Source: Streptomyces tendae
GTDB taxonomy: Bacteria > Actinomycetota > Actinomycetes > Streptomycetales > Streptomycetaceae
Assembly (NCBI RefSeq): GCF_014650435.1
Contig: NZ_BMUY01000002.1
Span: forward strand, 558,001 to 622,000
Direction: 5' to 3'
DNA length: 64,000 nucleotides
The position numbers and the translations under genes were made by a program. Below, one piece after another: positions 1-64,000 of this stretch. Each line of letters starts with the position of its first letter. Position 1 is the stretch's first letter. The notes below the pieces were generated by a model. It did not search any database. It was not told the DNA's origin and saw only the letters and a list, made by a program, of their open reading frames with translations.

Positions 1-634
1 GGCCCACGACGTGGGTGTCCATGTTCGGCCAGGCCGCCGCGTACCCGGTGATCCGGCCGTCCTCCTCGGCGACGCGCAGCTGGTCGGCGAAGGCGGGCAG
101 CCGGGTGACGATGTGGGTGCGGTCCTCGCCGAACACCTCCCCGTCGAGCCGGAGGATCGTGGGCAGGTCCTCGGCCGTGGCCGCACGAGTGGCCGTCCTC
201 GGCTCCGGCCCGCCCGGCACGAAGCGGCCGCGCACCATCTCCGCCCCGCCCGTCACCTTGAAACCCAGCTCCTCGTAGAGCGGCCGGCCGTAGGGCGTCG
301 CGTGCAGGGTCAGCGGAACGGTGCCCAGGCCGGAGACGACGTGGCGCATCAGACGGCGTCCGACGCCCTGGCGGGAGTGCCGCTCGGCGACCAGCACCAT
401 GCCGATGCCGGCGAGCGCGGGGCGCTCCTGCGGTCCGTACTCGGTGACGGTGCAGGCGGCGACGAGACCGCCGCCGGGGTCGTCGATGCCGTACCCCTTT
501 CCGGCGGTGAGGAGGAATCCCCACTTGTGCTCCTCGCGCGGCCACCCCCGGTCCTCGGACAGGTCGGCGCAGGCGGTGAGATCGCGGAGCGTCAGACGGC
601 GGATCGGAGCAGAGGCGAGGAAAGGTGTCGGCAC
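1..634 (-). CDS. GNAT-family N-acetyltransferase, C-terminus beyond window
   Basis: The minus-strand frame is open from a GTG at 634 to the left edge, so about 211 N-terminal residues are seen and the C-terminus is missing. It has the GNAT acetyl-CoA loop (GIGMVLVAERHSRQGVGRRL, residues about 75-95), followed by the usual LYEELGF turn. After residue 140 the sequence starts what looks like a second GNAT fold (RAATAEDLPTILRLDGEVF), so a tandem-GNAT protein is likely. Such enzymes transfer acetyl groups from acetyl-CoA to amines; the substrate here cannot be told. No strong ribosome-binding site precedes the GTG, so the start is uncertain. Confidence 0.75.
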   Translation of the reverse strand, partial: MPTPFLASAPIRRLTLRDLTACADLSEDRGWPREEHKWGFLLTAGKGYGIDDPGGGLVAACTVTEYGPQERPALAGIGMVLVAERHSRQGVGRRLMRHVVSGLGTVPLTLHATPYGRPLYEELGFKVTGGAEMVRGRFVPGGPEPRTATRAATAEDLPTILRLDGEVFGEDRTHIVTRLPAFADQLRVAEEDGRITGYAAAWPNMDTHVVG

Positions 635-712
635 GCAGGTCAGGCTGTCCGACAGTGGCCGTCCGCGTCCACCTCTTTCCGGTGGAATCTGCGGGCTTTC
701 GGCCACGTCGGT

Positions 713-1195
713 TCAGCCGAGGTCAGAGGCGTGCAGGGCGCGCACGCCCTCGATGTTGCCGTCCAGGTAGTGCCGCAGCGACAGCGGTACGAGGTGGACG
801 GAGGCGATTCCGACCCGGGTGAACGGCACTCTGACGATCTCGTACTCACCGGCGGGCTCGTCGATCTCGGGACCGTGCCGCAGGGACGGATCCATGGATT
901 CCAGGTGGCAGACGAAGAAGTGCTGCACCTTCACGCCGGTCGCGCCACCGTCCTCGCCGATGTGCTCGACGGTGTCCACGAAGCAGGGCACCACATCGCT
1001 GATCTTGGCTCCGAGTTCCTCGTACACCTCGCGGTGCAGGGCGTCCACGACGGTGCTGTCGTCCGGCTCGACCCCGCCGCCGGGAGTGACCCAGTACGGA
1101 TCGACGCCGGGCTTGGTCCGCTTGATCAGGATCAGGTGGTCGCCGTCCAGCAGGACGGCGCGAGCGGTGCGCTTGACCACGGGTCGGACGGTCAT
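713..1195 (-). CDS. Nudix hydrolase
   Basis: A 160-residue protein of Nudix size, beginning MTVRPVVKRTARAVLL. The Nudix box lies at about residues 41-63 and keeps the catalytic core REVYEELG, but the first glutamate of the canonical box GX5EX7REUXEEXGU is a serine (GVEPDDS). Nudix enzymes hydrolyse nucleoside diphosphates linked to another moiety using Mg2+ held by the REUXEE glutamates; the substrate is unknown. The gene lies head-to-tail with the LysR gene upstream, separated by 69 bp that hold a parS-like site. The C-terminal half (FTRVGIASVHLVPLSLRHYL) has no extra recognisable domain. Confidence 0.8.
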   Translation of the reverse strand: MTVRPVVKRTARAVLLDGDHLILIKRTKPGVDPYWVTPGGGVEPDDSTVVDALHREVYEELGAKISDVVPCFVDTVEHIGEDGGATGVKVQHFFVCHLESMDPSLRHGPEIDEPAGEYEIVRVPFTRVGIASVHLVPLSLRHYLDGNIEGVRALHASDLG

Positions 1196-1216
1196 GGGAG
1201 AAATGTGGCCCGGCTG

Positions 1217-1230
1217 GTTCCACGTGAAAC
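1217..1230. promoter_or_regulatory. parS-like ParB-binding site (13/14)
   Basis: GTTCCACGTGAAAC differs by one base from the streptomycete parS consensus GTTTCACGTGAAAC. It lies between the Nudix start codon and the LysR stop codon. It is one of six such sites in the window. Confidence 0.7.
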
Positions 1231-1264
1231 ATCGTGACGCAGGGCCGGTTGAGAGGCCGCCGGC

Positions 1265-2170
1265 TCAGTTCCAGTCGGCGGCCGTGCGCAGCAGCCACTC
1301 GTGGGCCCGGGCGATGTGCGGCATCACCAACGTGCCGGTGCGCACCACCAGGAAGTACGTCCGCAGCGGCGGCACGGGCGGATCGTGCAGGGCGACGACG
1401 TCCCCGCGCTGCAGCGCCTCGGCGCACAGATAGCGGGGCAGGACGGCGAGTCCCGCTCCTGCCACCGCGCAGGCGAGAACCGCGCGCAGGTCGGGGGCGA
1501 CGACCGTGGCCGGGCCGGACGGTCGGGCGTCGAAGACGGAGGCCCAGTAGCGGGCGACGAAGGGCAGTGACTCGTGCACTTCGACCACGGGGATGTTCTT
1601 GAGTGCGGGCGCATCGGTGTCGCTGAGCTTCTCGACACCGGCACGCTCCGCCCAGTGCGGCGCGGCGACCAGGACGTGCACCTCGTCGCAGAGCGCAGTC
1701 GCCGTGAGCAGAGGGCCGCGGGGACGAGCCGTGCCGATGGCCAGATCGTGATGCCCGGCGGCCAGGCCTTCCAGGGTCTCCTCGGCGTTCCCGAAGGAGG
1801 CGCGCAGGGCGAAGGCCCGGCCGTCCTCGCCGGTGAGCCGGGAGAGCGAGGGCAGTGCGCGCTCGACGGTGAACTCGGGCGGTCCGGCCAGATGCAGGGT
1901 CCGCAGGGAGGAATCGTCGGTCAGCCCGCTCTCGGCGATCTCCACCAGGGCGTCGAGGTGCGGTGCGGTCTTGTGGGCGAGTTCGTCGCCGATGCTCGTC
2001 GGGGTCACGCCGCGGGCCTGCCGAAGGAACAGCGGGCGGCCGAGCTGACGCTCCAGCGTGCGGATCTGCGAGGTGACGGCGGGCTGGGAGAGGCCGAGCA
2101 GAGCAGCCGCGCGGGTGAAGGAACCGGCCCGGTGCACGGTGACGAAGGTGCGGAGCAAGGCCAGATCCAC
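1265..2170 (-). CDS. LysR-family transcriptional regulator
   Basis: A 301-residue protein of normal LysR length. The N-terminal winged helix-turn-helix is clear: MDLALLRTFVTVHRAGSFTR, then AALLGLSQPAVTSQIRTLER at about residues 23-42. The rest (about 90-295) is a periplasmic-binding-like effector domain. LysR proteins bind DNA as tetramers and respond to a small ligand. No divergent target gene is present: the upstream neighbour is the cystathionine-lyase-like gene on the same strand, so the target cannot be read from context. An imperfect palindrome at 2232-2247 upstream of the start is a candidate autoregulatory site. Confidence 0.9.
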   Translation of the reverse strand: MDLALLRTFVTVHRAGSFTRAAALLGLSQPAVTSQIRTLERQLGRPLFLRQARGVTPTSIGDELAHKTAPHLDALVEIAESGLTDDSSLRTLHLAGPPEFTVERALPSLSRLTGEDGRAFALRASFGNAEETLEGLAAGHHDLAIGTARPRGPLLTATALCDEVHVLVAAPHWAERAGVEKLSDTDAPALKNIPVVEVHESLPFVARYWASVFDARPSGPATVVAPDLRAVLACAVAGAGLAVLPRYLCAEALQRGDVVALHDPPVPPLRTYFLVVRTGTLVMPHIARAHEWLLRTAADWN

Positions 2171-2231
2171 GAAAACCCGTCCCCTCTTCTGTTCTTCTCC
2201 AGCCCCCGCTCGTCCTCAACTATAAATATGT

Positions 2232-2247
2232 CGATAGCGCGCTGTCG
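2232..2247. promoter_or_regulatory. Candidate LysR operator palindrome
   Basis: CGATAGCGCGCTGTCG is a 16-bp palindrome with one mismatched pair, in a locally AT-richer stretch (TATAAATATG just to its left) about 62-77 bp upstream of the LysR start codon. Its position fits autoregulation, but this is inference. Confidence 0.35.
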
Positions 2248-2317
2248 CTACTGTGATTGGACACTGACACTGAGTCAACTAGCCTTGGTCGCGCGGTTCT
2301 TCGCGCGCGGAACCGGA

Positions 2318-2356
2318 GGACGGTCCGAGCCACGAGGGGGGAGGCTCGGACCGTCC
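2318..2356 (-). terminator. Hairpin terminator after the PLP lyase gene
   Basis: Perfect 14-bp inverted repeat (GGACGGTCCGAGCC at 2318-2331, complement at 2343-2356) with an 11-nt loop. It starts 13 bp past the stop codon of the lyase gene. There is no strong U-tract, as is common in Streptomyces. Confidence 0.8.
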
Positions 2357-2368
2357 GTGCGTCCGGCG

Positions 2369-3547
2369 TCAGTCCGCCGTTTCGTCCAGCGCGCGCAGCA
2401 GGTCCGCCACCAGGTCGTCCGGGTCCTCAGCACCGACCGAGAGCCGGATGAAGCCTTCCGGGACCGCGTCGCCGCCCCAGCGTCCGCGCCGCTCCGCGGT
2501 GGACCGCACCCCGCCGAAGCTCGTCGCGCCCTCGACGAGCCGGAGCGCTTCGAGAAAGCGATCGGCACGCGCGCGCGAGGGCAGCGTGAAGGAGACGACG
2601 CAGCCGTAGCGCTGCATCTGCTGCGAGGCGATCTTGTGGGACGGGTCGTCGGGCAGCCCGGGGTACCGGAGGCCGGTGATCTCGGGCCGCGACCGGAGCG
2701 CTTCGGCCACCCTGAGCGCGGTGGCGTCCTGCCGGTCCACGCGCAGCTGGAGGGTGGCGATCGAGCGGTGCGCGAGCCATGCCTCCATGGGGCCGGGAAT
2801 CGCACCGACGATCTTGCGCCAGCGCCGTACGGCGGCCATCGCCCCGGCGTCGTGACCGGCCACGTAGCCGAGGAGGACGTCGCCGTGGCCGGTGAGCTGC
2901 TTGGTGCCGCTCGCCACCGAGAAGTCGGCGCCGAGCTCCAGCGGGCGCTGCCCGAGCGGTGTGGCGAGGGTGTTGTCGACGGCCACCAGGGCACCGCGCG
3001 CGTGCGCCGCCTCGACGAGCCGCCGTACGTCACACACGTCGAGCCCGGGGTTCGACGGCGTCTCGATCCACAGCAGCTTCGCCCCGTCCAGCACGTCGAG
3101 CTGGGCGTCCCGGCCGGTCGGCGCGGTGCGCACCTCGATGCCGTACGCCTCCAGCTGTGCGCGGACCAGCGGCAGCGCCTGGTAGCCGTCGTCGGGCAGG
3201 ACGGCAGTGTCGCCGGCGCGCAGCTGCGAGAAGAGCACGGACGAGATCGCGGCCATGCCGGACGCGAAGACGAGCGTCTCCACGTCGGACCGCCCGGGCG
3301 CCTCCAGCTCGCCGATGGCGCGCTCCAGGTGGGTCCAGGTGGGGTTCTCGTCGCGGCCGTAGGTGTACGGCCCGGTCGGGTCGCCCGGCAGGTGGAAGTG
3401 GGCGGCGAACACCGGACCGGGCAGGGTGGGTTCGTGCTTGACGGGTTCGGGCAGTCCGGCCCGCACCGCACGGGTGCCGTCACCGGGTCCGGAAGCGGCC
3501 CTCCCCGTGCCCGCTCCGCCCCCGCCGTTCGTAGCGGAATCGCTCAT
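2369..3547 (-). CDS. Cystathionine gamma-lyase/synthase family PLP enzyme
   Basis: A 392-residue member of the Cys/Met-metabolism PLP family. The Schiff-base lysine is K216 in SGTKQLTGHGD, the pyridine-nitrogen aspartate is D191 in VAVDNTLATP, and the phosphate-binding region FASGMAA is near residue 95. These enzymes cleave or form cystathionine, or act on other sulfur amino acids; motifs alone do not separate the subtypes. The Gly/Ala-rich N-terminus (residues 2-25) is an extension not needed for the fold. Its ATG overlaps the ptpA stop codon (ATGA), so the two are probably translationally coupled, and a strong hairpin follows the gene. Confidence 0.9.
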   Translation of the reverse strand: MSDSATNGGGGAGTGRAASGPGDGTRAVRAGLPEPVKHEPTLPGPVFAAHFHLPGDPTGPYTYGRDENPTWTHLERAIGELEAPGRSDVETLVFASGMAAISSVLFSQLRAGDTAVLPDDGYQALPLVRAQLEAYGIEVRTAPTGRDAQLDVLDGAKLLWIETPSNPGLDVCDVRRLVEAAHARGALVAVDNTLATPLGQRPLELGADFSVASGTKQLTGHGDVLLGYVAGHDAGAMAAVRRWRKIVGAIPGPMEAWLAHRSIATLQLRVDRQDATALRVAEALRSRPEITGLRYPGLPDDPSHKIASQQMQRYGCVVSFTLPSRARADRFLEALRLVEGATSFGGVRSTAERRGRWGGDAVPEGFIRLSVGAEDPDDLVADLLRALDETAD

Positions 3548-4038
3548 GCCGCCCGTCCTTCCACTTGCTCGCGTACCGTGGCGAGCAGTCCGGTGCTCGC
3601 CGCCTCCACCATCTCAAGGCACTCCTCGAAGCCGTCCTGGCCCCCGTAGTACGGGTCCGGGACGTCCAGGTCACCGCCCTCGGCGGCGGGGTCGTACGAC
3701 CGCAGCAGGCGCACCTTGGCCGCGTCCCGCTCCGTGGGGGCGAGACGCCGCAGGGCCCTCAGGTGCCCGGCGTCGAGGGCGACGACCAGGTCGAGACGGG
3801 AGAACCAGGACTGCTGGAACTGCCGGGCCGTGTGGTCGAGACCGTAACCGTGCTCCGTCAGTACGGCCACGGTGCGCGGGTCCGCGCCCTCGCCCTCGTG
3901 CCAGCCGCCGGTCCCGGCGCTGTCGGCCTCGACGAGGCCGTCGAGCCCGGCGTCCGCCACGCGCGCGTGGAAGACGGCCTCGGCGATCGGGGAGCGGCAG
4001 ATGTTGCCCGTGCACACGAAACAGACGCGGTAGGTCAT
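3544..4038 (-). CDS. ptpA: Low-molecular-weight protein tyrosine phosphatase PtpA
   Basis: A 164-residue protein starting MTYRVCFVCTGNICRS. The P-loop CX5R is C9-TGNIC-R15, followed by S16. The general-acid aspartate is D128 in DVPDPYYGG, as in the family. It dephosphorylates phosphotyrosine in cytosolic proteins; S. coelicolor PtpA has the same size and is linked to antibiotic production when overexpressed. The internal ATG was chosen because the P-loop always lies close to the N-terminus; the frame is open farther upstream but unrelated. It follows the holin-like gene by 5 bp and overlaps the lyase start by 4 bp. Confidence 0.95.
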   Translation of the reverse strand: MTYRVCFVCTGNICRSPIAEAVFHARVADAGLDGLVEADSAGTGGWHEGEGADPRTVAVLTEHGYGLDHTARQFQQSWFSRLDLVVALDAGHLRALRRLAPTERDAAKVRLLRSYDPAAEGGDLDVPDPYYGGQDGFEECLEMVEAASTGLLATVREQVEGRAA

Positions 4039-4043
4039 CGGGA

Positions 4044-4421
4044 TCAGTCCCCGTCGGGCAGGAACGCGTTCAGGGCCCAGGACACGATCGATACGATCAG
4101 GCCGCCCAGGACGGCGGTCCAGAACCCGTCGACGTGGAAGCTCACGTCGAGCTTGTCGGCCACCCATGACGTGAGCAACAGCATCAGCGCGTTGACCACC
4201 AGCGTGAACAGGCCGAGGGTCAGGATGAACAGCGGGAAGGTCAGCACCTGCACGATCGGCTTCACGACCATGTTGACCAGGCCGAAGACCAGCGCGACCA
4301 CGATCAGGGTGAGGGCCTTCTCCCCGGTGCTGCCGCCGGTCAGAGTGATCTTGTCGAGCAGCCACACGGCGACGGCGAGGGCGCCGGCGTTGGCGATCGT
4401 CTTGACTAGGAAATTCTTCAT
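4044..4421 (-). CDS. Phage-holin-family (PF04020-type) small membrane protein
   Basis: A 125-residue protein with four hydrophobic segments (about residues 7-23, 36-56, 60-80 and 97-117), starting MKNFLVKTIANAGALAVAVW. The pattern, including VVKPIVQVLTFPLFILTLG in the middle, matches the small four-helix PF04020 (YvlD-like) family of inner-membrane proteins. Their function is unknown; the holin name is historical and no lysis genes are nearby. It lies 5 bp upstream of ptpA, so the two probably share a transcript. Confidence 0.8.
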   Translation of the reverse strand: MKNFLVKTIANAGALAVAVWLLDKITLTGGSTGEKALTLIVVALVFGLVNMVVKPIVQVLTFPLFILTLGLFTLVVNALMLLLTSWVADKLDVSFHVDGFWTAVLGGLIVSIVSWALNAFLPDGD

Positions 4422-4480
4422 GTGTCTGATCGTGGCAGACGCGATCGGACACGAACGGCGAGGCAGGGGCGGACGAGGCG

Positions 4481-4798
4481 ATGAAGGCATTCCGGCTGGA
4501 CGAACTGGAGGCGGAGCGCGCCGCCAACGACGGTGCCTACCTGCAGTTCCTGCGGGAGCGGAACATGTCGGTCGGTCTGTACGCCCTCGACGCGGGGACG
4601 ACCGACCCGCAGAAGCCGCACGCTCAGGACGAGGTGTACTTCGTGGTGAGCGGGCGGGCCGCGATCACCGTGGGCATGGAGACCACCCAGGTCGCCCGCG
4701 GCAGCGTGGTCTACGTGCCGGCCGGGGTCGCCCACAAGTTCCACCACATCAGCGAGGACCTGCGGGTGCTGGTGGTGTTCTCTCCGCCGGAGAGCTGA
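4481..4798 (+). CDS. Small cupin-domain protein
   Basis: A 105-residue single-domain cupin. Cupin motif 1 is seen as PHAQDEVYFVVSG (about residues 46-60), with histidine and glutamate in metal-ligand positions, and motif 2 as VVYVPAGVAHKFHHI (about 77-92), with the third ligand histidine. The product is probably a cytosolic metal-binding protein; the substrate is unknown. It is divergent from the holin-like gene, with 59 bp between start codons that must hold both promoters. No close partner lies downstream. Confidence 0.8.
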   Translation: MKAFRLDELEAERAANDGAYLQFLRERNMSVGLYALDAGTTDPQKPHAQDEVYFVVSGRAAITVGMETTQVARGSVVYVPAGVAHKFHHISEDLRVLVVFSPPES

Positions 4799-4951
4799 GG
4801 CCCGACCCCCGGGTTCCCTAGGGGATCGGTCAGGGGGAGACAAGGGATGCGAGGTCCCTGCCGTGGCGCTCGCGGCTCTAGCATCGAGTGCAGGACATCA
4901 GAGGACTCCCCGGGACTGCCCGGGGCTCCCCGAGAGGTGAGGGCAAGGGCG

Positions 4952-5164
4952 ATGCGAGAGATCTTCACGGGACTGCCGTGGTGGGTGAAGTGGATCGCGG
5001 TGCCGGTCATCGCCCTGGTCGTGTTCGGCGGGCTGATCGCCAGCGTGGTCGGGTTCGTGATCGGACTGCTGTTCAAGCTGCTGGTCTTCGTCGCGCTCGT
5101 CGGCGGACTGATCTACGTCGTACGCAAGTTCATGTCGAGTTCGTCGTCACGCAGCGACTGGTGA
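4952..5164 (+). CDS. Small two-helix membrane protein (DUF5326-like)
   Basis: The 70-residue product MREIFTGLPWWVKWIAVPVI has two adjacent hydrophobic helices (about residues 11-31 and 33-55) and a short charged/serine-rich tail (KFMSSSSSRSDW). This fits the DUF5326 family of small actinobacterial membrane proteins of unknown role. The frame is open upstream to 4847, but the ATG at 4952 is preferred because GAGAGGTGAGGG lies upstream as ribosome-binding sequence and the extension is arginine/proline-rich and not protein-like. Confidence 0.7.
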   Translation: MREIFTGLPWWVKWIAVPVIALVVFGGLIASVVGFVIGLLFKLLVFVALVGGLIYVVRKFMSSSSSRSDW

Positions 5165-5358
5165 GAGCCGTGGGACACCGGTGGCGGTAACAGGAACCAC
5201 CGGTTCCCTCGGGCGAGGGAAGTTTCCCGGACGGACCGTCGGTGAGCGGTGACCGGCGGTTAGAGTCCGGAACTCCACGCGGGGGCGACCTCGCGAACGG
5301 CGTACACCCCCACCCGTGTTCTCCGCACGGCTGCCACCTCGCGTTCCGGGAGTGACCC

Positions 5359-6207
5359 TTGGCCACGGCTGACACCGCAATCGCTCAGCTGCACAGCCTT
5401 CCCGTGCAGCCCTGCCCGACGCCTCGGACACCCCCCGCGTCGGTCTCCGCCGACCCGCCTTCCGCGACGCTGATCGGCTCGGTGCAGCGAGCCATGCGCC
5501 TGCTCGAACGTGTCGCCGAGCACGAGTACGGAGCCCCGGCCAAACAACTGGCCCGTGAGACGGGGCTGGCGCTGCCCACGGCGTACCACCTGCTGCGCAC
5601 CCTGGTGCACGAGGGCTATCTGCGCCGGGAGAAGGGGCTGTTCTTCCTCGGCGAGGCCGCCGAGCGGCTGAGCAGCAGCGGGGCCGAGCAGAAACGTCGC
5701 AGCACGGTGGTCGACACCATGGCGCGCTGGCGGGACGCGATCGGCGTCCCCGTGTACTACGCCATGTACCGGGACGGCGAGATCGAGGTCATGTGCGTCT
5801 CCGACACTCCGGGCACTCCTGCGGTCGAGGAGTGGGCGGACTTCCGCGAGACGGGACACGCCCACGCCATCGGGCAGTGCCTGCTGTCCCAACTCGACGA
5901 GGACGCCCGCCGCGACCACCTGGACCGCTATCCGGTACGACCCCTGACGCCGTACACGGTGCGTGACGGCCACAGCCTGCTGAGGCGACTGGAGCGCATG
6001 CCCCGGATGACGCCGGTGACCGAGCGCCAGGGGTACGCGCTGGGGACGGTCTGCGCGGCCATCCCGATCACCGTCGGCACCACGGCCGCCACGATGGCCA
6101 TCTCACTGCCCCTCCACCAGGCCGACCGGCTGCTGCCCGCGGCACAGCGTCTGCAGAACGAGGTGGGGCGACGGCTGGGCTCACTCGCGCTCTCTATCAG
6201 TATCTGA
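5359..6207 (+). CDS. ssgR: IclR-family regulator SsgR
   Basis: A 282-residue IclR regulator directly upstream of ssgA, the position of ssgR, the known activator of ssgA in S. coelicolor. The winged helix-turn-helix is at about residues 40-95 (SVQRAMRLLERVAEHEYGAP, then GLALPTAYHLLRTL); the IclR effector domain follows to the end. The TTG at 5359 has GGGAG seven bases upstream, supporting it, but the first 38 residues are low-complexity (Ser/Pro/Thr), and a GTG at codon 42 would give about 241 residues. The start is therefore uncertain; identity rests on fold and neighbour. Confidence 0.88.
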   Translation: MATADTAIAQLHSLPVQPCPTPRTPPASVSADPPSATLIGSVQRAMRLLERVAEHEYGAPAKQLARETGLALPTAYHLLRTLVHEGYLRREKGLFFLGEAAERLSSSGAEQKRRSTVVDTMARWRDAIGVPVYYAMYRDGEIEVMCVSDTPGTPAVEEWADFRETGHAHAIGQCLLSQLDEDARRDHLDRYPVRPLTPYTVRDGHSLLRRLERMPRMTPVTERQGYALGTVCAAIPITVGTTAATMAISLPLHQADRLLPAAQRLQNEVGRRLGSLALSISI

Positions 6208-6307
6208 AAACTCACTCCTTGTGATCTGGTGTGTACGTTGAGCAAGATGCCACCAGTGTTAGAGGTTTGATTCCCGGACAGTCGACGGCGAATGACGGGG
6301 TAGGCGA

Positions 6308-6745
6308 ATGGGCGAGTCCGTACAGGCAGAGGTCATGATGAGCTTTCTCGTGTCCGAGGAGCTCTCTTTCCGCATCCCGGTGGAGCTGCGCTACGAGACC
6401 CGGGATCCCTATGCCGTACGCCTGACCTTCCATCTGCCCGGAGACGCGCCGGTGACCTGGGCCTTCGGCCGGGAGTTGCTGGTCGACGGGGTGGGCCGGC
6501 CGTGCGGCGACGGTGACGTGCGCATCGCACCGGTGGACCCCGAGCCGCTGGCCGAGGTGCTGATCCGCCTTCAGGTCGGCGGCGACCAGGCACTGTTCCG
6601 TTCCTCGGCCGCGCCCCTGGTGGCCTTCCTCGACCGCACCGACAAACTGGTGCCTCTGGGCCAGGAGGGTGCGCTCGCCGACTTCGACAGCCACCTCGAC
6701 GAAGCCCTGGACCGCATCCTGGCAGAGGAACAGAGCGCGGGCTGA
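6308..6745 (+). CDS. ssgA: Sporulation and cell-division protein SsgA
   Basis: A 145-residue SsgA-like protein (SALP family, unique to sporulating actinomycetes). The text MSFLVSEELSFRIPVELRYE, PGDAPVTWAFGRELL and LVAFLDRTDKLVPLGQE is the hallmark of SsgA. SsgA localises to septum and branch sites, helps SsgB recruit FtsZ, and promotes sporulation septation. Two more in-frame ATGs at codons 10-11 could be the start (about 135 residues). The 100-bp gap after ssgR should contain the promoter that SsgR activates; I see no convincing operator in it. Confidence 0.95.
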   Translation: MGESVQAEVMMSFLVSEELSFRIPVELRYETRDPYAVRLTFHLPGDAPVTWAFGRELLVDGVGRPCGDGDVRIAPVDPEPLAEVLIRLQVGGDQALFRSSAAPLVAFLDRTDKLVPLGQEGALADFDSHLDEALDRILAEEQSAG

Positions 6746-6796
6746 ACCGTTACGGCAGCCCCGCGGCGATGACGTAACGCTTCGCCGGGCGGGGCC

Positions 6797-8326
6797 TCAG
6801 CGCTTACGGCGACGGCCCCGCCCACCGCGTGCGGACGCTCCCGCTCCCGCTGCCGTCCCCTGACCCTGAGCCGGTCGGTCCGCCGACACGACCAGGGCGG
6901 CGAGGGCCGTGGTCACCGGCACGGAAGCCACCAGGCCGATCGATCCGACCAGCGTCCGCACGATCTCCTCCGCGACCAGTTCGCTGTTGGCGACCGTCCC
7001 CACACCGCTCTGCGCGATCGAGAACAGCAGCAGCAGGGGCAGCGCCGCGCCCGCGTAGGCGAGGACGAGCGTGTTCACGACCGAGGCGATGTGGTCGCGG
7101 CCGATGCGGATGCCAGCGCGGTACAGACCGCGCCAGCCCATCGTGGGGTTGGCCTCGTGCAGTTCCCAGACCGCCGACGTCTGCGTGACCGTCACGTCGT
7201 CGAGGACACCGAGCGAACCGATGATGACCCCGGCGAGCAGCAGACCGCTCATGTCGATCGACGGGTACAGGCCGTGGATGAGGCCGGTGTTGTCGTCCGT
7301 GTTGCCGGTGAGCGCGGCCCAGCCGATGAAGAGCGACCCGAGCACGCCGATCAGCAACAGCGAGATCAGGGTGCCGAGCACCGCCACGGACGTGCGGGCC
7401 GACAGCCCGTGGCACAGGTACAACGCGATCAGCATGATGGCGCTGGACCCGATCACCGCCACGACCAGTGGGTTCGAGCCCTGCAGGATGGCGGGCAGGA
7501 TGAAGAAGTTCAGCAGCAGGAAGCTGATGGCCAGCGAGACCAGTGCCATCAGGCCGCGCAGCCGTCCGACCACCACGACGGCCAGGGCGAAGATGCCCGC
7601 GAGCAGGGCCAGGGGGAGCCGGCGGTTGATGTCGGTCACCGAGTACTGCAGGTCCTTGGGCGCGGAGGGCTCGTAGGCGACCACCACCTTCTGGCCCTCG
7701 TGCAACTGCCGTGACTGGTCCGGCTGCACGATCTCGTCGAACGTACGGCCCTTGTCGTCCCCGGTGTCGACCCGGATGGTCGCCCGCTTGCACTCGCCCT
7801 CCGCCTGCTGCACCGCGGAGGAACCCTCGGCGGTGGAGGTGTCGCCGGTCGGGGTACCGCCCGAGGCGTTGACGGACTGGCAGCTCAGCTTGACCACCTT
7901 GGTCACGGTGGCCTGCTGCGTCTGCCGGTCGAAGCCGACCCCGGTGCGCTCGTGCGGCGGTGCGCCGCCCGGCCACAGCACCGCGAGTCCGACCACCACG
8001 GCCGCCGCGAAGGGGATCAGGATCGCGGCGATGACCTTCCGCAGATGCCGGGAGACGGGGGCCGCCGGTCCGTGGCCGTGCGAGTGCCCGTGACCGCCGC
8101 CCGCACCGTGACCGCCGCCCGCACCGTGACCGCCGCCCGCGCCGTGCCCGCCGCCCGCGCCGTGACCGTCCCCCGCGCCGTGCCCGTGATCAGTCCCATG
8201 TCTGCCGTCCCTCGTGCCGTGAGCGTCGACGGGGACGTGGCCGACTGCCCGGCCGTCGCCCTCTTCGGCGTGCGGTCCGCGGCCGGGCCGACGCGGCGGG
8301 AAGGAGGGATGCTGCGGTGTGGTCAC
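6797..8326 (-). CDS. YibE/F-family integral membrane protein with His-Gly-rich N-terminus
   Basis: A 509-residue protein. Residues 1-95 are hydrophilic with a GAGGGH-type repeat ending in GHSHGHG. One transmembrane helix (about 100-120) precedes an extracytoplasmic region (about 125-235), and seven or more helices follow to about 490, in the YibE/F pattern (VAVIGSSAIMLIALYLCHGL, GVLDDVTVTQTSAVWELHEA). YibE/F proteins are predicted transporters of unknown substrate. The histidine-rich cytosolic segment could bind Zn, Ni or Cu, which is inference. It is convergent with ssgA and divergent from the thiC leader. Confidence 0.85.
   Translation of the reverse strand: MTTPQHPSFPPRRPGRGPHAEEGDGRAVGHVPVDAHGTRDGRHGTDHGHGAGDGHGAGGGHGAGGGHGAGGGHGAGGGHGHSHGHGPAAPVSRHLRKVIAAILIPFAAAVVVGLAVLWPGGAPPHERTGVGFDRQTQQATVTKVVKLSCQSVNASGGTPTGDTSTAEGSSAVQQAEGECKRATIRVDTGDDKGRTFDEIVQPDQSRQLHEGQKVVVAYEPSAPKDLQYSVTDINRRLPLALLAGIFALAVVVVGRLRGLMALVSLAISFLLLNFFILPAILQGSNPLVVAVIGSSAIMLIALYLCHGLSARTSVAVLGTLISLLLIGVLGSLFIGWAALTGNTDDNTGLIHGLYPSIDMSGLLLAGVIIGSLGVLDDVTVTQTSAVWELHEANPTMGWRGLYRAGIRIGRDHIASVVNTLVLAYAGAALPLLLLFSIAQSGVGTVANSELVAEEIVRTLVGSIGLVASVPVTTALAALVVSADRPAQGQGTAAGAGASARGGRGRRRKR
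8088..8177 (-). repeat. 18-bp tandem repeat encoding a Gly-His segment
   Basis: Five consecutive 18-bp units (plus-strand unit CCGTGACCGCCGCCCGCA) at 8088-8105, 8106-8123, 8124-8141, 8142-8159 and 8160-8177. The first two are identical and later ones drift by a few bases. They encode six-residue GAGGGH-like units in the N-terminal region of the YibE/F protein; the period is in frame, so copy number can change without a frameshift. Confidence 0.85.
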
Positions 8327-8406
8327 CGCCCGATCATCGCAAGAACGAGGGGGGCCCTCTGTTCACCGCGCCCGAATGGGCGCTAGCGTGGAGGCACCTT
8401 TGTACA

Positions 8407-10394
<1,988 letters not shown>

Positions 10395-10474
10395 GAGCAC
10401 CGGCGCGGGGAGGGGGACAGGCCGCAGGGTCCGCCCTCTCCCCCCGGCGGGGCGCCGCTCGGCAGACTGGACGC

Positions 10475-11962
10475 ATGACAGTCACCTCCCTGAGCAAGGG
10501 TGCCAACGTTCCCGTCGACTCCCCCGCGGTGCGCGTCGAACTCGTGTGGTCCGCCGGGCCGGGCGTTCCGGAGCTCGACGCCTCCGCGCTGCTGCTCACC
10601 TCGGCCGGACGAGTGCGGGACGACGGTGACTTCGTCTTCTACAACCAGCCCCGTCACACGTCCGGCGCGGTGCGGCACCTGGGCAAGCGTGGCGGCTCCG
10701 GTGCGGACGCGGGTGTCACGAGCGATGCCGTCGAGGTGGACCTGAGGTCGGTGGAGACGGCTGTCGAGCGCATCGTCCTGTGCGCCTCGGCGGACGGCGG
10801 GACGTTCGGCCTGGTACCGGGGCTGTCGCTGCGAGTGCTGGACGCAGCCACCGGCACCGGGCTGGCCCGGTTCGACATCACGGCCGGGCCGGAGACCGCG
10901 CTGGTCGGCGGCGAACTGTACCGGCGCCAGGGGAGGTGGAAGTTCCGTGCCGTCGGACAGGGGTACGCGGCCGGACTCGCGGGGCTGGCCACCGACTTCG
11001 GCATCACCGTGGACGACGACGCTCCCCCGGCGGATGCCGCAGCCCCGGCCACCACCCGGCCGACGGCTCCCCGGATGCCGACCCCACCGCCGACGGCCGC
11101 CGCACCGCCTGCCCCACCGGCACCGTCTGCATCGCCAGCGCCGCCAGCGCCGCCCGCACCACCAGTGCCGCCGACCCCGGCGCCGGCCGTCACCGGCCCC
11201 CGTCTCACCAAGGGCGAGGAACGCCTGCCCGTGGACATGCGCAAGCGGCTTTCCCTGCGCAAGGAGCAGGTCGCGGTCAGCCTGAGCAAGCACGGGGCGG
11301 CCGGGGTCACGGCGCGCGTCGTCCTCGTACTGGACGCCTCCGGGTCCATGTCCCTCCTCTACTCCAAGGGCGTCGTCGCGGACGTCGTGGAGCGGATGGC
11401 CGCCGTCGCCGCGCAGTTGGACGACGACGGGGAGATGCAGGCATGGACCTTCGCCTCCAACCCGGCGCGCCTGCCGGACCTGAGTCTGGGCGAGCTGCCC
11501 GAGTGGCTGCGGCTGCACGTACGCGTGGGGGAGATCAGTCTGTTCCGGCGAGGCAGGAAGAAGGGCCTGCACCCCGAGCAGGTCGACATGCGGGCGGTCG
11601 GCATCCAGAACGAGGAGCAGAAGGTGATCGCCGAGGTCCGGGCCTTCGTCCGGGAGAATCCGGCACCGGTTCCGACCCTGGTGCTGTTCTTCTCCGACGG
11701 CGGTGTCTACCGCAACGCCGAGATCGAGCGGGAGCTGCGGGAGGCGGTGGAGGAACCGATCTTCTGGCAGTTCGTGGGGCTCGGGCGCGCCAACTACGGG
11801 GTGCTGGAGCGGTTCGACACCCTGCCGGGCCGTCGCGTCGACAACGTCGGCTTCTTCGCCGTCGACGACATCGGCACCGTACCGGACCCGGAGCTGTACG
11901 ACCGTCTGCTGTCCGAGTTCCCGTCCTGGATCACTGCCGCCGGCCGGGCGGGCATCCTCTGA
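10475..11962 (+). CDS. TerD-domain plus von Willebrand A-domain protein
   Basis: A 495-residue two-domain protein. Residues 1-180 are a TerD/TerE-type (tellurium-resistance, calcium-binding) domain: [14 protein letters not shown], then a [10 protein letters not shown] block. Residues about 183-240 are a Pro/Ala linker. Residues about 245-495 are a VWA domain with a MIDAS DXSXS motif (D287-A-S-G-S291 in [11 protein letters not shown]) that would bind a metal. TerD-VWA proteins belong to bacterial stress and chemical-response systems of unclear mechanism. The ATG at 10475 was chosen where TerD homology begins. It follows thiC by 80 bp. Confidence 0.88.
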
Positions 11963-11986
11963 GTCGCTGCCCGCCCGTGCCGGTGG

Positions 11987-12853
11987 CTACTCGGGCCGGT
12001 GTTCCGGGCCACCGAAGTCCGGGCTGCTGTAGTCCGGACTCGAGTAGCTCGGACGCGGTCCCGCGTCGGGGCCGCCGTCGGGGCTGGTGAACCCGGGACG
12101 GCCGTACCCCAGGTGAGGCATGCGGCTGCTGCTCGGGGCCGTCGGTCCCGTGCGGTGCAGTGCCGCCGTTCCTGATTCGGCGAGCGCCTCCCGCAGGAAG
12201 GGCAGGATGCCCCGTTCCAGCAGGGCCTCGTGCCAGGCATCCCTGGCCCGGGCCACCTCCTCGTCGCGGGCGCTGTACAAGCCGGACTCGGCCGAGGGGC
12301 GGTTGCGCAGCGCGGTGAGCAGCAGCCCCACCGCGGCGACGAGGATCGCCACCGCGGTCACGGCGCCGAACACCCAGCCCGTGGTGAGCATGGTCTGCGC
12401 GAAGGTCTGCCCCGGGTCGAGCATCTTCAGCAGGTAGCCGACCAGCAGGAATATGGCCGCGGCGGTGCCGGCCAGGACCGGTGCCAGGACGGCGACGACG
12501 GCGACGGCCCCCGCACCGGTCGCCTCGGCCATCTCGCCCATGGTGGCGGCGAGTCCTCCCGCACCCGAGCCCTGCTCCTGGGAGCCGGGTTCGCGGGTGG
12601 TGGAGGACGGGCCCGAGGGCGCCGGGCGGCGCGATTCCTCGCGGACCTTCACGTAGTGCTGGTACTCGGTCGTGGCCGCCGCCGTGATGAGGGCGGTGGC
12701 GTTGAGTGCCATGGTGCGCAGTTGTTCGGAGTTGAGCCGCTGTCCGACAGCGGCCAGCTCCGGGCGGTGTGGTGCGGAGCGCAGCGCCTCGTCGAGGATC
12801 CGCTCGTACTCTTGGCGGTCCTCGTTCGGCAGGTGCTGCGGAACGCTGTTCAT
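11987..12853 (-). CDS. Membrane protein of unknown function
   Basis: A 288-residue protein beginning MNSVPQHLPNEDRQEYERIL. It has a soluble N-terminal region (residues 1-105), two hydrophobic helices (about 113-140 and 157-182), then a cytosolic segment (SARDEEVARARDAWHEALLERG) and a repetitive Ser/Tyr/Pro tail (PSYSSPDYSSPDFGGPEHRPE). I do not recognise a family. The ATG at 12853 is preferred to upstream ones because a GGGGG ribosome-binding sequence lies six bases before it. It is convergent with the TerD-VWA gene, with 24 bp between stops. Confidence 0.65.
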   Translation of the reverse strand: MNSVPQHLPNEDRQEYERILDEALRSAPHRPELAAVGQRLNSEQLRTMALNATALITAAATTEYQHYVKVREESRRPAPSGPSSTTREPGSQEQGSGAGGLAATMGEMAEATGAGAVAVVAVLAPVLAGTAAAIFLLVGYLLKMLDPGQTFAQTMLTTGWVFGAVTAVAILVAAVGLLLTALRNRPSAESGLYSARDEEVARARDAWHEALLERGILPFLREALAESGTAALHRTGPTAPSSSRMPHLGYGRPGFTSPDGGPDAGPRPSYSSPDYSSPDFGGPEHRPE

Positions 12854-13041
12854 GTGCATCCCCCGATGCTCCGTAGGGCTTGGGGCTCGCATGCCAACGA
12901 GCCGTCGGGCAGAAACGGAGGGGAGCCTGCTACGGATAAGCCGATGGTAGAGCGGTGACGGTGGAGGGTGACAGGGGGTTTCCAGAAATTGAGTGCCGGT
13001 CCGTACGGACGGCACCACCGCGAAAGCCGTCCGAGGAACGG

Positions 13042-14133
13042 TCAGGCGCCCAGCGGAAGTTGCTGGACCAGCAGCTTTCCGGCCATGGTCACGCCGCCGT
13101 CCATCGCGATGGCCAGGCCGTCCGCGTAGACGTGCGGACCCTCGACCACGGTACGGGTGTCGTCCTCGCCGTCCTCGGAGCCGACTTCACCCAGCAGGTA
13201 GGGGATGGGGCTGTGGCCGTGAACGATCCGGGTGCCGCCGTACGTATCCAGGAGTGAGCGCACGGCGTCGGCGCCGCCCTCGTCGCGGAAGGAGAAGCGC
13301 TTGGTGAACTTGCGGAACAGGTCCCACACCTCCTCCGCGTCGTTGCGCGTGAGCGTCTCGCGGACGGTGTCGTTGACCTCTTCGATGGAGCGGCCGTAGT
13401 CGAGGTAGGTGGTGGCGTCCGAGTGGACCAGGAGGTGGTCGTCGACCTCCTCCATGGCGTCGAGGCGGGCCATCCACTGGAGGTGGTGGTCCTGGAGGCG
13501 GTCCATGTCGGTCTTCTGGCCGCCGTTCAGCAGCCAGGCGGCCTGGAAGGTGGCGGTGCCCGCGCCGGAGTTGACGGGCGTGTCGCCGAACCGCTTGGCG
13601 CCGAGCAGCAGCAGTTCGTGGTTGCCCATCAGCGCCTTGCAGTAGCCCCCGGCCGCGGCCGCCTCGGCGGACAGCCGCATCACCAGGTCGATGACGCCGA
13701 TGCCGTCCGGGCCGCGGTCGGTGAAGTCGCCGAGGAACCACAGCCGGGAGGTGCCCGCGCACCACTGGCCGGCGTCGTCGACGAGGCCCTTCTCGCGCAG
13801 GGCGGCCAACAGCTCGTCGAGGTAGCCGTGCACGTCACCGACGACGAACAGGGGGCCCTGGCCGGTGGCCGGCTGCTGCACCGCGGCCGGTGCGGGGTCG
13901 ACCGCGACCTGGACCGTGTCACCCCGACGGATGACCGGCAGATCGCGCTGAGTGGGCGTGTAGCCCTCGGGCAGGGCCTCCTCGGGCCCCTCCTCAGAGG
14001 GCGGCTCGGGCTCGCTCGCGTGCGCGCCGGGGGCAGCGTACGGAGCGGTCTCGTGGACGTACGCGGGTACCCGGAAGTCGCGCACCGTCGCCGTCCGCTC
14101 CACCTCGGGTCCCTGACCGGCCCCCTGAGTCAT
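13042..14133 (-). CDS. PPP-type metallophosphoesterase
   Basis: A 363-residue protein with the full calcineurin-like signature: GDVHG near residue 115, GDFTDRG near 150, GNHE near 185, a further histidine at LLVHSD and HGHSP near 320. The order and spacing match PPP-family serine/threonine phosphatases and Ap4A hydrolases, which use two metal ions. Substrate specificity cannot be told. The first 100 residues are an acidic, proline-rich extension (SEPEPPSEEGPEEALPEG). The ATG at 14133 follows GGAGG at good spacing, so the longer open frame upstream was not used. Confidence 0.85.
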   Translation of the reverse strand: MTQGAGQGPEVERTATVRDFRVPAYVHETAPYAAPGAHASEPEPPSEEGPEEALPEGYTPTQRDLPVIRRGDTVQVAVDPAPAAVQQPATGQGPLFVVGDVHGYLDELLAALREKGLVDDAGQWCAGTSRLWFLGDFTDRGPDGIGVIDLVMRLSAEAAAAGGYCKALMGNHELLLLGAKRFGDTPVNSGAGTATFQAAWLLNGGQKTDMDRLQDHHLQWMARLDAMEEVDDHLLVHSDATTYLDYGRSIEEVNDTVRETLTRNDAEEVWDLFRKFTKRFSFRDEGGADAVRSLLDTYGGTRIVHGHSPIPYLLGEVGSEDGEDDTRTVVEGPHVYADGLAIAMDGGVTMAGKLLVQQLPLGA

Positions 14134-14531
14134 CGACCCCTCCACCATCGCGCCGCATCTGCACCGCTTCGGACTGCCTGGTCGCAGCGGCCCGCGGTGT
14201 GTGGGCCCATCATAGGAATGCGGATCGCGCTGTGTGATGACCCAGGGGTGGTGAATCAGGACAGGACACTGGTTCACTGCGGCTTTCGCCCCGATTGGGC
14301 CTGGCTTCGCCCGTCCGCAACCGGGGCTCGGCGGTGTTCCGGATGTGCCGTGTGTGGCTTCGCCGCCCCGTTTCGGCGCCCTGTTTCGCCGACCGTCGCC
14401 GTCCTCCGCCGCCGTCCTTCGCCGTCCTCGTCCGTCGTCCTCCTGCTCCTCCGCCGTCGTCCGTCGCCGCCGCAGGGGGTGCCGGCCGGGTCATGCGTGC
14501 GAACGCGACCCGGTGAGGCCCCAGGTCCGCC
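14134..14531. other. Intergenic region with CCGTC-rich low complexity
   Basis: About 400 bp with no gene I can support. Positions 14390-14475 are a pyrimidine-rich, CGCCGTCCTC-like low-complexity stretch that opens frames on both strands but encodes nothing protein-like. The phosphoesterase promoter should lie in its left part. Confidence 0.5.
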
Positions 14532-15644
14532 CTATTCGCGCTCCGGCGACCGCGGCGGGCTGACGGTCGTACGCGGCGGGCGCCGCTGCGACGACGTGCG
14601 CACGATCAGCTCGGTCGGTATCACCTGCTCGACCGGCTGGTCGGAGTGCAGCCCCTCGATGGCGTCGATGAGCACCTGGATCACGGCGGTGCCGATACGG
14701 CGGGGCTTCAGCGACAGGGTGGTGATGGGGGGCTCGGTGCTGGCGTACACGGTGGACTCGCTGCAGCAGACCAGCAGCAGGTCCTCGGGGACGCGCAGTC
14801 CGTAGCGGCGGGCGGCGGCGAGGAGGTCGGTGCCGTTCGGGTCGAAGAGGCCGTAGACGGCGTCGGGCCGGTCCGGACGGGCGAGCAGCCGGTCGGCGGC
14901 GACCGCGCCGGCACACGGGTCGTGCGCCGGGTATGCCTCGTAGACCGGGTCCTGGCCGACGCGTTCGCACCAGCGCAGGTAGGCGGTGGTCGACAGATGG
15001 GTGTACGTGTCGGTCGTGGTGCCGGTGAGCAGGCCGATCCTGCGGGCGCCGGCGTCGGCGAGGTGGTCGAGGATGCCGAGTACGGCCGCCTCGTGGTCGT
15101 TGTCGACCCAGGCGGTGACCGGCAGCGAGCCGGCCGGGCGGCCGTCGGAGACGACGGGTAGGCCCTGGCGGACCAGTTCGCTGACGACCGGGTCGTGGTC
15201 GGAGGGGTCGATGACGACCGTGCCGTCGAGCGCGACGTTGGACCACACGTCGTGCCGGGAGGTCGCCGGGAGGATGACGAGGGCGTAGCCGCGGGCGAGC
15301 GCGGCGGAGGTGGCGGCGCGCGCCATCTCGGCGAAGTACGCGAACTCGGTGAAGGTGAAAGGTTCATCCCCGTACGTCGTCACGGTCAGGCCGATGAGTC
15401 CGGACTTGCCGGTGCGGAGCGTGCGGGCGGCGGCCGAGGGCCGGTAGCCCAGTCGGTCGGCGACCTCGCGCACATGGCGCCGGGTGGCATCCGGGAGTCG
15501 GCCCTTGCCGTTGAGGGCGTCGGAGACGGTAGTGATGGATACTCCGGCGGCGGCGGCCACGTCCCTGATGCCCGCCCGGCCCGGCCGGCTGCCTCGACGT
15601 GAGGTTTCCGCGCGGCTCACCTGGTGCTTCCCTGCTGCTGTCAT
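14532..15644 (-). CDS. LacI-family transcriptional regulator
   Basis: A 370-residue LacI/GalR regulator. The DNA-binding domain is at about residues 25-80: IRDVAAAAGVSITTVSDALN, then the hinge LGYRPSAAARTLRTGKS. The rest is a periplasmic-binding-type sensor domain with the DGRPAGS and HLADAGARRIGLLTG blocks of the family. The ligand is probably a sugar or related metabolite, but no catabolic or transport genes adjoin it. It is divergent from the aminotransferase gene across 418 bp. The ATG at 15644 (MTAAGKHQ) was preferred to the longer frame. Confidence 0.9.
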   Translation of the reverse strand: MTAAGKHQVSRAETSRRGSRPGRAGIRDVAAAAGVSITTVSDALNGKGRLPDATRRHVREVADRLGYRPSAAARTLRTGKSGLIGLTVTTYGDEPFTFTEFAYFAEMARAATSAALARGYALVILPATSRHDVWSNVALDGTVVIDPSDHDPVVSELVRQGLPVVSDGRPAGSLPVTAWVDNDHEAAVLGILDHLADAGARRIGLLTGTTTDTYTHLSTTAYLRWCERVGQDPVYEAYPAHDPCAGAVAADRLLARPDRPDAVYGLFDPNGTDLLAAARRYGLRVPEDLLLVCCSESTVYASTEPPITTLSLKPRRIGTAVIQVLIDAIEGLHSDQPVEQVIPTELIVRTSSQRRPPRTTVSPPRSPERE

Positions 15645-16062
15645 GGCGAGCCGATAGTAGGGCTCATGGGGTGGGGTAGTGCGGACGCATATGCACGCGT
15701 TGACAGTCACGTTTCTGCATGATCATAAACAGTGAACAGCCTTGGAAAGTAAGCCAGTTGGGTCCACTCATCCCATTACCTGACGTGTTGACCGGTGAGT
15801 GCCTGCGGGGTGGCGGATGTTGCGAAGAGGTCTCAACTCACCTGCACGAGGGATGCGCGCCACGGCGTGAGCCACCGGCGCGTAGATATATGTGCGGCGC
15901 GCCCCCCGAATCGTGCGCCTTCGTGCCTTGATGCCCTTGATGCCGGTGTGACGGACGAGGTCTGCCCCACCTCGCCCCTCTCTCCCACCTATACGCAGCG
16001 GCGGCGAATCCTCATAAGGTGAGAAGTATTCGATGCCGGTGGTGGTCACGAGGAGGACTGCG
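15645..16062. other. Divergent intergenic region between lacI-type gene and hisC
   Basis: A 418-bp region that must hold promoters for both flanking genes. It is locally AT-richer (TGATCATAAACAG at 15720-15732; TAGATATATGTG at 15885-15896). I see no RNA gene, no clear operator and no supported ORF. Confidence 0.5.
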
Positions 16063-17142
16063 GTGAGCGAGAAGAGCCCCAAGCTGCGCGCCGAGCTGGA
16101 GGGGATTCCCACCTACAAGCCGGGCAAGCCCGCCGCGGCCGACGGCCCGGTGGCCTACAAGCTGTCCTCCAACGAGAACCCGTACCCGCCGCTGCCGGGG
16201 GTGATGGAGACGGTGACGGCCGCCGCGGCCTCCTTCAACCGGTACCCGGACATGGCATGCACGTCGCTGATGGCCGAGCTGTCGGACCGCTTCGGGGTGC
16301 CCCTGGCCCATCTGGCCACCGGCACCGGGTCGGTCGGTGTGGCCCAGCAGCTGATCCAGGCGACCTCGGGCCCCGGCGACGAGGTGATCTACGCCTGGCG
16401 CTCCTTCGAGGCGTACCCGATCATCACCCAGGTCAGCGGCGCGACGTCCGTGCAGGTGCCGCTGACGCCGGGCGAGGTGCACGACCTGGACGCGATGGCG
16501 GACGCGATCACCGACCGGACCCGGCTGATCTTCGTCTGCAACCCCAACAACCCCACGGGCACGGTCGTACGGCGGGCCGAGCTGGAGCGGTTCCTGGACC
16601 GGGTGCCGAGCGATGTGCTGGTGGTCCTCGACGAGGCATACCGCGAGTTCATCCGCGACGCCGAGGTCCCCGACGGCGTCGAGTTCTACCGTGAGCGGCC
16701 CAACGTCTGCGTCCTGCGCACCTTCTCCAAGGCCTACGGCCTGGCTGGTCTGCGGGTCGGCTTCGCGATCGCCCACGAGCCGGTGGCGGCGGCGCTGCGC
16801 AAGACGGCGGTGCCCTTCGGGGTCAGCCAGATCGCCCAGGAGGCGGCGATCGCCTCGCTGCGCGCGGAGGACGAGCTGATCGGCCGGGTCGGCTCGCTGG
16901 TGTGCGAGCGCACCCGGGTCGTCGACGCGCTGCGCGCGCAGGGCTGGACGGTGCCGGAGACCCAGGCCAACTTCGTCTGGCTGCGGCTGGGGGAGCGCAC
17001 GCTCGCCTTCGCGGACGCCTGTGAGCAGGCCGGCGTGGTCATCCGCCCCTTCGCGGGTGAGGGCGTGCGCGTGACGGTCGGGGAGAGCGAGGCGAACGAC
17101 ATCTTCCTGAAGGTGTCGGAGGACTTCCGCAAGGAGCTGTAG
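16063..17142 (+). CDS. hisC: Histidinol-phosphate/aromatic aminotransferase
   Basis: A 359-residue class-II PLP aminotransferase of the HisC/Pat group. Visible are SSNENPYPP near the N-terminus, the substrate/PLP segment [10 protein letters not shown] (about residue 165), and the Schiff-base lysine in [15 protein letters not shown] (about residue 230). It transaminates histidinol phosphate or aromatic 2-oxo acids; it is not next to other his genes, so an aromatic (HisC2/Pat-like) role is as likely. The GTG at 16063 is favoured by a perfect AGGAGG six bases upstream; an ATG at 16033 is in frame. A hairpin terminator follows. Confidence 0.88.
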
Positions 17143-17164
17143 CCCCCGCCGGGGCGGGACGACG

Positions 17165-17196
17165 AAGCGCGGGTCGGCAGGTGCCGTCCCGCGCTT
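17165..17196 (+). terminator. Hairpin terminator after hisC
   Basis: AAGCGCGGG (17165-17173) pairs perfectly with CCCGCGCTT (17188-17196). The 14-nt loop can pair further (CGGC with GCCG). It begins 23 bp past the hisC stop and ends in TTTC. Confidence 0.75.
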
Positions 17197-17324
17197 TCGC
17201 ATGCCGCGGGAGCTCCGCCCGTCCCTGGAACTCAACGGTTTGTTGAAGATCCGGCAGAGGGGTTGACGTCACAGGGGACCCCCCTTCCGGTGTCGAAAAG
17301 CAGTAGGTCATAATTGCTTGTGAA

Positions 17325-17340
17325 TGTGAACGCGTTCACA
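17325..17340. promoter_or_regulatory. Rex operator (ROP) upstream of cydA
   Basis: TGTGAACGCGTTCACA is a perfect 16-bp palindrome matching the known S. coelicolor Rex operator consensus TGTGAACNNNTTCACA. A second half site TTGTGAA abuts it at 17318-17324. Rex senses the NADH/NAD+ ratio and represses cydABCD when oxygen is ample. It ends about 92 bp before the cydA start. The rex gene is not in the window. Confidence 0.93.
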
Positions 17341-17432
17341 AGCGTGTCCCGATTGCGCCCGCGTTGGGTGTGACAAACGCGCTCAAACCGCCGCTGACCA
17401 CGGCGGTGTGGCGAGGTGAGGAGAGTGACGAC

Positions 17433-18938
17433 GTGGACTTGGCTCTGGCGCCGGAGACGCTGGCGCGATGGCAGTTCGGCATCACGACCGTCTACCACTT
17501 CCTGTTCGTCCCGCTGACGATCTCGCTGGCCGCGCTGACGGCCGGACTGCAGACCGCCTGGGTCCGCACGGAGAAGGAGAAGTACCTCAGGGCGACCAAG
17601 TTCTGGGGCAAGCTCTTCCTGATCAACATCGCGATGGGTGTCGTCACCGGCATCGTGCAGGAGTTCCAGTTCGGTATGAACTGGTCCGACTACTCCCGCT
17701 TCGTGGGTGATGTCTTCGGCGCTCCGCTCGCCTTCGAGGCGCTGATCGCCTTCTTCTTCGAGTCCACCTTCATCGGCCTGTGGATCTTCGGCTGGGACAA
17801 GCTGCCCAAGAAGATCCACCTGGCCTGCATCTGGATGGTCTCGATCGGCACGCTGCTGTCGGCGTACTTCATCCTCGCGGCCAACTCCTGGATGCAGCAC
17901 CCCGTCGGCTACCGGATCAACGAGGAGAAGGGCCGCGCCGAACTCACCGACTTCTGGCAGGTCCTCACCCAGAACACCACCCTCAACCAGGTGTTCCACA
18001 GCTTCTCGGCGGCCTTCCTCACGGGTGGCGCCTTCATGGTCGGCATCGCGGCCTTCCACCTGATGCGCAAGAAGCACGTCCCGGTGATGCGCACCTCGCT
18101 CCGGCTCGGCCTGGTGACCCTGGCGGTCGGCGGCCTGCTCACCGCGGTCAGCGGCGACACCCTCGGCAAGGTCATGTACGAGCAGCAGCCGATGAAGATG
18201 GCCGCAGCCGAGGCCCTGTGGGACGGCGAGGAACCGGCGCCCTTCTCGGTGTTCGCCTACGGGGACGTCGACAAGGGGCACAACAAGGTGGCCCTGGAGA
18301 TCCCCGGACTGCTGTCGTTCCTCGCGCACAGCGACTTCGAGTCCTACGTGCCCGGCATCAACGACACCAACAAGGCCCTCCAGGAGCAGTTCGGCCCCGG
18401 CGACTACAAGCCCATCGTCCCCGTCGCCTACTGGGGCTTCCGGTGGATGATCGGGTTCGGCATGGCGTCCTTCTCCCTCGGCCTGCTCGGCCTGTGGCTG
18501 ACCCGGAAGCGGTTCCTGCTGCCACCGGCCCTGCGCACCGGGGAGGACGAGGTCCCGCACCTGGTGCTGCTGAAGAAGCCGCTCGGGGCGAAGCTCACCC
18601 GGATGTACTGGCTGCTGGCGCTGTGGACGATGGCGTTCCCGCTGATCGCCAACTCCTGGGGCTGGATCTTCACCGAGATGGGCCGCCAGCCCTGGGTCGT
18701 CTACGGCGTGATGCAGACGCGCGACGCGGTCTCCCCCGGTGTGTCCACCACCGAGGTCATCATCTCGATGTCCGTCTTCACCCTGCTGTACGCCGTCCTG
18801 GCCGTCATCGAGGTCAAGCTGCTGGCGAAGTACGTGAAGGCGGGACCGCCCGAGCTGACCGAGGCCGACCTCAATCCGCCCACGAAGATCGGCGGCGATC
18901 TCCGTGACGCCGACAAGCCGATGGCCTTCTCGTACTAG
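17433..18938 (+). CDS. cydA: Cytochrome bd ubiquinol/menaquinol oxidase subunit I
   Basis: A 501-residue, nine-helix membrane subunit carrying the haems. It begins with the typical ALAPETLARWQFGITTVYHF, where the histidine is a conserved haem ligand, and includes GRQPWVVYGVMQTRDAVSP near the end, as in CydA. Cytochrome bd reduces oxygen with high affinity and is used under microaerobic conditions. The GTG at 17433 is chosen because family homology starts there and GAGGAG lies nine bases upstream. It is first in cydA-cydB-cydCD, behind the Rex operator. Confidence 0.96.
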   Translation: MDLALAPETLARWQFGITTVYHFLFVPLTISLAALTAGLQTAWVRTEKEKYLRATKFWGKLFLINIAMGVVTGIVQEFQFGMNWSDYSRFVGDVFGAPLAFEALIAFFFESTFIGLWIFGWDKLPKKIHLACIWMVSIGTLLSAYFILAANSWMQHPVGYRINEEKGRAELTDFWQVLTQNTTLNQVFHSFSAAFLTGGAFMVGIAAFHLMRKKHVPVMRTSLRLGLVTLAVGGLLTAVSGDTLGKVMYEQQPMKMAAAEALWDGEEPAPFSVFAYGDVDKGHNKVALEIPGLLSFLAHSDFESYVPGINDTNKALQEQFGPGDYKPIVPVAYWGFRWMIGFGMASFSLGLLGLWLTRKRFLLPPALRTGEDEVPHLVLLKKPLGAKLTRMYWLLALWTMAFPLIANSWGWIFTEMGRQPWVVYGVMQTRDAVSPGVSTTEVIISMSVFTLLYAVLAVIEVKLLAKYVKAGPPELTEADLNPPTKIGGDLRDADKPMAFSY

Positions 18939-18958
18939 GCCGAGGGAGCTGCACAGTC

Positions 18959-19963
18959 ATGGAACTGCACGACGTCTGGTTCGTTCTGATCGCCGTCCTG
19001 TGGACCGGCTACTTCTTCCTGGAGGGCTTCGACTTCGGGGTCGGTGTGCTGACCAAGCTGCTCGCCCGGAACCGGGCCGAGAAGCGGGTGCTGATCAACA
19101 CCATCGGCCCCGTGTGGGACGGCAACGAGGTGTGGCTGCTCACGGCCGGCGGTGCCACCTTCGCCGCCTTCCCCGAGTGGTACGCCACGCTCTTCTCCGG
19201 GTTCTACCTCCCCCTGCTGGTCATCCTGGTCTGCCTGATCGTCCGCGGAGTGGCCTTCGAGTACCGCGTGAAGCGGCCCGAGGAGAGGTGGCAGCGCAAC
19301 TGGGAGACCGCGATCTTCTGGACCTCGCTGATCCCCGCGTTCCTGTGGGGCGTGGCCTTCGGCAACATCGTCCACGGCGTGGAGATCGACCGGGACCTGG
19401 AGTACGTCGGCTCGGTCTGGGACCTGCTCAACCCGTACGCCCTTCTCGGCGGTCTGGTGACGCTGACGCTGTTCACCTTCCACGGAACGGTGTTCACCGC
19501 GCTCAAGACCGTCGGTGAGATCCGTGAGCGGGCGCGGACCCTGGCGCTGCGGGTCGGCCTGGTCACGGCCGTGCTGGCGCTGGCCTTCCTGATCTGGACG
19601 CAGGCCGACAGCGGGGACGCCAAGAGCCTGGTCGCCCTGGTCGTGGCCGTTGCCGCCCTGGCCGCCGCGCTGACGGCGAACCAGGCCGGGCGCGAGGGCT
19701 GGTCGTTCGCCCTGTCCGGCGTCACCATCGTGGCCGCCGTGGCGATGCTCTTCCTGACGCTCTTCCCGAACGTCATGCCGTCCACGTTGAACGCGGACTG
19801 GAGCCTCACCGTCACCAACGCCTCGTCCAGCGCCTACACGTTGAAGATCATGACCTGGCTGGCCGTGATCGCCACGCCCGTCGTCCTGCTCTACCAGGGC
19901 TGGACGTACTGGGTGTTCCGCAAGCGCATCGGCACCCAGCACCTCGCCGACGCCGCGCACTGA
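18959..19963 (+). CDS. cydB: Cytochrome bd oxidase subunit II
   Basis: A 334-residue integral membrane protein with about eight helices, starting MELHDVWFVLIAVLWTGYFF and containing EGFDFGVGVL and GPVWDGNEVWLLTAGGA, diagnostic of CydB. It pairs with CydA in the oxidase. The ATG lies 20 bp after the cydA stop codon, so it is co-transcribed. A 50-nt inverted repeat containing a parS site lies right after its stop. Confidence 0.96.
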   Translation: MELHDVWFVLIAVLWTGYFFLEGFDFGVGVLTKLLARNRAEKRVLINTIGPVWDGNEVWLLTAGGATFAAFPEWYATLFSGFYLPLLVILVCLIVRGVAFEYRVKRPEERWQRNWETAIFWTSLIPAFLWGVAFGNIVHGVEIDRDLEYVGSVWDLLNPYALLGGLVTLTLFTFHGTVFTALKTVGEIRERARTLALRVGLVTAVLALAFLIWTQADSGDAKSLVALVVAVAALAAALTANQAGREGWSFALSGVTIVAAVAMLFLTLFPNVMPSTLNADWSLTVTNASSSAYTLKIMTWLAVIATPVVLLYQGWTYWVFRKRIGTQHLADAAH

Positions 19964-19970
19964 GTCCAAC

Positions 19971-20020
19971 GGGATGCCGTTTCACTGCGTTTCACGTGAA
20001 ACACGGTGAAACGGCATCCC
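19971..20020 (+). terminator. Large stem-loop between cydB and cydCD, enclosing parS
   Basis: A 15-bp perfect stem (GGGATGCCGTTTCAC at 19971-19985, complement at 20006-20020) encloses a 20-nt loop that is itself mostly the palindrome GTTTCACGTGAAAC. The whole 50 nt can fold into one long hairpin. It could act as an intra-operon terminator/attenuator or an RNA-stability element that lowers cydCD expression relative to cydAB; which of these is inference. Confidence 0.55.
19989..20002. promoter_or_regulatory. parS site (perfect consensus)
   Basis: GTTTCACGTGAAAC, a 14/14 match to the streptomycete parS consensus bound by ParB. It sits in the loop of the cydB-cydCD hairpin, 48 bp (centre to centre) from a second perfect site. 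Confidence 0.9.
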
Positions 20021-20036
20021 CGAGGCAGGAAGGCCT

Positions 20037-20050
20037 GTTTCACGTGAAAC
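20037..20050. promoter_or_regulatory. parS site (perfect consensus) over the cydCD start codon
   Basis: GTTTCACGTGAAAC, 14/14. Its central GTG (20044-20046) is the probable start codon of cydCD, so the parS sequence also encodes the first residues (V/M-K-P). Confidence 0.9.
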
Positions 20051-23000
20051 CCATCGATCCACGTCTTCTGCGCTACGCCCGCGCCACCCGGTTCTTCCTG
20101 GCAGCGGTCGTCGCTCTGGGGGCCGTCGGGGCCGGCTTGCTCGTCGCGCAGGCGATGCTCATCGCCGAGGTGGTGGTCGGCGCCTTCCAGCACGGCACTC
20201 CGGTCGCCGGGCTCCGTACCCCTCTCCTGCTGTTGGTGGCCGTCGCCTGCGGCCGGGCGCTGGTCGGCTGGCTCACCGAACTGGCCGCGCACCGGGCGAG
20301 CGCGGCGGTGAAGTCGGAGTTGCGTGGCCGGCTCCTGGAGCGGGCCACCGCCCTCGGCCCCGGCTGGCTGGGCGGACAACGGACCGGCTCGCTGGTCGCC
20401 CTCGCCACCCGGGGCATCGACGCCCTGGACGACTACTTCTCGCGCTATCTGCCGCAACTGGGCCTGGCGGTGGTCGTGCCGGTGGCGGTGCTGGCCCGCA
20501 TCGTCACCGAGGACTGGGTCTCGGCGGCCATCATCGTCGGCACGCTGCCCCTCATCCCGATCTTCATGATGCTGATCGGCTGGGCCACCCAGTCCCGGAT
20601 GGACCGCCAGTGGCGGCTGCTGTCACGGCTGTCCGGACACTTCCTGGACGTGGTCGCGGGGCTGCCCACGCTGAAGGTCTTCGGCCGGGCCAAGGCACAG
20701 GCCGAGTCGATCAAACGCATCACCGGCGAGTACCGGCGGGCGACCCTGCGGACCCTGCGGATCGCCTTCCTGTCGTCCTTCGCGCTGGAACTGCTGGCCA
20801 CGCTGTCCGTCGCACTCGTCGCCGTCACCATCGGCATGCGCCTGGTCCACGGCGACATGGCCCTGTACGACGGCCTGGTCGTGCTGGTCCTCGCTCCCGA
20901 GGCGTATCTGCCGCTGCGGCAGGTGGGGGCGCAGTACCACGCGGCGGCCGAAGGGCTCGCCGCCGCCGAGGACATCTTCTCGGTGCTGGAGCGCCCGGTA
21001 CCGGCGTCGGGGACCGGGCCGGTACCGGCGGACGGTGCGCTGGCCTTCGAGGACGTGACGGTCCGCTACCCGGGTCGCGCCGCGGCGGCTGTCGCGGACG
21101 TGAACCTGACCGTCGAGCCCGGGGAGACGGTCGCGCTGGTCGGCCCCAGCGGGGCGGGCAAGTCGACCCTCCTGCACGCCCTCCTCGGCTTCGTCTCCCC
21201 GACCGGCGGACGGGTCCTGGTCGGCGGAGCCGACCTCGCCTCCCTCGACCGGGCGCAGTGGCACGCCCGCGTCGCCTGGGTGCCGCAGCACCCGCACCTG
21301 TACGCCGGCACCATCGCGGAGAACGTACGGCTGGCCCGACCCGACGCCGACGACACCGCCGTCCGCCGGGCATTGCGGGACGCGGGCGCGCTGGAGTTCG
21401 TGGACGCGCTGCCCGAGGGCCCGGCGACCGTCCTCGGGGAGGACGGAACCGGCCTGTCCGCCGGACAGCGGCAGCGGCTGGCGCTGGCCCGCGCGTTTCT
21501 CGCGGACCGGCCGGTGCTGCTGCTCGACGAACCGACGGCGGCTCTGGACGGGGCCACCGAGGCCGAGGTCGTGGACGCCGTGCGCAGGCTGGCCAAGGGG
21601 CGGACGGTCCTGCTGGTGGTGCACCGCCCGGCGCTGCTGGAGGTGGCCGACCGCGTGGTGCGGCTGGACACCCCGGCAACCGTCGTCGCATCCGGCGACA
21701 GCAGCGTGCTGCCGGCCGCCGCGGAGGCGGGCACCCGCTCTCCCGCTCCGGGCCTCTCCGACGAGCCGGCCGCCGTGGCCGCTCATCCCGCCGAGTCCGC
21801 TGCGCAGGCGCGCGGGGGCGTACTGTCCCGGGTCCGTGCCATGTCCTCCGCGCGGCGCGGGCGGCTCACTCTCGCGCTGCTGCTCAGCTCTCTGGCGCTC
21901 GGCAGCGCCGTCGGCCTGATGGCGACCTCCGGCTACCTCATCTCGCGGGCCTCCGAGCAGCCGCCGGTGCTGTACCTGATGGTGGCCGTGACGGCGACGC
22001 GTGCCTTCGGCATCGGCCGGGCCGTGTTCCGCTACGCGGAGCGACTCGTCTCGCACGACGCCGTGCTGCGGATGCTGGCCGACACGCGGGTCGCCGTGTA
22101 CCGGCGGCTGGAGCGGCTGGCCCCCGCGGGGCTGCACCGCAGCCGCCGGGGCGACCTGCTGTCCCGGCTCGTCGCCGATGTCGACGCCTTGCAGGACTAC
22201 TGGCTGCGCTGGCTGCTGCCCGCCGGCAGCGCGCTGTTCGTCTCCGTCGCGGCGGTCGGCTTCACGGCCTGGCTGCTGCCGGAGGCGGGCGCCGTGCTCG
22301 CGGCCGGCCTGCTCGCGGCCGGTGTCGGCGTTCCACTGGTCACCGCGGCCGTGGCCCGGCGGGCCGAGCGTCGGCTCGCCCCCGCCCGGGGCGTGCTCGC
22401 CACCCGGGTGACGGACCTGCTCACCGGCACGGCCGAGCTGACCGTCGCCGGTGCCCTGCCCGGTCGTGCCGCCGAGGCGCGGCGGGCCGACGGCATCCTC
22501 ACCCGGATCGGCTCGCGGGCCGCGACCGCCACCGCGCTGGGCGACGGGCTCACCGCGCTCGTCTCCGGTCTGACCGTCGCGGGCGCCGCCCTCGTCGGGG
22601 TCCAGGCGGTCGCCGACGGCCGGCTCGCCGGGGTGGCCGTGGCCGTCGTCGTCCTGACCCCGCTGGCGGCCTTCGAGGCCGTACTCGGACTGCCGCTCGC
22701 CGTGCAGTACCGGCAGCGCGTGCGCAGGAGCGCCGAGCGCGTGTACGAGGTGCTCGACGCCCCGGAGCCGGTGCGGGAGCCGGAGTTGCCCCGGCAGGCG
22801 CCCGCGTCGCCGTTCCCGGTGGTCCTCAAGGGGCTGGACGCGCGTCACGCCGGGCAGGACAGGGACGCGCTGGCGGGGCTTGACCTGACGCTGGCGGAGG
22901 GGCGCCGCGTCGCCGTGGTCGGGCCGTCCGGGTCCGGCAAGACGACCCTGGCCCAGGTGCTGCTGCGCTTCCTCGACCCGGACGCGGGCTCCTACACGCT

Positions 23001-23562
23001 GGCCGGTGTCGACGCCTGCGCCCTGGCCGGCGACGACGTACGGCGGCTCGTCGGGCTGTGCGCCCAGGACGCGCACCTCTTCGACAGCTCGGTCCGCGAG
23101 AACCTGCTCCTGGCCAGGAAGGACGCCACCGAGGGCGAACTGCGCGACGCGCTGGCGCGAGCCCGGCTGCTGGATTGGGCCGACAGCCTGCCCGACGGCC
23201 TGGACACACTGGTCGGGGAACACGGGGCCCGGTTGTCCGGTGGCCAGCGTCAGCGGCTCGCCCTGGCCCGGGCGCTGCTCGCCGACTTCCCCGTCCTCGT
23301 GCTCGACGAGCCCGCCGAGCACCTCGACCTGCCGACCGCCGACGCGCTCACCGCCGATCTGCTGGCCGCCACCGAGGGCCGCACGAGCCTGCTGATCACG
23401 CACCGGCTGGCGGGACTGGGGGCCGTGGACGAGGTGATCGTGCTGGACCGGGGCCGGGTCGTGCAGCGCGGTACGTACGCGGAGCTGGCGGCCGTACCGG
23501 GGCCGCTGCGGGAGATGGCCGGACGGGAGGCGGCGGCGGAACTGCTGGTGGGAGCGGTGTGA
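20044..23562 (+). CDS. cydCD: CydC-CydD fused ABC exporter for cytochrome bd assembly
   Basis: A 1172-residue fusion of two ABC half-transporters (CydD-like then CydC-like), each with about six helices and an ATPase. The first ATPase has Walker A GPSGAGKST, signature LSAGQRQRLALARAF and Walker B VLLLDEPTAALDG; the second has GPSGSGKTT, LSGGQRQRLALARAL and VLVLDEPAEHLD. CydDC exports thiols such as cysteine and glutathione and is needed to assemble haem bd; mycothiol pathway thiols are the likely substrate here (inference). The GTG at 20044 has AGGAAGG ten bases upstream; an upstream in-frame GTG at 19996 lies inside the hairpin and is less likely. Confidence 0.93.
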   Translation: MKPIDPRLLRYARATRFFLAAVVALGAVGAGLLVAQAMLIAEVVVGAFQHGTPVAGLRTPLLLLVAVACGRALVGWLTELAAHRASAAVKSELRGRLLERATALGPGWLGGQRTGSLVALATRGIDALDDYFSRYLPQLGLAVVVPVAVLARIVTEDWVSAAIIVGTLPLIPIFMMLIGWATQSRMDRQWRLLSRLSGHFLDVVAGLPTLKVFGRAKAQAESIKRITGEYRRATLRTLRIAFLSSFALELLATLSVALVAVTIGMRLVHGDMALYDGLVVLVLAPEAYLPLRQVGAQYHAAAEGLAAAEDIFSVLERPVPASGTGPVPADGALAFEDVTVRYPGRAAAAVADVNLTVEPGETVALVGPSGAGKSTLLHALLGFVSPTGGRVLVGGADLASLDRAQWHARVAWVPQHPHLYAGTIAENVRLARPDADDTAVRRALRDAGALEFVDALPEGPATVLGEDGTGLSAGQRQRLALARAFLADRPVLLLDEPTAALDGATEAEVVDAVRRLAKGRTVLLVVHRPALLEVADRVVRLDTPATVVASGDSSVLPAAAEAGTRSPAPGLSDEPAAVAAHPAESAAQARGGVLSRVRAMSSARRGRLTLALLLSSLALGSAVGLMATSGYLISRASEQPPVLYLMVAVTATRAFGIGRAVFRYAERLVSHDAVLRMLADTRVAVYRRLERLAPAGLHRSRRGDLLSRLVADVDALQDYWLRWLLPAGSALFVSVAAVGFTAWLLPEAGAVLAAGLLAAGVGVPLVTAAVARRAERRLAPARGVLATRVTDLLTGTAELTVAGALPGRAAEARRADGILTRIGSRAATATALGDGLTALVSGLTVAGAALVGVQAVADGRLAGVAVAVVVLTPLAAFEAVLGLPLAVQYRQRVRRSAERVYEVLDAPEPVREPELPRQAPASPFPVVLKGLDARHAGQDRDALAGLDLTLAEGRRVAVVGPSGSGKTTLAQVLLRFLDPDAGSYTLAGVDACALAGDDVRRLVGLCAQDAHLFDSSVRENLLLARKDATEGELRDALARARLLDWADSLPDGLDTLVGEHGARLSGGQRQRLALARALLADFPVLVLDEPAEHLDLPTADALTADLLAATEGRTSLLITHRLAGLGAVDEVIVLDRGRVVQRGTYAELAAVPGPLREMAGREAAAELLVGAV

Positions 23563-23654
23563 CCGGCCACCCGGCGGCTACTCGGCCAAGGGCTCGCGAA
23601 AAGTTTCCGGTAATCCGACTTTCCTGAACAAAAAGGTCTCATTAGGCTCGGGTC

Positions 23655-25337
23655 ATGTCCCCAGCCCCGCCTCCCGGCTCCCCGCCGCCTCGTGAGGGGG
23701 CCTCGGCCGAGCTCCTGGCACGGGTGCCGAAACTGCTGGACGCGATGCGCTCCGTCGGCAGTGGACTGGGACTGCACTCCACGCTGAACCGGATCTGCGA
23801 GACGGCCGCCGAGCTGGCGCACGCCCGGTACGCGGCCATCGGCGTCGTCGACGAGGACGGCGACGGCCTGACCGACTTCGTCCACCACGGCCTCGACGAG
23901 GCGACCGTCCGGCACGTCGGCCACCTCCCGGACGGTCGCAAGGGTCTGCTCGGCGCGCTCATCCGCGATCCCGAGCCGGTCCCGCTGACCGACCTGACCG
24001 CGGACCCGCGCTCGTGCGGCTTTCCCGAGCACCACCCGCCGATGCGCAGCTTCCTGGGAGTTCCCATCCGTGTGCAGGGTGAGATCTTCGGCAACCTCTA
24101 CCTGACCGACAAGCACGCGGGTGAGCCCTTCGACGACTACGACCTCGCCATGGTCCGGGTCCTGGCCACGGAGGCCGGTATCGCCATCGGCAACGCGCGA
24201 CTGCACGAGGCGGCCCAGCAGCGGGAGCGGTGGATCGACGGGTCGGTCGCCGTCACCACCGCCCTGCTCGCCGGCGGTGACACCGACGACGCCCTGCAGA
24301 TCGTCGCCGAGCAGGCCCGCCGCGTCTCCGGGGCGGCCGCCGGGATCGTGCTGCTCCCGGCCGACGGGGGCGGCCTGGAGATCGTGGCCGTCGACGCGCC
24401 GGGCCCCACGAACGCTCTGGGCGCGGTCGTCCCACCGGAGAACGCCGTCGTGGCGGAAGTGCTCGCCGGGCGGCCCGTGTTTGTGGACGACGCCGGCACC
24501 GACCCCCGCCTGGACGACGGGCCGGTGCGCTCCTACGGGCCGGTCATGCTGTTGCCGCTGTGCAGGGACGGGAAGGTCCTCGGGTGCCTCGTCATGCCCC
24601 GCGCCCGGGGCGAGGGCCCGTTCACCCGGACCGAGCGCGCGCTCGGCGACCGGTTCGCCTCCCAGGCGGCGCTGGCGCTGACCATGGCCGAGGCTCAACG
24701 CGACCGGGAACGGCTCGCCGTGTACGAGGACCGGGACCGGATCGCCCGGGACCTGCACGACCTCGTCATCCAGCGGCTGTTCGCGACGGGGATGATGCTG
24801 GAGAGCGCCCAGCGCAGGTCGGCGGTGCCCGAGGTGCGCGACGGGGTGGGCCGGGCCGTCGACGAACTCGACGTCACCATTCAGGAGATCCGTTCGGCGA
24901 TCTTCGCGTTGCAACAGCCGGCCGAGGCGCCCACGGGCCTGCGCACCCGGGTCCTGCGCGAGATCACCATGGCCGCCGTCCCGCTGGGCTTCACGCCCTC
25001 GCACCGCTTCGTCGGCCCGGTCGACACCGCCGTCGGCGACCTGACCGGCAAGAACCTCATCGCCGCGCTGCGCGAGACCCTGTCCAACGCCTTCCGGCAC
25101 GCCCACGCCGACCGCATCGAAGTGGTCGTGGACGCGACCGCGACTTTGCCGGACGGCCGGCCGGGCGTCCGCCTGACCGTCGCGGACGACGGGGTCGGCG
25201 TCCCCGAGGGCGGCCGGCGCAGCGGCCTGCACAACCTGGAGCGCCGCGCCGAGACCGTGGGCGGTGCCAGTCGGCTCGGACCGGGCATCGGGGCGGACGG
25301 CGGTGGCACGACGGTGCTGTGGGAAGCGCCGTACTGA
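23655..25337 (+). CDS. Two-GAF sensor histidine kinase, DevS/DosT-like
   Basis: A 560-residue cytosolic kinase. GAF-1 (about 45-185) contains GFPEHHPPMRSFLGVP, close to the segment of mycobacterial DevS/DosT that carries the proximal haem histidine (candidates H126/H127). GAF-2 spans about 205-345. The HisKA_3 box has the phospho-acceptor H368 in DRIARDLHDLVIQRLF, and the ATPase domain has NAFRHAHADRIEV and DDGVGVPEGGRRSGLHNL. It has no transmembrane helix. No response regulator is adjacent. It starts 92 bp after cydCD, so a gas- or redox-sensing role is plausible but inferred. Confidence 0.85.
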   Translation: MSPAPPPGSPPPREGASAELLARVPKLLDAMRSVGSGLGLHSTLNRICETAAELAHARYAAIGVVDEDGDGLTDFVHHGLDEATVRHVGHLPDGRKGLLGALIRDPEPVPLTDLTADPRSCGFPEHHPPMRSFLGVPIRVQGEIFGNLYLTDKHAGEPFDDYDLAMVRVLATEAGIAIGNARLHEAAQQRERWIDGSVAVTTALLAGGDTDDALQIVAEQARRVSGAAAGIVLLPADGGGLEIVAVDAPGPTNALGAVVPPENAVVAEVLAGRPVFVDDAGTDPRLDDGPVRSYGPVMLLPLCRDGKVLGCLVMPRARGEGPFTRTERALGDRFASQAALALTMAEAQRDRERLAVYEDRDRIARDLHDLVIQRLFATGMMLESAQRRSAVPEVRDGVGRAVDELDVTIQEIRSAIFALQQPAEAPTGLRTRVLREITMAAVPLGFTPSHRFVGPVDTAVGDLTGKNLIAALRETLSNAFRHAHADRIEVVVDATATLPDGRPGVRLTVADDGVGVPEGGRRSGLHNLERRAETVGGASRLGPGIGADGGGTTVLWEAPY

Positions 25338-25459
25338 GTGCCGCCGACACCGTGTTGCCCCGTGTGCAGCAGCCGCACTGAGCCGTGTGCAGCAACGGGT
25401 CCCCCACTCGTACGACGTGAACGCGACCGCGGGCGCCGCGCAGGTCCACGATCGCTGAC

Positions 25460-26509
25460 ATGCGCTCATCCCGCCGACGTCCGTTGCTCGTTCCGGTGCT
25501 GCTGTGCGCGCTGGCCGTGCTCGCGGCCCGCCCCACCGACGGCATGGACGGGGACGGCGGACCCGGCACCGATCTCGCCCCGCAGGTGGTGCGCCTGTAC
25601 GAGGACGCGGCGAAGGCGACCCGCACGTACGAGGACGGACGGCGCGAGGCGGAGGCGCAGCGGTCGAAGGCCCTGGAGTACGAGCGGCGGCTCGACCGGC
25701 AACGGCAGAAGATCGACGCCATGCACGAGGACCTGGGACGCATCGCCCGTGCCCAGTACCGCGACGGCGGCGGACTCCCGCTCACCGCGCGGATGCTCCT
25801 CGCCGACGACCCCGAGGAGCTGATGCGGGGTCAGCGGGTGGTCTCCCGCGCGAACAGCGCCGTGGACAGGGCCATCGGCGCGAATCTGCGGGCCGAGGCC
25901 CGGCTCGCCGCCGAGGAGGCCAAGGCACAGGCGGCCTGGCAGGCACTGGAGAAACGCAACGCCGACCTGGTGAAGCTGAAGAAGAAGATCGAGAACAAGC
26001 TGGAGGCGGCCCGGTCACGGCTGGAGGGACAGGCGGACTCCTCCGTCGCGGCCGGCTCGTGCCCCGGCGCCGTCCGCCTCGACCAGCCGGACGTACCCGC
26101 CGGCCCGACCTGGATGGCCCCGGTCGAGACCTATGAGCTGTCGGCGTCCTTCGGCAGCGGCGGATCGCGGTGGGCGCACCGGCACACCGGCCAGGACTTC
26201 GCGGTGCCGGTCGGGACACCGGTGCGCTCGGTCGGCACGGGCCGCGTCGTGAAGGTGTCCTGCGGCGGGGCCTTCGGCATCCAGGTCGTCATCCAGCACG
26301 CGGGCGGCTACTACACCCAGTACGCCCACCTCGCCGCCGTCGCCGTCGACCAGGGCGACCGGGTCGAACCCGGGCAGTGGATCGGTCAGTCCGGCAGCAC
26401 CGGCAACTCCACCGGCCCCCACCTGCACTTCGAGGTACGGGTCACCCCGGAGATGGGCTCGGCGCTGGATCCGGTGCCGTGGCTGACGCAGCGCGGGGTG
26501 CCGCTGTGA
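25460..26509 (+). CDS. Secreted M23-family peptidase with coiled coil
   Basis: A 349-residue protein. An arginine-rich start and hydrophobic core (MRSSRRRPLLVPVLLCALAV) form a signal peptide. Residues about 45-195 are highly charged heptad-like coiled coil (EAEAQRSKALEYERRL, KLKKKIENKLEAARSRLEG). The C-terminal LytM/M23 domain has the HXXXD zinc motif HTGQDF (about residue 236) and the HLHF motif (H321, H323), so the zinc site looks complete. It probably cleaves peptidoglycan cross-links outside the cell. The architecture resembles EnvC/RipA-type cell-separation enzymes. Confidence 0.88.
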   Translation: MRSSRRRPLLVPVLLCALAVLAARPTDGMDGDGGPGTDLAPQVVRLYEDAAKATRTYEDGRREAEAQRSKALEYERRLDRQRQKIDAMHEDLGRIARAQYRDGGGLPLTARMLLADDPEELMRGQRVVSRANSAVDRAIGANLRAEARLAAEEAKAQAAWQALEKRNADLVKLKKKIENKLEAARSRLEGQADSSVAAGSCPGAVRLDQPDVPAGPTWMAPVETYELSASFGSGGSRWAHRHTGQDFAVPVGTPVRSVGTGRVVKVSCGGAFGIQVVIQHAGGYYTQYAHLAAVAVDQGDRVEPGQWIGQSGSTGNSTGPHLHFEVRVTPEMGSALDPVPWLTQRGVPL

Positions 26510-26555
26510 CGGCACCGGACGTGCCGCGGGACCGGGCGCCCCGCGGCGGCGGACG

Positions 26556-27443
26556 TCAGGGCAGGTCCGCCAGCATCCGCTCGATGACGACCGCCACGCC
26601 GTCGTCGTTGTTGGCGACCGTCCGCCCGGAGGCGGCGGCGATCACGTCCGGGTGCGCGTTGCCCATCGCGTACGACTGCCCCGCCCAGGTGAGCATCTCG
26701 ACGTCGTTCGGCATGTCGCCGAAGGCCACGACCTCCTCGTGCGAGATGCCCCGCTCGGCGCAGCACAGGGCGAGCGTGCTGGCCTTGGAGACGTCGGGAC
26801 CGCTGATCTCCAGCAGGGCGCTGGGACTGGACCGGGTGACGTTGGCGCGGTCGCCGATGGCGAGGCGGGCCAGGGTGAGGAAGCCGTCGGGGTCCAGCTC
26901 CGGATGGAAGGCGAGGATCTTGAGGACGGGCTCGGCGGCGCCGCGACCTCCCGGTGCCAGGATCTCCTCGGCGGGCAGGAGGTCGTCGGGGACCTCCATG
27001 TGCAGTTTCGGGTAGCCCGGCTCCTGGTGGAAGCCGTACGTCTGCTCGACCGCGTAGACCGTGCCGGGCGCCGCCTCCCGCAGCAGCCGTACGGCGTCCA
27101 GCGCGTTGTCCTGCGGCAACTCGCGGACCTTCACGAACCGGTGCTTGCCGGGGCCGCCGTGCAGGTCGACCACGGCGGCGCCGTTGCCGCAGATGGCGAG
27201 GCCGTGCCCGTGGACATGGGCGCTGACGACGTCCATCCAGCGGGCGGGGCGGCCGGTGACGAAGAAGACCTCGATGCCCGCCTTCTCCGCCGCGGCCAGC
27301 GCGGCGACCGTACGCGGGGAGACGGACTTGTCGTCGCGCAGCAGGGTGCCGTCGAGGTCGGTGGCGATGAGCCGCGGGCGAGTGGCGGCGGCCGGGGGCT
27401 CGGGCTGTCGGGTCGCTGAGGTCACCCGGTCATTGTCACGCAT
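26556..27443 (-). CDS. HAD-superfamily Cof-type phosphatase
   Basis: A 295-residue HAD-IIB (Cof-like) hydrolase. Motif I is [14 protein letters not shown] (about residues 25-38), motif II the T of VTGRP, and motifs III/IV the lysine region and [11 protein letters not shown] near residue 250. These cytosolic enzymes dephosphorylate sugar phosphates or flavin precursors. The start is uncertain (ATG at 27443 or GTG at 27425; neither has a strong ribosome-binding site). It lies 48 bp downstream of the LLM oxidoreductase gene and resembles the second HAD gene at 36199-37041, so the two are paralogues. Confidence 0.88.
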   Translation of the reverse strand: MRDNDRVTSATRQPEPPAAATRPRLIATDLDGTLLRDDKSVSPRTVAALAAAEKAGIEVFFVTGRPARWMDVVSAHVHGHGLAICGNGAAVVDLHGGPGKHRFVKVRELPQDNALDAVRLLREAAPGTVYAVEQTYGFHQEPGYPKLHMEVPDDLLPAEEILAPGGRGAAEPVLKILAFHPELDPDGFLTLARLAIGDRANVTRSSPSALLEISGPDVSKASTLALCCAERGISHEEVVAFGDMPNDVEMLTWAGQSYAMGNAHPDVIAAASGRTVANNDDGVAVVIERMLADLP

Positions 27444-27491
27444 ATGCGTGCACGGCCGAGAGCTGGTCCGCACATATGTGAGCCACGGCGC

Positions 27492-28397
27492 TCAGTCCTT
27501 CAGCTGCGCCAGTGCTTCCATCGCGATCCGCTCGAAGATCTTCTCGTCCGCGGCGAAGTCCGAGTCCGGGATCGGCCAGTGGACGACGAGCTCGGTGAAG
27601 CCCAGGTCCCGATGGCGTCCGGCGAAGTCCACGAACGCGTCCACGGACTCCAGCGGGCGACTGCGCTCCGGTGTGAATCCGGTGAGCAGGATCCTGTCCA
27701 GCTCATCGGCATCGCGGCCGATGGCGGCGCAGGCGTCGGCCAGCCGGTCGCCCTGCTGCCGCAGCGCCCGGGCCGACTGCTCGGGGGTGCCGTTCTCGAA
27801 CAGCTTCGGGTCACCGGTCGTCACCCACGCCTGGCCGTGGCGGGCGGCGAGTGCCAGACCCCGTGGGCCGGTCGCGGCCACCGCGAAGGGCAGCCGGGGC
27901 CGCTGCACACAGCCCGGAATGTTGCGCGCCTCGTGCGCCGAGTAGAAATCGCCCTCGTACGACACGGCGTCCTCGGTCAGCAGCCGGTCGAGCAGCGGGA
28001 GGAACTCGCCGAACCGGTCGGCCCGCTCCCGCGGCGTCCAGGGCTCCTGGCCCAGCGCCGTGGCGTCGAAGCCGGTGCCGCCCGCTCCTATGCCGAGGGT
28101 GATCCGCCCGCCGGAGATGTCGTCCAGGGAGATCAGCTCCTTGGCGAGCGTCACCGGGTGCCGGAAGTTCGGCGAGGTGACCAGGGTGCCCAGGCGCAGC
28201 CGCTCGGTCATGGCCGCGGCGGCGGTGAGGGTCGGCACGGCACCGAACCACGGTCCGTCCCGGAAGCTGCGCCAGGAGAGGTGGTCGTAGGTGTAAGCGG
28301 TGTGGAAGCCGAGCTGCTCGGCCCGCGTCCAGGTCGAACGGCCGCCTTCGTGCCAGCGGCGGTACGGAAGGATCACGGTGCTCAGACGCAGACTCAT
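27492..28397 (-). CDS. LLM-class F420-dependent oxidoreductase
   Basis: A 301-residue luciferase-like monooxygenase-fold protein. Diagnostic parts are AEQLGFHTAYTYDHLSWRSF, LRLGTLVTSPNFRHPVTLAK, and SGGRITLGIGAGGTGFDATA, the flavin-binding region. In actinomycetes this clade commonly uses coenzyme F420. The substrate is unknown. A perfect parS site (28425-28438) lies in the short gap upstream of its start codon. Confidence 0.85.
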   Translation of the reverse strand: MSLRLSTVILPYRRWHEGGRSTWTRAEQLGFHTAYTYDHLSWRSFRDGPWFGAVPTLTAAAAMTERLRLGTLVTSPNFRHPVTLAKELISLDDISGGRITLGIGAGGTGFDATALGQEPWTPRERADRFGEFLPLLDRLLTEDAVSYEGDFYSAHEARNIPGCVQRPRLPFAVAATGPRGLALAARHGQAWVTTGDPKLFENGTPEQSARALRQQGDRLADACAAIGRDADELDRILLTGFTPERSRPLESVDAFVDFAGRHRDLGFTELVVHWPIPDSDFAADEKIFERIAMEALAQLKD

Positions 28398-28424
28398 GCC
28401 ACCGAGCCTATGCGGCCCCGGTCG

Positions 28425-28438
28425 GTTTCACGTGAAAC
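28425..28438. promoter_or_regulatory. parS site (perfect consensus)
   Basis: GTTTCACGTGAAAC, 14/14, in the 52-bp gap between the LLM oxidoreductase start and the stop of the next upstream gene, so binding of ParB here could touch the promoter. Confidence 0.88.
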
Positions 28439-28449
28439 AGCATGAGGCG

Positions 28450-28908
28450 TCACCGTACGCGACTGCTCAGCCACGGTGTGAGGAGCAGCATCGACACGTG
28501 CTCCTTGTGCGCCCGGTCGCCCGGCAGCGGCACGATCAGGCGGTATCCGGGTGGGAAGCGGCGCCCATGGACATGGGCGAGGCCACCGAAGACGGAGCGC
28601 AGGAACGCGGGCACGTCATCGCGTTCCACATCGGGGAACTCCACGTTCTCCACGGTGATCAGAGCATCGCCCTCGTGGAAGAGCCGGACGCTCACCCGGG
28701 GAACGCCGCCGAATTCGACGAACGCCTCGTGCGGGAGGGAACCGTCGGCATCGGTGGTCACCCCCATGCCCGCGGCCATGTGGCGGGAGGTCTGGTCGGC
28801 GCCGATGTCGTCGGTGACCTCGATCTCCACCGCGTACTCCTCGGCGACGGCGCGGAGAGCGGTGACGGCGGACTGGGTGGTGGGCAGGTGCTCCATGCCC
28901 TCGATCAT
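28450..28908 (-). CDS. Conserved-looking hypothetical protein next to kptA
   Basis: A 152-residue soluble, acidic protein (MIEGMEHLPTTQSAVTALRA; VEFPDVERDDVPAFLRSVFG). It has no signal peptide, membrane helix or motif I can name. It follows kptA by 6 bp, so it is probably its operon partner. Codon use and third-position GC are like the neighbours. An ATG four codons in is an alternative start. Confidence 0.6.
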   Translation of the reverse strand: MIEGMEHLPTTQSAVTALRAVAEEYAVEIEVTDDIGADQTSRHMAAGMGVTTDADGSLPHEAFVEFGGVPRVSVRLFHEGDALITVENVEFPDVERDDVPAFLRSVFGGLAHVHGRRFPPGYRLIVPLPGDRAHKEHVSMLLLTPWLSSRVR

Positions 28909-28914
28909 GCGGGG

Positions 28915-29463
28915 TCAGTGCGGAGCGGGAAAGCGCAGATAACGGGACGGGACGTGCTGCGTCAGCCAGACCCCGTTCGCGCTGACGCGGAAGTCGTGTC
29001 CGTCGCGGTGCATGGCCGCGGCGTCCACCGGGAGTACGACCGGCCGGCCGCGGCGGGCTCCGACCCGGGTCGCGGTCTCACGGTCCGGCGAGAGATGCAC
29101 GTCGTGCCGGTTCATCGGCCGCAGGCCCTCGGCACGAATGGCCTCCAGATGCCGGGCCACGGTCCCGTGATAGAGATACGGCGGCGGGGCCGCTGTCGGC
29201 AGCTGGAGATCCACGTGGATGCTGTGACCCTGGCTGGCCCGGATGAGGGCTCCCTCGACGGCGAAGCGCTGCTTGTCGTTGGTGGCGACGACGTCGTCGA
29301 GCTCTTCACGGGTGAAGCGGAAGCCGTGCTCGGCCGCGGCGGCGATCAGCGTGTCGATCTCGACCCAGCCGCCCTCGTCGAGCGTGAGCCCGATCCTCTC
29401 CGGCTGGTGGCGCAGGTGCTTCGACAGGTACTTGGACACCTTCACCGAGCGTTCCCGTTGCAT
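28915..29463 (-). CDS. kptA: RNA 2'-phosphotransferase KptA/Tpt1
   Basis: A 182-residue Tpt1/KptA protein. The family text is clear: VSKYLSKHLRHQPERIGLTL at the N-terminus, FRFTREELDDVVATNDKQRF in the winged-helix part, then LYHGTVARHLEAI and MNRHDVHLSPDRETATRVG in the ADP-ribosyltransferase-like catalytic part. It transfers an internal 2'-phosphate from RNA to NAD+. The bacterial substrate is not established, since the tRNA-splicing pathway that makes such ends is eukaryotic. The start may be an ATG five codons upstream (29478). Confidence 0.92.
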   Translation of the reverse strand: MQRERSVKVSKYLSKHLRHQPERIGLTLDEGGWVEIDTLIAAAAEHGFRFTREELDDVVATNDKQRFAVEGALIRASQGHSIHVDLQLPTAAPPPYLYHGTVARHLEAIRAEGLRPMNRHDVHLSPDRETATRVGARRGRPVVLPVDAAAMHRDGHDFRVSANGVWLTQHVPSRYLRFPAPH

Positions 29464-29519
29464 GGCACCAGCCTGCACGGTGAGACGGACATCACGCGAT
29501 CGATTTAGCCGTCGAGGTT

Positions 29520-29574
29520 TGATCCACAGTCAAGTCCAGTTATCCACAGGCTGGTTGGGTGTTCCTGTGGAAAC
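29520..29574. promoter_or_regulatory. Small DnaA-box group
   Basis: TTATCCACA at 29540-29548 is a full DnaA box. It is flanked by weaker matches: TGATCCACA at 29520-29528 and, on the other strand, GTTTCCACA at 29566-29574. They lie in the gap between kptA and the end of the fusion gene. Confidence 0.5.
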
Positions 29575-31331
29575 TACAGAGGCGGATTCACCCGGGCGAG
29601 GCGTCGCAGTACCCGTGGCGCGAAGCGGGACATGAGGTGGGCGCCGCGCGCCTCCGGCGTCACCGGGACCACCGCCCTGTTGTGCACGACCGCCTCCAGG
29701 ACGGCGTCCGCTACCTTCTCCGGCGGGTAGTTGCGCGCCCCGTACAGCCGGGCGGTGCGCTGCTGCCGGCGCTTCTCCTCCTCGGCGTCCATGCCCACGA
29801 AGTGCGCGGTGGAGGTGATGTTGGTGTTGACCAGGCCGGGGCAGATCGCCGTGACGCCGATCCCCTGATCGGCCAGTTCGGCGCGCAGGCACTCGCTCAG
29901 CATCAGCACGGCCGCCTTGGAGGTGCCGTAGGCGGGCAGCGCCCTGGAGGGCTGGAAGGCGGCCGCCGACGCGGTGTTGACGATGTGGCCGCCCTGCCCG
30001 CGCTCGGCCATCTGCCGGCCGAACAGACGGCAGCCGTGGATCACGCCCCACAGGTTGACGTCGAGGACCTTCTTCCAGTCCTCCGGCGTGGTGTCGAAGA
30101 AGGAGCCCGACAGCCCGATCCCGGCGTTGTTCACGAGCACGTCCACGACGCCGTATTCGGCGGCGACCCGGGCCGCCAGCTTCTCCATGGCCTGCTCGTC
30201 GGAGACGTCGACGGCTTCCGCCCAGGCGTCCGGCGCACCGATCAGCCGGGACAGCTCCGCGGTCCGGGCGGCGGCCTCGGCGTCCCGGTCGACGGCCACC
30301 ACGCGCGCGCCGGCCTCGGCGAACGCGAACGCCGTCGCCCGCCCGATGCCGTTGCCCGCACCGGTGACCAGGACCAGCTGCCCGCCGAAGCGGTCCGCGT
30401 GCTTCCCGTTCGCCGCGGTCCCGGAGCGGCCGTCCTCGGTGGCGGTGACGAACTCCGTGATCCAGTCCGCCAGCCGGTCCGGCCGGGTGCGCGGCACCCA
30501 GTGCTTCGCGGGCAGCGTGCGCCGGGTGAGGTGCGGCACCCACAGCTCGAGGCCGTCGTAGAGCCGCTCCGACAGGAACGCGTCGCCGAGGGGCGTGACG
30601 AGCTGCACGGGCGCGTGCGCGTAGGCGTCCTCGCGCGGCCTGCGCAGCCGGGGCCGCACGTTGTCCCGGTACAGCCACGCCCCGTGTGCCGCGTCCGAGG
30701 GGAGGGAGGAGGTCGGGTAGTCGCCGCCGGGCACCTTCTCGACGCGTTCCAGGATGCCCGGCCAGCGCCTGCCGAGGGGGCCGCGCCAGGCCAGCTCCGG
30801 GAGCACGGGGGTGTGCAGCAGATAGACGTACCAGGACTTGGCGCCCTGGCCGAGGAGCTGTCCGACCCGCCGCGGGGTGGGGCGCCTGAGGCGTTTGTTG
30901 ATCCAGTGCCCGAAGTGGTCCAGTGAGGGCCCGGACATCGAGGTGAAGGAGGCGATGCGCCCCTCGGTGCGCTTGACCGTGACGAACTCCCAGGACTGCA
31001 CCGAGCCCCAGTCGTGGCCCACCAGGTGCACCGGGCGGTCCGGGCTGACCGCGTCGGCCACGGCCAGGAAGTCGTCCGTCAGTTTCTCCAGCGTGAACCC
31101 GCCCCGCAGCGGGCTCGGCGCGGTGGACCGGCCGTGGCCGCGGACGTCGTAGAGGACCACGTGGAAGGCGTCGGCCAGGCGGGCGGCGACCTCGGACCAG
31201 ACCTCCTTGCTGTCCGGGTAGCCGTGCACCAGGACGACCGTGGGCCGCCGCGGATCGCCCAGCTCCGCCACGCACAGCTCGACCCCGCCCGTGCGCACCC
31301 AGCGCTCCCGCACACCGTCCGGCACCGTCAT
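29574..31331 (-). CDS. Alpha/beta hydrolase - short-chain dehydrogenase fusion (EphD-like)
   Basis: A 585-residue two-enzyme fusion. Residues 1-310 are an alpha/beta hydrolase of epoxide-hydrolase type (LVHGYPDSKEVW oxyanion region; nucleophile D in HLVGHDWGSVQS). Residues about 325-585 are an SDR with the NAD(P) motif TGAGNGIGRA, NNAG, and catalytic YGTSK. The same architecture is known from mycobacterial EphD, which acts in cell-envelope lipid metabolism; the streptomycete substrate is unknown. Its ATG overlaps the stop of the M24 gene (ATGA), so the two are translationally coupled. Confidence 0.88.
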   Translation of the reverse strand: MTVPDGVRERWVRTGGVELCVAELGDPRRPTVVLVHGYPDSKEVWSEVAARLADAFHVVLYDVRGHGRSTAPSPLRGGFTLEKLTDDFLAVADAVSPDRPVHLVGHDWGSVQSWEFVTVKRTEGRIASFTSMSGPSLDHFGHWINKRLRRPTPRRVGQLLGQGAKSWYVYLLHTPVLPELAWRGPLGRRWPGILERVEKVPGGDYPTSSLPSDAAHGAWLYRDNVRPRLRRPREDAYAHAPVQLVTPLGDAFLSERLYDGLELWVPHLTRRTLPAKHWVPRTRPDRLADWITEFVTATEDGRSGTAANGKHADRFGGQLVLVTGAGNGIGRATAFAFAEAGARVVAVDRDAEAAARTAELSRLIGAPDAWAEAVDVSDEQAMEKLAARVAAEYGVVDVLVNNAGIGLSGSFFDTTPEDWKKVLDVNLWGVIHGCRLFGRQMAERGQGGHIVNTASAAAFQPSRALPAYGTSKAAVLMLSECLRAELADQGIGVTAICPGLVNTNITSTAHFVGMDAEEEKRRQQRTARLYGARNYPPEKVADAVLEAVVHNRAVVPVTPEARGAHLMSRFAPRVLRRLARVNPPL

Positions 31332-32179
31332 GTCCCCTCCGTCCAGCGCCGCACGTGCGGCAGATCGTCGTCCAGCCAGAAGGCGCTCTCCTCGGGATCC
31401 GCGGAGTCGGTCACGACCAGGATCTCCTCGAACTTCGCGCCCGTACCCCGGAAACCGAGGTGGGGTTCGACCGCCCACAGCCCCGGGTGGGGCGGGTGGT
31501 CGGAGAAGCGGTACGGCGACCACAGCGGGGACCAGCCCTCGCGGTGGCCGTGCAGCGCGTCGCCGGCCAGCCCCTTGAGCGACTGCGTGCCGAAGCCGAA
31601 CAGGCGCGGGGACAGCCGCCGTTCCCGCACCCGGTCCACCTTGTGGGCGATCACGCCGAAGGGATAGGCCCGGTGCCGGTTCGCACAGCCCTGGCGGACC
31701 ATGAGCCGGTCCACGTCCTCGTAGATCTCCCGCAGCGGCCTGCGCTCGCGCACCTCGCGCAGGATCAGCTCGCGGTGCGCCGCCAGGTCGGCCGCCAGTC
31801 GCTGCTGCACCGGGTTGGGGCCGAGCGCCCCGGAGTAGCCGATGTCGGCGGTGAAGCCCCGGTGCACCGGGGCCATGTCGAGGATGAACGGCATGCCCGG
31901 CTCCAGCCGGCGGTTCGTGGGGAAGAACTGCAGGGGCACGCGGAAGCCCGCGAACGCCGTGCGGTCACCGAACCAGGCGAAGGGCAGGTGGAACCAGTCC
32001 CGCACGCCCCGCTCGCGCAGCCACGCGCGCTGCATGCGGGCCGCCTCGCGCTCGGTCACTCCCGGCTCCAGCCGGGCGGCGACGGCCTCGGCGCAGTCGT
32101 AGGCGAGTCGCTGCACCTCGCGGAATCCACGCAGTTCCGTGCGGAGTCCTGCCGCAGGCACCGTCGTCGTGCCACCCAT
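31328..32179 (-). CDS. M24-fold (aminopeptidase-like) protein
   Basis: A 283-residue protein with the pita-bread fold of M24 peptidases: MPFILDMAPVHRGFTADIGY carries the first metal aspartates, HRAYPFGVIAHKVDR a histidine region, and GLWAVEPHLGFRGTGAKFEE the distal glutamates. M24 proteins include aminopeptidases, prolidases and creatinases. It is shorter than aminopeptidase P and lacks its N-terminal domain. Coupling to the hydrolase-dehydrogenase fusion suggests a shared metabolic pathway rather than general proteolysis. Confidence 0.75.
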   Translation of the reverse strand: MGGTTTVPAAGLRTELRGFREVQRLAYDCAEAVAARLEPGVTEREAARMQRAWLRERGVRDWFHLPFAWFGDRTAFAGFRVPLQFFPTNRRLEPGMPFILDMAPVHRGFTADIGYSGALGPNPVQQRLAADLAAHRELILREVRERRPLREIYEDVDRLMVRQGCANRHRAYPFGVIAHKVDRVRERRLSPRLFGFGTQSLKGLAGDALHGHREGWSPLWSPYRFSDHPPHPGLWAVEPHLGFRGTGAKFEEILVVTDSADPEESAFWLDDDLPHVRRWTEGT

Positions 32180-32446
32180 GCCGTGCCACCCCCCGTTCCG
32201 CCGTTCCGGCGCGGTCCGCGCCGACCCTGCCGTCCACTTGCCCGCAGACCGTGCTACTCGGCCGTAACGTGACGTCGCCGAATCTCCCAGTTGTTAGACT
32301 CAACGTCAATAGGGCGGTCGATGCCGCCTCGGAAGGCCGCTCCGTGGCTCTCAGGTACGGCGTCCCCTACGGGCCCGTACTACTCGAGTCTGACGCGAAG
32401 ACGGCTCTGCGGTCTGACGACCGCAGTGGCGGACGTCACTACTGTC

Positions 32447-33421
32447 GTGGATGTGACTGTGATCGCGACCGAAAGCCTGAGCAAGCGGTTCCCCCGGGTG
32501 ACCGCGCTCGACCGGCTCTCCGTGGACGTCGGACCCGGTGTGACCGGACTCGTCGGTGCCAACGGCGCCGGCAAATCCACCCTGATCAAGATCCTGCTGG
32601 GTCTGTCTCCCGCCACCGAGGGCCGGGCCGAAGTGCTCGGACTCGATGTCACCACCAAGGGCGCCGACATCCGCGAGCGGGTCGGCTACATGCCGGAGCA
32701 CGACTGCCTGCCACCCGACGTCTCGGCCACCGAGTTCGTCGTCCACATGGCACGCATGTCCGGCCTGCCGCCCACTGCCGCTCGCGAGCGCACGGCCGAC
32801 ACCCTGCGCCACGTCGGCCTGTACGAGGAGCGCTACCGCCCCATCGGCGGCTACTCGACGGGCATGAAGCAGCGCGTGAAGCTCGCGCAGGCCCTCGTCC
32901 ACGACCCCCAGCTGGTCTTCCTCGACGAGCCGACCAACGGCCTCGACCCGGTCGGCCGCGACGAGATGCTCGGCCTCATCCGCCGCATCCACACCGACTT
33001 CGGCATCTCCGTCCTGGTCACCTCGCACCTGCTGGGCGAACTGGAACGCACCTGCGACCACGTCGTCGTCGTGGACGGCGGCAAGCTGCTGCGCTCCAGC
33101 TCCACCACGGACTTCACCCAGACCACCACGACCCTCGCGATCGAGGTCACCGACACCGACGAGCACCCCGACGGCACCCGCGCGGTGCGCGACGCGCTCG
33201 ACGCGCGCGGGGTCACCGTCCAGGACGGCAGCGGCCTGCCCGGCGCCGGCCACGTCCTGCTGCTCACCTCGGCGGGCGAGGAGACCTACGACCTGGTCCG
33301 CGACGTCATAGCCGACCTCGGTCTCGGCCTGGTCCGCATGGAGCAGCGCCGGCACCACATCTCGGAGGTCTTCACCGACAGCGACGCAGCACAAAAGGAG
33401 GCGGTCGGCCATGGCAGCTGA
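32447..33421 (+). CDS. ABC transporter ATP-binding protein
   Basis: A 324-residue ATPase with Walker A GANGAGKST, signature YSTGMKQRVKLAQAL, Walker B LVFLDEPTNGLD and the H-loop TSHLLGE. Residues about 220-324 are an extra C-terminal domain typical of the CcmA/drug-export subclass. The GTG at 32447 (with another at 32453) starts where homology begins; there is no obvious ribosome-binding site, so initiation may be leaderless. It is first in a four-gene operon with two ATPases and two permeases. The substrate is unknown. Confidence 0.88.
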   Translation: MDVTVIATESLSKRFPRVTALDRLSVDVGPGVTGLVGANGAGKSTLIKILLGLSPATEGRAEVLGLDVTTKGADIRERVGYMPEHDCLPPDVSATEFVVHMARMSGLPPTAARERTADTLRHVGLYEERYRPIGGYSTGMKQRVKLAQALVHDPQLVFLDEPTNGLDPVGRDEMLGLIRRIHTDFGISVLVTSHLLGELERTCDHVVVVDGGKLLRSSSTTDFTQTTTTLAIEVTDTDEHPDGTRAVRDALDARGVTVQDGSGLPGAGHVLLLTSAGEETYDLVRDVIADLGLGLVRMEQRRHHISEVFTDSDAAQKEAVGHGS

Positions 33422-34319
33422 ACAGCCCACAGCCACGGTCCCGGGTGACCAGACCCGCATCCACAACATCGGCTACCGCAGCTACGACGGCCCCCGCCTC
33501 GGCCGCGCCTACGCCCGCCGCTCGCTGTACTCGCAGTCCCTGCGCGGCGCCTACGGCCTCGGCCGCTCGGCCAAGTCGAAGGTGCTGCCGATGCTGCTCT
33601 TCGTGGTGATGTGCCTCCCGGCGGGCATCATGGTCGCGGTCGCCGTCGCCACCAAGGCCAACGACCTGCCCGTGGACTACACGCGCTACGCGGTCGTCCT
33701 GCAGGCCGTCATCAGCCTCTACGTCGCGGCCCAGGCCCCGCAGTCCGTCTCGCGCGACCTGCGTTTCAAGACCGTGCCGCTGTACTTCTCCCGGCCGATC
33801 GAGACCGCCGACTACGTCCGCGCCAAGTACGCGTCGCTGGCCTCCGCCCTGTTCATCCTCACCGCCGCACCGCTGCTGGTGCTCTACGTGGGTGCGCTGC
33901 TCGCCAAACTCGACTTCGCGGACCAGACCAAGGGGTTCGCCCAGGGACTGGTCTCCGTGGCACTGCTCTCCCTGCTCTTCGCCGGCCTCGGCCTGGTCGT
34001 GGCCTCGGTCACCCCGCGCCGCGGCTTCGGCATCGCGGCCGTCATCGCCGTCCTGACCATCACCTACGGCGCGGTCTCCACGCTCCAGGCCATCGCGGAC
34101 GTCCAGAGCAGCTCCGCAGCCGTCGCCTGGATAGGACTGTTCTCGCCGATCACCCTCATCGACGGAGTGCAGTCCGCCTTCCTCGGGGCCACCTCGGCCT
34201 TCCCCGGCGGGGAAAGCCCGAGCAACGGCGTGGGCGCCGTTTACGTCCTCGCCACCCTCGGCCTGATCGCCGGATGCTACGGCCTGCTGATGCGCCGCTA
34301 CAAGAAGGTGGGACTGTGA
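33411..34319 (+). CDS. ABC-2-type permease
   Basis: A 302-residue membrane protein with six predicted helices after a 60-residue cytosolic start (RIHNIGYRSYDGPRLGRAYA). The ATG overlaps the upstream ATPase by 11 bp and has a strong AAGGAGG. The YRSYDGPRLG text is shared by actinobacterial ABC permeases of this type. It should pair with one or both adjacent ATPases. Confidence 0.85.
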   Translation: MAAEQPTATVPGDQTRIHNIGYRSYDGPRLGRAYARRSLYSQSLRGAYGLGRSAKSKVLPMLLFVVMCLPAGIMVAVAVATKANDLPVDYTRYAVVLQAVISLYVAAQAPQSVSRDLRFKTVPLYFSRPIETADYVRAKYASLASALFILTAAPLLVLYVGALLAKLDFADQTKGFAQGLVSVALLSLLFAGLGLVVASVTPRRGFGIAAVIAVLTITYGAVSTLQAIADVQSSSAAVAWIGLFSPITLIDGVQSAFLGATSAFPGGESPSNGVGAVYVLATLGLIAGCYGLLMRRYKKVGL

Positions 34320-35227
34320 CCACGCTGAACATCGACCACGTCTCCCGCTGGTTCGGCAACGTGGTCGCCGTCAACGACATCACCATGACGATCGGCCCCG
34401 GCGTCACCGGCCTGCTCGGCCCGAACGGCGCGGGAAAGTCCACCCTCATCAACATGATGGGCGGCTTCCTGGCCCCCTCCACCGGCAGCGTCACCCTCGA
34501 CGGCCAGCCGGTCTGGCGCAACGAGGACATCTACAAGCACATCGGCATCGTCCCCGAGCGGGAGGCGATGTACGACTTCCTCACCGGCCGCGAGTTCGTC
34601 CTCGCCAACGCCGAGTTGCACGGTCTGGGTGCCAAGGCGGCCGACGAGGCCCTCGCCACCGTGGAGATGGCCTACGCGCAGGACCGCAAGATCGCCACGT
34701 ACTCCAAGGGCATGCGCCAGCGCGTGAAGATGGCCTCCGCCCTCGTCCATCAGCCGTCGCTGCTCCTGCTCGACGAGCCGTTCAACGGCATGGACCCCCG
34801 TCAGCGCATGCAGCTGATGGACCTGCTGCGGCGCATGGGCGACGAGGGCCGCACCGTGCTGTTCTCCTCGCACATCCTCGAAGAGGTCGAACAGCTCGCC
34901 TGGCACATCGAGGTCATCGTCGCCGGACGCCACGCGGCCAGCGGCGACTTCCGCAAGATCCGCCGCCTGATGACCGACCGGCCCCACCGCTACCTGGTGC
35001 GTTCCAGCGACGACCGGGCCCTCGCGGCGGCGCTGATCGCCGACCCGTCGACGTCCGGCATCGAGGTCGACCTCGCCGAGGGCGCCCTGCGCATCCAGGC
35101 CGTCGACTTCGGCCGGTTCACGGCCCTGCTGCCGAAGGTCGCCCGCGACCACGGCATCCGACTGCTCACGGTCTCGCCGTCGGACGAGTCCCTCGAGTCC
35201 GTCTTCTCGTATCTCGTCGCGGCGTAG
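34316..35227 (+). CDS. ABC transporter ATP-binding protein
   Basis: A 303-residue ATPase: Walker A GPNGAGKST, signature YSKGMRQRVKMASAL, Walker B LLLLDEPFNGMD, H-loop SSHILEEVE. Like the first ATPase of this operon it has a C-terminal extension (about residues 215-303). The GTG start overlaps the permease stop (GTGA), which was used to choose it over the longer open frame. Its partner is probably the permease immediately downstream. Confidence 0.88.
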   Translation: MTTLNIDHVSRWFGNVVAVNDITMTIGPGVTGLLGPNGAGKSTLINMMGGFLAPSTGSVTLDGQPVWRNEDIYKHIGIVPEREAMYDFLTGREFVLANAELHGLGAKAADEALATVEMAYAQDRKIATYSKGMRQRVKMASALVHQPSLLLLDEPFNGMDPRQRMQLMDLLRRMGDEGRTVLFSSHILEEVEQLAWHIEVIVAGRHAASGDFRKIRRLMTDRPHRYLVRSSDDRALAAALIADPSTSGIEVDLAEGALRIQAVDFGRFTALLPKVARDHGIRLLTVSPSDESLESVFSYLVAA

Positions 35228-35238
35228 GAGGCCGAAGA

Positions 35239-35958
35239 ATGTACGACCCCACAGTCGCCCGGCTCACCTACCGGGCCCTGCTCGGCCGCCGCCGGGCCCT
35301 CATCCTGGGCGTGCTCCCGCTGCTGCTCGTCGTCATCGCCGTCGCGGTGCGCGCGCTCGCCGGAGTCGACGACCAGACCGCCACGGACGTGCTGGGCGGC
35401 TTCGCCCTCGCCACCATGGTGCCGATCATCGGCGTCATCGCCGGCACCGGCGCCATCGGCCCCGAGATCGACGACGGCTCGGTGGTGTACCTGCTGTCCA
35501 AGCCGATCAAGCGGCCGACGATCATCTTCACCAAGCTGATCGTCGCCATAGCCGTGACGATGGTCTTCTCCGCCGTGCCCACGCTGCTCGCCGGTCTGAT
35601 CCTCAACGGCAACGGCCAGCAGGTCGCCGTCGCCTTCACGATCGCCGCGCTGGTCGCCTCCATCGCCTACGCCGCGCTGTTCCTGCTGCTGGGCACCGTG
35701 TCGCGGCACGCCGTCGTCTTCGGGCTCGTCTACGCCCTGGTCTGGGAGGCACTGTTCGGCTCCCTGGTGCCGGGCGCCCGCACGCTGAGCGTCCAGCAGT
35801 GGTCGCTGGCGGTGGCCGAGAGGGTCGCCGACGGGAACCTGGTGACCTCCGACGTCGGCCTGCCGACCGCGACAGTGCTGCTCGCCGTGGTGACCGTGCT
35901 CGCCACCTGGTACGCCGGCCAGAAGCTGCGGTCGCTGACGCTCGCCGGGGAGGAGTGA
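35239..35958 (+). CDS. ABC-2-type permease
   Basis: A 239-residue protein with six hydrophobic helices. The first follows RLTYRALLGRRRALILGVLP. It has the ABC-2 permease pattern with EIDDGSVVYLLSKPIKRPTI between helices 2 and 3, where such exporters contact the ATPase. AGGAGG lies before the ATG. It ends the operon; a 240-bp intergenic stretch follows, containing CTAAGAGCT twice (36158-36186) but no gene. Confidence 0.85.
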   Translation: MYDPTVARLTYRALLGRRRALILGVLPLLLVVIAVAVRALAGVDDQTATDVLGGFALATMVPIIGVIAGTGAIGPEIDDGSVVYLLSKPIKRPTIIFTKLIVAIAVTMVFSAVPTLLAGLILNGNGQQVAVAFTIAALVASIAYAALFLLLGTVSRHAVVFGLVYALVWEALFGSLVPGARTLSVQQWSLAVAERVADGNLVTSDVGLPTATVLLAVVTVLATWYAGQKLRSLTLAGEE

Positions 35959-36198
35959 CCGCGAGCCGTCGGTAACGCGGCGTACGTCCCCTTTTAATCG
36001 GTGGCGCCCGGCTTCCCGTGACGGCACTGTGGGGGATGCACGAGGCCGGACGGCGACGGCGCAACGGGAGGCCGCTTCGAGCACGCGGGACACCCCGCGT
36101 GGGCCGACCGACGGGGACGCCGGCGCCGTCCGGACCGTGCGTCGTAGGGGTTACGGCTAAGAGCTGCAGGGGCTGCGTCTAAGAGCTACGGCCCGGTA

Positions 36199-37041
36199 TC
36201 AGGCCGCCAGCCGCTCCAGCACCACCGCGATGCCGTCCTCGTCGTTGGAAGACGTCACCTCGTCGGCCACCGCCTTCAGCTCCTCGTGGGCGTTGGCCAT
36301 CGCCACGCCCCGGGCCGCCCAGCCGAACATCGGGACGTCGTTGGGCATGTCACCGAAGGCGATCGTGTCAGCCGCCTTCAGACCGAGCCGACGGGCCGCC
36401 AGCGACAGACCCGTGGCCTTGGACAGCCCCAGGGGCAGCAGCTCGACGACGCCCGCGCCGGCCATGACGACGGTGACGAAGCCGCCCGCGGCGCGTCGGG
36501 CCGCCTCGGCCAGTTCGTCGTCGGACAGGGTCGGATGCTGGATGTAGATCTTGTTCAGCGGCGCCGACCACAGGTCCGAGGCGTCGGTGAACGGCACGGC
36601 CGGCAGGTCGCCCCCGACGGCGTAGCCCGGGCCGACCAGCACGTCGCCCTCCAGGCCGTCCCGGCTCGCCGCCAGGTACAGCGGGCCGGTCTCCGCCTCG
36701 ATCTTGGCCAGTGCCACCCCGGCCAGCTGACGGTCCAGGGTCACGGAGGTCAGCAGCCGGTGCTCCCCGGCGTGGTAGACCTGCGCGCCCTGACCGCAGA
36801 CGGCCAGTCCGTCGTAGCCGAGGTCGTCCAGGATGTGCCGGGTCCACGGCACCGCCCGCCCGGTGACCACGATGTGGGCGGCGCCCGCCGCGGTGGCCGC
36901 GGCGAGCGCGTCACGGGTGCGCCGCGAGATCGTGTCGTCGCTGCGCAGCAGTGTGCCGTCGAGGTCGGTGGCGATCAGCCAGTAGGGGAAGCCCCCGGCG
37001 GAGCCGGTGCCGGGGACCGTGGCGGTGCCGGTGTCAGTCAC
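36199..37041 (-). CDS. HAD-superfamily Cof-type phosphatase, coupled to serS
   Basis: A 280-residue HAD-IIB hydrolase with motif [15 protein letters not shown], motif [11 protein letters not shown], motif III around [11 protein letters not shown] and motif [15 protein letters not shown]. The GTG start overlaps the serS stop by four bases (GTGA), so translation is probably coupled. It is a paralogue of 26556-27443. The substrate is probably a phosphorylated metabolite; the link with serS is conserved-looking but its meaning is unclear. Confidence 0.88.
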
Positions 37042-38315
37042 TTGGCCACCGGCTCCAGGACCTCCCGGCCGCCCAGGTACGGGCGCAGCACCTCGGGCAC
37101 CCGGACCGAACCGTCGGCCTGCTGGTGGTTCTCCAGGATCGCCACGATCGTGCGCGGTACGGCGCACAGCGTGCCGTTGAGCGTGGCCAGCGGACGCACC
37201 TTCTTGCCCTCGCGGACGCGGATCGACAGCCGGCGGGACTGGAACTCGGTGCAGTCCGAGGTCGAGGTCAGCTCGCGGTACTTGCCCTGGGTCGGGATCC
37301 ACGCCTCGCAGTCGTACTTGCGCGCGGCCGAGGAGCCCAGGTCGGCCGAGGCCACGTCGATCACCCGGAACGGCAGCTCCAGCGACGTCAGCCACTGCTT
37401 CTCCCAGTCCAGCAGGCGCTGGTGCTCGGCCTGCGAGTCCTCGGGCAGGACGTAGGAGAACATCTCGACCTTGTCGAACTGGTGCACGCGGAAGATGCCC
37501 CGGGTGTCCTTGCCGTGCGAGCCCGCCTCGCGGCGGAAGCAGGGCGAGAAGCCGGCGTAGCGCAGCGGCAGGCGGTCGGCGTCCAGGATCTCGTCCATGT
37601 GGTACGCGGCGAGCGGCACCTCGGACGTGCCGACCAGGTACAGGTCGTCCTTGTCGAGGTGGTAGACGTCCTGGGCGGCCTGGCCGAGGAAGCCGGTGCC
37701 GGCCATCGACTGCGGGCGCACCAGGGCCGGGGTCAGCATCGGCGTGAAGCCGGCCGCCGTGGCCTGGGCGATCGCCGCGTTGACCAGGGCCAGCTCCAGG
37801 AGGGCGCCCACGCCGGTCAGGAAGTAGAAGCGCGAGCCGGAGACCTTGGCGCCGCGCTCCACGTCGATGGCGCCGAGCAGCTGGCCCAGCTCCAGGTGGT
37901 CCCTGGGCTCGAAGCCCTCGGCGGCGAAGTCGCGGTGCGTGCCGTGCGTCTCCAGCGTGACGAAGTCCTCCTCGCCGCCGACGGGCACGTCGGGGTGGAC
38001 GAGGTTGCCGAGCCGCTGGAGCAGCTCCTGGGTCTCGGCGTCGGCCGCGTCACGCTCGGTGTCGGCGGCCTTGACGTCGGTCTTCAGCTGCTCGGCCCGC
38101 TTGAGGAGCTCGGCCTTCTCGTCCCCGGTGGCCTTGCCGATGAGCTTGCCGAGGCCCTTCTGCTCGGCGCGCAGCTCGTCGAAACGGACGCCGGACGACC
38201 TGCGCCGTTCGTCGGCGGACAGGAGGGAGTCGACGAGCGCGACGTCCTCTCCACGGGCGCGCTGCGAGGCGCGCACACGGTCGGGGTCCTCACGGAGCAG
38301 GCGAAGGTCAATCAC
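37038..38315 (-). CDS. serS: Seryl-tRNA synthetase
   Basis: A 425-residue class-II synthetase that charges tRNA-Ser. Residues about 30-105 form the antiparallel coiled-coil arm ([20 protein letters not shown]) that binds the long variable arm of tRNA-Ser. The catalytic core has motif 2 [20 protein letters not shown] and motif 3 [17 protein letters not shown]. The GTG at 38315 is used because homology begins at [12 protein letters not shown]. Upstream is a 561-bp intergenic region rich in DnaA boxes; no T-box leader is seen. Confidence 0.97.
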
Positions 38316-38876
38316 GCGGTCAAGGCTACCGGTGCGTGGTGCCGGGTCTCGACCCACTATTGCCGTACGCGGGCCGGACGCCCCGTTCGACTGGTCAATG
38401 GAGTGTTGCGGCATCCCCGGAAGGAGGCGCCGCGTGGGCGTCGGGTTGACCGGATTTCCTTGTGGGGAACGGGACTTGAGGCGTGACTGTCCACAGGAAT
38501 CCACAGCCCGGAAAAGTTATCCACAGGGTGTGCGAAAGATCTGTGGATGCACGGAAGTGATCATTCCCAATTCTTGGAGGCGGGTTGTTCAAACCCTTCA
38601 TGCCCGCACTTTCGAGTGGAAACGGGACACCGGGTGTCACTCCGGAGGATGGGGTGCAAGAAACAGGTGGACGAAGGGTGACCTGGGTCCCTGTGGGCGA
38701 AGTGAGGTGCCGTAGGGGGATTTGTCGACCAAATGCCGCTTCGTTGTCGACTTGTCCCCAGGTCGAGAAGCGGACCTGTGGATAACTCCTGTGGACAACG
38801 AAAATCGGCAGATAGGACCGTCGGTCGTTTCCGATGGCCGGAACCGGCGGTCAGGACCGACGGCCGGAGCCGACGG
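38316..38876. promoter_or_regulatory. Intergenic region with a cluster of DnaA boxes
   Basis: No gene is supported here. It has DnaA-box 9-mers at 38487-38495 (CTGTCCACA), 38497-38505 (GAATCCACA, weak), 38517-38525 (TTATCCACA, perfect), 38542-38550 (minus, GCATCCACA, weak), 38777-38785 (minus, TTATCCACA, perfect) and 38790-38798 (minus, TTGTCCACA, the preferred Streptomyces box). The left boxes mostly point right and the right boxes point left. The serS promoter must also lie here. Confidence 0.8.
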
Positions 38877-39809
38877 TCAGAACCGTCCGTCCTGGCAGCG
38901 CGCCACCCAGTCCGCCGCCGCCACGAACGCCTCGTCCGAGGTGCCCGGCCGCAGCGCGTCCACGTCGGCGGGCGCGACCTCCGCGCGGGGATACGACCCG
39001 AGGTAGCGCACCTGGAGGCAGGTCCGCTTCAGGCCCATCAGCGCGTCGGCCACCCGGCGGTCGGAGATGTGCCCCTCGGCGTCGATGCAGAAGCAGTAGT
39101 TGCCGATACCGGCGCCCGTGGGCCGGGACTGCAGCAGCATCAGGTTGATGCCACGGGTGGCGAACTCGCCCAGCAGATCGCGCAGGCCGCCGGGGTGGTC
39201 GTCGCGCTGCCAGAGCACGACGGACGTCTTGTCCGCCCCGGTCGGCGCCGCGGGCCGGGCCGGGCGGCCCACCAGCACGAAGCGCGTCTGGGCGTTCTCC
39301 GCGTCGTGGATGTCGGCCTCCAGCACCTCCAGGCCGTAGCGCTCCGCGGCGAACTCACCGGCGAAGGCCGCGTCGTACCGGCCCTCCTGCACCAGGCGGG
39401 CGCCGTCCGCGTTGGAGGCGGCCGATTCCCAGGCGACGTCCGGGAGGTGCGCCTTGATCCAGTTGCGGACCTGGGGCTGCGCGGCCGGGTGGGCCGTGAC
39501 CGTCTTGATGTCCGACAGCTTGGTGCCGGGGCGGACCAGCAGCGCGAAGGTGATGGAGAGCAGCACCTCGCGGTAGATCATCAGCGGCTGGCCGGCGACC
39601 AGCTCGTCGAGGGTGGTGGTGATACCGCCCTCGACGGAGTTCTCGATCGGCACGAACGCGGCCTCGGCCTCGCCGGTGCGCACCGCGTCGAGCGCGGACT
39701 GCACCGAGACGTACGGGACGAGTTCCCGGGTCGCCGTCTCCGGGAGGGTGCGCAGGGCGACTTCGGTGAAGGTGCCTTCAGGGCCGAGATACGCGTAACT
39801 GGCTGGCAT
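38877..39809 (-). CDS. pheA: Prephenate dehydratase
   Basis: A 310-residue monofunctional prephenate dehydratase of the phenylalanine pathway. The catalytic half starts ASYAYLGPEGTFTEVAL and contains PIENSVEGGITTTLDEL and the TRF motif in NAQTRFVLVGR. The C-terminal ACT domain (about residues 195-300; LLQSRPTGAGIGNYCFCIDA) gives feedback control by phenylalanine. There is no chorismate mutase domain. It is followed by the DnaA-box region. Confidence 0.96.
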   Translation of the reverse strand: MPASYAYLGPEGTFTEVALRTLPETATRELVPYVSVQSALDAVRTGEAEAAFVPIENSVEGGITTTLDELVAGQPLMIYREVLLSITFALLVRPGTKLSDIKTVTAHPAAQPQVRNWIKAHLPDVAWESAASNADGARLVQEGRYDAAFAGEFAAERYGLEVLEADIHDAENAQTRFVLVGRPARPAAPTGADKTSVVLWQRDDHPGGLRDLLGEFATRGINLMLLQSRPTGAGIGNYCFCIDAEGHISDRRVADALMGLKRTCLQVRYLGSYPRAEVAPADVDALRPGTSDEAFVAAADWVARCQDGRF

Positions 39810-39889
39810 GTCCTCACCCTAATGGGCCCGGCGACACCCGGCTCACGCGTCCCGCACAAGCCCCTCCGCGGGGTGATGCGCCCCCGGAT

Positions 39890-41194
39890 TCACCCCTCCA
39901 GCAGCCGCTGCCCCACGTACTCTCCCTCCGACGCCCCGCCCGGCACCGCGAACAGCCCGCTGGCCTCGTGCCGGATGAACTGGGACAGCGCGTCGCCCCG
40001 GTCCAGCTTGCGCTGCACCGGCACGAAGCCCCGCAGCGGATCGGCCTGCCAGCAGATGAAGAGCAGCCCGGCGTCCGGGACGCCGTCGGTGTCGAAGCCG
40101 TCGTGGTAGGAGAAGGGGCGCCGGACCATGGCCGCGCCGCCGTTCTGGTCGGGGCGGGTGATCCGGGCGTGGGCGTTGATCGGAACGACGAGTTTCCCGG
40201 CGGCGTCCGTCTTCTCCAGGTCCATTTCCGTCGTCTCGGTGGCCCCGCTCCCCCCGGACAGCGGTGCCCCGTCCGACTTGCGGCGCCCGATGACCTCCTC
40301 CTGGGCCTTGAGGGACAGGTCCTCCCAGTCGTCGAGGAGCATGCGGATGCGGCGTACGACGACGTAGGAGCCGTTCGCCATCCAGGCGGGCCCGCCCGTG
40401 CCGGACCCGGGCGCCTCCGGCACGAAGATCCGCTTGTCGAAGTCGGCGTCGGCGGGCTTCGGGTTGCGGGTGCCGTCGACCTGGCCCATGAGGTTGCGGG
40501 CGGTCATGGGGTGGGCGGTGGCGCCGGGCGAGCGGTTGAAGCCGTTCATCTGCCAGCGGATGCGGGCCGCCGTCCCGGCGTCCCGCTGGATGGCGCGCAG
40601 GGCGTGGAAGGCCACCAGGGCGTCGTCGGCGCCGATCTGCACCCACAGGTCGCCGTTGCTGCGGTTCTTGTCGAGGTGGTCGGAGGAGAAGTCGGGGAGC
40701 GGATCGAGGGCGACCGGGCGCTGCTCGCCGAGCCCGGTCCGGCCGAAGAAGCTGTGCCCGAATCCGAAGGTGACGGTCAGCGAGGAGGGCCCGGCGTCCC
40801 GGGCCACGTCCGTGTCACGGGTTCCGGCCGGTTCGCCCGCCATCAGCCGCCGGGCCGTGTCCGACCAGCGGCGCAGCAGTGCGGCGGCCTCCTTGCGGCC
40901 GGCGCCGGCCGCAAGGTCGAAGGCGATGAGGTGGCCGCGGGCCTGCATCGGGGTGGTGATGCCGGGCTGATGTTTCCCGTGAAACATCGCCTGCTCGCCA
41001 CCGAGCGAGGTGAGGGGAGTGGCGGCGGAGGAGGGCGCGGCGGCGTAGCCCGCGGCGGCCCCCGCCGCACCGAGGACGAGCCCGGTGGCACCCGCGGTGC
41101 CGAGCAGCCGTCGTCGCGAGAGGCCCTCGGGGGCGGTGGCGTTTCCAGGGATCCCGGGGTCCGAGGGGGTCGCCTGGTTGGACTGGTCAGGCAT
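39890..41194 (-). CDS. dtpA: Tat-exported DyP-type haem peroxidase DtpA
   Basis: A 434-residue dye-decolourising peroxidase. A twin-arginine signal is at residues 26-50 (LSRRRLLGTAGATGLVLGAA). The DyP motif GXXDG is GQVDGTRN, and the proximal haem-histidine region is in the C-terminal half (FSYHDGFDTDGVPDAGL). In S. lividans the matching extracellular peroxidase DtpA lies in the same Sco/copper cluster and is needed for maturation of the copper oxidase GlxA. It is last in the operon, 8 bp after the CopC-CopD gene. Codons at 40972-40985 form a parS-like site. Confidence 0.92.
   Translation of the reverse strand: MPDQSNQATPSDPGIPGNATAPEGLSRRRLLGTAGATGLVLGAAGAAAGYAAAPSSAATPLTSLGGEQAMFHGKHQPGITTPMQARGHLIAFDLAAGAGRKEAAALLRRWSDTARRLMAGEPAGTRDTDVARDAGPSSLTVTFGFGHSFFGRTGLGEQRPVALDPLPDFSSDHLDKNRSNGDLWVQIGADDALVAFHALRAIQRDAGTAARIRWQMNGFNRSPGATAHPMTARNLMGQVDGTRNPKPADADFDKRIFVPEAPGSGTGGPAWMANGSYVVVRRIRMLLDDWEDLSLKAQEEVIGRRKSDGAPLSGGSGATETTEMDLEKTDAAGKLVVPINAHARITRPDQNGGAAMVRRPFSYHDGFDTDGVPDAGLLFICWQADPLRGFVPVQRKLDRGDALSQFIRHEASGLFAVPGGASEGEYVGQRLLEG
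40972..40985. promoter_or_regulatory. parS-like site (13/14) inside dtpA
   Basis: GTTTCCCGTGAAAC (plus strand; GTTTCACGGGAAAC on the coding strand) lies in dtpA codons for MFHGKH. It is extended by one palindromic base pair on each side (ATG...CAT). It is the same variant as the site at 8460-8473. Confidence 0.65.
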
Positions 41195-41202
41195 GGTGCG
41201 GT

Positions 41203-43254
41203 TCAGCCGATCTGCGTGTTCTTGGAGATGGTGACCTGGTCGATGTCGGAGGTGCGCACGGTGACGGCGACTTCCCAGTCTCCCGCCATCGGTATCTGCA
41301 CTCCGCTCGCCGACCAGTGGCCGGTGGTGATGTGGTCGGGGGCGACGGGCAGCGGCCCGATGTCCTTGGCCTTCTGGGTGAGGGCCACCTTCACCTCGGG
41401 GATGTCGAAGGCGGTCCCGTCCGGGCGCTCGACGTAGAGGTGCAGGTCGTTGACGCCGACCCGGGCGGGGTCGAGTTCGACCCGTACGACGCCCTTGCCG
41501 TTCTGGCTCCCGGTGTCGAAGGGCATGTCCAGGGTCACCGCACCCGTGGCGGGGGCGGAGCTGCCGGCGGAGGACGTGCCGGCGGCCTTGGCCTCCTCCT
41601 CGGTGCGGCCCGGCTCGGTCTGGGTCAGGACGGTGGTCACCACGAGCAGGACGACGGCGATGCCCGCCTCGGCCAGCACGGAACGGCGCAGTCCGAACCG
41701 GTTCGGGTCGGCGTCCCGTTGCTGCTTCTGCCGGGCGGCGTCCACGGCCGCGCGCTGCCGGGCCAGCTGTGCGGCCCGCTGGGAGCCGCCGGTGCCCTTC
41801 GCGGTGCCGGACCCCTTCGCGGTGCCCGATCCCTTCGCGGTGCCGGACCCCTTCGTCGTGCCGGACTCCTTCTCGGCGACCTTCGCGTTTCCGGACGCCT
41901 TGGTACCAGCCTTCGCACCCGACCTCGCGGACGCGTTTCCGGACGCCTTCGTGGACGCCTTCCCGGCCCCCTTCTCCGCCTTCTCCGCGCGCCGTGCGGC
42001 CGCAGCCCTCGCGACGGCGGGCGTCGCCTCCGCCAGCTGCGCCGTCCACCGGCGCGAGAAGTAGGCGACGCCGACGAGTACCGCCACGAGCCCGATCTTC
42101 ACGAGGAGCAGCTGCCCGTACCGGGTGTCGGTGAAGGCCGTCCAGGAGCCCAGCTGGCGCCAGGACTGGTACGTGCCGGTCACCACCAGCGCGATCACGC
42201 TGCCGAAGGCGACGCGCGAGAACCGGCTCACGGCGAGGGCGGGAACCGGCGTGTCCGCCGGGCCGCGGTACAGGGCGACGAGCAGTGCGGTCAGTCCGCC
42301 GAGCCAGGTGGCGACGGCGATCAGGTGGACGACGTCGACCGGCATGGCGAGAGTGGCCTGGAGGCCGACGGAGGCGTGCTCGGACATCGCCCAGGTCGCC
42401 GCGAGGCCCACCGCCACGACACTGCCGCCGACCGCGAGCCCGAAGGTGAGGTCCCGCTTCTCCTCGTCCTCCCGCTTGTCGTACGCGCCGAAGAACACGG
42501 CGATGAACAGCGCGGCCGCCGCCAGCAGCAGCAGCCGGGAGACCAGCGCGGCGCCTGCCTTGGTCTGCAGCACCTCGCCGAGCAGGCCGAGGTCGAAGAC
42601 GTCGGCGACCTTCCCGGAACCGGTGTAGGAGCCGCGCAGCAGGAGGAGCAGGAGGGTGGCGGCGGTCAGCGAGAGCCAGCCGGAGACGACGAACCGCTGC
42701 ACGACGCGCACTCCGGAGCCGCGCGGCCAGCAGGCGAGCACGAAGGCGGCGCCGCCCACCAGCACGGCGAACCCGGCGTACGACACGTACCGCCCGACGC
42801 CGTACAACCCGCCGACGAATCCGCCGCCGGCGCCCTGCCCGGAGACGGTGACCGAGGTCTCGGAGGGGGCGCCGACGGAGAAGGTGTAGGCGCCGGAGAC
42901 CGGGTGGCTGTCGGCGGAGACGACCTGGTAGGTCACCGTGTACGTGCCGTCGGGCAGCCCGGCGTGCAGTTTCACGGAGTACGTCGTGCCGCCCGTGCCG
43001 GACGGTTTGCCGTCGTCGACGCGCTTGCCCTTGGGGTCGAGGACGCGCAGCGAGTCGTCGTCCATGGAGACCGACTCGGAGAAGGTGAGCGACACCTGGG
43101 CCGGAGCCTTGTCGACCACCGCCCCCTCCCGGGGGTCGCTGCCGGTCAGCGCGGCGTGCGCGGAGGCCGGTCCGGCGCCGGCCAGCAGCGCGCAGGCCGC
43201 GGCCAGGAGCAGCAGCACCAGGGTCCGGACGCGCGGGGCGATGGTCTGCGTCAA
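41203..43254 (-). CDS. CopC-CopD fusion copper protein
   Basis: A 683-residue fusion. A signal peptide ends ASAHAAL, leaving the N-terminal histidine of a CopC domain (residues about 33-130), with a second ligand region VSADSHPVSG. Eight CopD-type helices follow (about 150-410). An unusual Lys/Ala/Gly/Thr-rich segment (about 420-510) with four KGSGTA-like repeats separates them from one more helix and a C-terminal extracellular domain (about 540-683). CopC binds copper outside the membrane and CopD is thought to import it. It sits between the PCuAC chaperone and dtpA genes. Confidence 0.9.
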   Translation of the reverse strand: MTQTIAPRVRTLVLLLLAAACALLAGAGPASAHAALTGSDPREGAVVDKAPAQVSLTFSESVSMDDDSLRVLDPKGKRVDDGKPSGTGGTTYSVKLHAGLPDGTYTVTYQVVSADSHPVSGAYTFSVGAPSETSVTVSGQGAGGGFVGGLYGVGRYVSYAGFAVLVGGAAFVLACWPRGSGVRVVQRFVVSGWLSLTAATLLLLLLRGSYTGSGKVADVFDLGLLGEVLQTKAGAALVSRLLLLAAAALFIAVFFGAYDKREDEEKRDLTFGLAVGGSVVAVGLAATWAMSEHASVGLQATLAMPVDVVHLIAVATWLGGLTALLVALYRGPADTPVPALAVSRFSRVAFGSVIALVVTGTYQSWRQLGSWTAFTDTRYGQLLLVKIGLVAVLVGVAYFSRRWTAQLAEATPAVARAAAARRAEKAEKGAGKASTKASGNASARSGAKAGTKASGNAKVAEKESGTTKGSGTAKGSGTAKGSGTAKGTGGSQRAAQLARQRAAVDAARQKQQRDADPNRFGLRRSVLAEAGIAVVLLVVTTVLTQTEPGRTEEEAKAAGTSSAGSSAPATGAVTLDMPFDTGSQNGKGVVRVELDPARVGVNDLHLYVERPDGTAFDIPEVKVALTQKAKDIGPLPVAPDHITTGHWSASGVQIPMAGDWEVAVTVRTSDIDQVTISKNTQIG

Positions 43255-43267
43255 GGTGGTCCCTCCC

Positions 43268-43807
43268 TCAGTGTCCGGAGTCTTCGGAGTGCCCGGAGTG
43301 TCCGGCGGTGGGCTGGTAGGTGGCCGCCTTCACGGGCAACTTGACCGTGACGGGGGCGGAGTGGGCGAAGTGCAGTTCGACGGTGACGGACTGGCCCTGC
43401 TTCGGCTGCTGCTTCAGCTTCTCGAACATCAGGTGGTTCCCACCGCTCTTGAACACGAGTTGACCGTGCGCGGGGACCTCGAGGCGGTCGACCTCCTTCA
43501 TGGTCCCGTCGACGGTCTCGTGCACGGTGACCTCGCCGGCCCCGCTGGTGACGGAGGTCAGTTCGTCCGCGGTGCCGCCCTCGTTGGTGATCGTGAGGAA
43601 CCCGGCCGCCATCGAGTCGGAGACGGGCTGCGGTATGTAGGCGGCGTCGACGGAGAGTTCGGCACCAGAGGCCGCGGAGCCGGAGTCCGAGCCGCCGCAG
43701 CCCGCGAGGGCCAGGGCGCCGATCACCGCGACGGCGGCCAGCGCGGGGCCGCGCCGCACGGGTCCTCCCGCGGACCACCTTCCGGAACCTCCCGCCGGGC
43801 GCCTCAC
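43268..43807 (-). CDS. ecuC: PCuAC-type extracytoplasmic copper chaperone
   Basis: A 179-residue lipoprotein: lipobox LALAGC with C37. The PCuAC domain keeps the copper histidines and methionines (VHETVDGTMKEVDRLEVPA, GGNHLMFEKL) and ends in a His-rich tail (AGHSGHSEDSGH). It carries Cu(I) and in S. lividans ECuC cooperates with Sco in copper delivery to cytochrome c oxidase. The GTG overlaps the sco stop (GTGA), so the two are translationally coupled. The symbol follows the S. lividans name. Confidence 0.88.
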   Translation of the reverse strand: MRRPAGGSGRWSAGGPVRRGPALAAVAVIGALALAGCGGSDSGSAASGAELSVDAAYIPQPVSDSMAAGFLTITNEGGTADELTSVTSGAGEVTVHETVDGTMKEVDRLEVPAHGQLVFKSGGNHLMFEKLKQQPKQGQSVTVELHFAHSAPVTVKLPVKAATYQPTAGHSGHSEDSGH

Positions 43808-44454
43808 GGGTTCTCCCCCTTGATGAGCTTGGGGAGGTCCTTGGTGTAGTCGTCGACCGTGGCGTCCTCGCCGTACAGGACGTAGCCCGCGTCGGACTTC
43901 GGGGAGAAGGCGACGACCTGGGTGCCGTGGGTCGAGACGATCTTGCCGTCCTTGTCCTTGGTCGGCGGGTCGATGGAGATGCCGAGGGTGCGGGCGCCGG
44001 CCTGGATGGTGTCGAACTCGCCGGTCAGGCCGACGATCTGTGAGTCGATGCCCTTGAGCCACTTGCCGAGCGCGGCGGGGGTGTCGCGCTCCGGGTCGGT
44101 GCTGACGAACACGACGCGGAGCTTGTCCTGCTCCGCCTGGGAGAGCTGCTTCTTGGCCACGGCGATGTTGTTCATGGTCAGCGGGCAGACGTCGGGGCAG
44201 TGGGTGTAGCCGAAGTAGATCAGCGTGGGCTTGCCCGCGGTCTGCTCGCGGAGGTCGTACTTCTTGCCCTGGGTGTCGGTGAGGACCAGGTCGGGCTTCT
44301 CGAAGGGCTTGTCGAGGACGGTGGCGGCCTGCTGGCTGTTGTCCTCGGAGACCACGGTCACGGGCTTGTCGCTGTCGGCGCCGCTGCCGCAGGCGGACAG
44401 CGTCAGAGTGGCGGCGGCGAGCAGGGCGGCCATGGCGAACGTCTTCTTGCGCAT
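43804..44454 (-). CDS. sco: Sco1/SenC-family copper chaperone
   Basis: A 216-residue lipoprotein with lipobox LSAC (C22). The thioredoxin-like Sco fold has the copper ligands C86 and C90 in THCPDVC and H176 in STHGTQVVAF. Sco inserts copper into the CuA site of cytochrome c oxidase and in S. lividans also influences development. It is coupled by overlap to the PCuAC gene downstream. Two hairpins between it and the YcnI gene suggest that transcription starts anew here. Confidence 0.95.
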   Translation of the reverse strand: MRKKTFAMAALLAAATLTLSACGSGADSDKPVTVVSEDNSQQAATVLDKPFEKPDLVLTDTQGKKYDLREQTAGKPTLIYFGYTHCPDVCPLTMNNIAVAKKQLSQAEQDKLRVVFVSTDPERDTPAALGKWLKGIDSQIVGLTGEFDTIQAGARTLGISIDPPTKDKDGKIVSTHGTQVVAFSPKSDAGYVLYGEDATVDDYTKDLPKLIKGENP

Positions 44455-44520
44455 AGAAAAATGTCCCAGATGTGAGGTGCTCCGGTGCGCGCCGGGTCCG
44501 TCGCAGGACCGACGGACGGT

Positions 44521-44578
44521 GTCCGGCGCGCACCGGACGAGAGGATGCGCCGACGAGGTGGTGCCGGCGCACCGGCAC
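44521..44578 (-). terminator. Two hairpins between the YcnI gene and sco
   Basis: GTCCGG/CCGGAC at 44521-44538 (6 bp, 6-nt loop) and GTGCCGG/CCGGCAC at 44561-44578 (7 bp, 4-nt loop). The second begins 8 bp after the YcnI stop codon. They are probably terminators, though short. Confidence 0.5.
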
Positions 44579-44585
44579 GGCGTTG

Positions 44586-45347
44586 TTACGCCGCCGTGCC
44601 GGAGTCGCGTCGGCGCCCGGCCAGCACGCCGTACCCGACGCCCGCCGCACCGACGACGATGCCGACGATGCCGAGGACCCGGGCGGTGGTGTCACTGCTG
44701 TCGCCGGAGCCGGAGTCCGACGCGGAGGAGTCGGCGGCCGTGTTCTGCGCGTCCGCCCCGGTGTCCTCGGCCTTCGCGTCCGAGGAGCCCGCCGCTCCGT
44801 GGGCGTCGTCCTCGGCGGCGGCCAGCTGGAGCACGGGCGCCGGGGACTCGGGCTCTTCCTGGCCCTCCTGCGGCACCTCGATCCAGCGCACGACCTCCTT
44901 GTTGGAGTACGTCTGGATCGCCTTGAACACCAGCTGGTCGGCGTCCTCGGGCAGGGCCCCGATGGAGACCGGGAACTTCTGGAAGTAGCCGGGCTCGACG
45001 CCCTTGCCGTCGGCGGTCCAGGTCACCTTGGTGACGACCTCGGTGAGCTGCTTGCCGTGCGACTCCAGCGGCTTGTCGAGCTTGGACTTGGTGACCTCGG
45101 ACTTCCAGCCGGGGACCGGCTGCGGCATGACGGACGCCAGCGGGTGGTCGGTGGGGAAGTTGACCTCCAGCTTGGTGGTGGAGGCGTTGTCGCGCTCGTT
45201 GGGGACCTTGAAGTCGACGACCGCGTAGCCGCCCTTGGCGGCCGTGCCCTCCGGCTGCACGCTGACGTGCGCGAAGGCGGGGGCGGACAGGGCGAGGACG
45301 GCGATGCCGGACACGGCGCCGGCGGCGGCGATACGGGAAGCCTTCAT
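44586..45347 (-). CDS. YcnI-family (DUF1775) copper-binding membrane-anchored protein
   Basis: A 253-residue protein. A signal peptide ends APAFAHVSV, exposing an N-terminal histidine that binds Cu(II) in YcnI proteins; a conserved tryptophan is present in VPGWKSEV. The DUF1775 domain spans about 27-165, then an acidic Ser/Asp-rich linker (about 185-220) and one C-terminal helix (VLGIVGIVVGAAGVGYGVLA). It is likely an extracytoplasmic copper-binding protein anchored at the C-terminus. It is in the same strand and cluster as sco and the CopC-CopD gene. Confidence 0.9.
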   Translation of the reverse strand: MKASRIAAAGAVSGIAVLALSAPAFAHVSVQPEGTAAKGGYAVVDFKVPNERDNASTTKLEVNFPTDHPLASVMPQPVPGWKSEVTKSKLDKPLESHGKQLTEVVTKVTWTADGKGVEPGYFQKFPVSIGALPEDADQLVFKAIQTYSNKEVVRWIEVPQEGQEEPESPAPVLQLAAAEDDAHGAAGSSDAKAEDTGADAQNTAADSSASDSGSGDSSDTTARVLGIVGIVVGAAGVGYGVLAGRRRDSGTAA

Positions 45348-45476
45348 GGACGGAGTACTCCGCTTCGTGTGGACACCGGTGCGGGACCGGTACCGAGTGA
45401 CAGGAGGGATGCGCGCGCACGCGCGCGTGCCGCACGACGGCGGCCCCTCCCGGAGCGGGACGGCGGTCGCGTCGTG

Positions 45477-46319
45477 TCAGGCGGCGAGGGCGAACGCGTC
45501 ACTCGGCGGGCCGCGCCGGACGACCGTGTGCTGGAGCGCGGTGGTACGGGGCCGGGGCGGCACCCACAGTTCGGGACGCGGCGGACGCGGGCCCGTACCG
45601 GGGGCGCCGGCCAGCCCGGCGTGCAGGGCGCGCACCAGGGAGAGCGCCGCGCGCAGGGCGCGTACGAACGCAGCCTCGGCCATGGACTGGGCGGAGTGCG
45701 CCGACAGTTCGACGAGCCGGGCCAGGGCCAGGTCCCCGCGACGCAGCAGCCAGCCGGCGGCCAGGGCGGCGAGGACGTGGCCGAGCAGCATCGGCAGTGA
45801 CGGCAGCAGCGAGGCGGAGGCGCCGGCGGACAGCGCGTCGGCCGGATTGTGCGCCCCGCCCGCGTGGACGTCCTGGGCGATCCGCGCGTCGGTGAGGATC
45901 CGCTCGGCCTGGGCCGGGCTGATCGCCGCCGCGGTGGTCCCGCAGACCAGCCGTGCGGCCTGCTGGACGAGGGAAGCGTCGGACAGCGCGCCCGCCCCGC
46001 CGGACGCGGCGGTCGTACCGGACGCCGTGGCCGCGGCCGTGCCGTGCTGGCCGAGACCGAACAAGGCGTGCAGCGCGGTCTGTCCGACGGTGAGCAGCAT
46101 CGCGATGCCGGGCAGTGAGCGCCGGCGGCCGGCGAGTGGCACGGCGACCAGGACCGCCCCGAGGAATCCCGCGCCCAGCGACCACAGCGGAACGGTGGCG
46201 CAGGAGGCCAGGGTGTGCCCCGCCGCGGCCAGCACGACGCAGACCGCGGCGAACACCGCGGCCCGCAGGATCCGGAGATCGTGTCCGGAGCGCGCCGTTG
46301 GCGGGTGGGGGGCAGTCAT
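45477..46319 (-). CDS. Polytopic membrane protein of the copper cluster
   Basis: A 280-residue protein with about five hydrophobic segments (RILRAAVFAAVCVVLAAAGH, WSLGAGFLGAVLVAVPLAG, SLPGIAMLLTVGQTALHALF, then SLLPSLPMLLGHVLAALAAG). Histidines and cysteines occur near helix ends (GHTLASC; FGLGQHG; GGAHNP), which would suit metal handling but prove nothing. The family name is unknown to me. It is first in the minus-strand copper cluster, 129 bp upstream of the YcnI gene. Confidence 0.65.
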   Translation of the reverse strand: MTAPHPPTARSGHDLRILRAAVFAAVCVVLAAAGHTLASCATVPLWSLGAGFLGAVLVAVPLAGRRRSLPGIAMLLTVGQTALHALFGLGQHGTAAATASGTTAASGGAGALSDASLVQQAARLVCGTTAAAISPAQAERILTDARIAQDVHAGGAHNPADALSAGASASLLPSLPMLLGHVLAALAAGWLLRRGDLALARLVELSAHSAQSMAEAAFVRALRAALSLVRALHAGLAGAPGTGPRPPRPELWVPPRPRTTALQHTVVRRGPPSDAFALAA

Positions 46320-46560
46320 GGCGGCCTCATCATCGCACCCACGGCCCGGGCGTCGTACGGCAGGTCCACAAGATGCCGTACGACCGGAAGACGAACTACG
46401 GGGCGGAAGATCACCATCTGGTACGAGTCATCCCGCATACACCGGTCGGCGGCGGCGACGCATCCGCCAGATGAGCGGTGTCACGGGCGCGACGCGCTTA
46501 CGCCCGGGTGTGAGGGGCAATACGTATCGGTATGTCGAGCCGCGGCCGGGAGGCTGGAGC

Positions 46561-47025
46561 ATGAGCATCTGGTGGTCACTCCATTTGCGGCGCGAGGCTG
46601 CGAGCGTGCCCCTGGCCCGCCGGCTGCTGATCGGCACCATGGAGACCGCGGGCGTCGACCCCGACATCTCCTTCGACCTCTCCGTCGCGCTCAGCGAAGC
46701 CTGTGCCAACGCCGTCGAGCACGGCGGGGACGACGGGGCGGGCGGCCCCGGTGAGGCGTACCGCGTCACGGCCTACCTGGACGGCGAACGGTGCCGTATC
46801 GAGGTCGCCGACACGGGCCCCGGTTTCCCCGCCCCCGTCCCGGGCGGGCCGCAGGGCGTCGCCCGCCCGGCGTCCCCGGAGGCGGAGAGCGGCCGCGGCC
46901 TGTGTCTCATCCGGGAGCTGGCCGACCACGTCCACATCGGCAGTGCGCCGGGGCGGGCCGGGGCCGTCGTGAGCTTCGACAAGGTCCTCAAGTGGCGGGA
47001 GAACGCCCCGCTGGTGGCGGTCTGA
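46561..47025 (+). CDS. RsbW-like ATP-binding (anti-sigma type) protein
   Basis: A 154-residue single HATPase_c domain: N-box LSEACANAVEHGG, G1 box VADTGPGFPAP, and G2 box GRGLCLIRELAD. This is the small serine-kinase/anti-sigma architecture abundant in Streptomyces, usually partnered with anti-anti-sigma factors and PP2C phosphatases. A PP2C-like gene lies beyond pepP. The ATG at 46561 was chosen because the HATPase fold begins just after it; the frame upstream is open but not protein-like. A 14-bp tandem repeat follows its stop codon. Confidence 0.85.
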   Translation: MSIWWSLHLRREAASVPLARRLLIGTMETAGVDPDISFDLSVALSEACANAVEHGGDDGAGGPGEAYRVTAYLDGERCRIEVADTGPGFPAPVPGGPQGVARPASPEAESGRGLCLIRELADHVHIGSAPGRAGAVVSFDKVLKWRENAPLVAV

Positions 47026-47108
47026 CAACAGGCCCCGGGCAACAGACCCCGGACAACAGGATCCGGACGACAGGTCCCGGCAACAGGTCCCGCACGACAG
47101 GGCCCGGA
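47026..47108. repeat. Six tandem copies of a 14-bp unit
   Basis: Units resembling CAACAGGTCCCGGA start at 47026, 47040, 47054, 47068 (13 bp), 47081 and 47095. Each differs from the consensus by one to three bases. They begin right at the stop codon of the RsbW-like gene and end next to a strong hairpin terminator. Confidence 0.85.
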
Positions 47109-47113
47109 CACGC

Positions 47114-47149
47114 CGACGGCCGGGCACCCGCGCGGGTGCCCGGCCGTCG
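47114..47149. terminator. Bidirectional hairpin terminator
   Basis: Perfect 16-bp stem (CGACGGCCGGGCACCC at 47114-47129, complement at 47134-47149) with a GCGC loop. It lies between the convergent RsbW-like gene and pepP, 22 bp from the pepP stop. Confidence 0.88.
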
Positions 47150-47171
47150 TACGGCAAGTGCGGTCGGACGG

Positions 47172-48653
47172 TCAGCCCTTCAGCGCGGCCATCCACTCCT
47201 CGACCTCGTCCGACCGGCGCGGCAGCCCGGCGGACAGGTTCCGGTTGCCGTCGGCGGTGACGAGGATGTCGTCCTCGATGCGCACGCCGATGCCCCGGTA
47301 CTCCTCCGGCACGGTCAGGTCGTCGGCCTGGAAGTACAGGCCCGGCTCGACGGTGAGCACCATGCCGGGCTCCAGCGTGCCGTCGACGTACGACTCCACG
47401 CGCGCCGCGGCGCAGTCGTGGACGTCCAGGCCGAGCATGTGCCCGGTGCCGTGCAGCGTCCAGCGGCGCTGCAGCCCCAGCTCGAGGACCCGCTCGACGG
47501 GGCCCTCGACCAGACCCCACTCGACCAGCCGCTCGGCCAGCACGCGCTGGGACGCGTCGTGGAAGTCGCGGTACGCGGCGCCGGGCTTCACCGCCGCGAT
47601 CCCGGCCTCCTGGGCGTCGTACACGGCGTCGTAGATCTTCTTCTGCAGCTCGCTGTACGTGCCGCTGATCGGCAGCGTGCGCGTCACGTCGGCGGTGTAG
47701 TACGTGTGCGTCTCCACGCCCGCGTCCAGCAGCAGCAGGTCGCCGGAGCGGACCGGGCCGTCGTTGCGGACCCAGTGCAGGGTGCAGGCGTGCGGGCCGG
47801 CGGCGCAGATGGAGCCGTAGCCGACGTCGTTGCCCTCGACGCGCGCGCGGAGGAAGAAGGTGCCCTCGATGTAGCGCTCGCTGGTCGCCTCGGCCTTGTC
47901 GAGGACCTTCACGACGTCCTCGAAGCCGCGCACGGTGGAGTCGACGGCCTTCTGCAGCTCGCCGATCTCGAACTCGTCCTTGACCAGGCGGGCCTCGGAG
48001 AGGAAGACGCGCAGTTCCTCGTCCCGCTCGGCGGTGACCTTGTCGGTCAGGGCCGCTTCGATGCCGGCGTCGTGGCCGCGCACGACGCGCACCGGGCCGG
48101 TGGCCTCGCGCAGGCTGTCGGCCAGCTCGCGGACGTCGGAGGCGGGGATGCCGTACAGCTTTCCGGCCTCGGTGAGGGAGTGGCGGCGGCCGACCCACAG
48201 CTCACCCATGCCGTTCAGCCAGAACTCGCCGTTCTCGCGGTCCGAGCGCGGCAGGAGGTAGAGCGTCGCGGTGTGACCGTCGCCCTCGGGCTCCAGGACC
48301 AGGACGCCGTCGTCGGTCTGGTTGCCGGTCAGGTACGTGTACTCGACCGAGGCGCGGAAGGGGTACTCCGTGTCGTTGGAGCGGGTCTTGAGGTTGCCCG
48401 CGGGGATCACCAGGCGCTCGCCGGGGAAGCGGGCGGACAGGGCGGCGCGGCGGGCGGCGGTCTCGGCGGCCTGGGCGATCGGCTCCAGGTCGTGCAGCTC
48501 CGTGTCGGCCCAGCCGGACTTCATGTTCTCGGCCAGCTCGTCGGACACGCCCGGGTACAGGCCGTTCTTGCGCTGCTTGATGGGCTCCTCGGTCTCGTCC
48601 GGGGTTTCCGGGATCTCCGGATTCTCCGGTGTGAGCTCCTCCGCCACGGTCAT
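47172..48653 (-). CDS. pepP: Xaa-Pro aminopeptidase (aminopeptidase P)
   Basis: A 493-residue M24B metallopeptidase that removes N-terminal residues before proline. An N-terminal creatinase-like domain (about 60-210) precedes the catalytic domain, where metal ligands are seen in LLLDAGVETHTYYTADVTRT (two Asp), LHGTGHMLGLDVHDC (His), VLTVEPGLYF (Glu) and GIGVRIEDDILV (Glu). A 35-residue acidic Pro/Glu-rich leader (ENPEIPETPDETEEP) precedes the conserved part. It is cytosolic and monocistronic by appearance. Confidence 0.94.
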   Translation of the reverse strand: MTVAEELTPENPEIPETPDETEEPIKQRKNGLYPGVSDELAENMKSGWADTELHDLEPIAQAAETAARRAALSARFPGERLVIPAGNLKTRSNDTEYPFRASVEYTYLTGNQTDDGVLVLEPEGDGHTATLYLLPRSDRENGEFWLNGMGELWVGRRHSLTEAGKLYGIPASDVRELADSLREATGPVRVVRGHDAGIEAALTDKVTAERDEELRVFLSEARLVKDEFEIGELQKAVDSTVRGFEDVVKVLDKAEATSERYIEGTFFLRARVEGNDVGYGSICAAGPHACTLHWVRNDGPVRSGDLLLLDAGVETHTYYTADVTRTLPISGTYSELQKKIYDAVYDAQEAGIAAVKPGAAYRDFHDASQRVLAERLVEWGLVEGPVERVLELGLQRRWTLHGTGHMLGLDVHDCAAARVESYVDGTLEPGMVLTVEPGLYFQADDLTVPEEYRGIGVRIEDDILVTADGNRNLSAGLPRRSDEVEEWMAALKG

Positions 48654-48781
48654 CCTCCTAGATACGGCACTGGACCACCCCCCATCGTACGGTCGTACGG
48701 AAGGGGGCCCAGGGCCGAAGGGCCTGTTACGCCCCGCGCACTACCGTCCGTTATGCGGAGCGTGCGAGGTGTCAGTGACCG

Positions 48782-50215
48782 TTATTCGAACCTGACCGCC
48801 AGCAGGACGACGTCCTCCTCGGAGTGCGCCTCCGCCTTCCCGTCGGGCAGCACGGTGCGCAGGACGTGCTCGACGACCGTGTCCGGGTCCTGCCGTGCGG
48901 CCCGGGGGACACCGGCCGCCGCGGCGTGCAGCCGGGCGAAGGCGCGGTCGGCCGGGTCGCCGGTGCGGTGCAGCAGCCCGTCGGTGTACAGCAGAACCGT
49001 CTCTCCCGGCTCGGCCTGCAGCTCCACGCTGGGCGCCTCCCAGCAGGCGAGCATGCCGAGCGGCGCGGAGACGGAGGTCTCGACGAACTCCGTGCGCCGC
49101 TGACCGATCAGCAGGGGCGGGCTGTGTCCGGCGCCGGCCAGGGTGATCCGGCGCAGCGCGGGCTCGCAGTAGCCGAACAGCGCGGTGGCCGAGCGGGCCG
49201 GTTCGGTCAGCCGCAGCAGCAGCTCCAGGTCGGACAGGACGGCGACCGGGTCCTCACCCTCCATCACGGCGTACGCCCGCAGCGAGGCGCGCAGCCGCCC
49301 CATCGCGGCGACGGCGCTGGGTCCCGACCCGGTGACCGATCCGACGGAGAGGCCGAGCGCGGCGTCCGGCAGCGGCAGGGCGTCGTACCAGTCGCCACCG
49401 CCCGCCGGACCGGTGCGGTGCCGGACGGCCAGCTGCACGCCGGGCACCCGGGGCAGGCGGGAGGGCAGCAGCTCCTCGGTCATCGTCGCCATGGAGGCGC
49501 GGGTGCGCTCGACCTCCAGGAGGCGCGCCAGGTGCCCGGTGGCGTACCGGACGTACAGGCCGGCGAGGTGGCGCTGCCGTTCACCCGGTTCGGCGGGTTC
49601 GTCGTAGAGCCAGACGGCGGCGCCGAGGCGCCCGGTGCCCTCGGCGGACAGGGGGAGCGCGTAGCTGGCGGCGTAGCCGAGGCGGGCGGCGACCTCGCGG
49701 TGGCGGGGGTCGAGGGCCTTCTCGGCCAGCAGGTCCGGTTCCGCGATGCCGTCCTCCGCGACCGGCAGTCCGTCCAGGATCCGCCCGTAGGACAGGGAAC
49801 TGCGGGGCACCGTCTCGATGTGCCCGAGGTCGGCGCGGGCGAGACCGAGGCCGACGGTGGTGGCGGGGCCGAGTCCGTCGGCCGGTTCCAGTACGACGAG
49901 TCCGCGCCGGGCGCCGACCAGGGCGGCTCCGGCGCGCAGTACTTCCTGGAGGCCGTCGGCGAGGGTGTCCGTGCGGACCAGGCGTTCGGTCAGTTCGTGC
50001 AGGGTCGTGAGGTCCGAGACCCAGCCGGCCAGCCGGTCCTGGAGCAGGGCCCCGGGGGCACAGGGGCTGCCCGAGGCGTCCGTGACGGCCGCGGCGTCCG
50101 TCGTGGGGGGCTCGGCCGCCTGGGGGGTGCCCGTGGCGGCGGACGCGACAGTGTGTGCGGGGGACGGAACCGTTGAATCGATTCCGGCCACTTTCGCAGG
50201 GTGCGGGGCGTTCAT
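48782..50215 (-). CDS. GAF-domain PP2C/SpoIIE-type phosphatase, possibly impaired
   Basis: A 477-residue protein: a low-complexity start (1-55), a GAF domain (about 60-235), and a SpoIIE/PP2C domain (about 245-477). The first metal motif is intact (GGGDWYDA) but the second, normally GDVXGHG, reads GSVTGSG, so a metal-binding aspartate is replaced by serine. The last motif, usually DDXXLL, reads EEDVVLL. The protein may be weakly active or a pseudoenzyme. Such phosphatases act on anti-anti-sigma factors; the RsbW-like ATPase at 46561 is a conceivable partner. Confidence 0.82.
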   Translation of the reverse strand: MNAPHPAKVAGIDSTVPSPAHTVASAATGTPQAAEPPTTDAAAVTDASGSPCAPGALLQDRLAGWVSDLTTLHELTERLVRTDTLADGLQEVLRAGAALVGARRGLVVLEPADGLGPATTVGLGLARADLGHIETVPRSSLSYGRILDGLPVAEDGIAEPDLLAEKALDPRHREVAARLGYAASYALPLSAEGTGRLGAAVWLYDEPAEPGERQRHLAGLYVRYATGHLARLLEVERTRASMATMTEELLPSRLPRVPGVQLAVRHRTGPAGGGDWYDALPLPDAALGLSVGSVTGSGPSAVAAMGRLRASLRAYAVMEGEDPVAVLSDLELLLRLTEPARSATALFGYCEPALRRITLAGAGHSPPLLIGQRRTEFVETSVSAPLGMLACWEAPSVELQAEPGETVLLYTDGLLHRTGDPADRAFARLHAAAAGVPRAARQDPDTVVEHVLRTVLPDGKAEAHSEEDVVLLAVRFE

Positions 50216-50863
50216 GGCGTCCGGCCTTCCGACCGGCGCTTACTGCTCAAAAGCATCGCAAACCCCCATGTCATTCTGCGCCGCTAGCAGTGTCTCCACA
50301 TGTACACGCACTCGTAAGGGGATGTCCAGCATTGTCCTGCCGGGATTCCTGGTGTCCATGGGGTGCGAGCGGCCTTCCTCTCGACCTCTTGCGTAAAAGC
50401 GAAATTGGCTTGAAACTGCCCCAGAGGACGCCTTGTTGCGGTCGACTGGGGGTGCTTCACGGAGCGTCACAGCGGTCGTGATGGGTACGTACTCGGAGAA
50501 GGCCGGGGGTGGTTGGGGGCCACCGGGAACCTGGCGACGGACCCGGGCGTCCTATCCACCGACGACCGTGCCCCATCCTCCCGTGGCGGAGGCGGAGAGA
50601 AATACGTGCGACGGCAAAACGCCAGACTTCGCCACCCCCGCGCCACGCCATGCTTTTGATAGACGCAGTGGCCGGTACCGTCACGGACGCAGTCAGTGCT
50701 CGACCCACAGGGGTTTCCCTTGCCCTTGGCGGAGGCGTGCCCCGTGGGGACGTTTCTCGGCAGGGGTGTGATGCGCCACCAGCAACGCACAGCGAAGTGA
50801 TCGACACATGGTGTGAAGAGACCACGGTGTTGCCAGGCGTGCAACGGAAAGGAACGAGCGCTC
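50216..50863. other. Long intergenic region, no gene recognised
   Basis: About 650 bp between divergent genes. Parts are AT-richer (GCGTAAAAGCGAAATTGGC at 50391-50409; GCTTTTGATAGACGC at 50651-50665). Open frames here are GC-skewed without codon bias and none is convincing. It could hold long leaders or a small RNA, but I see no specific structure. Confidence 0.4.
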
Positions 50864-51529
50864 ATGCGCGAGATCCTCGGAAGGCGACGCAGGCTCCTGT
50901 CCCAGCACGACGACGGGCAGCCTGAGCTGATCGGCGCGGCCCTCACCTACGCGACACATTGGCAGTGGCCCGTACTCCCGGGCGCGGCGGCGGATCCGCG
51001 GGCGCGGTCACGCTGCGGCTGCCCCGACCCCGAGTGCACGGTGCCGGGCGCGCATCCCTTCGATCCCGGTCTCCTCGCGGCGACCACCGACGCGCGCATG
51101 GTGCGCTGGTGGTGGACCAACCGGCCGACCGCGCCGATCGTCATGGCCACCGGAGGCGGTGCCCCGTGCGCGGTCTCGCTGCCCGCCCTGCCGGCCGCCC
51201 ACGCCCTCGCCGCGCTCGACCGCGCCGGGCTGCGGCTCGGCCCGGTCGTCGCCTCGCCCACCCGCTGGTCGCTGCTGGTCAGGCCCTACTCCATGGAGCA
51301 GCTGGGCGAGCTGCTCTACGCCAAGGACTTCGTCCCCGGCTCCCTGCGCTTCCACGGCGAGGGCGGCTACCTCGCGCTGCCTCCGTCCGAGACCGGGGCC
51401 GGCGCCGTCCGCTGGGAGCGGGCGCCGCTGCCCGGCTCCGCCTCGCCCTGGGTGCCCGACGTGGAGGCCGTGGTGGACGCGGTGGTCGACGCCCTCACTC
51501 GTACGGGTGTGAGCGCGCCCGAGTTGTAG
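50864..51529 (+). CDS. Prim-Pol-domain (bifunctional primase/polymerase N-terminal) protein
   Basis: A 221-residue protein with a pattern of the primase/polymerase N-terminal domain: ALTYATHWQWPVLPG, a cysteine/histidine-rich CGCPDPECTVPGAHPFDPGL, WWWTNRPTAPIVMATGGG, then SLRFHGEGGYLALPPSETG. Such domains occur in plasmid and phage replication proteins, but here the domain is alone, in core DNA, without a helicase. Whether it is catalytic is doubtful; the expected acidic pair is not obvious. The ATG at 50864 follows GGAAAGGA; an in-frame ATG at 50813 is less likely. Confidence 0.75.
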   Translation: MREILGRRRRLLSQHDDGQPELIGAALTYATHWQWPVLPGAAADPRARSRCGCPDPECTVPGAHPFDPGLLAATTDARMVRWWWTNRPTAPIVMATGGGAPCAVSLPALPAAHALAALDRAGLRLGPVVASPTRWSLLVRPYSMEQLGELLYAKDFVPGSLRFHGEGGYLALPPSETGAGAVRWERAPLPGSASPWVPDVEAVVDAVVDALTRTGVSAPEL

Positions 51530-51584
51530 GGGGTGTCGGCGCGGGCGGAAGTCCGCGCCCGCCCTCGGTCGTTATCGTCCGACC

Positions 51585-52379
51585 ATGCCGCTTCATGCAG
51601 GGGAGCACCGCGCCGTCGGGCCGCGCCGCACCGGGGCACGCCGCAGTGGGCCGGACCGTCGGCGGATCCGTCTGTACGGGCTCGCGGGTGTCGTGGTGTG
51701 TGCGGTCGTACTGCCGTTCGCGGTGGCGTCCGCGGGGCCCTCGGGCGACGCGGACGCCGAGGTGTCGACGGCCGTGCCGCTGCTCGCGCGGGGCGGTGAC
51801 GACAAGGCGTCCGCGTCCTCAGCCTCAGCCGCGTCCTCAGCAGCCTCGGCCGCAGCCGAATCCGCTCCCGTGGTGGAGCCGGGGGACCATTTCGGGCCCG
51901 GGTCCGGGGGAGCCGGACGCGTCACGGACACGGACGCGGCGGCCCGTTCGCCGCTGCCGCCCGGCCCCGCGCTGGCCGCGCGCTGCGGTCCCGAACTCAC
52001 CTCGCCCGCGGGCGTCGAGGCGCAGACCTGTGTCCTGACCCGGGGATCGGAGACCTGGGCGCGGACCTACTACCGCAACGCCACCGGCGGCCCGCTCGAA
52101 GCCGTACTGAGCCTCATGGGACCCGACGGACACAGCGTGCGGACGAGCTGTGCGGTGAGCGTCGAGGACGCGCCGGGCACCTGCGAGACGCCACCGGAGG
52201 ACACCGGTGAGGCGAGCCGGGGCGGGCTGGAGGGATACACCGCCTTCGCGGAGTTCGCCCGCCGGGCCGGGTACGGGCCGCTGCTGCTGCGCGCCGGAAG
52301 CGCCGGGAGCGCCGGGGACATCGAGGGCGGCGACGGCGGGCACGACGACGCCAACAGCCCTGCGGATACGGGGAGTTGA
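51585..52379 (+). CDS. Membrane-anchored secreted protein of unknown function
   Basis: A 264-residue protein. Residues 1-27 are arginine-rich, then a single helix (LYGLAGVVVCAVVLPFAVAS, about 30-50), an Ala/Ser-rich linker (about 70-95) and an extracytoplasmic domain with three cysteines-containing stretches (ARCGPELTS, AQTCVLTRGSE, TSCAVSVEDAPGTCE), which suggests disulfides. I do not recognise the family. Two hairpins follow the gene. Confidence 0.7.
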   Translation: MPLHAGEHRAVGPRRTGARRSGPDRRRIRLYGLAGVVVCAVVLPFAVASAGPSGDADAEVSTAVPLLARGGDDKASASSASAASSAASAAAESAPVVEPGDHFGPGSGGAGRVTDTDAAARSPLPPGPALAARCGPELTSPAGVEAQTCVLTRGSETWARTYYRNATGGPLEAVLSLMGPDGHSVRTSCAVSVEDAPGTCETPPEDTGEASRGGLEGYTAFAEFARRAGYGPLLLRAGSAGSAGDIEGGDGGHDDANSPADTGS

Positions 52380-52420
52380 CCGGCGACTCCGGTGCGTGCG
52401 CAACCGGGCGCATGGAAAGA

Positions 52421-52458
52421 CCCGGTTGCTGGCGACGGGGGATGCACCAGCAACCGGG
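52421..52458 (+). terminator. Hairpin 1 after the secreted-protein gene
   Basis: Perfect 12-bp inverted repeat CCCGGTTGCTGG (52421-52432) and complement (52447-52458), 14-nt loop, 42 bp past the stop codon. Confidence 0.7.
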
Positions 52459-52473
52459 CTACTGGAACGGTAA

Positions 52474-52507
52474 CAAGAGATCGGCGGTTAGCAAATTCGA
52501 TCTCTTG
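52474..52507 (+). terminator. Hairpin 2 after the secreted-protein gene
   Basis: Perfect 10-bp inverted repeat CAAGAGATCG (52474-52483) and complement (52498-52507), 14-nt AT-rich loop, followed by CTTTCC. Confidence 0.65.
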
Positions 52508-52624
52508 CTTTCCGGTCACCGACTGGCCTGTCTCTACCGGGAGTTGTGACCGGAGTCACCCGTCCACGAGCCGCCGCTCCGGCTGACCGGTCGGTCAGCC
52601 GGAGGCGGCCCGCACGGCTGTGCG

Positions 52625-53590
52625 TCAGCTGAGAGTGACCTGCCGGTTGGTGAGGCCGCCGCGCGCCCGGCGCTCGTCGTGCGTGAGCGGAGCGTCCGTG
52701 GCCAGGGCCTCGGCGAGCCGCTCGGCGAACTCGGCGGCCGGCTTCTCGATGTCCTGCGCGGTGATCTCGCTCGGCAGGTCCCACACCGGCACGGTGAGTC
52801 CGTGGGCGCGGAAGGAGCCGACGAGGCGGGTGCCCTCGCCGAGGGACGACCGGCCCGCGGCGTGCAGCCGGGCAAGAGCGTCCAGAAGCCGCTCCTCGTC
52901 GTGCGGCATGACCCACCGCAGGTGGTTCTTGTCCGGCGTCTCGCACCAGTAGGCGGCGTCCACGCCCTGCAGTCGGACGGTCGGGATGGCCGCGGCGTTG
53001 GCCCGCTCCAGGGAGGCGGTGACGTCCGGCGTGGCGTTCTCCGGGTCCGGGACCCAGAACTCGAAGCCCGAGTGCACCTCCGGCTCGAACGCGCCCTCGG
53101 GTGCGAGCAGGTCCTGCAGCCGGGGACCGTCGGCCGGCGCGCGGCGGCCCTGCACCGGGGTGCCCGGGTCGGCGGTCAGCGCCCGCGCGAGGGTGTCGGC
53201 GAGGTCGCGGCTGATGTCGCCCGACGCCGTGTCGTTCTGCAGACCGAGGAGGACCGAGCCGTCGTCGCGGCGCAGGGCCGGCCAGGCCATCGGCAGCACC
53301 GTGGCCAGGGTGACGGAGGGGACGCCCTCGGGCAGGCCGTCCCGCAGGGTCAGCCCGACCGTGGCCGCCGGCACCAGCTCCCGCAGCGCCACCCAGTCGC
53401 ACTCGCCGGGCAGCCCCTCGAACGGGCGCTGGACCAGCGCGGTCGTGGCCTGTGCGGCGGTCCGGCCGTGGCAGGCCTTGTACCGGCGGCCGCTGCCGCA
53501 GGGGCAGGGCTCGCGGGCACCGACGACCGGGACCTCGGCATCGTCGAGCTGGGGCCGCTTGGCCTTCGTCTGGGGTCGCTTCTTGGCCAT
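52625..53590 (-). CDS. SEC-C-motif protein (DUF5926-like)
   Basis: A 321-residue protein. The N-terminus is basic (MAKKRPQTKAKRPQLDD), followed by the SEC-C zinc motif PCPCGSGRRYKACHG at about residues 28-42, whose CXC...CH pattern binds zinc. The remainder (about 50-321) matches what I recall as DUF5926, specific to actinobacteria. SEC-C motifs mediate contact with SecB/ribosome-type partners in other proteins, but the function here is unknown. It is convergent with the secreted-protein gene. Confidence 0.8.
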   Translation of the reverse strand: MAKKRPQTKAKRPQLDDAEVPVVGAREPCPCGSGRRYKACHGRTAAQATTALVQRPFEGLPGECDWVALRELVPAATVGLTLRDGLPEGVPSVTLATVLPMAWPALRRDDGSVLLGLQNDTASGDISRDLADTLARALTADPGTPVQGRRAPADGPRLQDLLAPEGAFEPEVHSGFEFWVPDPENATPDVTASLERANAAAIPTVRLQGVDAAYWCETPDKNHLRWVMPHDEERLLDALARLHAAGRSSLGEGTRLVGSFRAHGLTVPVWDLPSEITAQDIEKPAAEFAERLAEALATDAPLTHDERRARGGLTNRQVTLS

Positions 53591-53890
53591 CGTGGGTGTC
53601 TCCCGGTTACGGCTCTACTCGTACGGGCGCGAGCCTAGCCGTTCCCACCCCGCCCGTCGGGATCCTGTGGACGACGGGCCGCCTGTGGACAACTCCCCGC
53701 GACGCCCGGCCCGGTAACGGCCACGGGGTCGCCGCGGTTGCCGTGGCACGGGTCGGTCCTGTCGGCCGTCGCTCCGGCCCCGGTGGCCGTACGGGGTGGG
53801 CCCGGGTGCCCGGACGGTCGGCCCACTGGGCGTAGGGATCGGCCCTGGGCGCGTCGCCCGGGTCGGCCGACCGCTCGTGTCGAACGGAGC
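53591..53890. promoter_or_regulatory. Intergenic region with two DnaA boxes
   Basis: A 300-bp gap without a supported gene. Minus-strand DnaA boxes lie at 53684-53692 (TTGTCCACA, perfect) and 53666-53674 (TCGTCCACA, one mismatch), 18 bp apart. It should also hold the SEC-C gene promoter. Confidence 0.55.
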
Positions 53891-54529
53891 TCAGCCCAGG
53901 TCCTCGAAGGCGTCCGCGAAGTCCAGGCCGGGGATCTCCGACACCGCCGGTGCCGCGATCCGGGCGGCGAAGTCGTCGCGTCGGTGCCCGGCGTCCGGGT
54001 CGTGCACGTCGTCGTGGACGACGACCCAGACCGTGACCTCACCGCGGGCGTCGTCCCGTACGCCCCAGTCGTCGGCGAGCGCCGCGATGATGTTCAGGCC
54101 GCGGCCGCCGTGCGCGGTGACCGAGGGGGTCGCCGGAGCCGGGCGGGTCGGGCCGCCGCCGTCCGTGACCTCCACCAACAACCTGCCGCCCGGGTCCACC
54201 TGCCACGCGGCCCGGACGTCGCCGTCCCCGGCCAGGGCGTCGCCCAGCGGGCGACCGTGCTTGCACGCATTGCTCAGCAATTCGGAAAGGACCAGTACAG
54301 CGTCGTCGATGACCGATTCCGCCACCCCGCCCCTGCGCAACTGATCACGCATGCGGTGTCTCGCTTCCCCCACGCCCGCAGGGCCATGGGGCACGGCCAT
54401 GCTCGACGACGTGGGCACCTCCTGTGCCACCACCAACGCCACCCCCGAGACCTCCTTCGCCCCACGCCACGGTGTGGATGCCCCATCGCCCTGAGCCGGA
54501 AACCGGCCGATCCCCGCACGGTGACGCAT
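53891..54529 (-). CDS. RsbW-like ATP-binding regulatory protein
   Basis: A 212-residue protein with one HATPase_c domain (about residues 50-165): N-box VLSELLSNACKHG, G1 box EVTDGGGP, G2 box GGRGLNIIAALADDWGV. The N-terminal 45 residues are a variable extension and the C-terminal 45 a short acidic tail (IPGLDFADAFEDLG). It belongs to the large Streptomyces group of anti-sigma/serine kinase-like ATPases. No sigma factor or antagonist is adjacent. It is a second member of the same family as 46561-47025. Confidence 0.83.
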   Translation of the reverse strand: MRHRAGIGRFPAQGDGASTPWRGAKEVSGVALVVAQEVPTSSSMAVPHGPAGVGEARHRMRDQLRRGGVAESVIDDAVLVLSELLSNACKHGRPLGDALAGDGDVRAAWQVDPGGRLLVEVTDGGGPTRPAPATPSVTAHGGRGLNIIAALADDWGVRDDARGEVTVWVVVHDDVHDPDAGHRRDDFAARIAAPAVSEIPGLDFADAFEDLG

Positions 54530-54656
54530 TCGACACGGTCGAACACGTACCGAACGCGCCGGTGCACTCCCCGTAATCGCATGGCTGGATTTGGTCGGTG
54601 TGGCCGAGACCGGAGAATGGGGCAGCAGCGCCGCCGGGTCAAGAGCCGGGGACGGA

Positions 54657-55484
54657 TCAGCGGCCCAGGTGGTCCAGTACCGCGCGCGGCCGGTTGGTGA
54701 TGATGGCGTCCACGCCCAGGTCGGAGCAGAGATCCACGTCGGCGGCCTCGTTCACCGTCCACACGTGCACCTGGTGACCGGCCCGCTTCAGGCGCTCGAT
54801 GTACGCGGGGTGATTGCGCACGATCCGGATCGAGGGGCCCGCGATCCGGACACCCGCGGGCAGTCGCCCGTCCCGCAGCCGGGGCGAGACGAACTGCATC
54901 AGGTAGACCGTCGGCAGCGTCGGCGACGCGGCCCGCACCCGGTGCAGCGACCGGGCCGAGAAGCTCATCACCCGCACCGGGGACTCCTCGGCCGAGGCCG
55001 GGGCGTCGAGTCCGAACCGCTTCAGGAGCAGCAGCAGCCGTTCCTCCACCTGCCCCGCCCAGCGCGTGGGGTGCTTGGTCTCGATGGCCAGCTCCACGCG
55101 CCGCCCCGCGTCGGCGACCAGTTGCAGCAGCCGCTCCAGGGTCAGGACGGAGGTCTCCTCCCGGTCCTCGGGCCGGTGCTCCCAGTCGGGCTGCTCGTCG
55201 CGCGTGCGCCAGAACTCCCGGGTCCGGCGGGCGCCGAAGTCCAGCGCGGCGAGGTCGGCGAGCTCCAGCGCGGACACCGCGCCGCGACCGTTCGACGTAC
55301 GGTTGACGCGCCAGTCGTGGACGCAGACGAGGTGGCCGTCGGCGGTCAGGCGCACATCGCACTCCAGGGCGTCGGCCCCGTCCTCGATCGCCTTCCGGTA
55401 CGCGGCCAGGGTGTGCTCGGGGGCATCCTCGGAGGCGCCCCGGTGGGCGACGACCTGAATCCGGTGCTGTCGTGCGTGGGTCAC
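54657..55484 (-). CDS. Glycerophosphodiester phosphodiesterase
   Basis: A 275-residue GDPD-family enzyme with the signature HRGASEDAPEHTLAAY near the N-terminus (catalytic His), DALECDVRLTADGHLVCVHD (metal Glu/Asp and second His) and WTVNEAAD near the end. It hydrolyses glycerophosphodiesters to glycerol-3-phosphate and an alcohol. No signal peptide is seen with the GTG start at 55484, so it is probably cytosolic; the longer upstream frame was rejected as not homologous. Confidence 0.92.
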   Translation of the reverse strand: MTHARQHRIQVVAHRGASEDAPEHTLAAYRKAIEDGADALECDVRLTADGHLVCVHDWRVNRTSNGRGAVSALELADLAALDFGARRTREFWRTRDEQPDWEHRPEDREETSVLTLERLLQLVADAGRRVELAIETKHPTRWAGQVEERLLLLLKRFGLDAPASAEESPVRVMSFSARSLHRVRAASPTLPTVYLMQFVSPRLRDGRLPAGVRIAGPSIRIVRNHPAYIERLKRAGHQVHVWTVNEAADVDLCSDLGVDAIITNRPRAVLDHLGR

Positions 55485-55746
55485 CGCGTCATGGTGCCAC
55501 CGTGGGCGGGTAGACGTGCCATCGGCGGAAACGGCAACGTGTCCGTTTAGTCTTGGATGACCTGTGTAAAGGACGGTCGGGGACCCACAGCAACCGCTTA
55601 TGGTGCTCTGACGGCCCGTGGGAAAAGCTGATGGCATACAAAATCACCAGCGCATCCGCATCGCGCCGGACCGTGGAGCAGCGCGGGAGCGTCGCTGAGC
55701 GCGACCAGGGTGGGCGACCAACAGCCGTGGAACGAGGAGAGAAGCT

Positions 55747-57372
55747 GTGAGCACCGAGAACGAGGGCACCGCGGTACCCCCGGCCCCGTCCGCACCTCCT
55801 GTGCCGGTGGATGCTCCCGCTGCCTCCGCCCAGCCTCCCGCGCCGCCCGCCCCCGACCAGGCACCCGCCTCCACTCCCGAGGCCCCGGCGGCTCCCCCCG
55901 CCCAGGCCCCGGCCGCGCCGCAGGACGCGTCGCCGCACAGCCACCAGGCATCCCAGGGCGGCGAGGTGCCTCAGGGCGGCGGCGCGGTCCCGCCGGGCGG
56001 CGAGGCCCCGCACGGCTCCACGACTCCCGACGCCTCGTGGCCCCCGCCCGCGTCGCCGGGCAACCCGGCCGCCCAGACCCCGACGTACGGCGGAAGCGGC
56101 CCCAACGGGTTCGGCAGCGACTTCGGCAACGGCAATGGCAACGGCGCCGGCAATGGCTACGGCTACGGTTTCGGCGACGGCGGCCCCGGTGACGGGGCCG
56201 GCGGGGGAGCGGGCGGCTGGGGCGCCTCGTACCAGCAGCCCGCGCCGAAGCCGGGCCGCGGTCGGGGCGGTCTGGTCGCCGGTGTCCTGATCGCCGCGCT
56301 GGTCGCGGGCGGCCTGGGCGGCGGGCTCGGCTACACCCTGGCCAAGAACAACGACGAGGGCGGTTCCACCACGGTCTCCGCCTCCGACACCGGTGGCTCC
56401 GTCAAGCGCGACACGGGCACCGTCGCCGGTGTGGCCGCCGGGGCGCTGCCCAGCACGGTCACCATCCAGGCCGAGGGGAGCAACGGCGAGGGCGGCACCG
56501 GCACCGGCTTCGTCTTCGACAAGGAAGGCCACATCGTCACCAACAACCACGTGGTGGCGGAGGCGGTCGACGGCGGCAAGCTCAGCGCGACCTTCCCCAA
56601 CGGCAAGAAGTACGACGCCGAGGTGGTCGGCCACGCCCAGGGCTACGACGTCGCGGTCATCAAACTGGAGAACGCCCCCTCGGACCTGAACCCGCTCCCC
56701 CTCGGCGACTCCGACAAGGTCGCCGTGGGCGACTCGACGATCGCCATCGGCGCCCCCTTCGGTCTGTCCAACACGGTGACCACGGGCATCATCAGCGCCA
56801 AGAACCGCCCCGTGGCCTCCAGCGACGGCAGCGCCGACAGCAAGGCGTCCTACATGAGCGCCCTGCAGACCGACGCGTCGATCAACCCGGGCAACTCCGG
56901 CGGCCCGCTGCTGGACGCGCAGGGCAACGTCATCGGCATCAACTCCGCGATCCAGTCGTCCAGCAACGGCAGCTTCGGCACCGGCCAGGCCGGCTCCATC
57001 GGCCTGGGCTTCGCGATCCCGGTCAACCAGGCGAAGTTCGTCGCCCAGCAGCTGATCAAGACCGGCAAGCCGGTGTACGCGAAGATCGGTGCCTCCGTCT
57101 CCCTGGAGGAGACGACGAACGGCGCCAAGCTCACCGAGCAGGGCGTGGGCGGCTCCGACCCGGTCGAGAAGGGCGGCCCCGCCGACGACGCGGGCCTCAA
57201 GCCCGGTGACGTCATCACCAAGCTCGACGACCGGGTGATCGACAGCGGTCCGACCCTGATCGGCGAGATCTGGACCCACAAGCCCGGCGACGAGGTCACC
57301 GTCACCTACGAGCGCGGCGGCAAGCAGCACACGACCGAGGTCACCCTGGGCTCGAAGCTCGGCGACGACTGA
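55747..57372 (+). CDS. Membrane-anchored HtrA/DegP-like serine protease with PDZ domain
   Basis: A 541-residue protein. Residues 1-170 are a cytosolic Pro/Ala/Gly/Asn-rich tail, 175-198 a transmembrane helix, and 225-430 the S1C trypsin-like domain with catalytic H268 (TNNHVV), D301 (YDVAVIKL) and S384 (NPGNSGGPL). A PDZ domain (about 445-535) follows. It degrades or processes misfolded extracytoplasmic proteins. The GTG at 55747 has GGAG upstream. A strong terminator follows. It resembles the HtrA paralogues controlled by CssRS-type systems, but none is adjacent. Confidence 0.93.
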   Translation: MSTENEGTAVPPAPSAPPVPVDAPAASAQPPAPPAPDQAPASTPEAPAAPPAQAPAAPQDASPHSHQASQGGEVPQGGGAVPPGGEAPHGSTTPDASWPPPASPGNPAAQTPTYGGSGPNGFGSDFGNGNGNGAGNGYGYGFGDGGPGDGAGGGAGGWGASYQQPAPKPGRGRGGLVAGVLIAALVAGGLGGGLGYTLAKNNDEGGSTTVSASDTGGSVKRDTGTVAGVAAGALPSTVTIQAEGSNGEGGTGTGFVFDKEGHIVTNNHVVAEAVDGGKLSATFPNGKKYDAEVVGHAQGYDVAVIKLENAPSDLNPLPLGDSDKVAVGDSTIAIGAPFGLSNTVTTGIISAKNRPVASSDGSADSKASYMSALQTDASINPGNSGGPLLDAQGNVIGINSAIQSSSNGSFGTGQAGSIGLGFAIPVNQAKFVAQQLIKTGKPVYAKIGASVSLEETTNGAKLTEQGVGGSDPVEKGGPADDAGLKPGDVITKLDDRVIDSGPTLIGEIWTHKPGDEVTVTYERGGKQHTTEVTLGSKLGDD

Positions 57373-57444
57373 CCCTCGCTCCGCCGCTCCGCGCCCGTCA
57401 GGACGCTCGTCGCGAGCCCGTCGGGACGCCCGTGAGGAACCGTC

Positions 57445-57479
57445 CACTTCGCCACCGGGGACAGCCCGGTGGCGAAGTG
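57445..57479. terminator. Bidirectional hairpin terminator
   Basis: Perfect 15-bp stem (CACTTCGCCACCGGG at 57445-57459, complement at 57465-57479) with a GACAG loop, between the convergent protease and oxidoreductase genes. Confidence 0.88.
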
Positions 57480-57539
57480 CGTTCAGGAGGCGGGGAGGCC
57501 GGGGGCCCGACTCGGGCCATCGGTTAGGTGTTCAGATGT

Positions 57540-58433
57540 TCAGATGACGACGACCCGGCGCCCGCGCGTGTGACCGGCCTGACTGTCGACGTGCGCGGCC
57601 GCGGCCTCGGTGAGCGCGTACGACTTCTCGACCGGGATGTGCAGCTTCCCCCGCACGATCAGGTCGACGGCCTCGGCGAGCGCCACCGGCACGCTCCCGG
57701 CCACACCGGAGAAGCGGACGCCGAACTCGGGCGCACCCAGATCGGCGATGCTGACGACCTTCTCCGGCGCCCCGGTCAGCTCGACCAACTCGCGGATCAC
57801 CCCAGAACCGGCCAGGTCGAGAGCCGCGTCGACCTCGCCTAGCCGCCGCACCCGCTCGACCCAGCCTTCGCCGTACGTCGTGGCGACGGCACCGAGGTCG
57901 CGCAAGTACTCCTGGTTGGCGGCACCGGCCGTACCGATCACCCTGATGCCCCGGTCGCGGGCGATCTGCAGCACCGCCGACCCGACTCCTCCCGATGCCC
58001 CGCTGACCAGCAGGGTCTGCCCCGGCCGCACGCCGACCTCGCGGATGACGCGCAGCGCGGTCTCCACCACGGAGGGGTACCCGGCGGCTTCCTCGAACGA
58101 CAGCCCCTCCGGCATCCGCGCCCAGGCCCCCAGCACGGCGAACTCGGCGTAGGTGCTGGAGCCCTCGCCGAAGACCCGGTCTCCGACCTCGACCCCGGTG
58201 ACTCCCTCGCCGACCTCGTCCACCACTCCGGCGGCGTCCAGCCCGACCCCGGAGGGCAACTCGATCGGATGGGCCCCGAGCACCTGCCCCTCCCTGACCC
58301 GCCAGTCGACGGGATTCACGCCCGCCGCCCGCACGGCGATGCGTATGCGGCCGGGACCCGCGTGGGGCTCCTCGGCGTCGATCAACTGCAGAACGTCCGG
58401 ACCGCCGAACTCGGCGAAGCTCACTTTCCTCAT
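57540..58433 (-). CDS. Zinc-free MDR-type NADP-dependent oxidoreductase
   Basis: A 297-residue quinone-oxidoreductase-like protein. The N-terminal GroES-like part starts MRKVSFAEFGGPDVLQLIDA; the NAD(P)-binding part has TLLVSGASGGVGSAVLQIAR (about residues 140-160). The zinc ligands of alcohol dehydrogenases are missing, as in the quinone-reductase group. It is divergent from the TetR gene with a 71-bp gap that contains a palindrome, so TetR very probably controls it. Confidence 0.9.
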   Translation of the reverse strand: MRKVSFAEFGGPDVLQLIDAEEPHAGPGRIRIAVRAAGVNPVDWRVREGQVLGAHPIELPSGVGLDAAGVVDEVGEGVTGVEVGDRVFGEGSSTYAEFAVLGAWARMPEGLSFEEAAGYPSVVETALRVIREVGVRPGQTLLVSGASGGVGSAVLQIARDRGIRVIGTAGAANQEYLRDLGAVATTYGEGWVERVRRLGEVDAALDLAGSGVIRELVELTGAPEKVVSIADLGAPEFGVRFSGVAGSVPVALAEAVDLIVRGKLHIPVEKSYALTEAAAAHVDSQAGHTRGRRVVVI

Positions 58434-58465
58434 GCCGCCGAACGTAGCACTAACGGATAGCGTTT

Positions 58466-58478
58466 CATAACGGTTATG
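58466..58478. promoter_or_regulatory. Candidate TetR operator
   Basis: CATAACGGTTATG is a 13-bp palindrome with a single central base, in the middle of the 71-bp divergent gap, AT-rich against its surroundings. A related AACGGATA lies at 58452-58459. Confidence 0.6.
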
Positions 58479-58504
58479 GTTTCGTACCTGCTAGCCTGCG
58501 GCTC

Positions 58505-59101
58505 ATGACCGTGCAGCAGTCGGGCCGCCGTGAGCGCAAGAAGGCCGCGACCCGCCAGAAGATCGCCGACACCGCGCTGCGGCTCTTTCTGGAACGCGGA
58601 TACGACGCGGTGGGCATCCGTGACGTGGCCGCCGAGGCCGACGTGGCCGTCACCACGCTCTTCTCCCACTTCGCGTCGAAGGAGGCCCTGGTCTTCGAGC
58701 AGGACGAGGACTTCGAGCACCGCCTCACGCGCGCGGTCACCGACCGCGCCCCGAACGAGCCGCTCATCCCCGCGCTGCGCCGCGAGGTCCTGGCCCTGGT
58801 CCGGCACTGCACCGCGGACAGCGCCGCCCCGATCTGGCGCATGATCGACGCGTCTCCCGCCCTGCGGAAGTACGACGAGACGGTCCGCCTGCGCCACGCG
58901 GAGGCCCTGGCCGCGGCCATCGCCGCCGACCCCGCCCTGACCCGGAGCGAAACCGTCGCCCGCACCCTCGCGAGGTTCGTGATCGACGCCTACTCCCTGT
59001 CCCGCGAGTCCCCCGATCCCGAGGCCGCCCTCGACGAGATCTTCCCGATGATCGAGGCCGCCTGGGCCGCGGCCCGCCCCTCACACCACACCCACACCTG
59101 A
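58505..59101 (+). CDS. TetR-family transcriptional regulator
   Basis: A 198-residue TetR repressor. The helix-turn-helix domain is at about residues 10-58 (RKKAATRQKIADTALRLFLE, then DVAAEADVAVTTLFSHFASK). The C-terminal ligand domain is variable, with PSPEAALDEIFP-like end (SPDPEAALDEIFPMIEAAWA). It is divergent from the oxidoreductase gene and probably represses both genes until an inducer binds. The ATG at 58505 is close to homology; no longer version is needed. Confidence 0.92.
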   Translation: MTVQQSGRRERKKAATRQKIADTALRLFLERGYDAVGIRDVAAEADVAVTTLFSHFASKEALVFEQDEDFEHRLTRAVTDRAPNEPLIPALRREVLALVRHCTADSAAPIWRMIDASPALRKYDETVRLRHAEALAAAIAADPALTRSETVARTLARFVIDAYSLSRESPDPEAALDEIFPMIEAAWAAARPSHHTHT

Positions 59102-59211
59102 GCCCCGCACGGGCGGAATAATGCGTTGACGCCGCCGGAAGGTGCCCTGTTAACTTCAGCTGATCGTTCTGATTCGTTATGGGCCCCTGCGCCCCAGAAG
59201 AGGGTGTTTTG

Positions 59212-59253
59212 ATGACCCGGCCCGCGCCGAGTGCGCCTCGCCACACCGCGTGA
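59212..59253 (+). CDS. Candidate 13-codon leader peptide (uORF)
   Basis: ATG at 59212 opens MTRPAPSAPRHTA and stops at TGA 59251-59253. It has GAAGAGGG about 9 bases upstream as a possible ribosome-binding site. It lies 167 bp before the RNHCP gene, within a GC-rich leader that can form stems (CGTCCG with CGGACG, 59254-59299). No homology evidence; translation is inferred only. Confidence 0.35.
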   Translation: MTRPAPSAPRHTA

Positions 59254-59419
59254 CCGTCCGCCGCCTTTCGCCGCCCGCTTCCACTGGCGGCTGCCGGACG
59301 TCTCCTCCGGTGCTCTGACCTGCCCGTGCGCCGACCTGCGGCGCCATCGGGCTGCCTTCTGACGAGGCCACTCGGCCTGCTCTTGCTGTCTCGATCACTT
59401 CCCAGCAAGGAGCACCCGG

Positions 59420-59788
59420 GTGTCCAGCCACACCACCAACAACAACACTCTCAACCTCGGCACCTTCGCCTGCGCCTGGTGCGGGCTGACCGTGTCCGCG
59501 TACGCCGCCGACGGCGCGCCGCGCAACCACTGCCCCTCCTGCCTGCATTCCCGGCACGTTCTCGACCACGTCGAGGGCGGCCCGAGCGACTGCGAGGGCC
59601 GGATGTCCCCGATCGCCATCGCCGTGCTCCGCACCGGTGACTGGATGGTGATCCACCGCTGCGTGCGCTGCGACGAACTGACCTCGAACCCGGTCCGCAC
59701 CGACGACAACCAGCTCATCCTGATGCGCATGGCGGTCCGCCCGCTGGCCCAACCCCCTTTCCCGCTCGAAGCGTTCGGAACCCTCTGA
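59420..59788 (+). CDS. RNHCP zinc-ribbon protein 1
   Basis: A 122-residue protein with the RNHCP domain: FACAWCGLTVS, then PRNHCPSCLHSRHVLD, an acidic CEGRMSPIAIAV, and IHRCVRCDELTSNPVRTDDN. The three CXXC-type pairs and RNHCP core suggest two zinc sites. Function is unknown; the family is common in actinobacteria and a nucleic-acid or translation role is a guess. The GTG at 59420 follows AAGGAG. It has a long leader and is followed 26 bp later by a paralogue. Confidence 0.85.
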   Translation: MSSHTTNNNTLNLGTFACAWCGLTVSAYAADGAPRNHCPSCLHSRHVLDHVEGGPSDCEGRMSPIAIAVLRTGDWMVIHRCVRCDELTSNPVRTDDNQLILMRMAVRPLAQPPFPLEAFGTL

Positions 59789-59814
59789 CCGCCCGACAGG
59801 AAAGGAGCGGCACC

Positions 59815-60246
59815 ATGCCACGCAACAACCACAGCAGCCGCGGGCAGCAGCAACAGCGCCGGCGTCCGCAGCGGCACAAGGACGTCCTGCACACCCAGGG
59901 CGGCCACCGCGCCAACGACTTCCGGTGCACGTCCTGCCGCCTCGACGTCTCCCCGGACGCCCCGGGCACCGCGCACCGCAACCACTGCCCGAACTGTCTG
60001 ACCAGCCTGCACGTCGACCGGAAGACACCGGGGGACCGCGACGCGGACTGCCGTGGGCGCATGGAGGCGCTGGGCTTGTCCGTCCGCACCGACGGCGAGT
60101 GGATGATCATCCACCAGTGCGCCTCCTGCGGTGAGCTGAGCGCCAACCGCATAGCCGGCGACGACAATCCCCTCGCCCTGGTCCGCCTGGCGCTGAGACC
60201 CCTGGCCGACCCCAAACACGCCGGCCGCGCCCTGATCACCCTGTGA
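59815..60246 (+). CDS. RNHCP zinc-ribbon protein 2 (tandem paralogue)
   Basis: A 143-residue paralogue of the upstream gene. A basic, glutamine-rich start (MPRNNHSSRGQQQQRRRPQR) precedes the RNHCP domain: FRCTSCRLDVS, HRNHCPNCLTSLHVD, DADCRGRMEALGLSV, and IHQCASCGELSANRIAGDDN. The two proteins align from the first CXXC pair to the end. AAAGGAG lies upstream of the ATG. The basic tail, absent from paralogue 1, would suit RNA binding (inference). Confidence 0.85.
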   Translation: MPRNNHSSRGQQQQRRRPQRHKDVLHTQGGHRANDFRCTSCRLDVSPDAPGTAHRNHCPNCLTSLHVDRKTPGDRDADCRGRMEALGLSVRTDGEWMIIHQCASCGELSANRIAGDDNPLALVRLALRPLADPKHAGRALITL

Positions 60247-60404
60247 CAGAAAGGGAACCCCGGCACTGAAGATCCCGGAACAGCAGAGCCGGCGCAGCCC
60301 CGGGCCGTTGTCCCGGGGCTGCGCACCAGGTGGTGACCACAGACCCCGCCCGGCGCCCCGGCCCGGTACGCTGTACCCGCTCCGCCCCTGGTGGACGGCG
60401 CACA

Positions 60405-60491
60405 GGTGGGTTGCCCGAGCGGCCTAAGGGAACGGTCTTGAAAACCGTCGTGGCAGCGATGTCACCGTGGGTTCAAATCCCACACCCACCG
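60405..60491 (+). tRNA. tRNA-Ser (anticodon TGA)
   Basis: An 87-nt class-II tRNA. The acceptor stem GGTGGGT pairs with ACCCACC, the anticodon stem ACGGT/ACCGT encloses the loop CTTGAAA with anticodon TGA (reads UCA), there is a long variable arm, and the T loop is GTTCAAATC. The discriminator is G; CCA is not encoded. Its 3' end lies next to an integrase gene, so it is the likely attachment site of the element to its right. Confidence 0.97.
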
Positions 60492-60516
60492 CAGCAGGTC
60501 AGAGACCTAGCAGGTC

Positions 60517-60552
60517 AGAAGGGGTGCCACTCTCCGGAGCGGCACCCCTTCT
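60517..60552. terminator. Hairpin terminator between tRNA-Ser and integrase
   Basis: Perfect 12-bp stem (AGAAGGGGTGCC at 60517-60528, complement at 60541-60552) around a 12-nt loop that contains CTCCGGAG. It starts 25 bp after the tRNA and could terminate both the tRNA and the integrase transcripts. Confidence 0.8.
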
Positions 60553-60628
60553 GCATGGACCCTGTCTCACCCTTTCTCGCCCATATCCCAGCGTTAACCA
60601 GTACGTATGGGCCATCTGTGGGCCAGGG

Positions 60629-62044
60629 TCAGGACCCTTCCCCTTCGTCGAGCGCGCGGGAGATTAGGTCGTTGGAGTGCTGCTGACCGCCCTTAAGGAT
60701 CTTTGCGTAGAAGCGGTAGAGCACGGCGATGCTGTGGCCGGCGCGCGAGGCGACTTCCGCGGGGTCCACCCCCGATTTGATCCAGAGGGAGACTCCCGCG
60801 TGCCGAAGGGAGTACGGCACGGCGGCGAGGTCCGACTTCACCTCACGGGGCGTGAGGACCACCTTTCGCGCTCTCTCCCAGATGTCGCAGTACTCGGTGG
60901 ACGGGACGCGCCCTCCCCGCGAGGCCCGGAACAGCCGGCCGTCGTCGGCCGTGCCGTAGCGCTCGATGTGCTGACGAAGGAGGTGCACGAGAACGGGCGG
61001 AATGGGCACGGTCCGCGTCGCTCCCCGCTTACGTCGCTTCAGCCCCCGCTTCTCGTACGACGTGCCCTCATCCGTCCAGCCGCCGCCGACTTCCGGACGG
61101 CTCTCTCCGAGCAGGAGTTCGCCCCACTCCTGCACGGCGTCGGGCGAGTTAGGCGGCAAGGTGCAGTCGGATTCGGTGAGCGCGACGATTTCACCAGGAC
61201 GCATGGCGGCGTAGTAGAGGCATCCGAAGAATGCGTGGAGGTGCTGGCCGCGGGGGCCAGAGTCGCGGACTGCCCCGAGCAGGGCTCGCGCCAACCGTGG
61301 GTCCGGTACGTACCGGAAGTCGATTTCGTCGTCACTCTCGGGCGGGGTCCAATCCACTCGCGGGAGAGGGTTGGAGGCGAGTAGGCCCTTCTCCTCGACT
61401 GTGTAGCGAAGAACGTTGCTCAGCACCATGCGCTTACGACGGGCAGTGTTTTCCGCGGCTTTCCCACCGTCCAGACGGAAGGAGAGGGCTTCAAGGGCGG
61501 GACGGAGGAGGGCGGGGTCCTCCAAGTCCTTGACCTTGATGGAGCGGGCGGCGACCCATTCCAGTGCAGTAAGGATCTCCGCCGGTGGTTCCTCGGCTAC
61601 GTGGCGCGGGACCCAAGTGCCCTCCGGCCCTCGAACTGCGCGAAATGCCCACTGGTAGAGCGCGTCACGCAGCACTGAGGGGCGGGGTGCCCCCCGCTTG
61701 GTCGTGACAAGCGCGGGCGTCACGACTGCGAGGGACTCCGCGATGCTTGCCCGGTGCTTGGCTGCAGCGCGGGGCCACTTCATGAGTACGTACTCCGTCA
61801 CGTGCTCATACCAGGACGGAGAGGTCAGAGCCATCAACTCACGTGCGGGCAGGCCCGTTTCCTCGTCGAACTGCTGCTGATCCCGCAAGGCCGCCATCAA
61901 CTCGGCCCGGCGCCCATCTGCCTGCGGCTTCAGCTTGAAACTGCGGGAGTGGGGACGCTCGCCAACCCTCCAGCGGAGTTCCCACGGCTTGGGACGGCCG
62001 GCGCGCTTGCGGATGGACCAGATATCGACGTCGTACGTGAGCAT
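60629..62044 (-). CDS. int: Tyrosine recombinase / integrase of an integrative element
   Basis: A 471-residue site-specific recombinase. The N-terminal arm-binding part (about 1-75) and core-binding domain (about 90-240) precede the catalytic domain, with Arg I in YAAMRPGEIVAL, Arg II in PYSLRHAGVSLWI, a histidine in RAGHSIAVLYRF and the nucleophile tyrosine in RFYAKIL near residue 450. It would integrate and excise the element at tRNA-Ser. It lies 137 bp from the tRNA, reads toward it, and is preceded by the excisionase-like gene. Confidence 0.94.
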   Translation of the reverse strand: MLTYDVDIWSIRKRAGRPKPWELRWRVGERPHSRSFKLKPQADGRRAELMAALRDQQQFDEETGLPARELMALTSPSWYEHVTEYVLMKWPRAAAKHRASIAESLAVVTPALVTTKRGAPRPSVLRDALYQWAFRAVRGPEGTWVPRHVAEEPPAEILTALEWVAARSIKVKDLEDPALLRPALEALSFRLDGGKAAENTARRKRMVLSNVLRYTVEEKGLLASNPLPRVDWTPPESDDEIDFRYVPDPRLARALLGAVRDSGPRGQHLHAFFGCLYYAAMRPGEIVALTESDCTLPPNSPDAVQEWGELLLGESRPEVGGGWTDEGTSYEKRGLKRRKRGATRTVPIPPVLVHLLRQHIERYGTADDGRLFRASRGGRVPSTEYCDIWERARKVVLTPREVKSDLAAVPYSLRHAGVSLWIKSGVDPAEVASRAGHSIAVLYRFYAKILKGGQQHSNDLISRALDEGEGS

Positions 62045-62104
62045 GTCTCTCCAGACGTGACGAGGGGCCCGCGCTCAGCGCGGGCCCCGGTGAAGCGGTT
62101 CGAT

Positions 62105-62293
62105 CTATGCGGCGTGCTGCTCGCAGCGCTCCCACCAGGCATCAAGGTCGGCGCGGCTGACGCGGACTTGGCCGTTGGGGAGTTTGCGGAGGCGGGGGGC
62201 TTGGCCGCGGGCGCGCATGCGGTAGAAGGCGGCGCGGCTCATCTTGATCTCTGCGAGGACTTCGGGGAGCTTGAGCATCTGAGGGCGTGCCAC
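62105..62293 (-). CDS. xis: Excisionase-like helix-turn-helix protein
   Basis: A 62-residue protein with a MerR/AlpA-type DNA-binding domain: MLKLPEVLAEIKMSRAAFYR, then LRKLPNGQVRVSRADLDAWW. This size and fold match the Xis proteins of Streptomyces integrative elements. The GTG at 62293 has AAGGAG six bases upstream, which decides against the ATG at 62320. It lies 60 bp upstream of int on the same strand, so the two are probably co-transcribed. Confidence 0.88.
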   Translation of the reverse strand: MARPQMLKLPEVLAEIKMSRAAFYRMRARGQAPRLRKLPNGQVRVSRADLDAWWERCEQHAA

Positions 62294-62353
62294 GGTCGAC
62301 TCCTTCGAGGCTCTGGGCATGGCGGGCTGGCACCTGTCCGAGGTTCGGATTTC

Positions 62354-62560
62354 TGCGTCACAGCGTCACCTGCGTCATTCAGGGCCCTGACCTGGGGGAA
62401 TGCGTGACACAGCACGATGGGGGTGCGTCACTGCCGCGTCACCTGCGTCACGGTGGCGTGACGCAGGTGACGCACGATGACGCAGACGGACCGGCTCTGC
62501 GTCACGCTCCTTCTAGCTGGTCAGGGGCCGTTTTCCGTCGCTTGTGACGCAGGTGACGCA
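62354..62560. repeat. Iteron-like array of TGACGCA repeats
   Basis: At least ten copies of TGACGCA or its complement in 207 bp. Four are combined into a two-unit module TGACGCAGGTGACGC: at 62459-62473 and 62545-62559 on the plus strand and at 62363-62377 and 62436-62450 on the minus strand. The modules at 62436-62450 and 62459-62473 form a 38-bp inverted repeat around CGGTGGCG. Single copies occur at 62354, 62424, 62478 and 62498. No gene lies in 62294-62741. Confidence 0.9.
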
Positions 62561-62670
62561 GCGTTCCCCTACTTAGGAAAGAGAGGGGGTGGTGTCTGTT
62601 GTTGTGCGCGGCTCAGAGCGCGAAGAAGGAGCCGCTGCGCGGCACGTCCTTCGGGCGGTGCTACGCACCG

Positions 62671-62724
62671 AACGGCAAGAGGAGCACCCAGTGCCGCGTC
62701 GCCCCGGGTGCTCTTCTTGCCGTT
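62671..62724 (-). terminator. Hairpin terminator after the replication-type gene
   Basis: A 19-bp stem with one mismatch (AACGGCAAGAGGAGCACCC at 62671-62689; GGGTGCTCTTCTTGCCGTT at 62706-62724), 16-nt loop, 17 bp past the stop codon of the ATPase gene. Confidence 0.85.
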
Positions 62725-62741
62725 GTGCGGTGACCTCGCGT

Positions 62742-63998
62742 TCAGAACGCGGCCCCCTGCTGCGGGCCGGGTGCCGGCGCGGGTTCGGTGAGTTCGATGT
62801 AGCGGGCCTCGCGGGTGCGTCCCCAGTCCACGACCAGGCCGCGGGCGGCGAGGGTGGGCTGTAGGCGCTTGAGCCGGTCGGAGAGCACCTTGCCGGTGGT
62901 CGGCCACCCCTTGGGCAGCGGGCGGCAGTCCTCGCCGCTGTAGAGCCGGGTGAGGAGGTGCAGCCACTCCGCGGACGTCATCCGCTCCTGTGCCCCGGGT
63001 TCCATGCCGGCGGCGTACTGGAGCACGGTCTGCGCGAGCAGGTCGCCCTCGATGACGTCGTCGTTGAGGTCGTCCAGTCCGGCCCGGTAGGCCGCCAGCG
63101 CCCCGAGGCCCATGGCCTCGTCGAGCTGCGCGCACAGGTGGGCGAAGTCCGCCATCCGCAGGTCGGTCGGCGTCTCAGCGGTGGCGGCGCGGACCGTGAC
63201 GGTCAGGTCCAGCAGGGAGCCGAGCATGACGGGCAGGGCTTCCGCGTACTCCGCCCACAGCTCCGCTTCGGTGCGCCGCACCTTCGGGCGTTCGAGGCGG
63301 AGCGGCAGGAGGCGTTCGGCGAGGTCGGGGCGGATGACGCCGACGTCGATGCCGGTCAGGAGCAGGGGGCGGCGGTAGCGGGCGCGGAAGACGTCTCCGT
63401 CGGTGAACAGGGCGCGCTTGACGCTCTCGGCTCCGGTGACGATGCAGCACATGGCGTCGGACAGGTCCGGGGTCATGTGGGAGAGGTTGTCCAGCGCTGT
63501 GACCCATCCCGCGGCCACGGCCGCGATCAGGTTGTCCTCGTCCTTCGGGGCGCGACGCAGGTCGCCGGTCATGCCCTCGATGAGCCGGATCAGCATCCGT
63601 CCGCCGGTGGACTTCCCCGCGCCCTGGGGGCCGGTGAGGAAGGGGGCGGGGACGGGCACGGAGGGTTCCAGGCAGCCGATCAGCCAGGCCATGGCCAGGC
63701 ACTCGGTCTCCGCGTTGGCGAAGTTGCAGAGCCTGAACAGCAGGTCGATGCCCTTGCCGTTGGTGTCCTTGGCAGGCAGCGGGAGTTCGCCGGTGAGCTG
63801 GGTGCGCCGCCAGCACACCTCGCTCGGGTCGGGGGTGCGGATGTCCCAGCCGGTGGGGTGGATGCGGACGGACTGTCCGTCGTTGCGGCCCAGGTCCAGC
63901 CAGGTGGCCCCGTCCAGGCCGGGGGCGACGCGGATGTGGACGGGCTGGACCTGCTCGGTGAGGGCGAGTGCTTCGATCAAGTCGAGTGCCTCCTTCAT
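62742..63998 (-). CDS. P-loop replication-type ATPase of the integrative element, possibly partial at the N-terminus
   Basis: At least 418 residues. Walker A is FLTGPQGAGKSTGGRML (about residues 120-136) and Walker B-like VTALDNLSHM follows; the remainder resembles the helicase-type ATPases linked to plasmid and phage primases. With int and xis nearby, it is the likely replication ATPase of an integrative element, but it could also be a DNA-packaging or transfer ATPase. The ATG at 63998 is two bases from the window edge, so the true start may lie outside; an in-frame TTG seven codons in has AAGGAGG upstream. Confidence 0.75.
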   Translation of the reverse strand: MKEALDLIEALALTEQVQPVHIRVAPGLDGATWLDLGRNDGQSVRIHPTGWDIRTPDPSEVCWRRTQLTGELPLPAKDTNGKGIDLLFRLCNFANAETECLAMAWLIGCLEPSVPVPAPFLTGPQGAGKSTGGRMLIRLIEGMTGDLRRAPKDEDNLIAAVAAGWVTALDNLSHMTPDLSDAMCCIVTGAESVKRALFTDGDVFRARYRRPLLLTGIDVGVIRPDLAERLLPLRLERPKVRRTEAELWAEYAEALPVMLGSLLDLTVTVRAATAETPTDLRMADFAHLCAQLDEAMGLGALAAYRAGLDDLNDDVIEGDLLAQTVLQYAAGMEPGAQERMTSAEWLHLLTRLYSGEDCRPLPKGWPTTGKVLSDRLKRLQPTLAARGLVVDWGRTREARYIELTEPAPAPGPQQGAAF

Positions 63999-64000
63999 CG

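Follow-up and report, generated by a model that had tools for sequence, protein, structure and literature searches.

Six parS and parS-like sites near the likely oriC of Streptomyces tendae, three of them sharing bases with a predicted start codon, a predicted riboswitch stem arm or enzyme codons

Six sites that match the palindrome GTTTCACGTGAAAC perfectly or with one mismatch probably represent the outer right-hand part of the parS cluster at the likely oriC of this chromosome; they are predicted to load ParB and are likely kept by selection despite the bases that they share. Three of them double as a predicted start codon, a predicted riboswitch stem arm and enzyme codons, and the overlapping forms of three sites recur at corresponding positions in numerous related species. 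In anchored samples, the cydCD, thiC and NUDIX places had at most one mismatch or had lost the site (at least four mismatches), with no half-decayed forms.

The sites lie in a 64,000-nt stretch that was analysed as a whole (the window, contig C2:558001-622000), and the three perfect and three one-mismatch copies reported in an earlier note on this DNA were confirmed at their coordinates:

1217-1230, minus strand: one-mismatch parS GTTCCACGTGAAAC, reading GTTTCACGTGGAAC in gene sense, upstream of a NUDIX gene
8460-8473, plus strand: one-mismatch parS GTTTCACGGGAAAC, in the 5′ P3 arm of the predicted riboswitch upstream of thiC
19989-20002, strand not applicable: perfect parS, at the tip of an inverted repeat between cydB and cydCD
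20037-20050, plus strand: perfect parS, containing the predicted cydCD GTG start
28425-28438, strand not applicable: perfect parS, between two minus-strand genes
40972-40985, minus strand: one-mismatch parS GTTTCCCGTGAAAC, within the dtpA/efeB coding sequence

Each of the six is the 14-bp palindrome of chromosomal parS or a close variant of it. They were the only matches to GTTTCACGTGAAAC at up to three mismatches in the window, and dinucleotide shuffles (n = 100) gave 1.01 matches on average and five at most, never reaching six; the density of parS in the window far exceeds chance. The whole genome (8.89 Mb, 139 contigs) contained 19 perfect, four one-mismatch and two two-mismatch copies, and the reversed-pattern control (≤2 mismatches) hit one place. 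A chance origin of the imperfect sites was rejected because just four one-mismatch copies occur genome-wide and three of these fall in the window. The parS sites are kept in relatives, each being absent from some of them; the 296 Streptomyces genomes used for the pattern counts below are related and not independent.

A DnaA domain match at C2:516200-516685 (263.6 bits) and a cluster of nine DnaA-box-like 9-mers (≤1 mismatch) at C2:515 kb, out of 55 across the 220 kb scanned, put the six sites (C2:559217-598985) 43−84 kb from the likely oriC, on its parAB side. The earlier note had predicted that the window lies within a few hundred kilobases of oriC and had proposed locating dnaA/oriC as the check, and the distance found agrees with that prediction rather than with one of megabases. 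The overlaps with a start codon, a riboswitch and protein codons go beyond what the note describes. ParB and ParA-family ORFs were located at about C2:521.9-524.1 kb, ParB scoring above its family cut-off and the ParA-family matches having strong E-values yet falling under their curated cut-offs. The note's further claim, that parS clusters at oriC, held as well: 18 of the 19 perfect copies are on contig C2, clustered at C2:408-765 kb with dnaA and parAB, where parS is thus found near oriC together with parA and parB (ParA by the sub-cut-off family matches). Such oriC-proximal clustering is in itself ordinary for Streptomyces, having been published on the right of oriC for 20 closed genomes (PMC8743542). 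Additional ParB-family matches were present on contigs C31 and C25, that on C25 under the cut-off. Two further start-codon overlaps were set aside, since parS always contains GTG and a longest-ORF rule therefore places false starts at it: that at C2:543606, before gene g28, where the leader apparently continues into an inverted repeat as judged by sequence only, and that at C2:521707 at ORF g13, which was probably called on the wrong strand, given the ParA-family ORF after it.

Two perfect sites lie at the cyd locus, where the following features were identified:

17364..18938, plus strand: cydA (PF01654, 567.5 bits)
18959..19963, plus strand: cydB (TIGR00203, 347.5 bits, cut-off 117.3)
19971..20020, plus strand: long inverted repeat between cydB and cydCD (RNA hairpin of −39.3 kcal/mol, z −7.86)
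20044..23562, plus strand: cydCD fusion, CydD + CydC (TIGR02857, 974.4 bits, and TIGR02868, 937.3 bits, both above cut-off)

The first site, 19989-20002, forms the tip of the inverted repeat, whose arms contain half-sites of parS (19979-19985 and 20006-20012). The second site, 20037-20050, holds the predicted GTG start of cydCD (20044-20046), the AAA codon of Lys2 and the first base of Pro3, GTG AAA C inside parS giving M-K-P, the predicted N-terminus. By pattern search this fused parS−cydCD start motif was present in 260 of 296 Streptomyces genomes (reversed control, 0) and absent from 36; the patterns are strict and miss some starts, G056, G094, G098 and G154 being matched by one pattern and not by the other. 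When cydCD loci were anchored and read at precisely −7, 40 of the 64 had zero or one mismatch and the other 24 had 4−9, a set that excludes eight loci whose cydCD alignment does not run from residue 1, plus loci with no cydCD match. The counts of 8 and 12 mismatches in G048 and G016 are invalid because their cydCD alignments begin only at residues 594 and 623. The in-frame GTG of parS is the predicted start: a loosely defined Shine-Dalgarno-like core stood directly upstream of it in 41 of 41 carriers (counted with no control), and cydCD homologs without parS start at the same codon.

The site at 8460-8473 forms part of the 5′ arm of an extended P3 stem in the thiC leader:

8398..8587, plus strand: predicted TPP riboswitch upstream of thiC (RF00059, 37.3 bits, E 7e-6)
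8493..8506, plus strand: 3′ arm of the extended P3 stem, parS-like with five mismatches, covarying with the 5′ arm
8580..10394, plus strand: thiC (NF006763, 980.6 bits, cut-off 650)

The riboswitch was named as predicted because of its full-length RF00059 alignment (model 1-105) and its position before the thiamine gene thiC at 8580, and not by cut-off, its 37.3 bits lying under the gathering score of 54.3, at which it is unlisted. It shares the full-length aptamer alignment upstream of thiC with the RF00059 TPP (THI) riboswitch and differs from it by a P3 enlarged with an 86-nt insert that carries the parS-like sequence; this long insert may depress the RF00059 score. In 48 thiC leaders, a set that leaves out three thiC loci with no pattern match and the relatives G011 and G289, the site was perfect in 5, had one mismatch in 22 and had 5−7 mismatches in 21, with none at 2−4. 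Across the 296 genomes the leader pattern was absent from 169, a figure to be read with the fact that it misses at least G011 and G289, which carry the site with zero and one mismatch.

Covariation was analysed in the 14 of these 48 leaders that have one length (136 nt). The P3 arms showed 13 double-change cells, compared with 7.4 in shuffles and 0−2 in slid structures; there was no excess of pairs changed on both sides (4 versus 2.9 in shuffles, matched by 63 of 500) or of further pair types (12 versus 12.1, matched by 451 of 500). The stem thus shows some covariation, and it could by itself hold much of the 8460 site. Throughout the same 14 leaders the 5′ arm stayed at one mismatch from parS, the 3′ arm varying between two and five. 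Convergent one-mismatch changes in the thiC site are not claimed because the tree gives few events, with at least four changes of variant among 21 carriers; it also gives three presence changes over 35 rows.

The two remaining upstream sites lie next to these genes:

713..1195, minus strand: NUDIX hydrolase gene (PF00293, 54.2 bits)
27492..28397, minus strand: luciferase-like (LLM) oxidoreductase gene (PF00296, 148.1 bits)

The 1217-1230 site begins 35 nt and ends 22 nt before the predicted start of the NUDIX gene (1195). An identical one-mismatch form occupied this leader in 9 of 16 genomes and the other seven had 5−8 mismatches, GTTTC being present at −35 in all 16; by pattern, the site was present in 99 and absent from 197 of the 296 genomes. 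It is a recurrent variant site. The perfect site at 28425-28438 lies 28 nt upstream of the predicted LLM oxidoreductase start.

The sixth site falls within a coding sequence:

39890..41194, minus strand: DyP-type peroxidase/EfeB family gene, ortholog of DtpA (SCO3963) (TIGR01412, 569.8 bits, cut-off 428, matched on the stretch scanned as 39890-41158)

DtpA has a known connection with the trafficking of copper and with development. The product matched PDB entries 4gt2 (SCO3963, 890.8 bits) and 5mjh (DtpA, 811.5 bits) and, as a sequence ortholog of S. lividans DtpA/SCO3963 (EfeB, DyP family), has the same F-H-G-K-H-Q-P-G-I peptide, so that only the DNA is unusual here, with rare codons spelling a near-parS. 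Read in frame, A[TG], TTT, CAC, GGG, AAA and C[AT] encode M-F-H-G-K-H (residues 70-75), and the local share of each amino acid's codons is 2.2% for TTT, 4.6% for AAA, 16.6% for GGG and 10.4% for CAT; the mismatch preserves a glycine. The 14-mer was identical in 10 of 10 genomes with this residue aligned, 16 having been examined and six dropped since dtpA was unaligned in the stretch taken. Among the 150 dtpA rows listed, 64 carry TTTCACGGGAAAC; AAA occurs in none and TTC in 84 of the other 86, two of which would have three mismatches and five of which would have four. The dtpA site is less all-or-none than those at cydCD, thiC and the NUDIX gene.

We propose that the sites arose where conserved sequence already partly matched parS, candidates being the codons of the M-K-P start, the GTTTC that precedes the NUDIX gene and the F-H-G-x-H codons. 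ParB-CTP clamps would load at all six sites and slide a few kilobases, probably more weakly loaded at the one-mismatch sites, where the mismatch may reflect what the second code demands, be it a glycine or an RNA pair. In other Streptomyces, 24 (S. coelicolor) and 16−17 (S. venezuelae) oriC-proximal parS have been described, and in S. venezuelae ParB at parS was demonstrated by ChIP-seq (PMC12207404, PMC4852455, PMC12511625, PMC8743542). These clusters, as far as described in the portions of text available, share with the window the palindrome, the oriC-adjacent clustering and the right-side bias; the same portions, site lists in supplements aside, make no mention of start codons, riboswitches or codons, and a further difference is that the one-mismatch sites of the window recur at base-exact positions. 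Perfect and imperfect sites also coexist in P. aeruginosa (parS1-parS10), where, according to the available part of the report, ParB bound all ten in vitro with ranked affinity, two-mismatch sites included, and it was important that the CACGTG core be intact (PMC4368675). The one-mismatch sites there, which are slightly weaker, carry their change in the terminal base of a 16-mer, beyond the ends of our 14-mer, and so give weaker support; the GTTCCAC half-site of 1217-1230 is the standard half in that species (PMC4368675). Its six two-mismatch sites are dispersed, whereas three of the four one-mismatch sites here lie in 40 kb near oriC.

An ordinary parS cluster, with loading sites placed by chance and overlaps that have no meaning of their own, is possible, if on the unlikely side. 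The published clustering right of oriC (PMC8743542, in the part available) would be expected under it, and 28425 resembles a plain intergenic site. Chance placement, however, is hard to reconcile with base-exact recurrence (cydCD in 260/296 genomes, dtpA in 10/10 aligned, the NUDIX leader in 9/16) and leaves the fixed rare dtpA codons unexplained. We regard as somewhat less probable still that the one-mismatch sites are not functional parS and owe their parS likeness to descent, being held by RNA structure (8460), protein (40972) and promoter (1217). Some measures show covariation between the 8460 arm and the arm that it pairs with, all five alignments listed (three of them DtpA/SCO3963 itself) retain the Gly of F-H-G-x-H, GTTTC stands at −35 of the NUDIX gene also in the seven genomes without the site, and the 8460 and 40972 mismatches sit in the CACGTG core important in P. 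aeruginosa (PMC4368675, in the part available). Protein sequence alone, on the other hand, fails to explain the TTT, AAA and CAT codons, and of the 86 listed dtpA rows without the site, the 11 that lie no farther than 40 kb from the start of cydCD have TTC, their fourth residue being K, D, A, S, T, V or E; RNA pairing alone likewise fails to explain a 5′ arm constant at one mismatch next to a 3′ arm at two to five.

ParB might instead act as a regulator, its loading at cydCD, thiC and dtpA serving to repress genes of respiration, of thiamine and of copper-linked functions, or to time them with segregation or sporulation. In P. aeruginosa more ParB caused stronger repression of the promoters beside parS3 and parS4, by the available account (PMC5521831), and the cydCD, thiC and NUDIX sites coincide with a predicted start or fall in leader regions; one site, however, lies among codons, a less obvious place for repression, and parS sites are missing in part of the species, and we consider such regulation improbable. 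We are equally doubtful of a fuller version in which parS would be co-encoded with metabolism, ParB loading directly gating cydCD (a cytochrome bd assembly transporter), the thiC riboswitch and the copper-linked peroxidase gene at origin segregation and the need for parS dictating codon, amino acid and RNA stem. That the ligand is another protein binding CACGTG-type palindromes is highly improbable: the motif is a generic palindrome and two further ParB-family matches exist (C31, and C25 under cut-off), but the perfect copies of this genome are concentrated near parAB and dnaA, and in S. venezuelae nearly every ParB ChIP peak falls on a parS (PMC4852455).

The outer right-hand part of a parS cluster remains the reading that we favour. 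parS sites are usually regarded as free-standing tags. Our literature search, which covered paper listings and passages from the main text of open papers, found no report of parS overlapping a start codon, lying in a riboswitch or placed at cydCD, and no paper on a parS-bearing P3 of the TPP riboswitch; as far as this search shows, the placement of parS within gene signals is the new part. The fixed mismatch in some parS may be a compromise struck with a residue of the protein or a pair in the RNA. The same bases serve two codes that can be separated by single-base changes, so that natural sites can be used to test directly both the affinity needed for segregation and how ParB affects the genes next to it.

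Scanning the window for mismatched copies of the 14-bp parS palindrome recovered all six sites that the earlier note had claimed, three perfect and three with one mismatch, and no other site at up to three mismatches, compared with about one match in shuffled sequence.

1217–1230, one mismatch, NUDIX gene sense GTTTCACGTGGAAC, at −35 to −22
8460–8473, one mismatch, in the thiC leader
19989–20002, perfect, tip of a long inverted repeat with more half-sites in its arms
20037–20050, perfect, the palindrome GTG being the predicted cydCD start (GTG AAA CCC ATC GAT, M-K-P-I-D)
28425–28438, perfect, intergenic, upstream of a luciferase-like gene
40972–40985, one mismatch, gene sense A[TG] TTT CAC GGG AAA C[AT], M-F-H-G-K-H, residues 70–75 of the gene listed below
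39890–41194, minus strand, EfeB family above cut-off, ortholog of SCO3963/DtpA

The whole genome (8.89 Mb) contained 19 perfect, four one-mismatch and two two-mismatch copies, and three of the four one-mismatch copies lay in the window. Locating dnaA and oriC, the check proposed in the earlier note, revealed a DnaA domain match at 516.2–516.7 kb of contig C2, which also carries the window, and a cluster of DnaA-box-like words with up to one mismatch (9 in C2:515 kb, of 55 across the 220 kb scanned). ParB was found at C2:523.2–523.7 kb (203.3 bits against a cut-off of 58.45), its ORF adjoining a ParA-family ORF, with ParA matches scoring below curated cut-offs. By these positions, all six sites lie on the same side of the likely oriC as parAB, at a distance of 43–84 kb, which bears out the claim that oriC lay within a few hundred kilobases. 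Fifteen of the 18 perfect sites on C2 were to the right of dnaA and three to the left; such a rightward bias, with 79.86% of sites across 20 closed genomes, has been published (PMC8743542). At up to one mismatch, 10–39 sites were present in each of 41 genus genomes (reversed control, 0–4). The six-site cluster is correct as noted and known in kind.

Several further elements were recorded. Perfect parS at C2:536669 and C2:554845 (loci L012 and L013) were centered in longer perfect palindromes with 14 and 8 extra bp per side, and an extension of at least 3 bp occurred in 6 of the 19 perfect sites. One perfect site is an outlier (C2:764771, L017:9771) at a distance of some 250 kb from the likely oriC, and its flanks, judged by themselves, resemble tRNA-gene sequence. 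Another perfect site lies on a different contig (C8:30262, L019:10262), and a one-mismatch site (C2:83100, L018:8100) is separated from the likely oriC by roughly 430 kb. Two more ParB-family matches, at C31:3412 and, below cut-off, C25:26915, possibly derive from plasmids or other mobile elements. The window also encodes a tRNA gene (60405–60491).

The site at the cydCD start was examined in 80 CydA-anchored loci, of which the 64 with a cydCD alignment starting at residue 1 were used for parS position. Of the named strains represented in these loci, Streptomyces sp. MH60 was the one most closely related to the window (98% CydA identity, 97% across three genes). A site exactly at −7 was perfect in 38 of the 64 and had one mismatch in two; the remaining 24, which include genera other than Streptomyces, showed 4–9 mismatches. 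GTG AAA opened cydCD in 40/40 carriers, as parS demands, and loci lacking the site started with ATG AAG or GTG AAG in 16/24 and used AAA in 5/24. Thus, species without parS share the M-K start, and the right half of the site consists mostly of start-codon sequence. Its left half sits in the gap between the start and a Shine-Dalgarno-like core, which, loosely defined and scored without a control, was present 8–15 nt from GTG in all 41 carriers including the window. Of 296 genus genomes searched by pattern, 260 contained the fused parS-cydCD start motif, and 279 had a generic cydCD start. An additional parS (up to one mismatch) occupied the cydB-cydCD gap in 16/41 carriers, in some (e.g., L020, L035, L038) at the center of a long inverted repeat. 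The repeat bearing the 19989 site, folded as RNA, gave −39.3 kcal/mol (z −7.86) and could be a terminator or attenuator. In Streptomyces sp. SID11385, five parS, one mismatched, run immediately downstream of cydCD (L053:7135–7312); in Streptomyces sp. HPF1205, all three sites before cydCD have the GTTCCAC form, one of them altered in both halves (L055:12588–12660).

The 8460 site falls within an 86-nt P3 insert of a predicted TPP riboswitch, to which the Rfam model aligned full-length at 8398–8587 with 37.3 bits, below the curated 54.3. In a set of 48 thiC leaders (35 including the window, plus a further 13 of relatives), the closest match to parS had no mismatch in 5, one in 22 and 5–7 in 21, and none had 2–4; leaders without the site were mostly shorter (64–104 nt between the same landmarks versus 100–136 nt). 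A pattern of first riboswitch strand, 16-nt gap and parS outline matched 127/296 genomes, with 9 sites perfect and 118 carrying exactly one mismatch though up to four were allowed (G11 in 67, A8 in 34, G9 in 15, C4 in 2); this pattern fixes other positions, cannot detect every decay and misses at least two carriers. In 14 leaders of equal length, the P3 stem was 98.3% paired, and stem cells changed on both sides numbered 13, compared to 7.4 in shuffles and 0–2 in slid structures. In the same leaders, neither stem pairs with double changes (4 versus 2.9; reached by 63/500 shuffles) nor pair types (12 versus 12.1) exceeded shuffles. Site position 9 and its partner were G-C in six, U-A in six and unpaired in two, and position 11 was A-U in seven, G-C in four and unpaired in three; the 5′ arm always had one mismatch to parS and the 3′ arm 2–5. 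We read these alignments as pointing to two constraints on the stem, RNA pairing and something that would keep the 5′ arm near parS, a reading tempered by the few changes of the site on the tree (at least six over 35 rows, four among 21 carriers, three in presence).

Within dtpA, the 14-mer was identical in all 10 genomes with the residue aligned (16 examined), and adjacent codons vary. Its codons are TTT (2.2% of Phe), AAA (4.6% of Lys), GGG (16.6% of Gly) and CAT (10.4% of His), by shares from 90 genes around this origin called by a simple rule. The F-H-G-x-H-Q-x-G-I motif, a search that presumes Gly, was found in 255/296 genomes. Among the 150 matches listed (92 genomes), 64 carried TTTCACGGGAAAC, one per genome in 64 genomes; the other 86, which include paralogs elsewhere, used TTC in 84 and AAA in none. 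Eleven of these 86 lie no more than 40 kb from the cydCD start (genomes G108, G180, G173, G181, G037, G202, G082, G016, G041, G033 and G048), all with TTC and with K, D, A, S, T, V or E as the fourth residue. The dtpA mismatch is plausibly forced by the protein, because a perfect parS would change GGG (Gly) to GTG (Val) and all five PDB alignments listed, three of them to DtpA/SCO3963 itself, retain this Gly.

The NUDIX-leader site was identical in 9 of 16 genomes and had 5–8 mismatches in the other seven, with GTTTC opening it in all 16. By pattern search, the one-mismatch variant with its flank occurred in 99/296 genomes; the perfect form, for which a looser flank was allowed, occurred in two, at a fitting distance from cydCD only in G012. 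The GTTCCAC half of the one-mismatch variant is the standard half in P. aeruginosa parS (PMC4368675). A match to the Streptomyces small RNA family Scr3920 (RF02828, 144.5 bits) stands at 2233–2359, beside the LysR gene near the 1217 site. In several relatives, a parS also lies close to the genes around the 28425 site.

In published work, ParB-CTP slides after loading at parS, and the ChIP signal in S. venezuelae reaches up to 2.5–3 kb on both sides (PMC12511625). In vitro, P. aeruginosa ParB bound each of the ten parS there with affinities that could be ranked; the one-mismatch sites of that species carry their change solely at the outermost base, and alterations of the CACGTG core are costlier (PMC4368675). 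In the window, ParB would load at the perfect sites and more weakly at the one-mismatch sites, the 8460 and 40972 sites, with core mismatches, probably being the weakest. The cydCD, thiC and NUDIX places have either 0–1 or at least four mismatches, an all-or-none pattern that selection for a binding site would predict; dtpA is less clear-cut, with a few listed rows at 3–4 mismatches. In the literature searched, no description was found of a parS that overlaps protein codons or, as predicted here, a start codon and a riboswitch stem. ParB may regulate the genes that host the sites, and the overlaps with other codes allow clean single-base tests.
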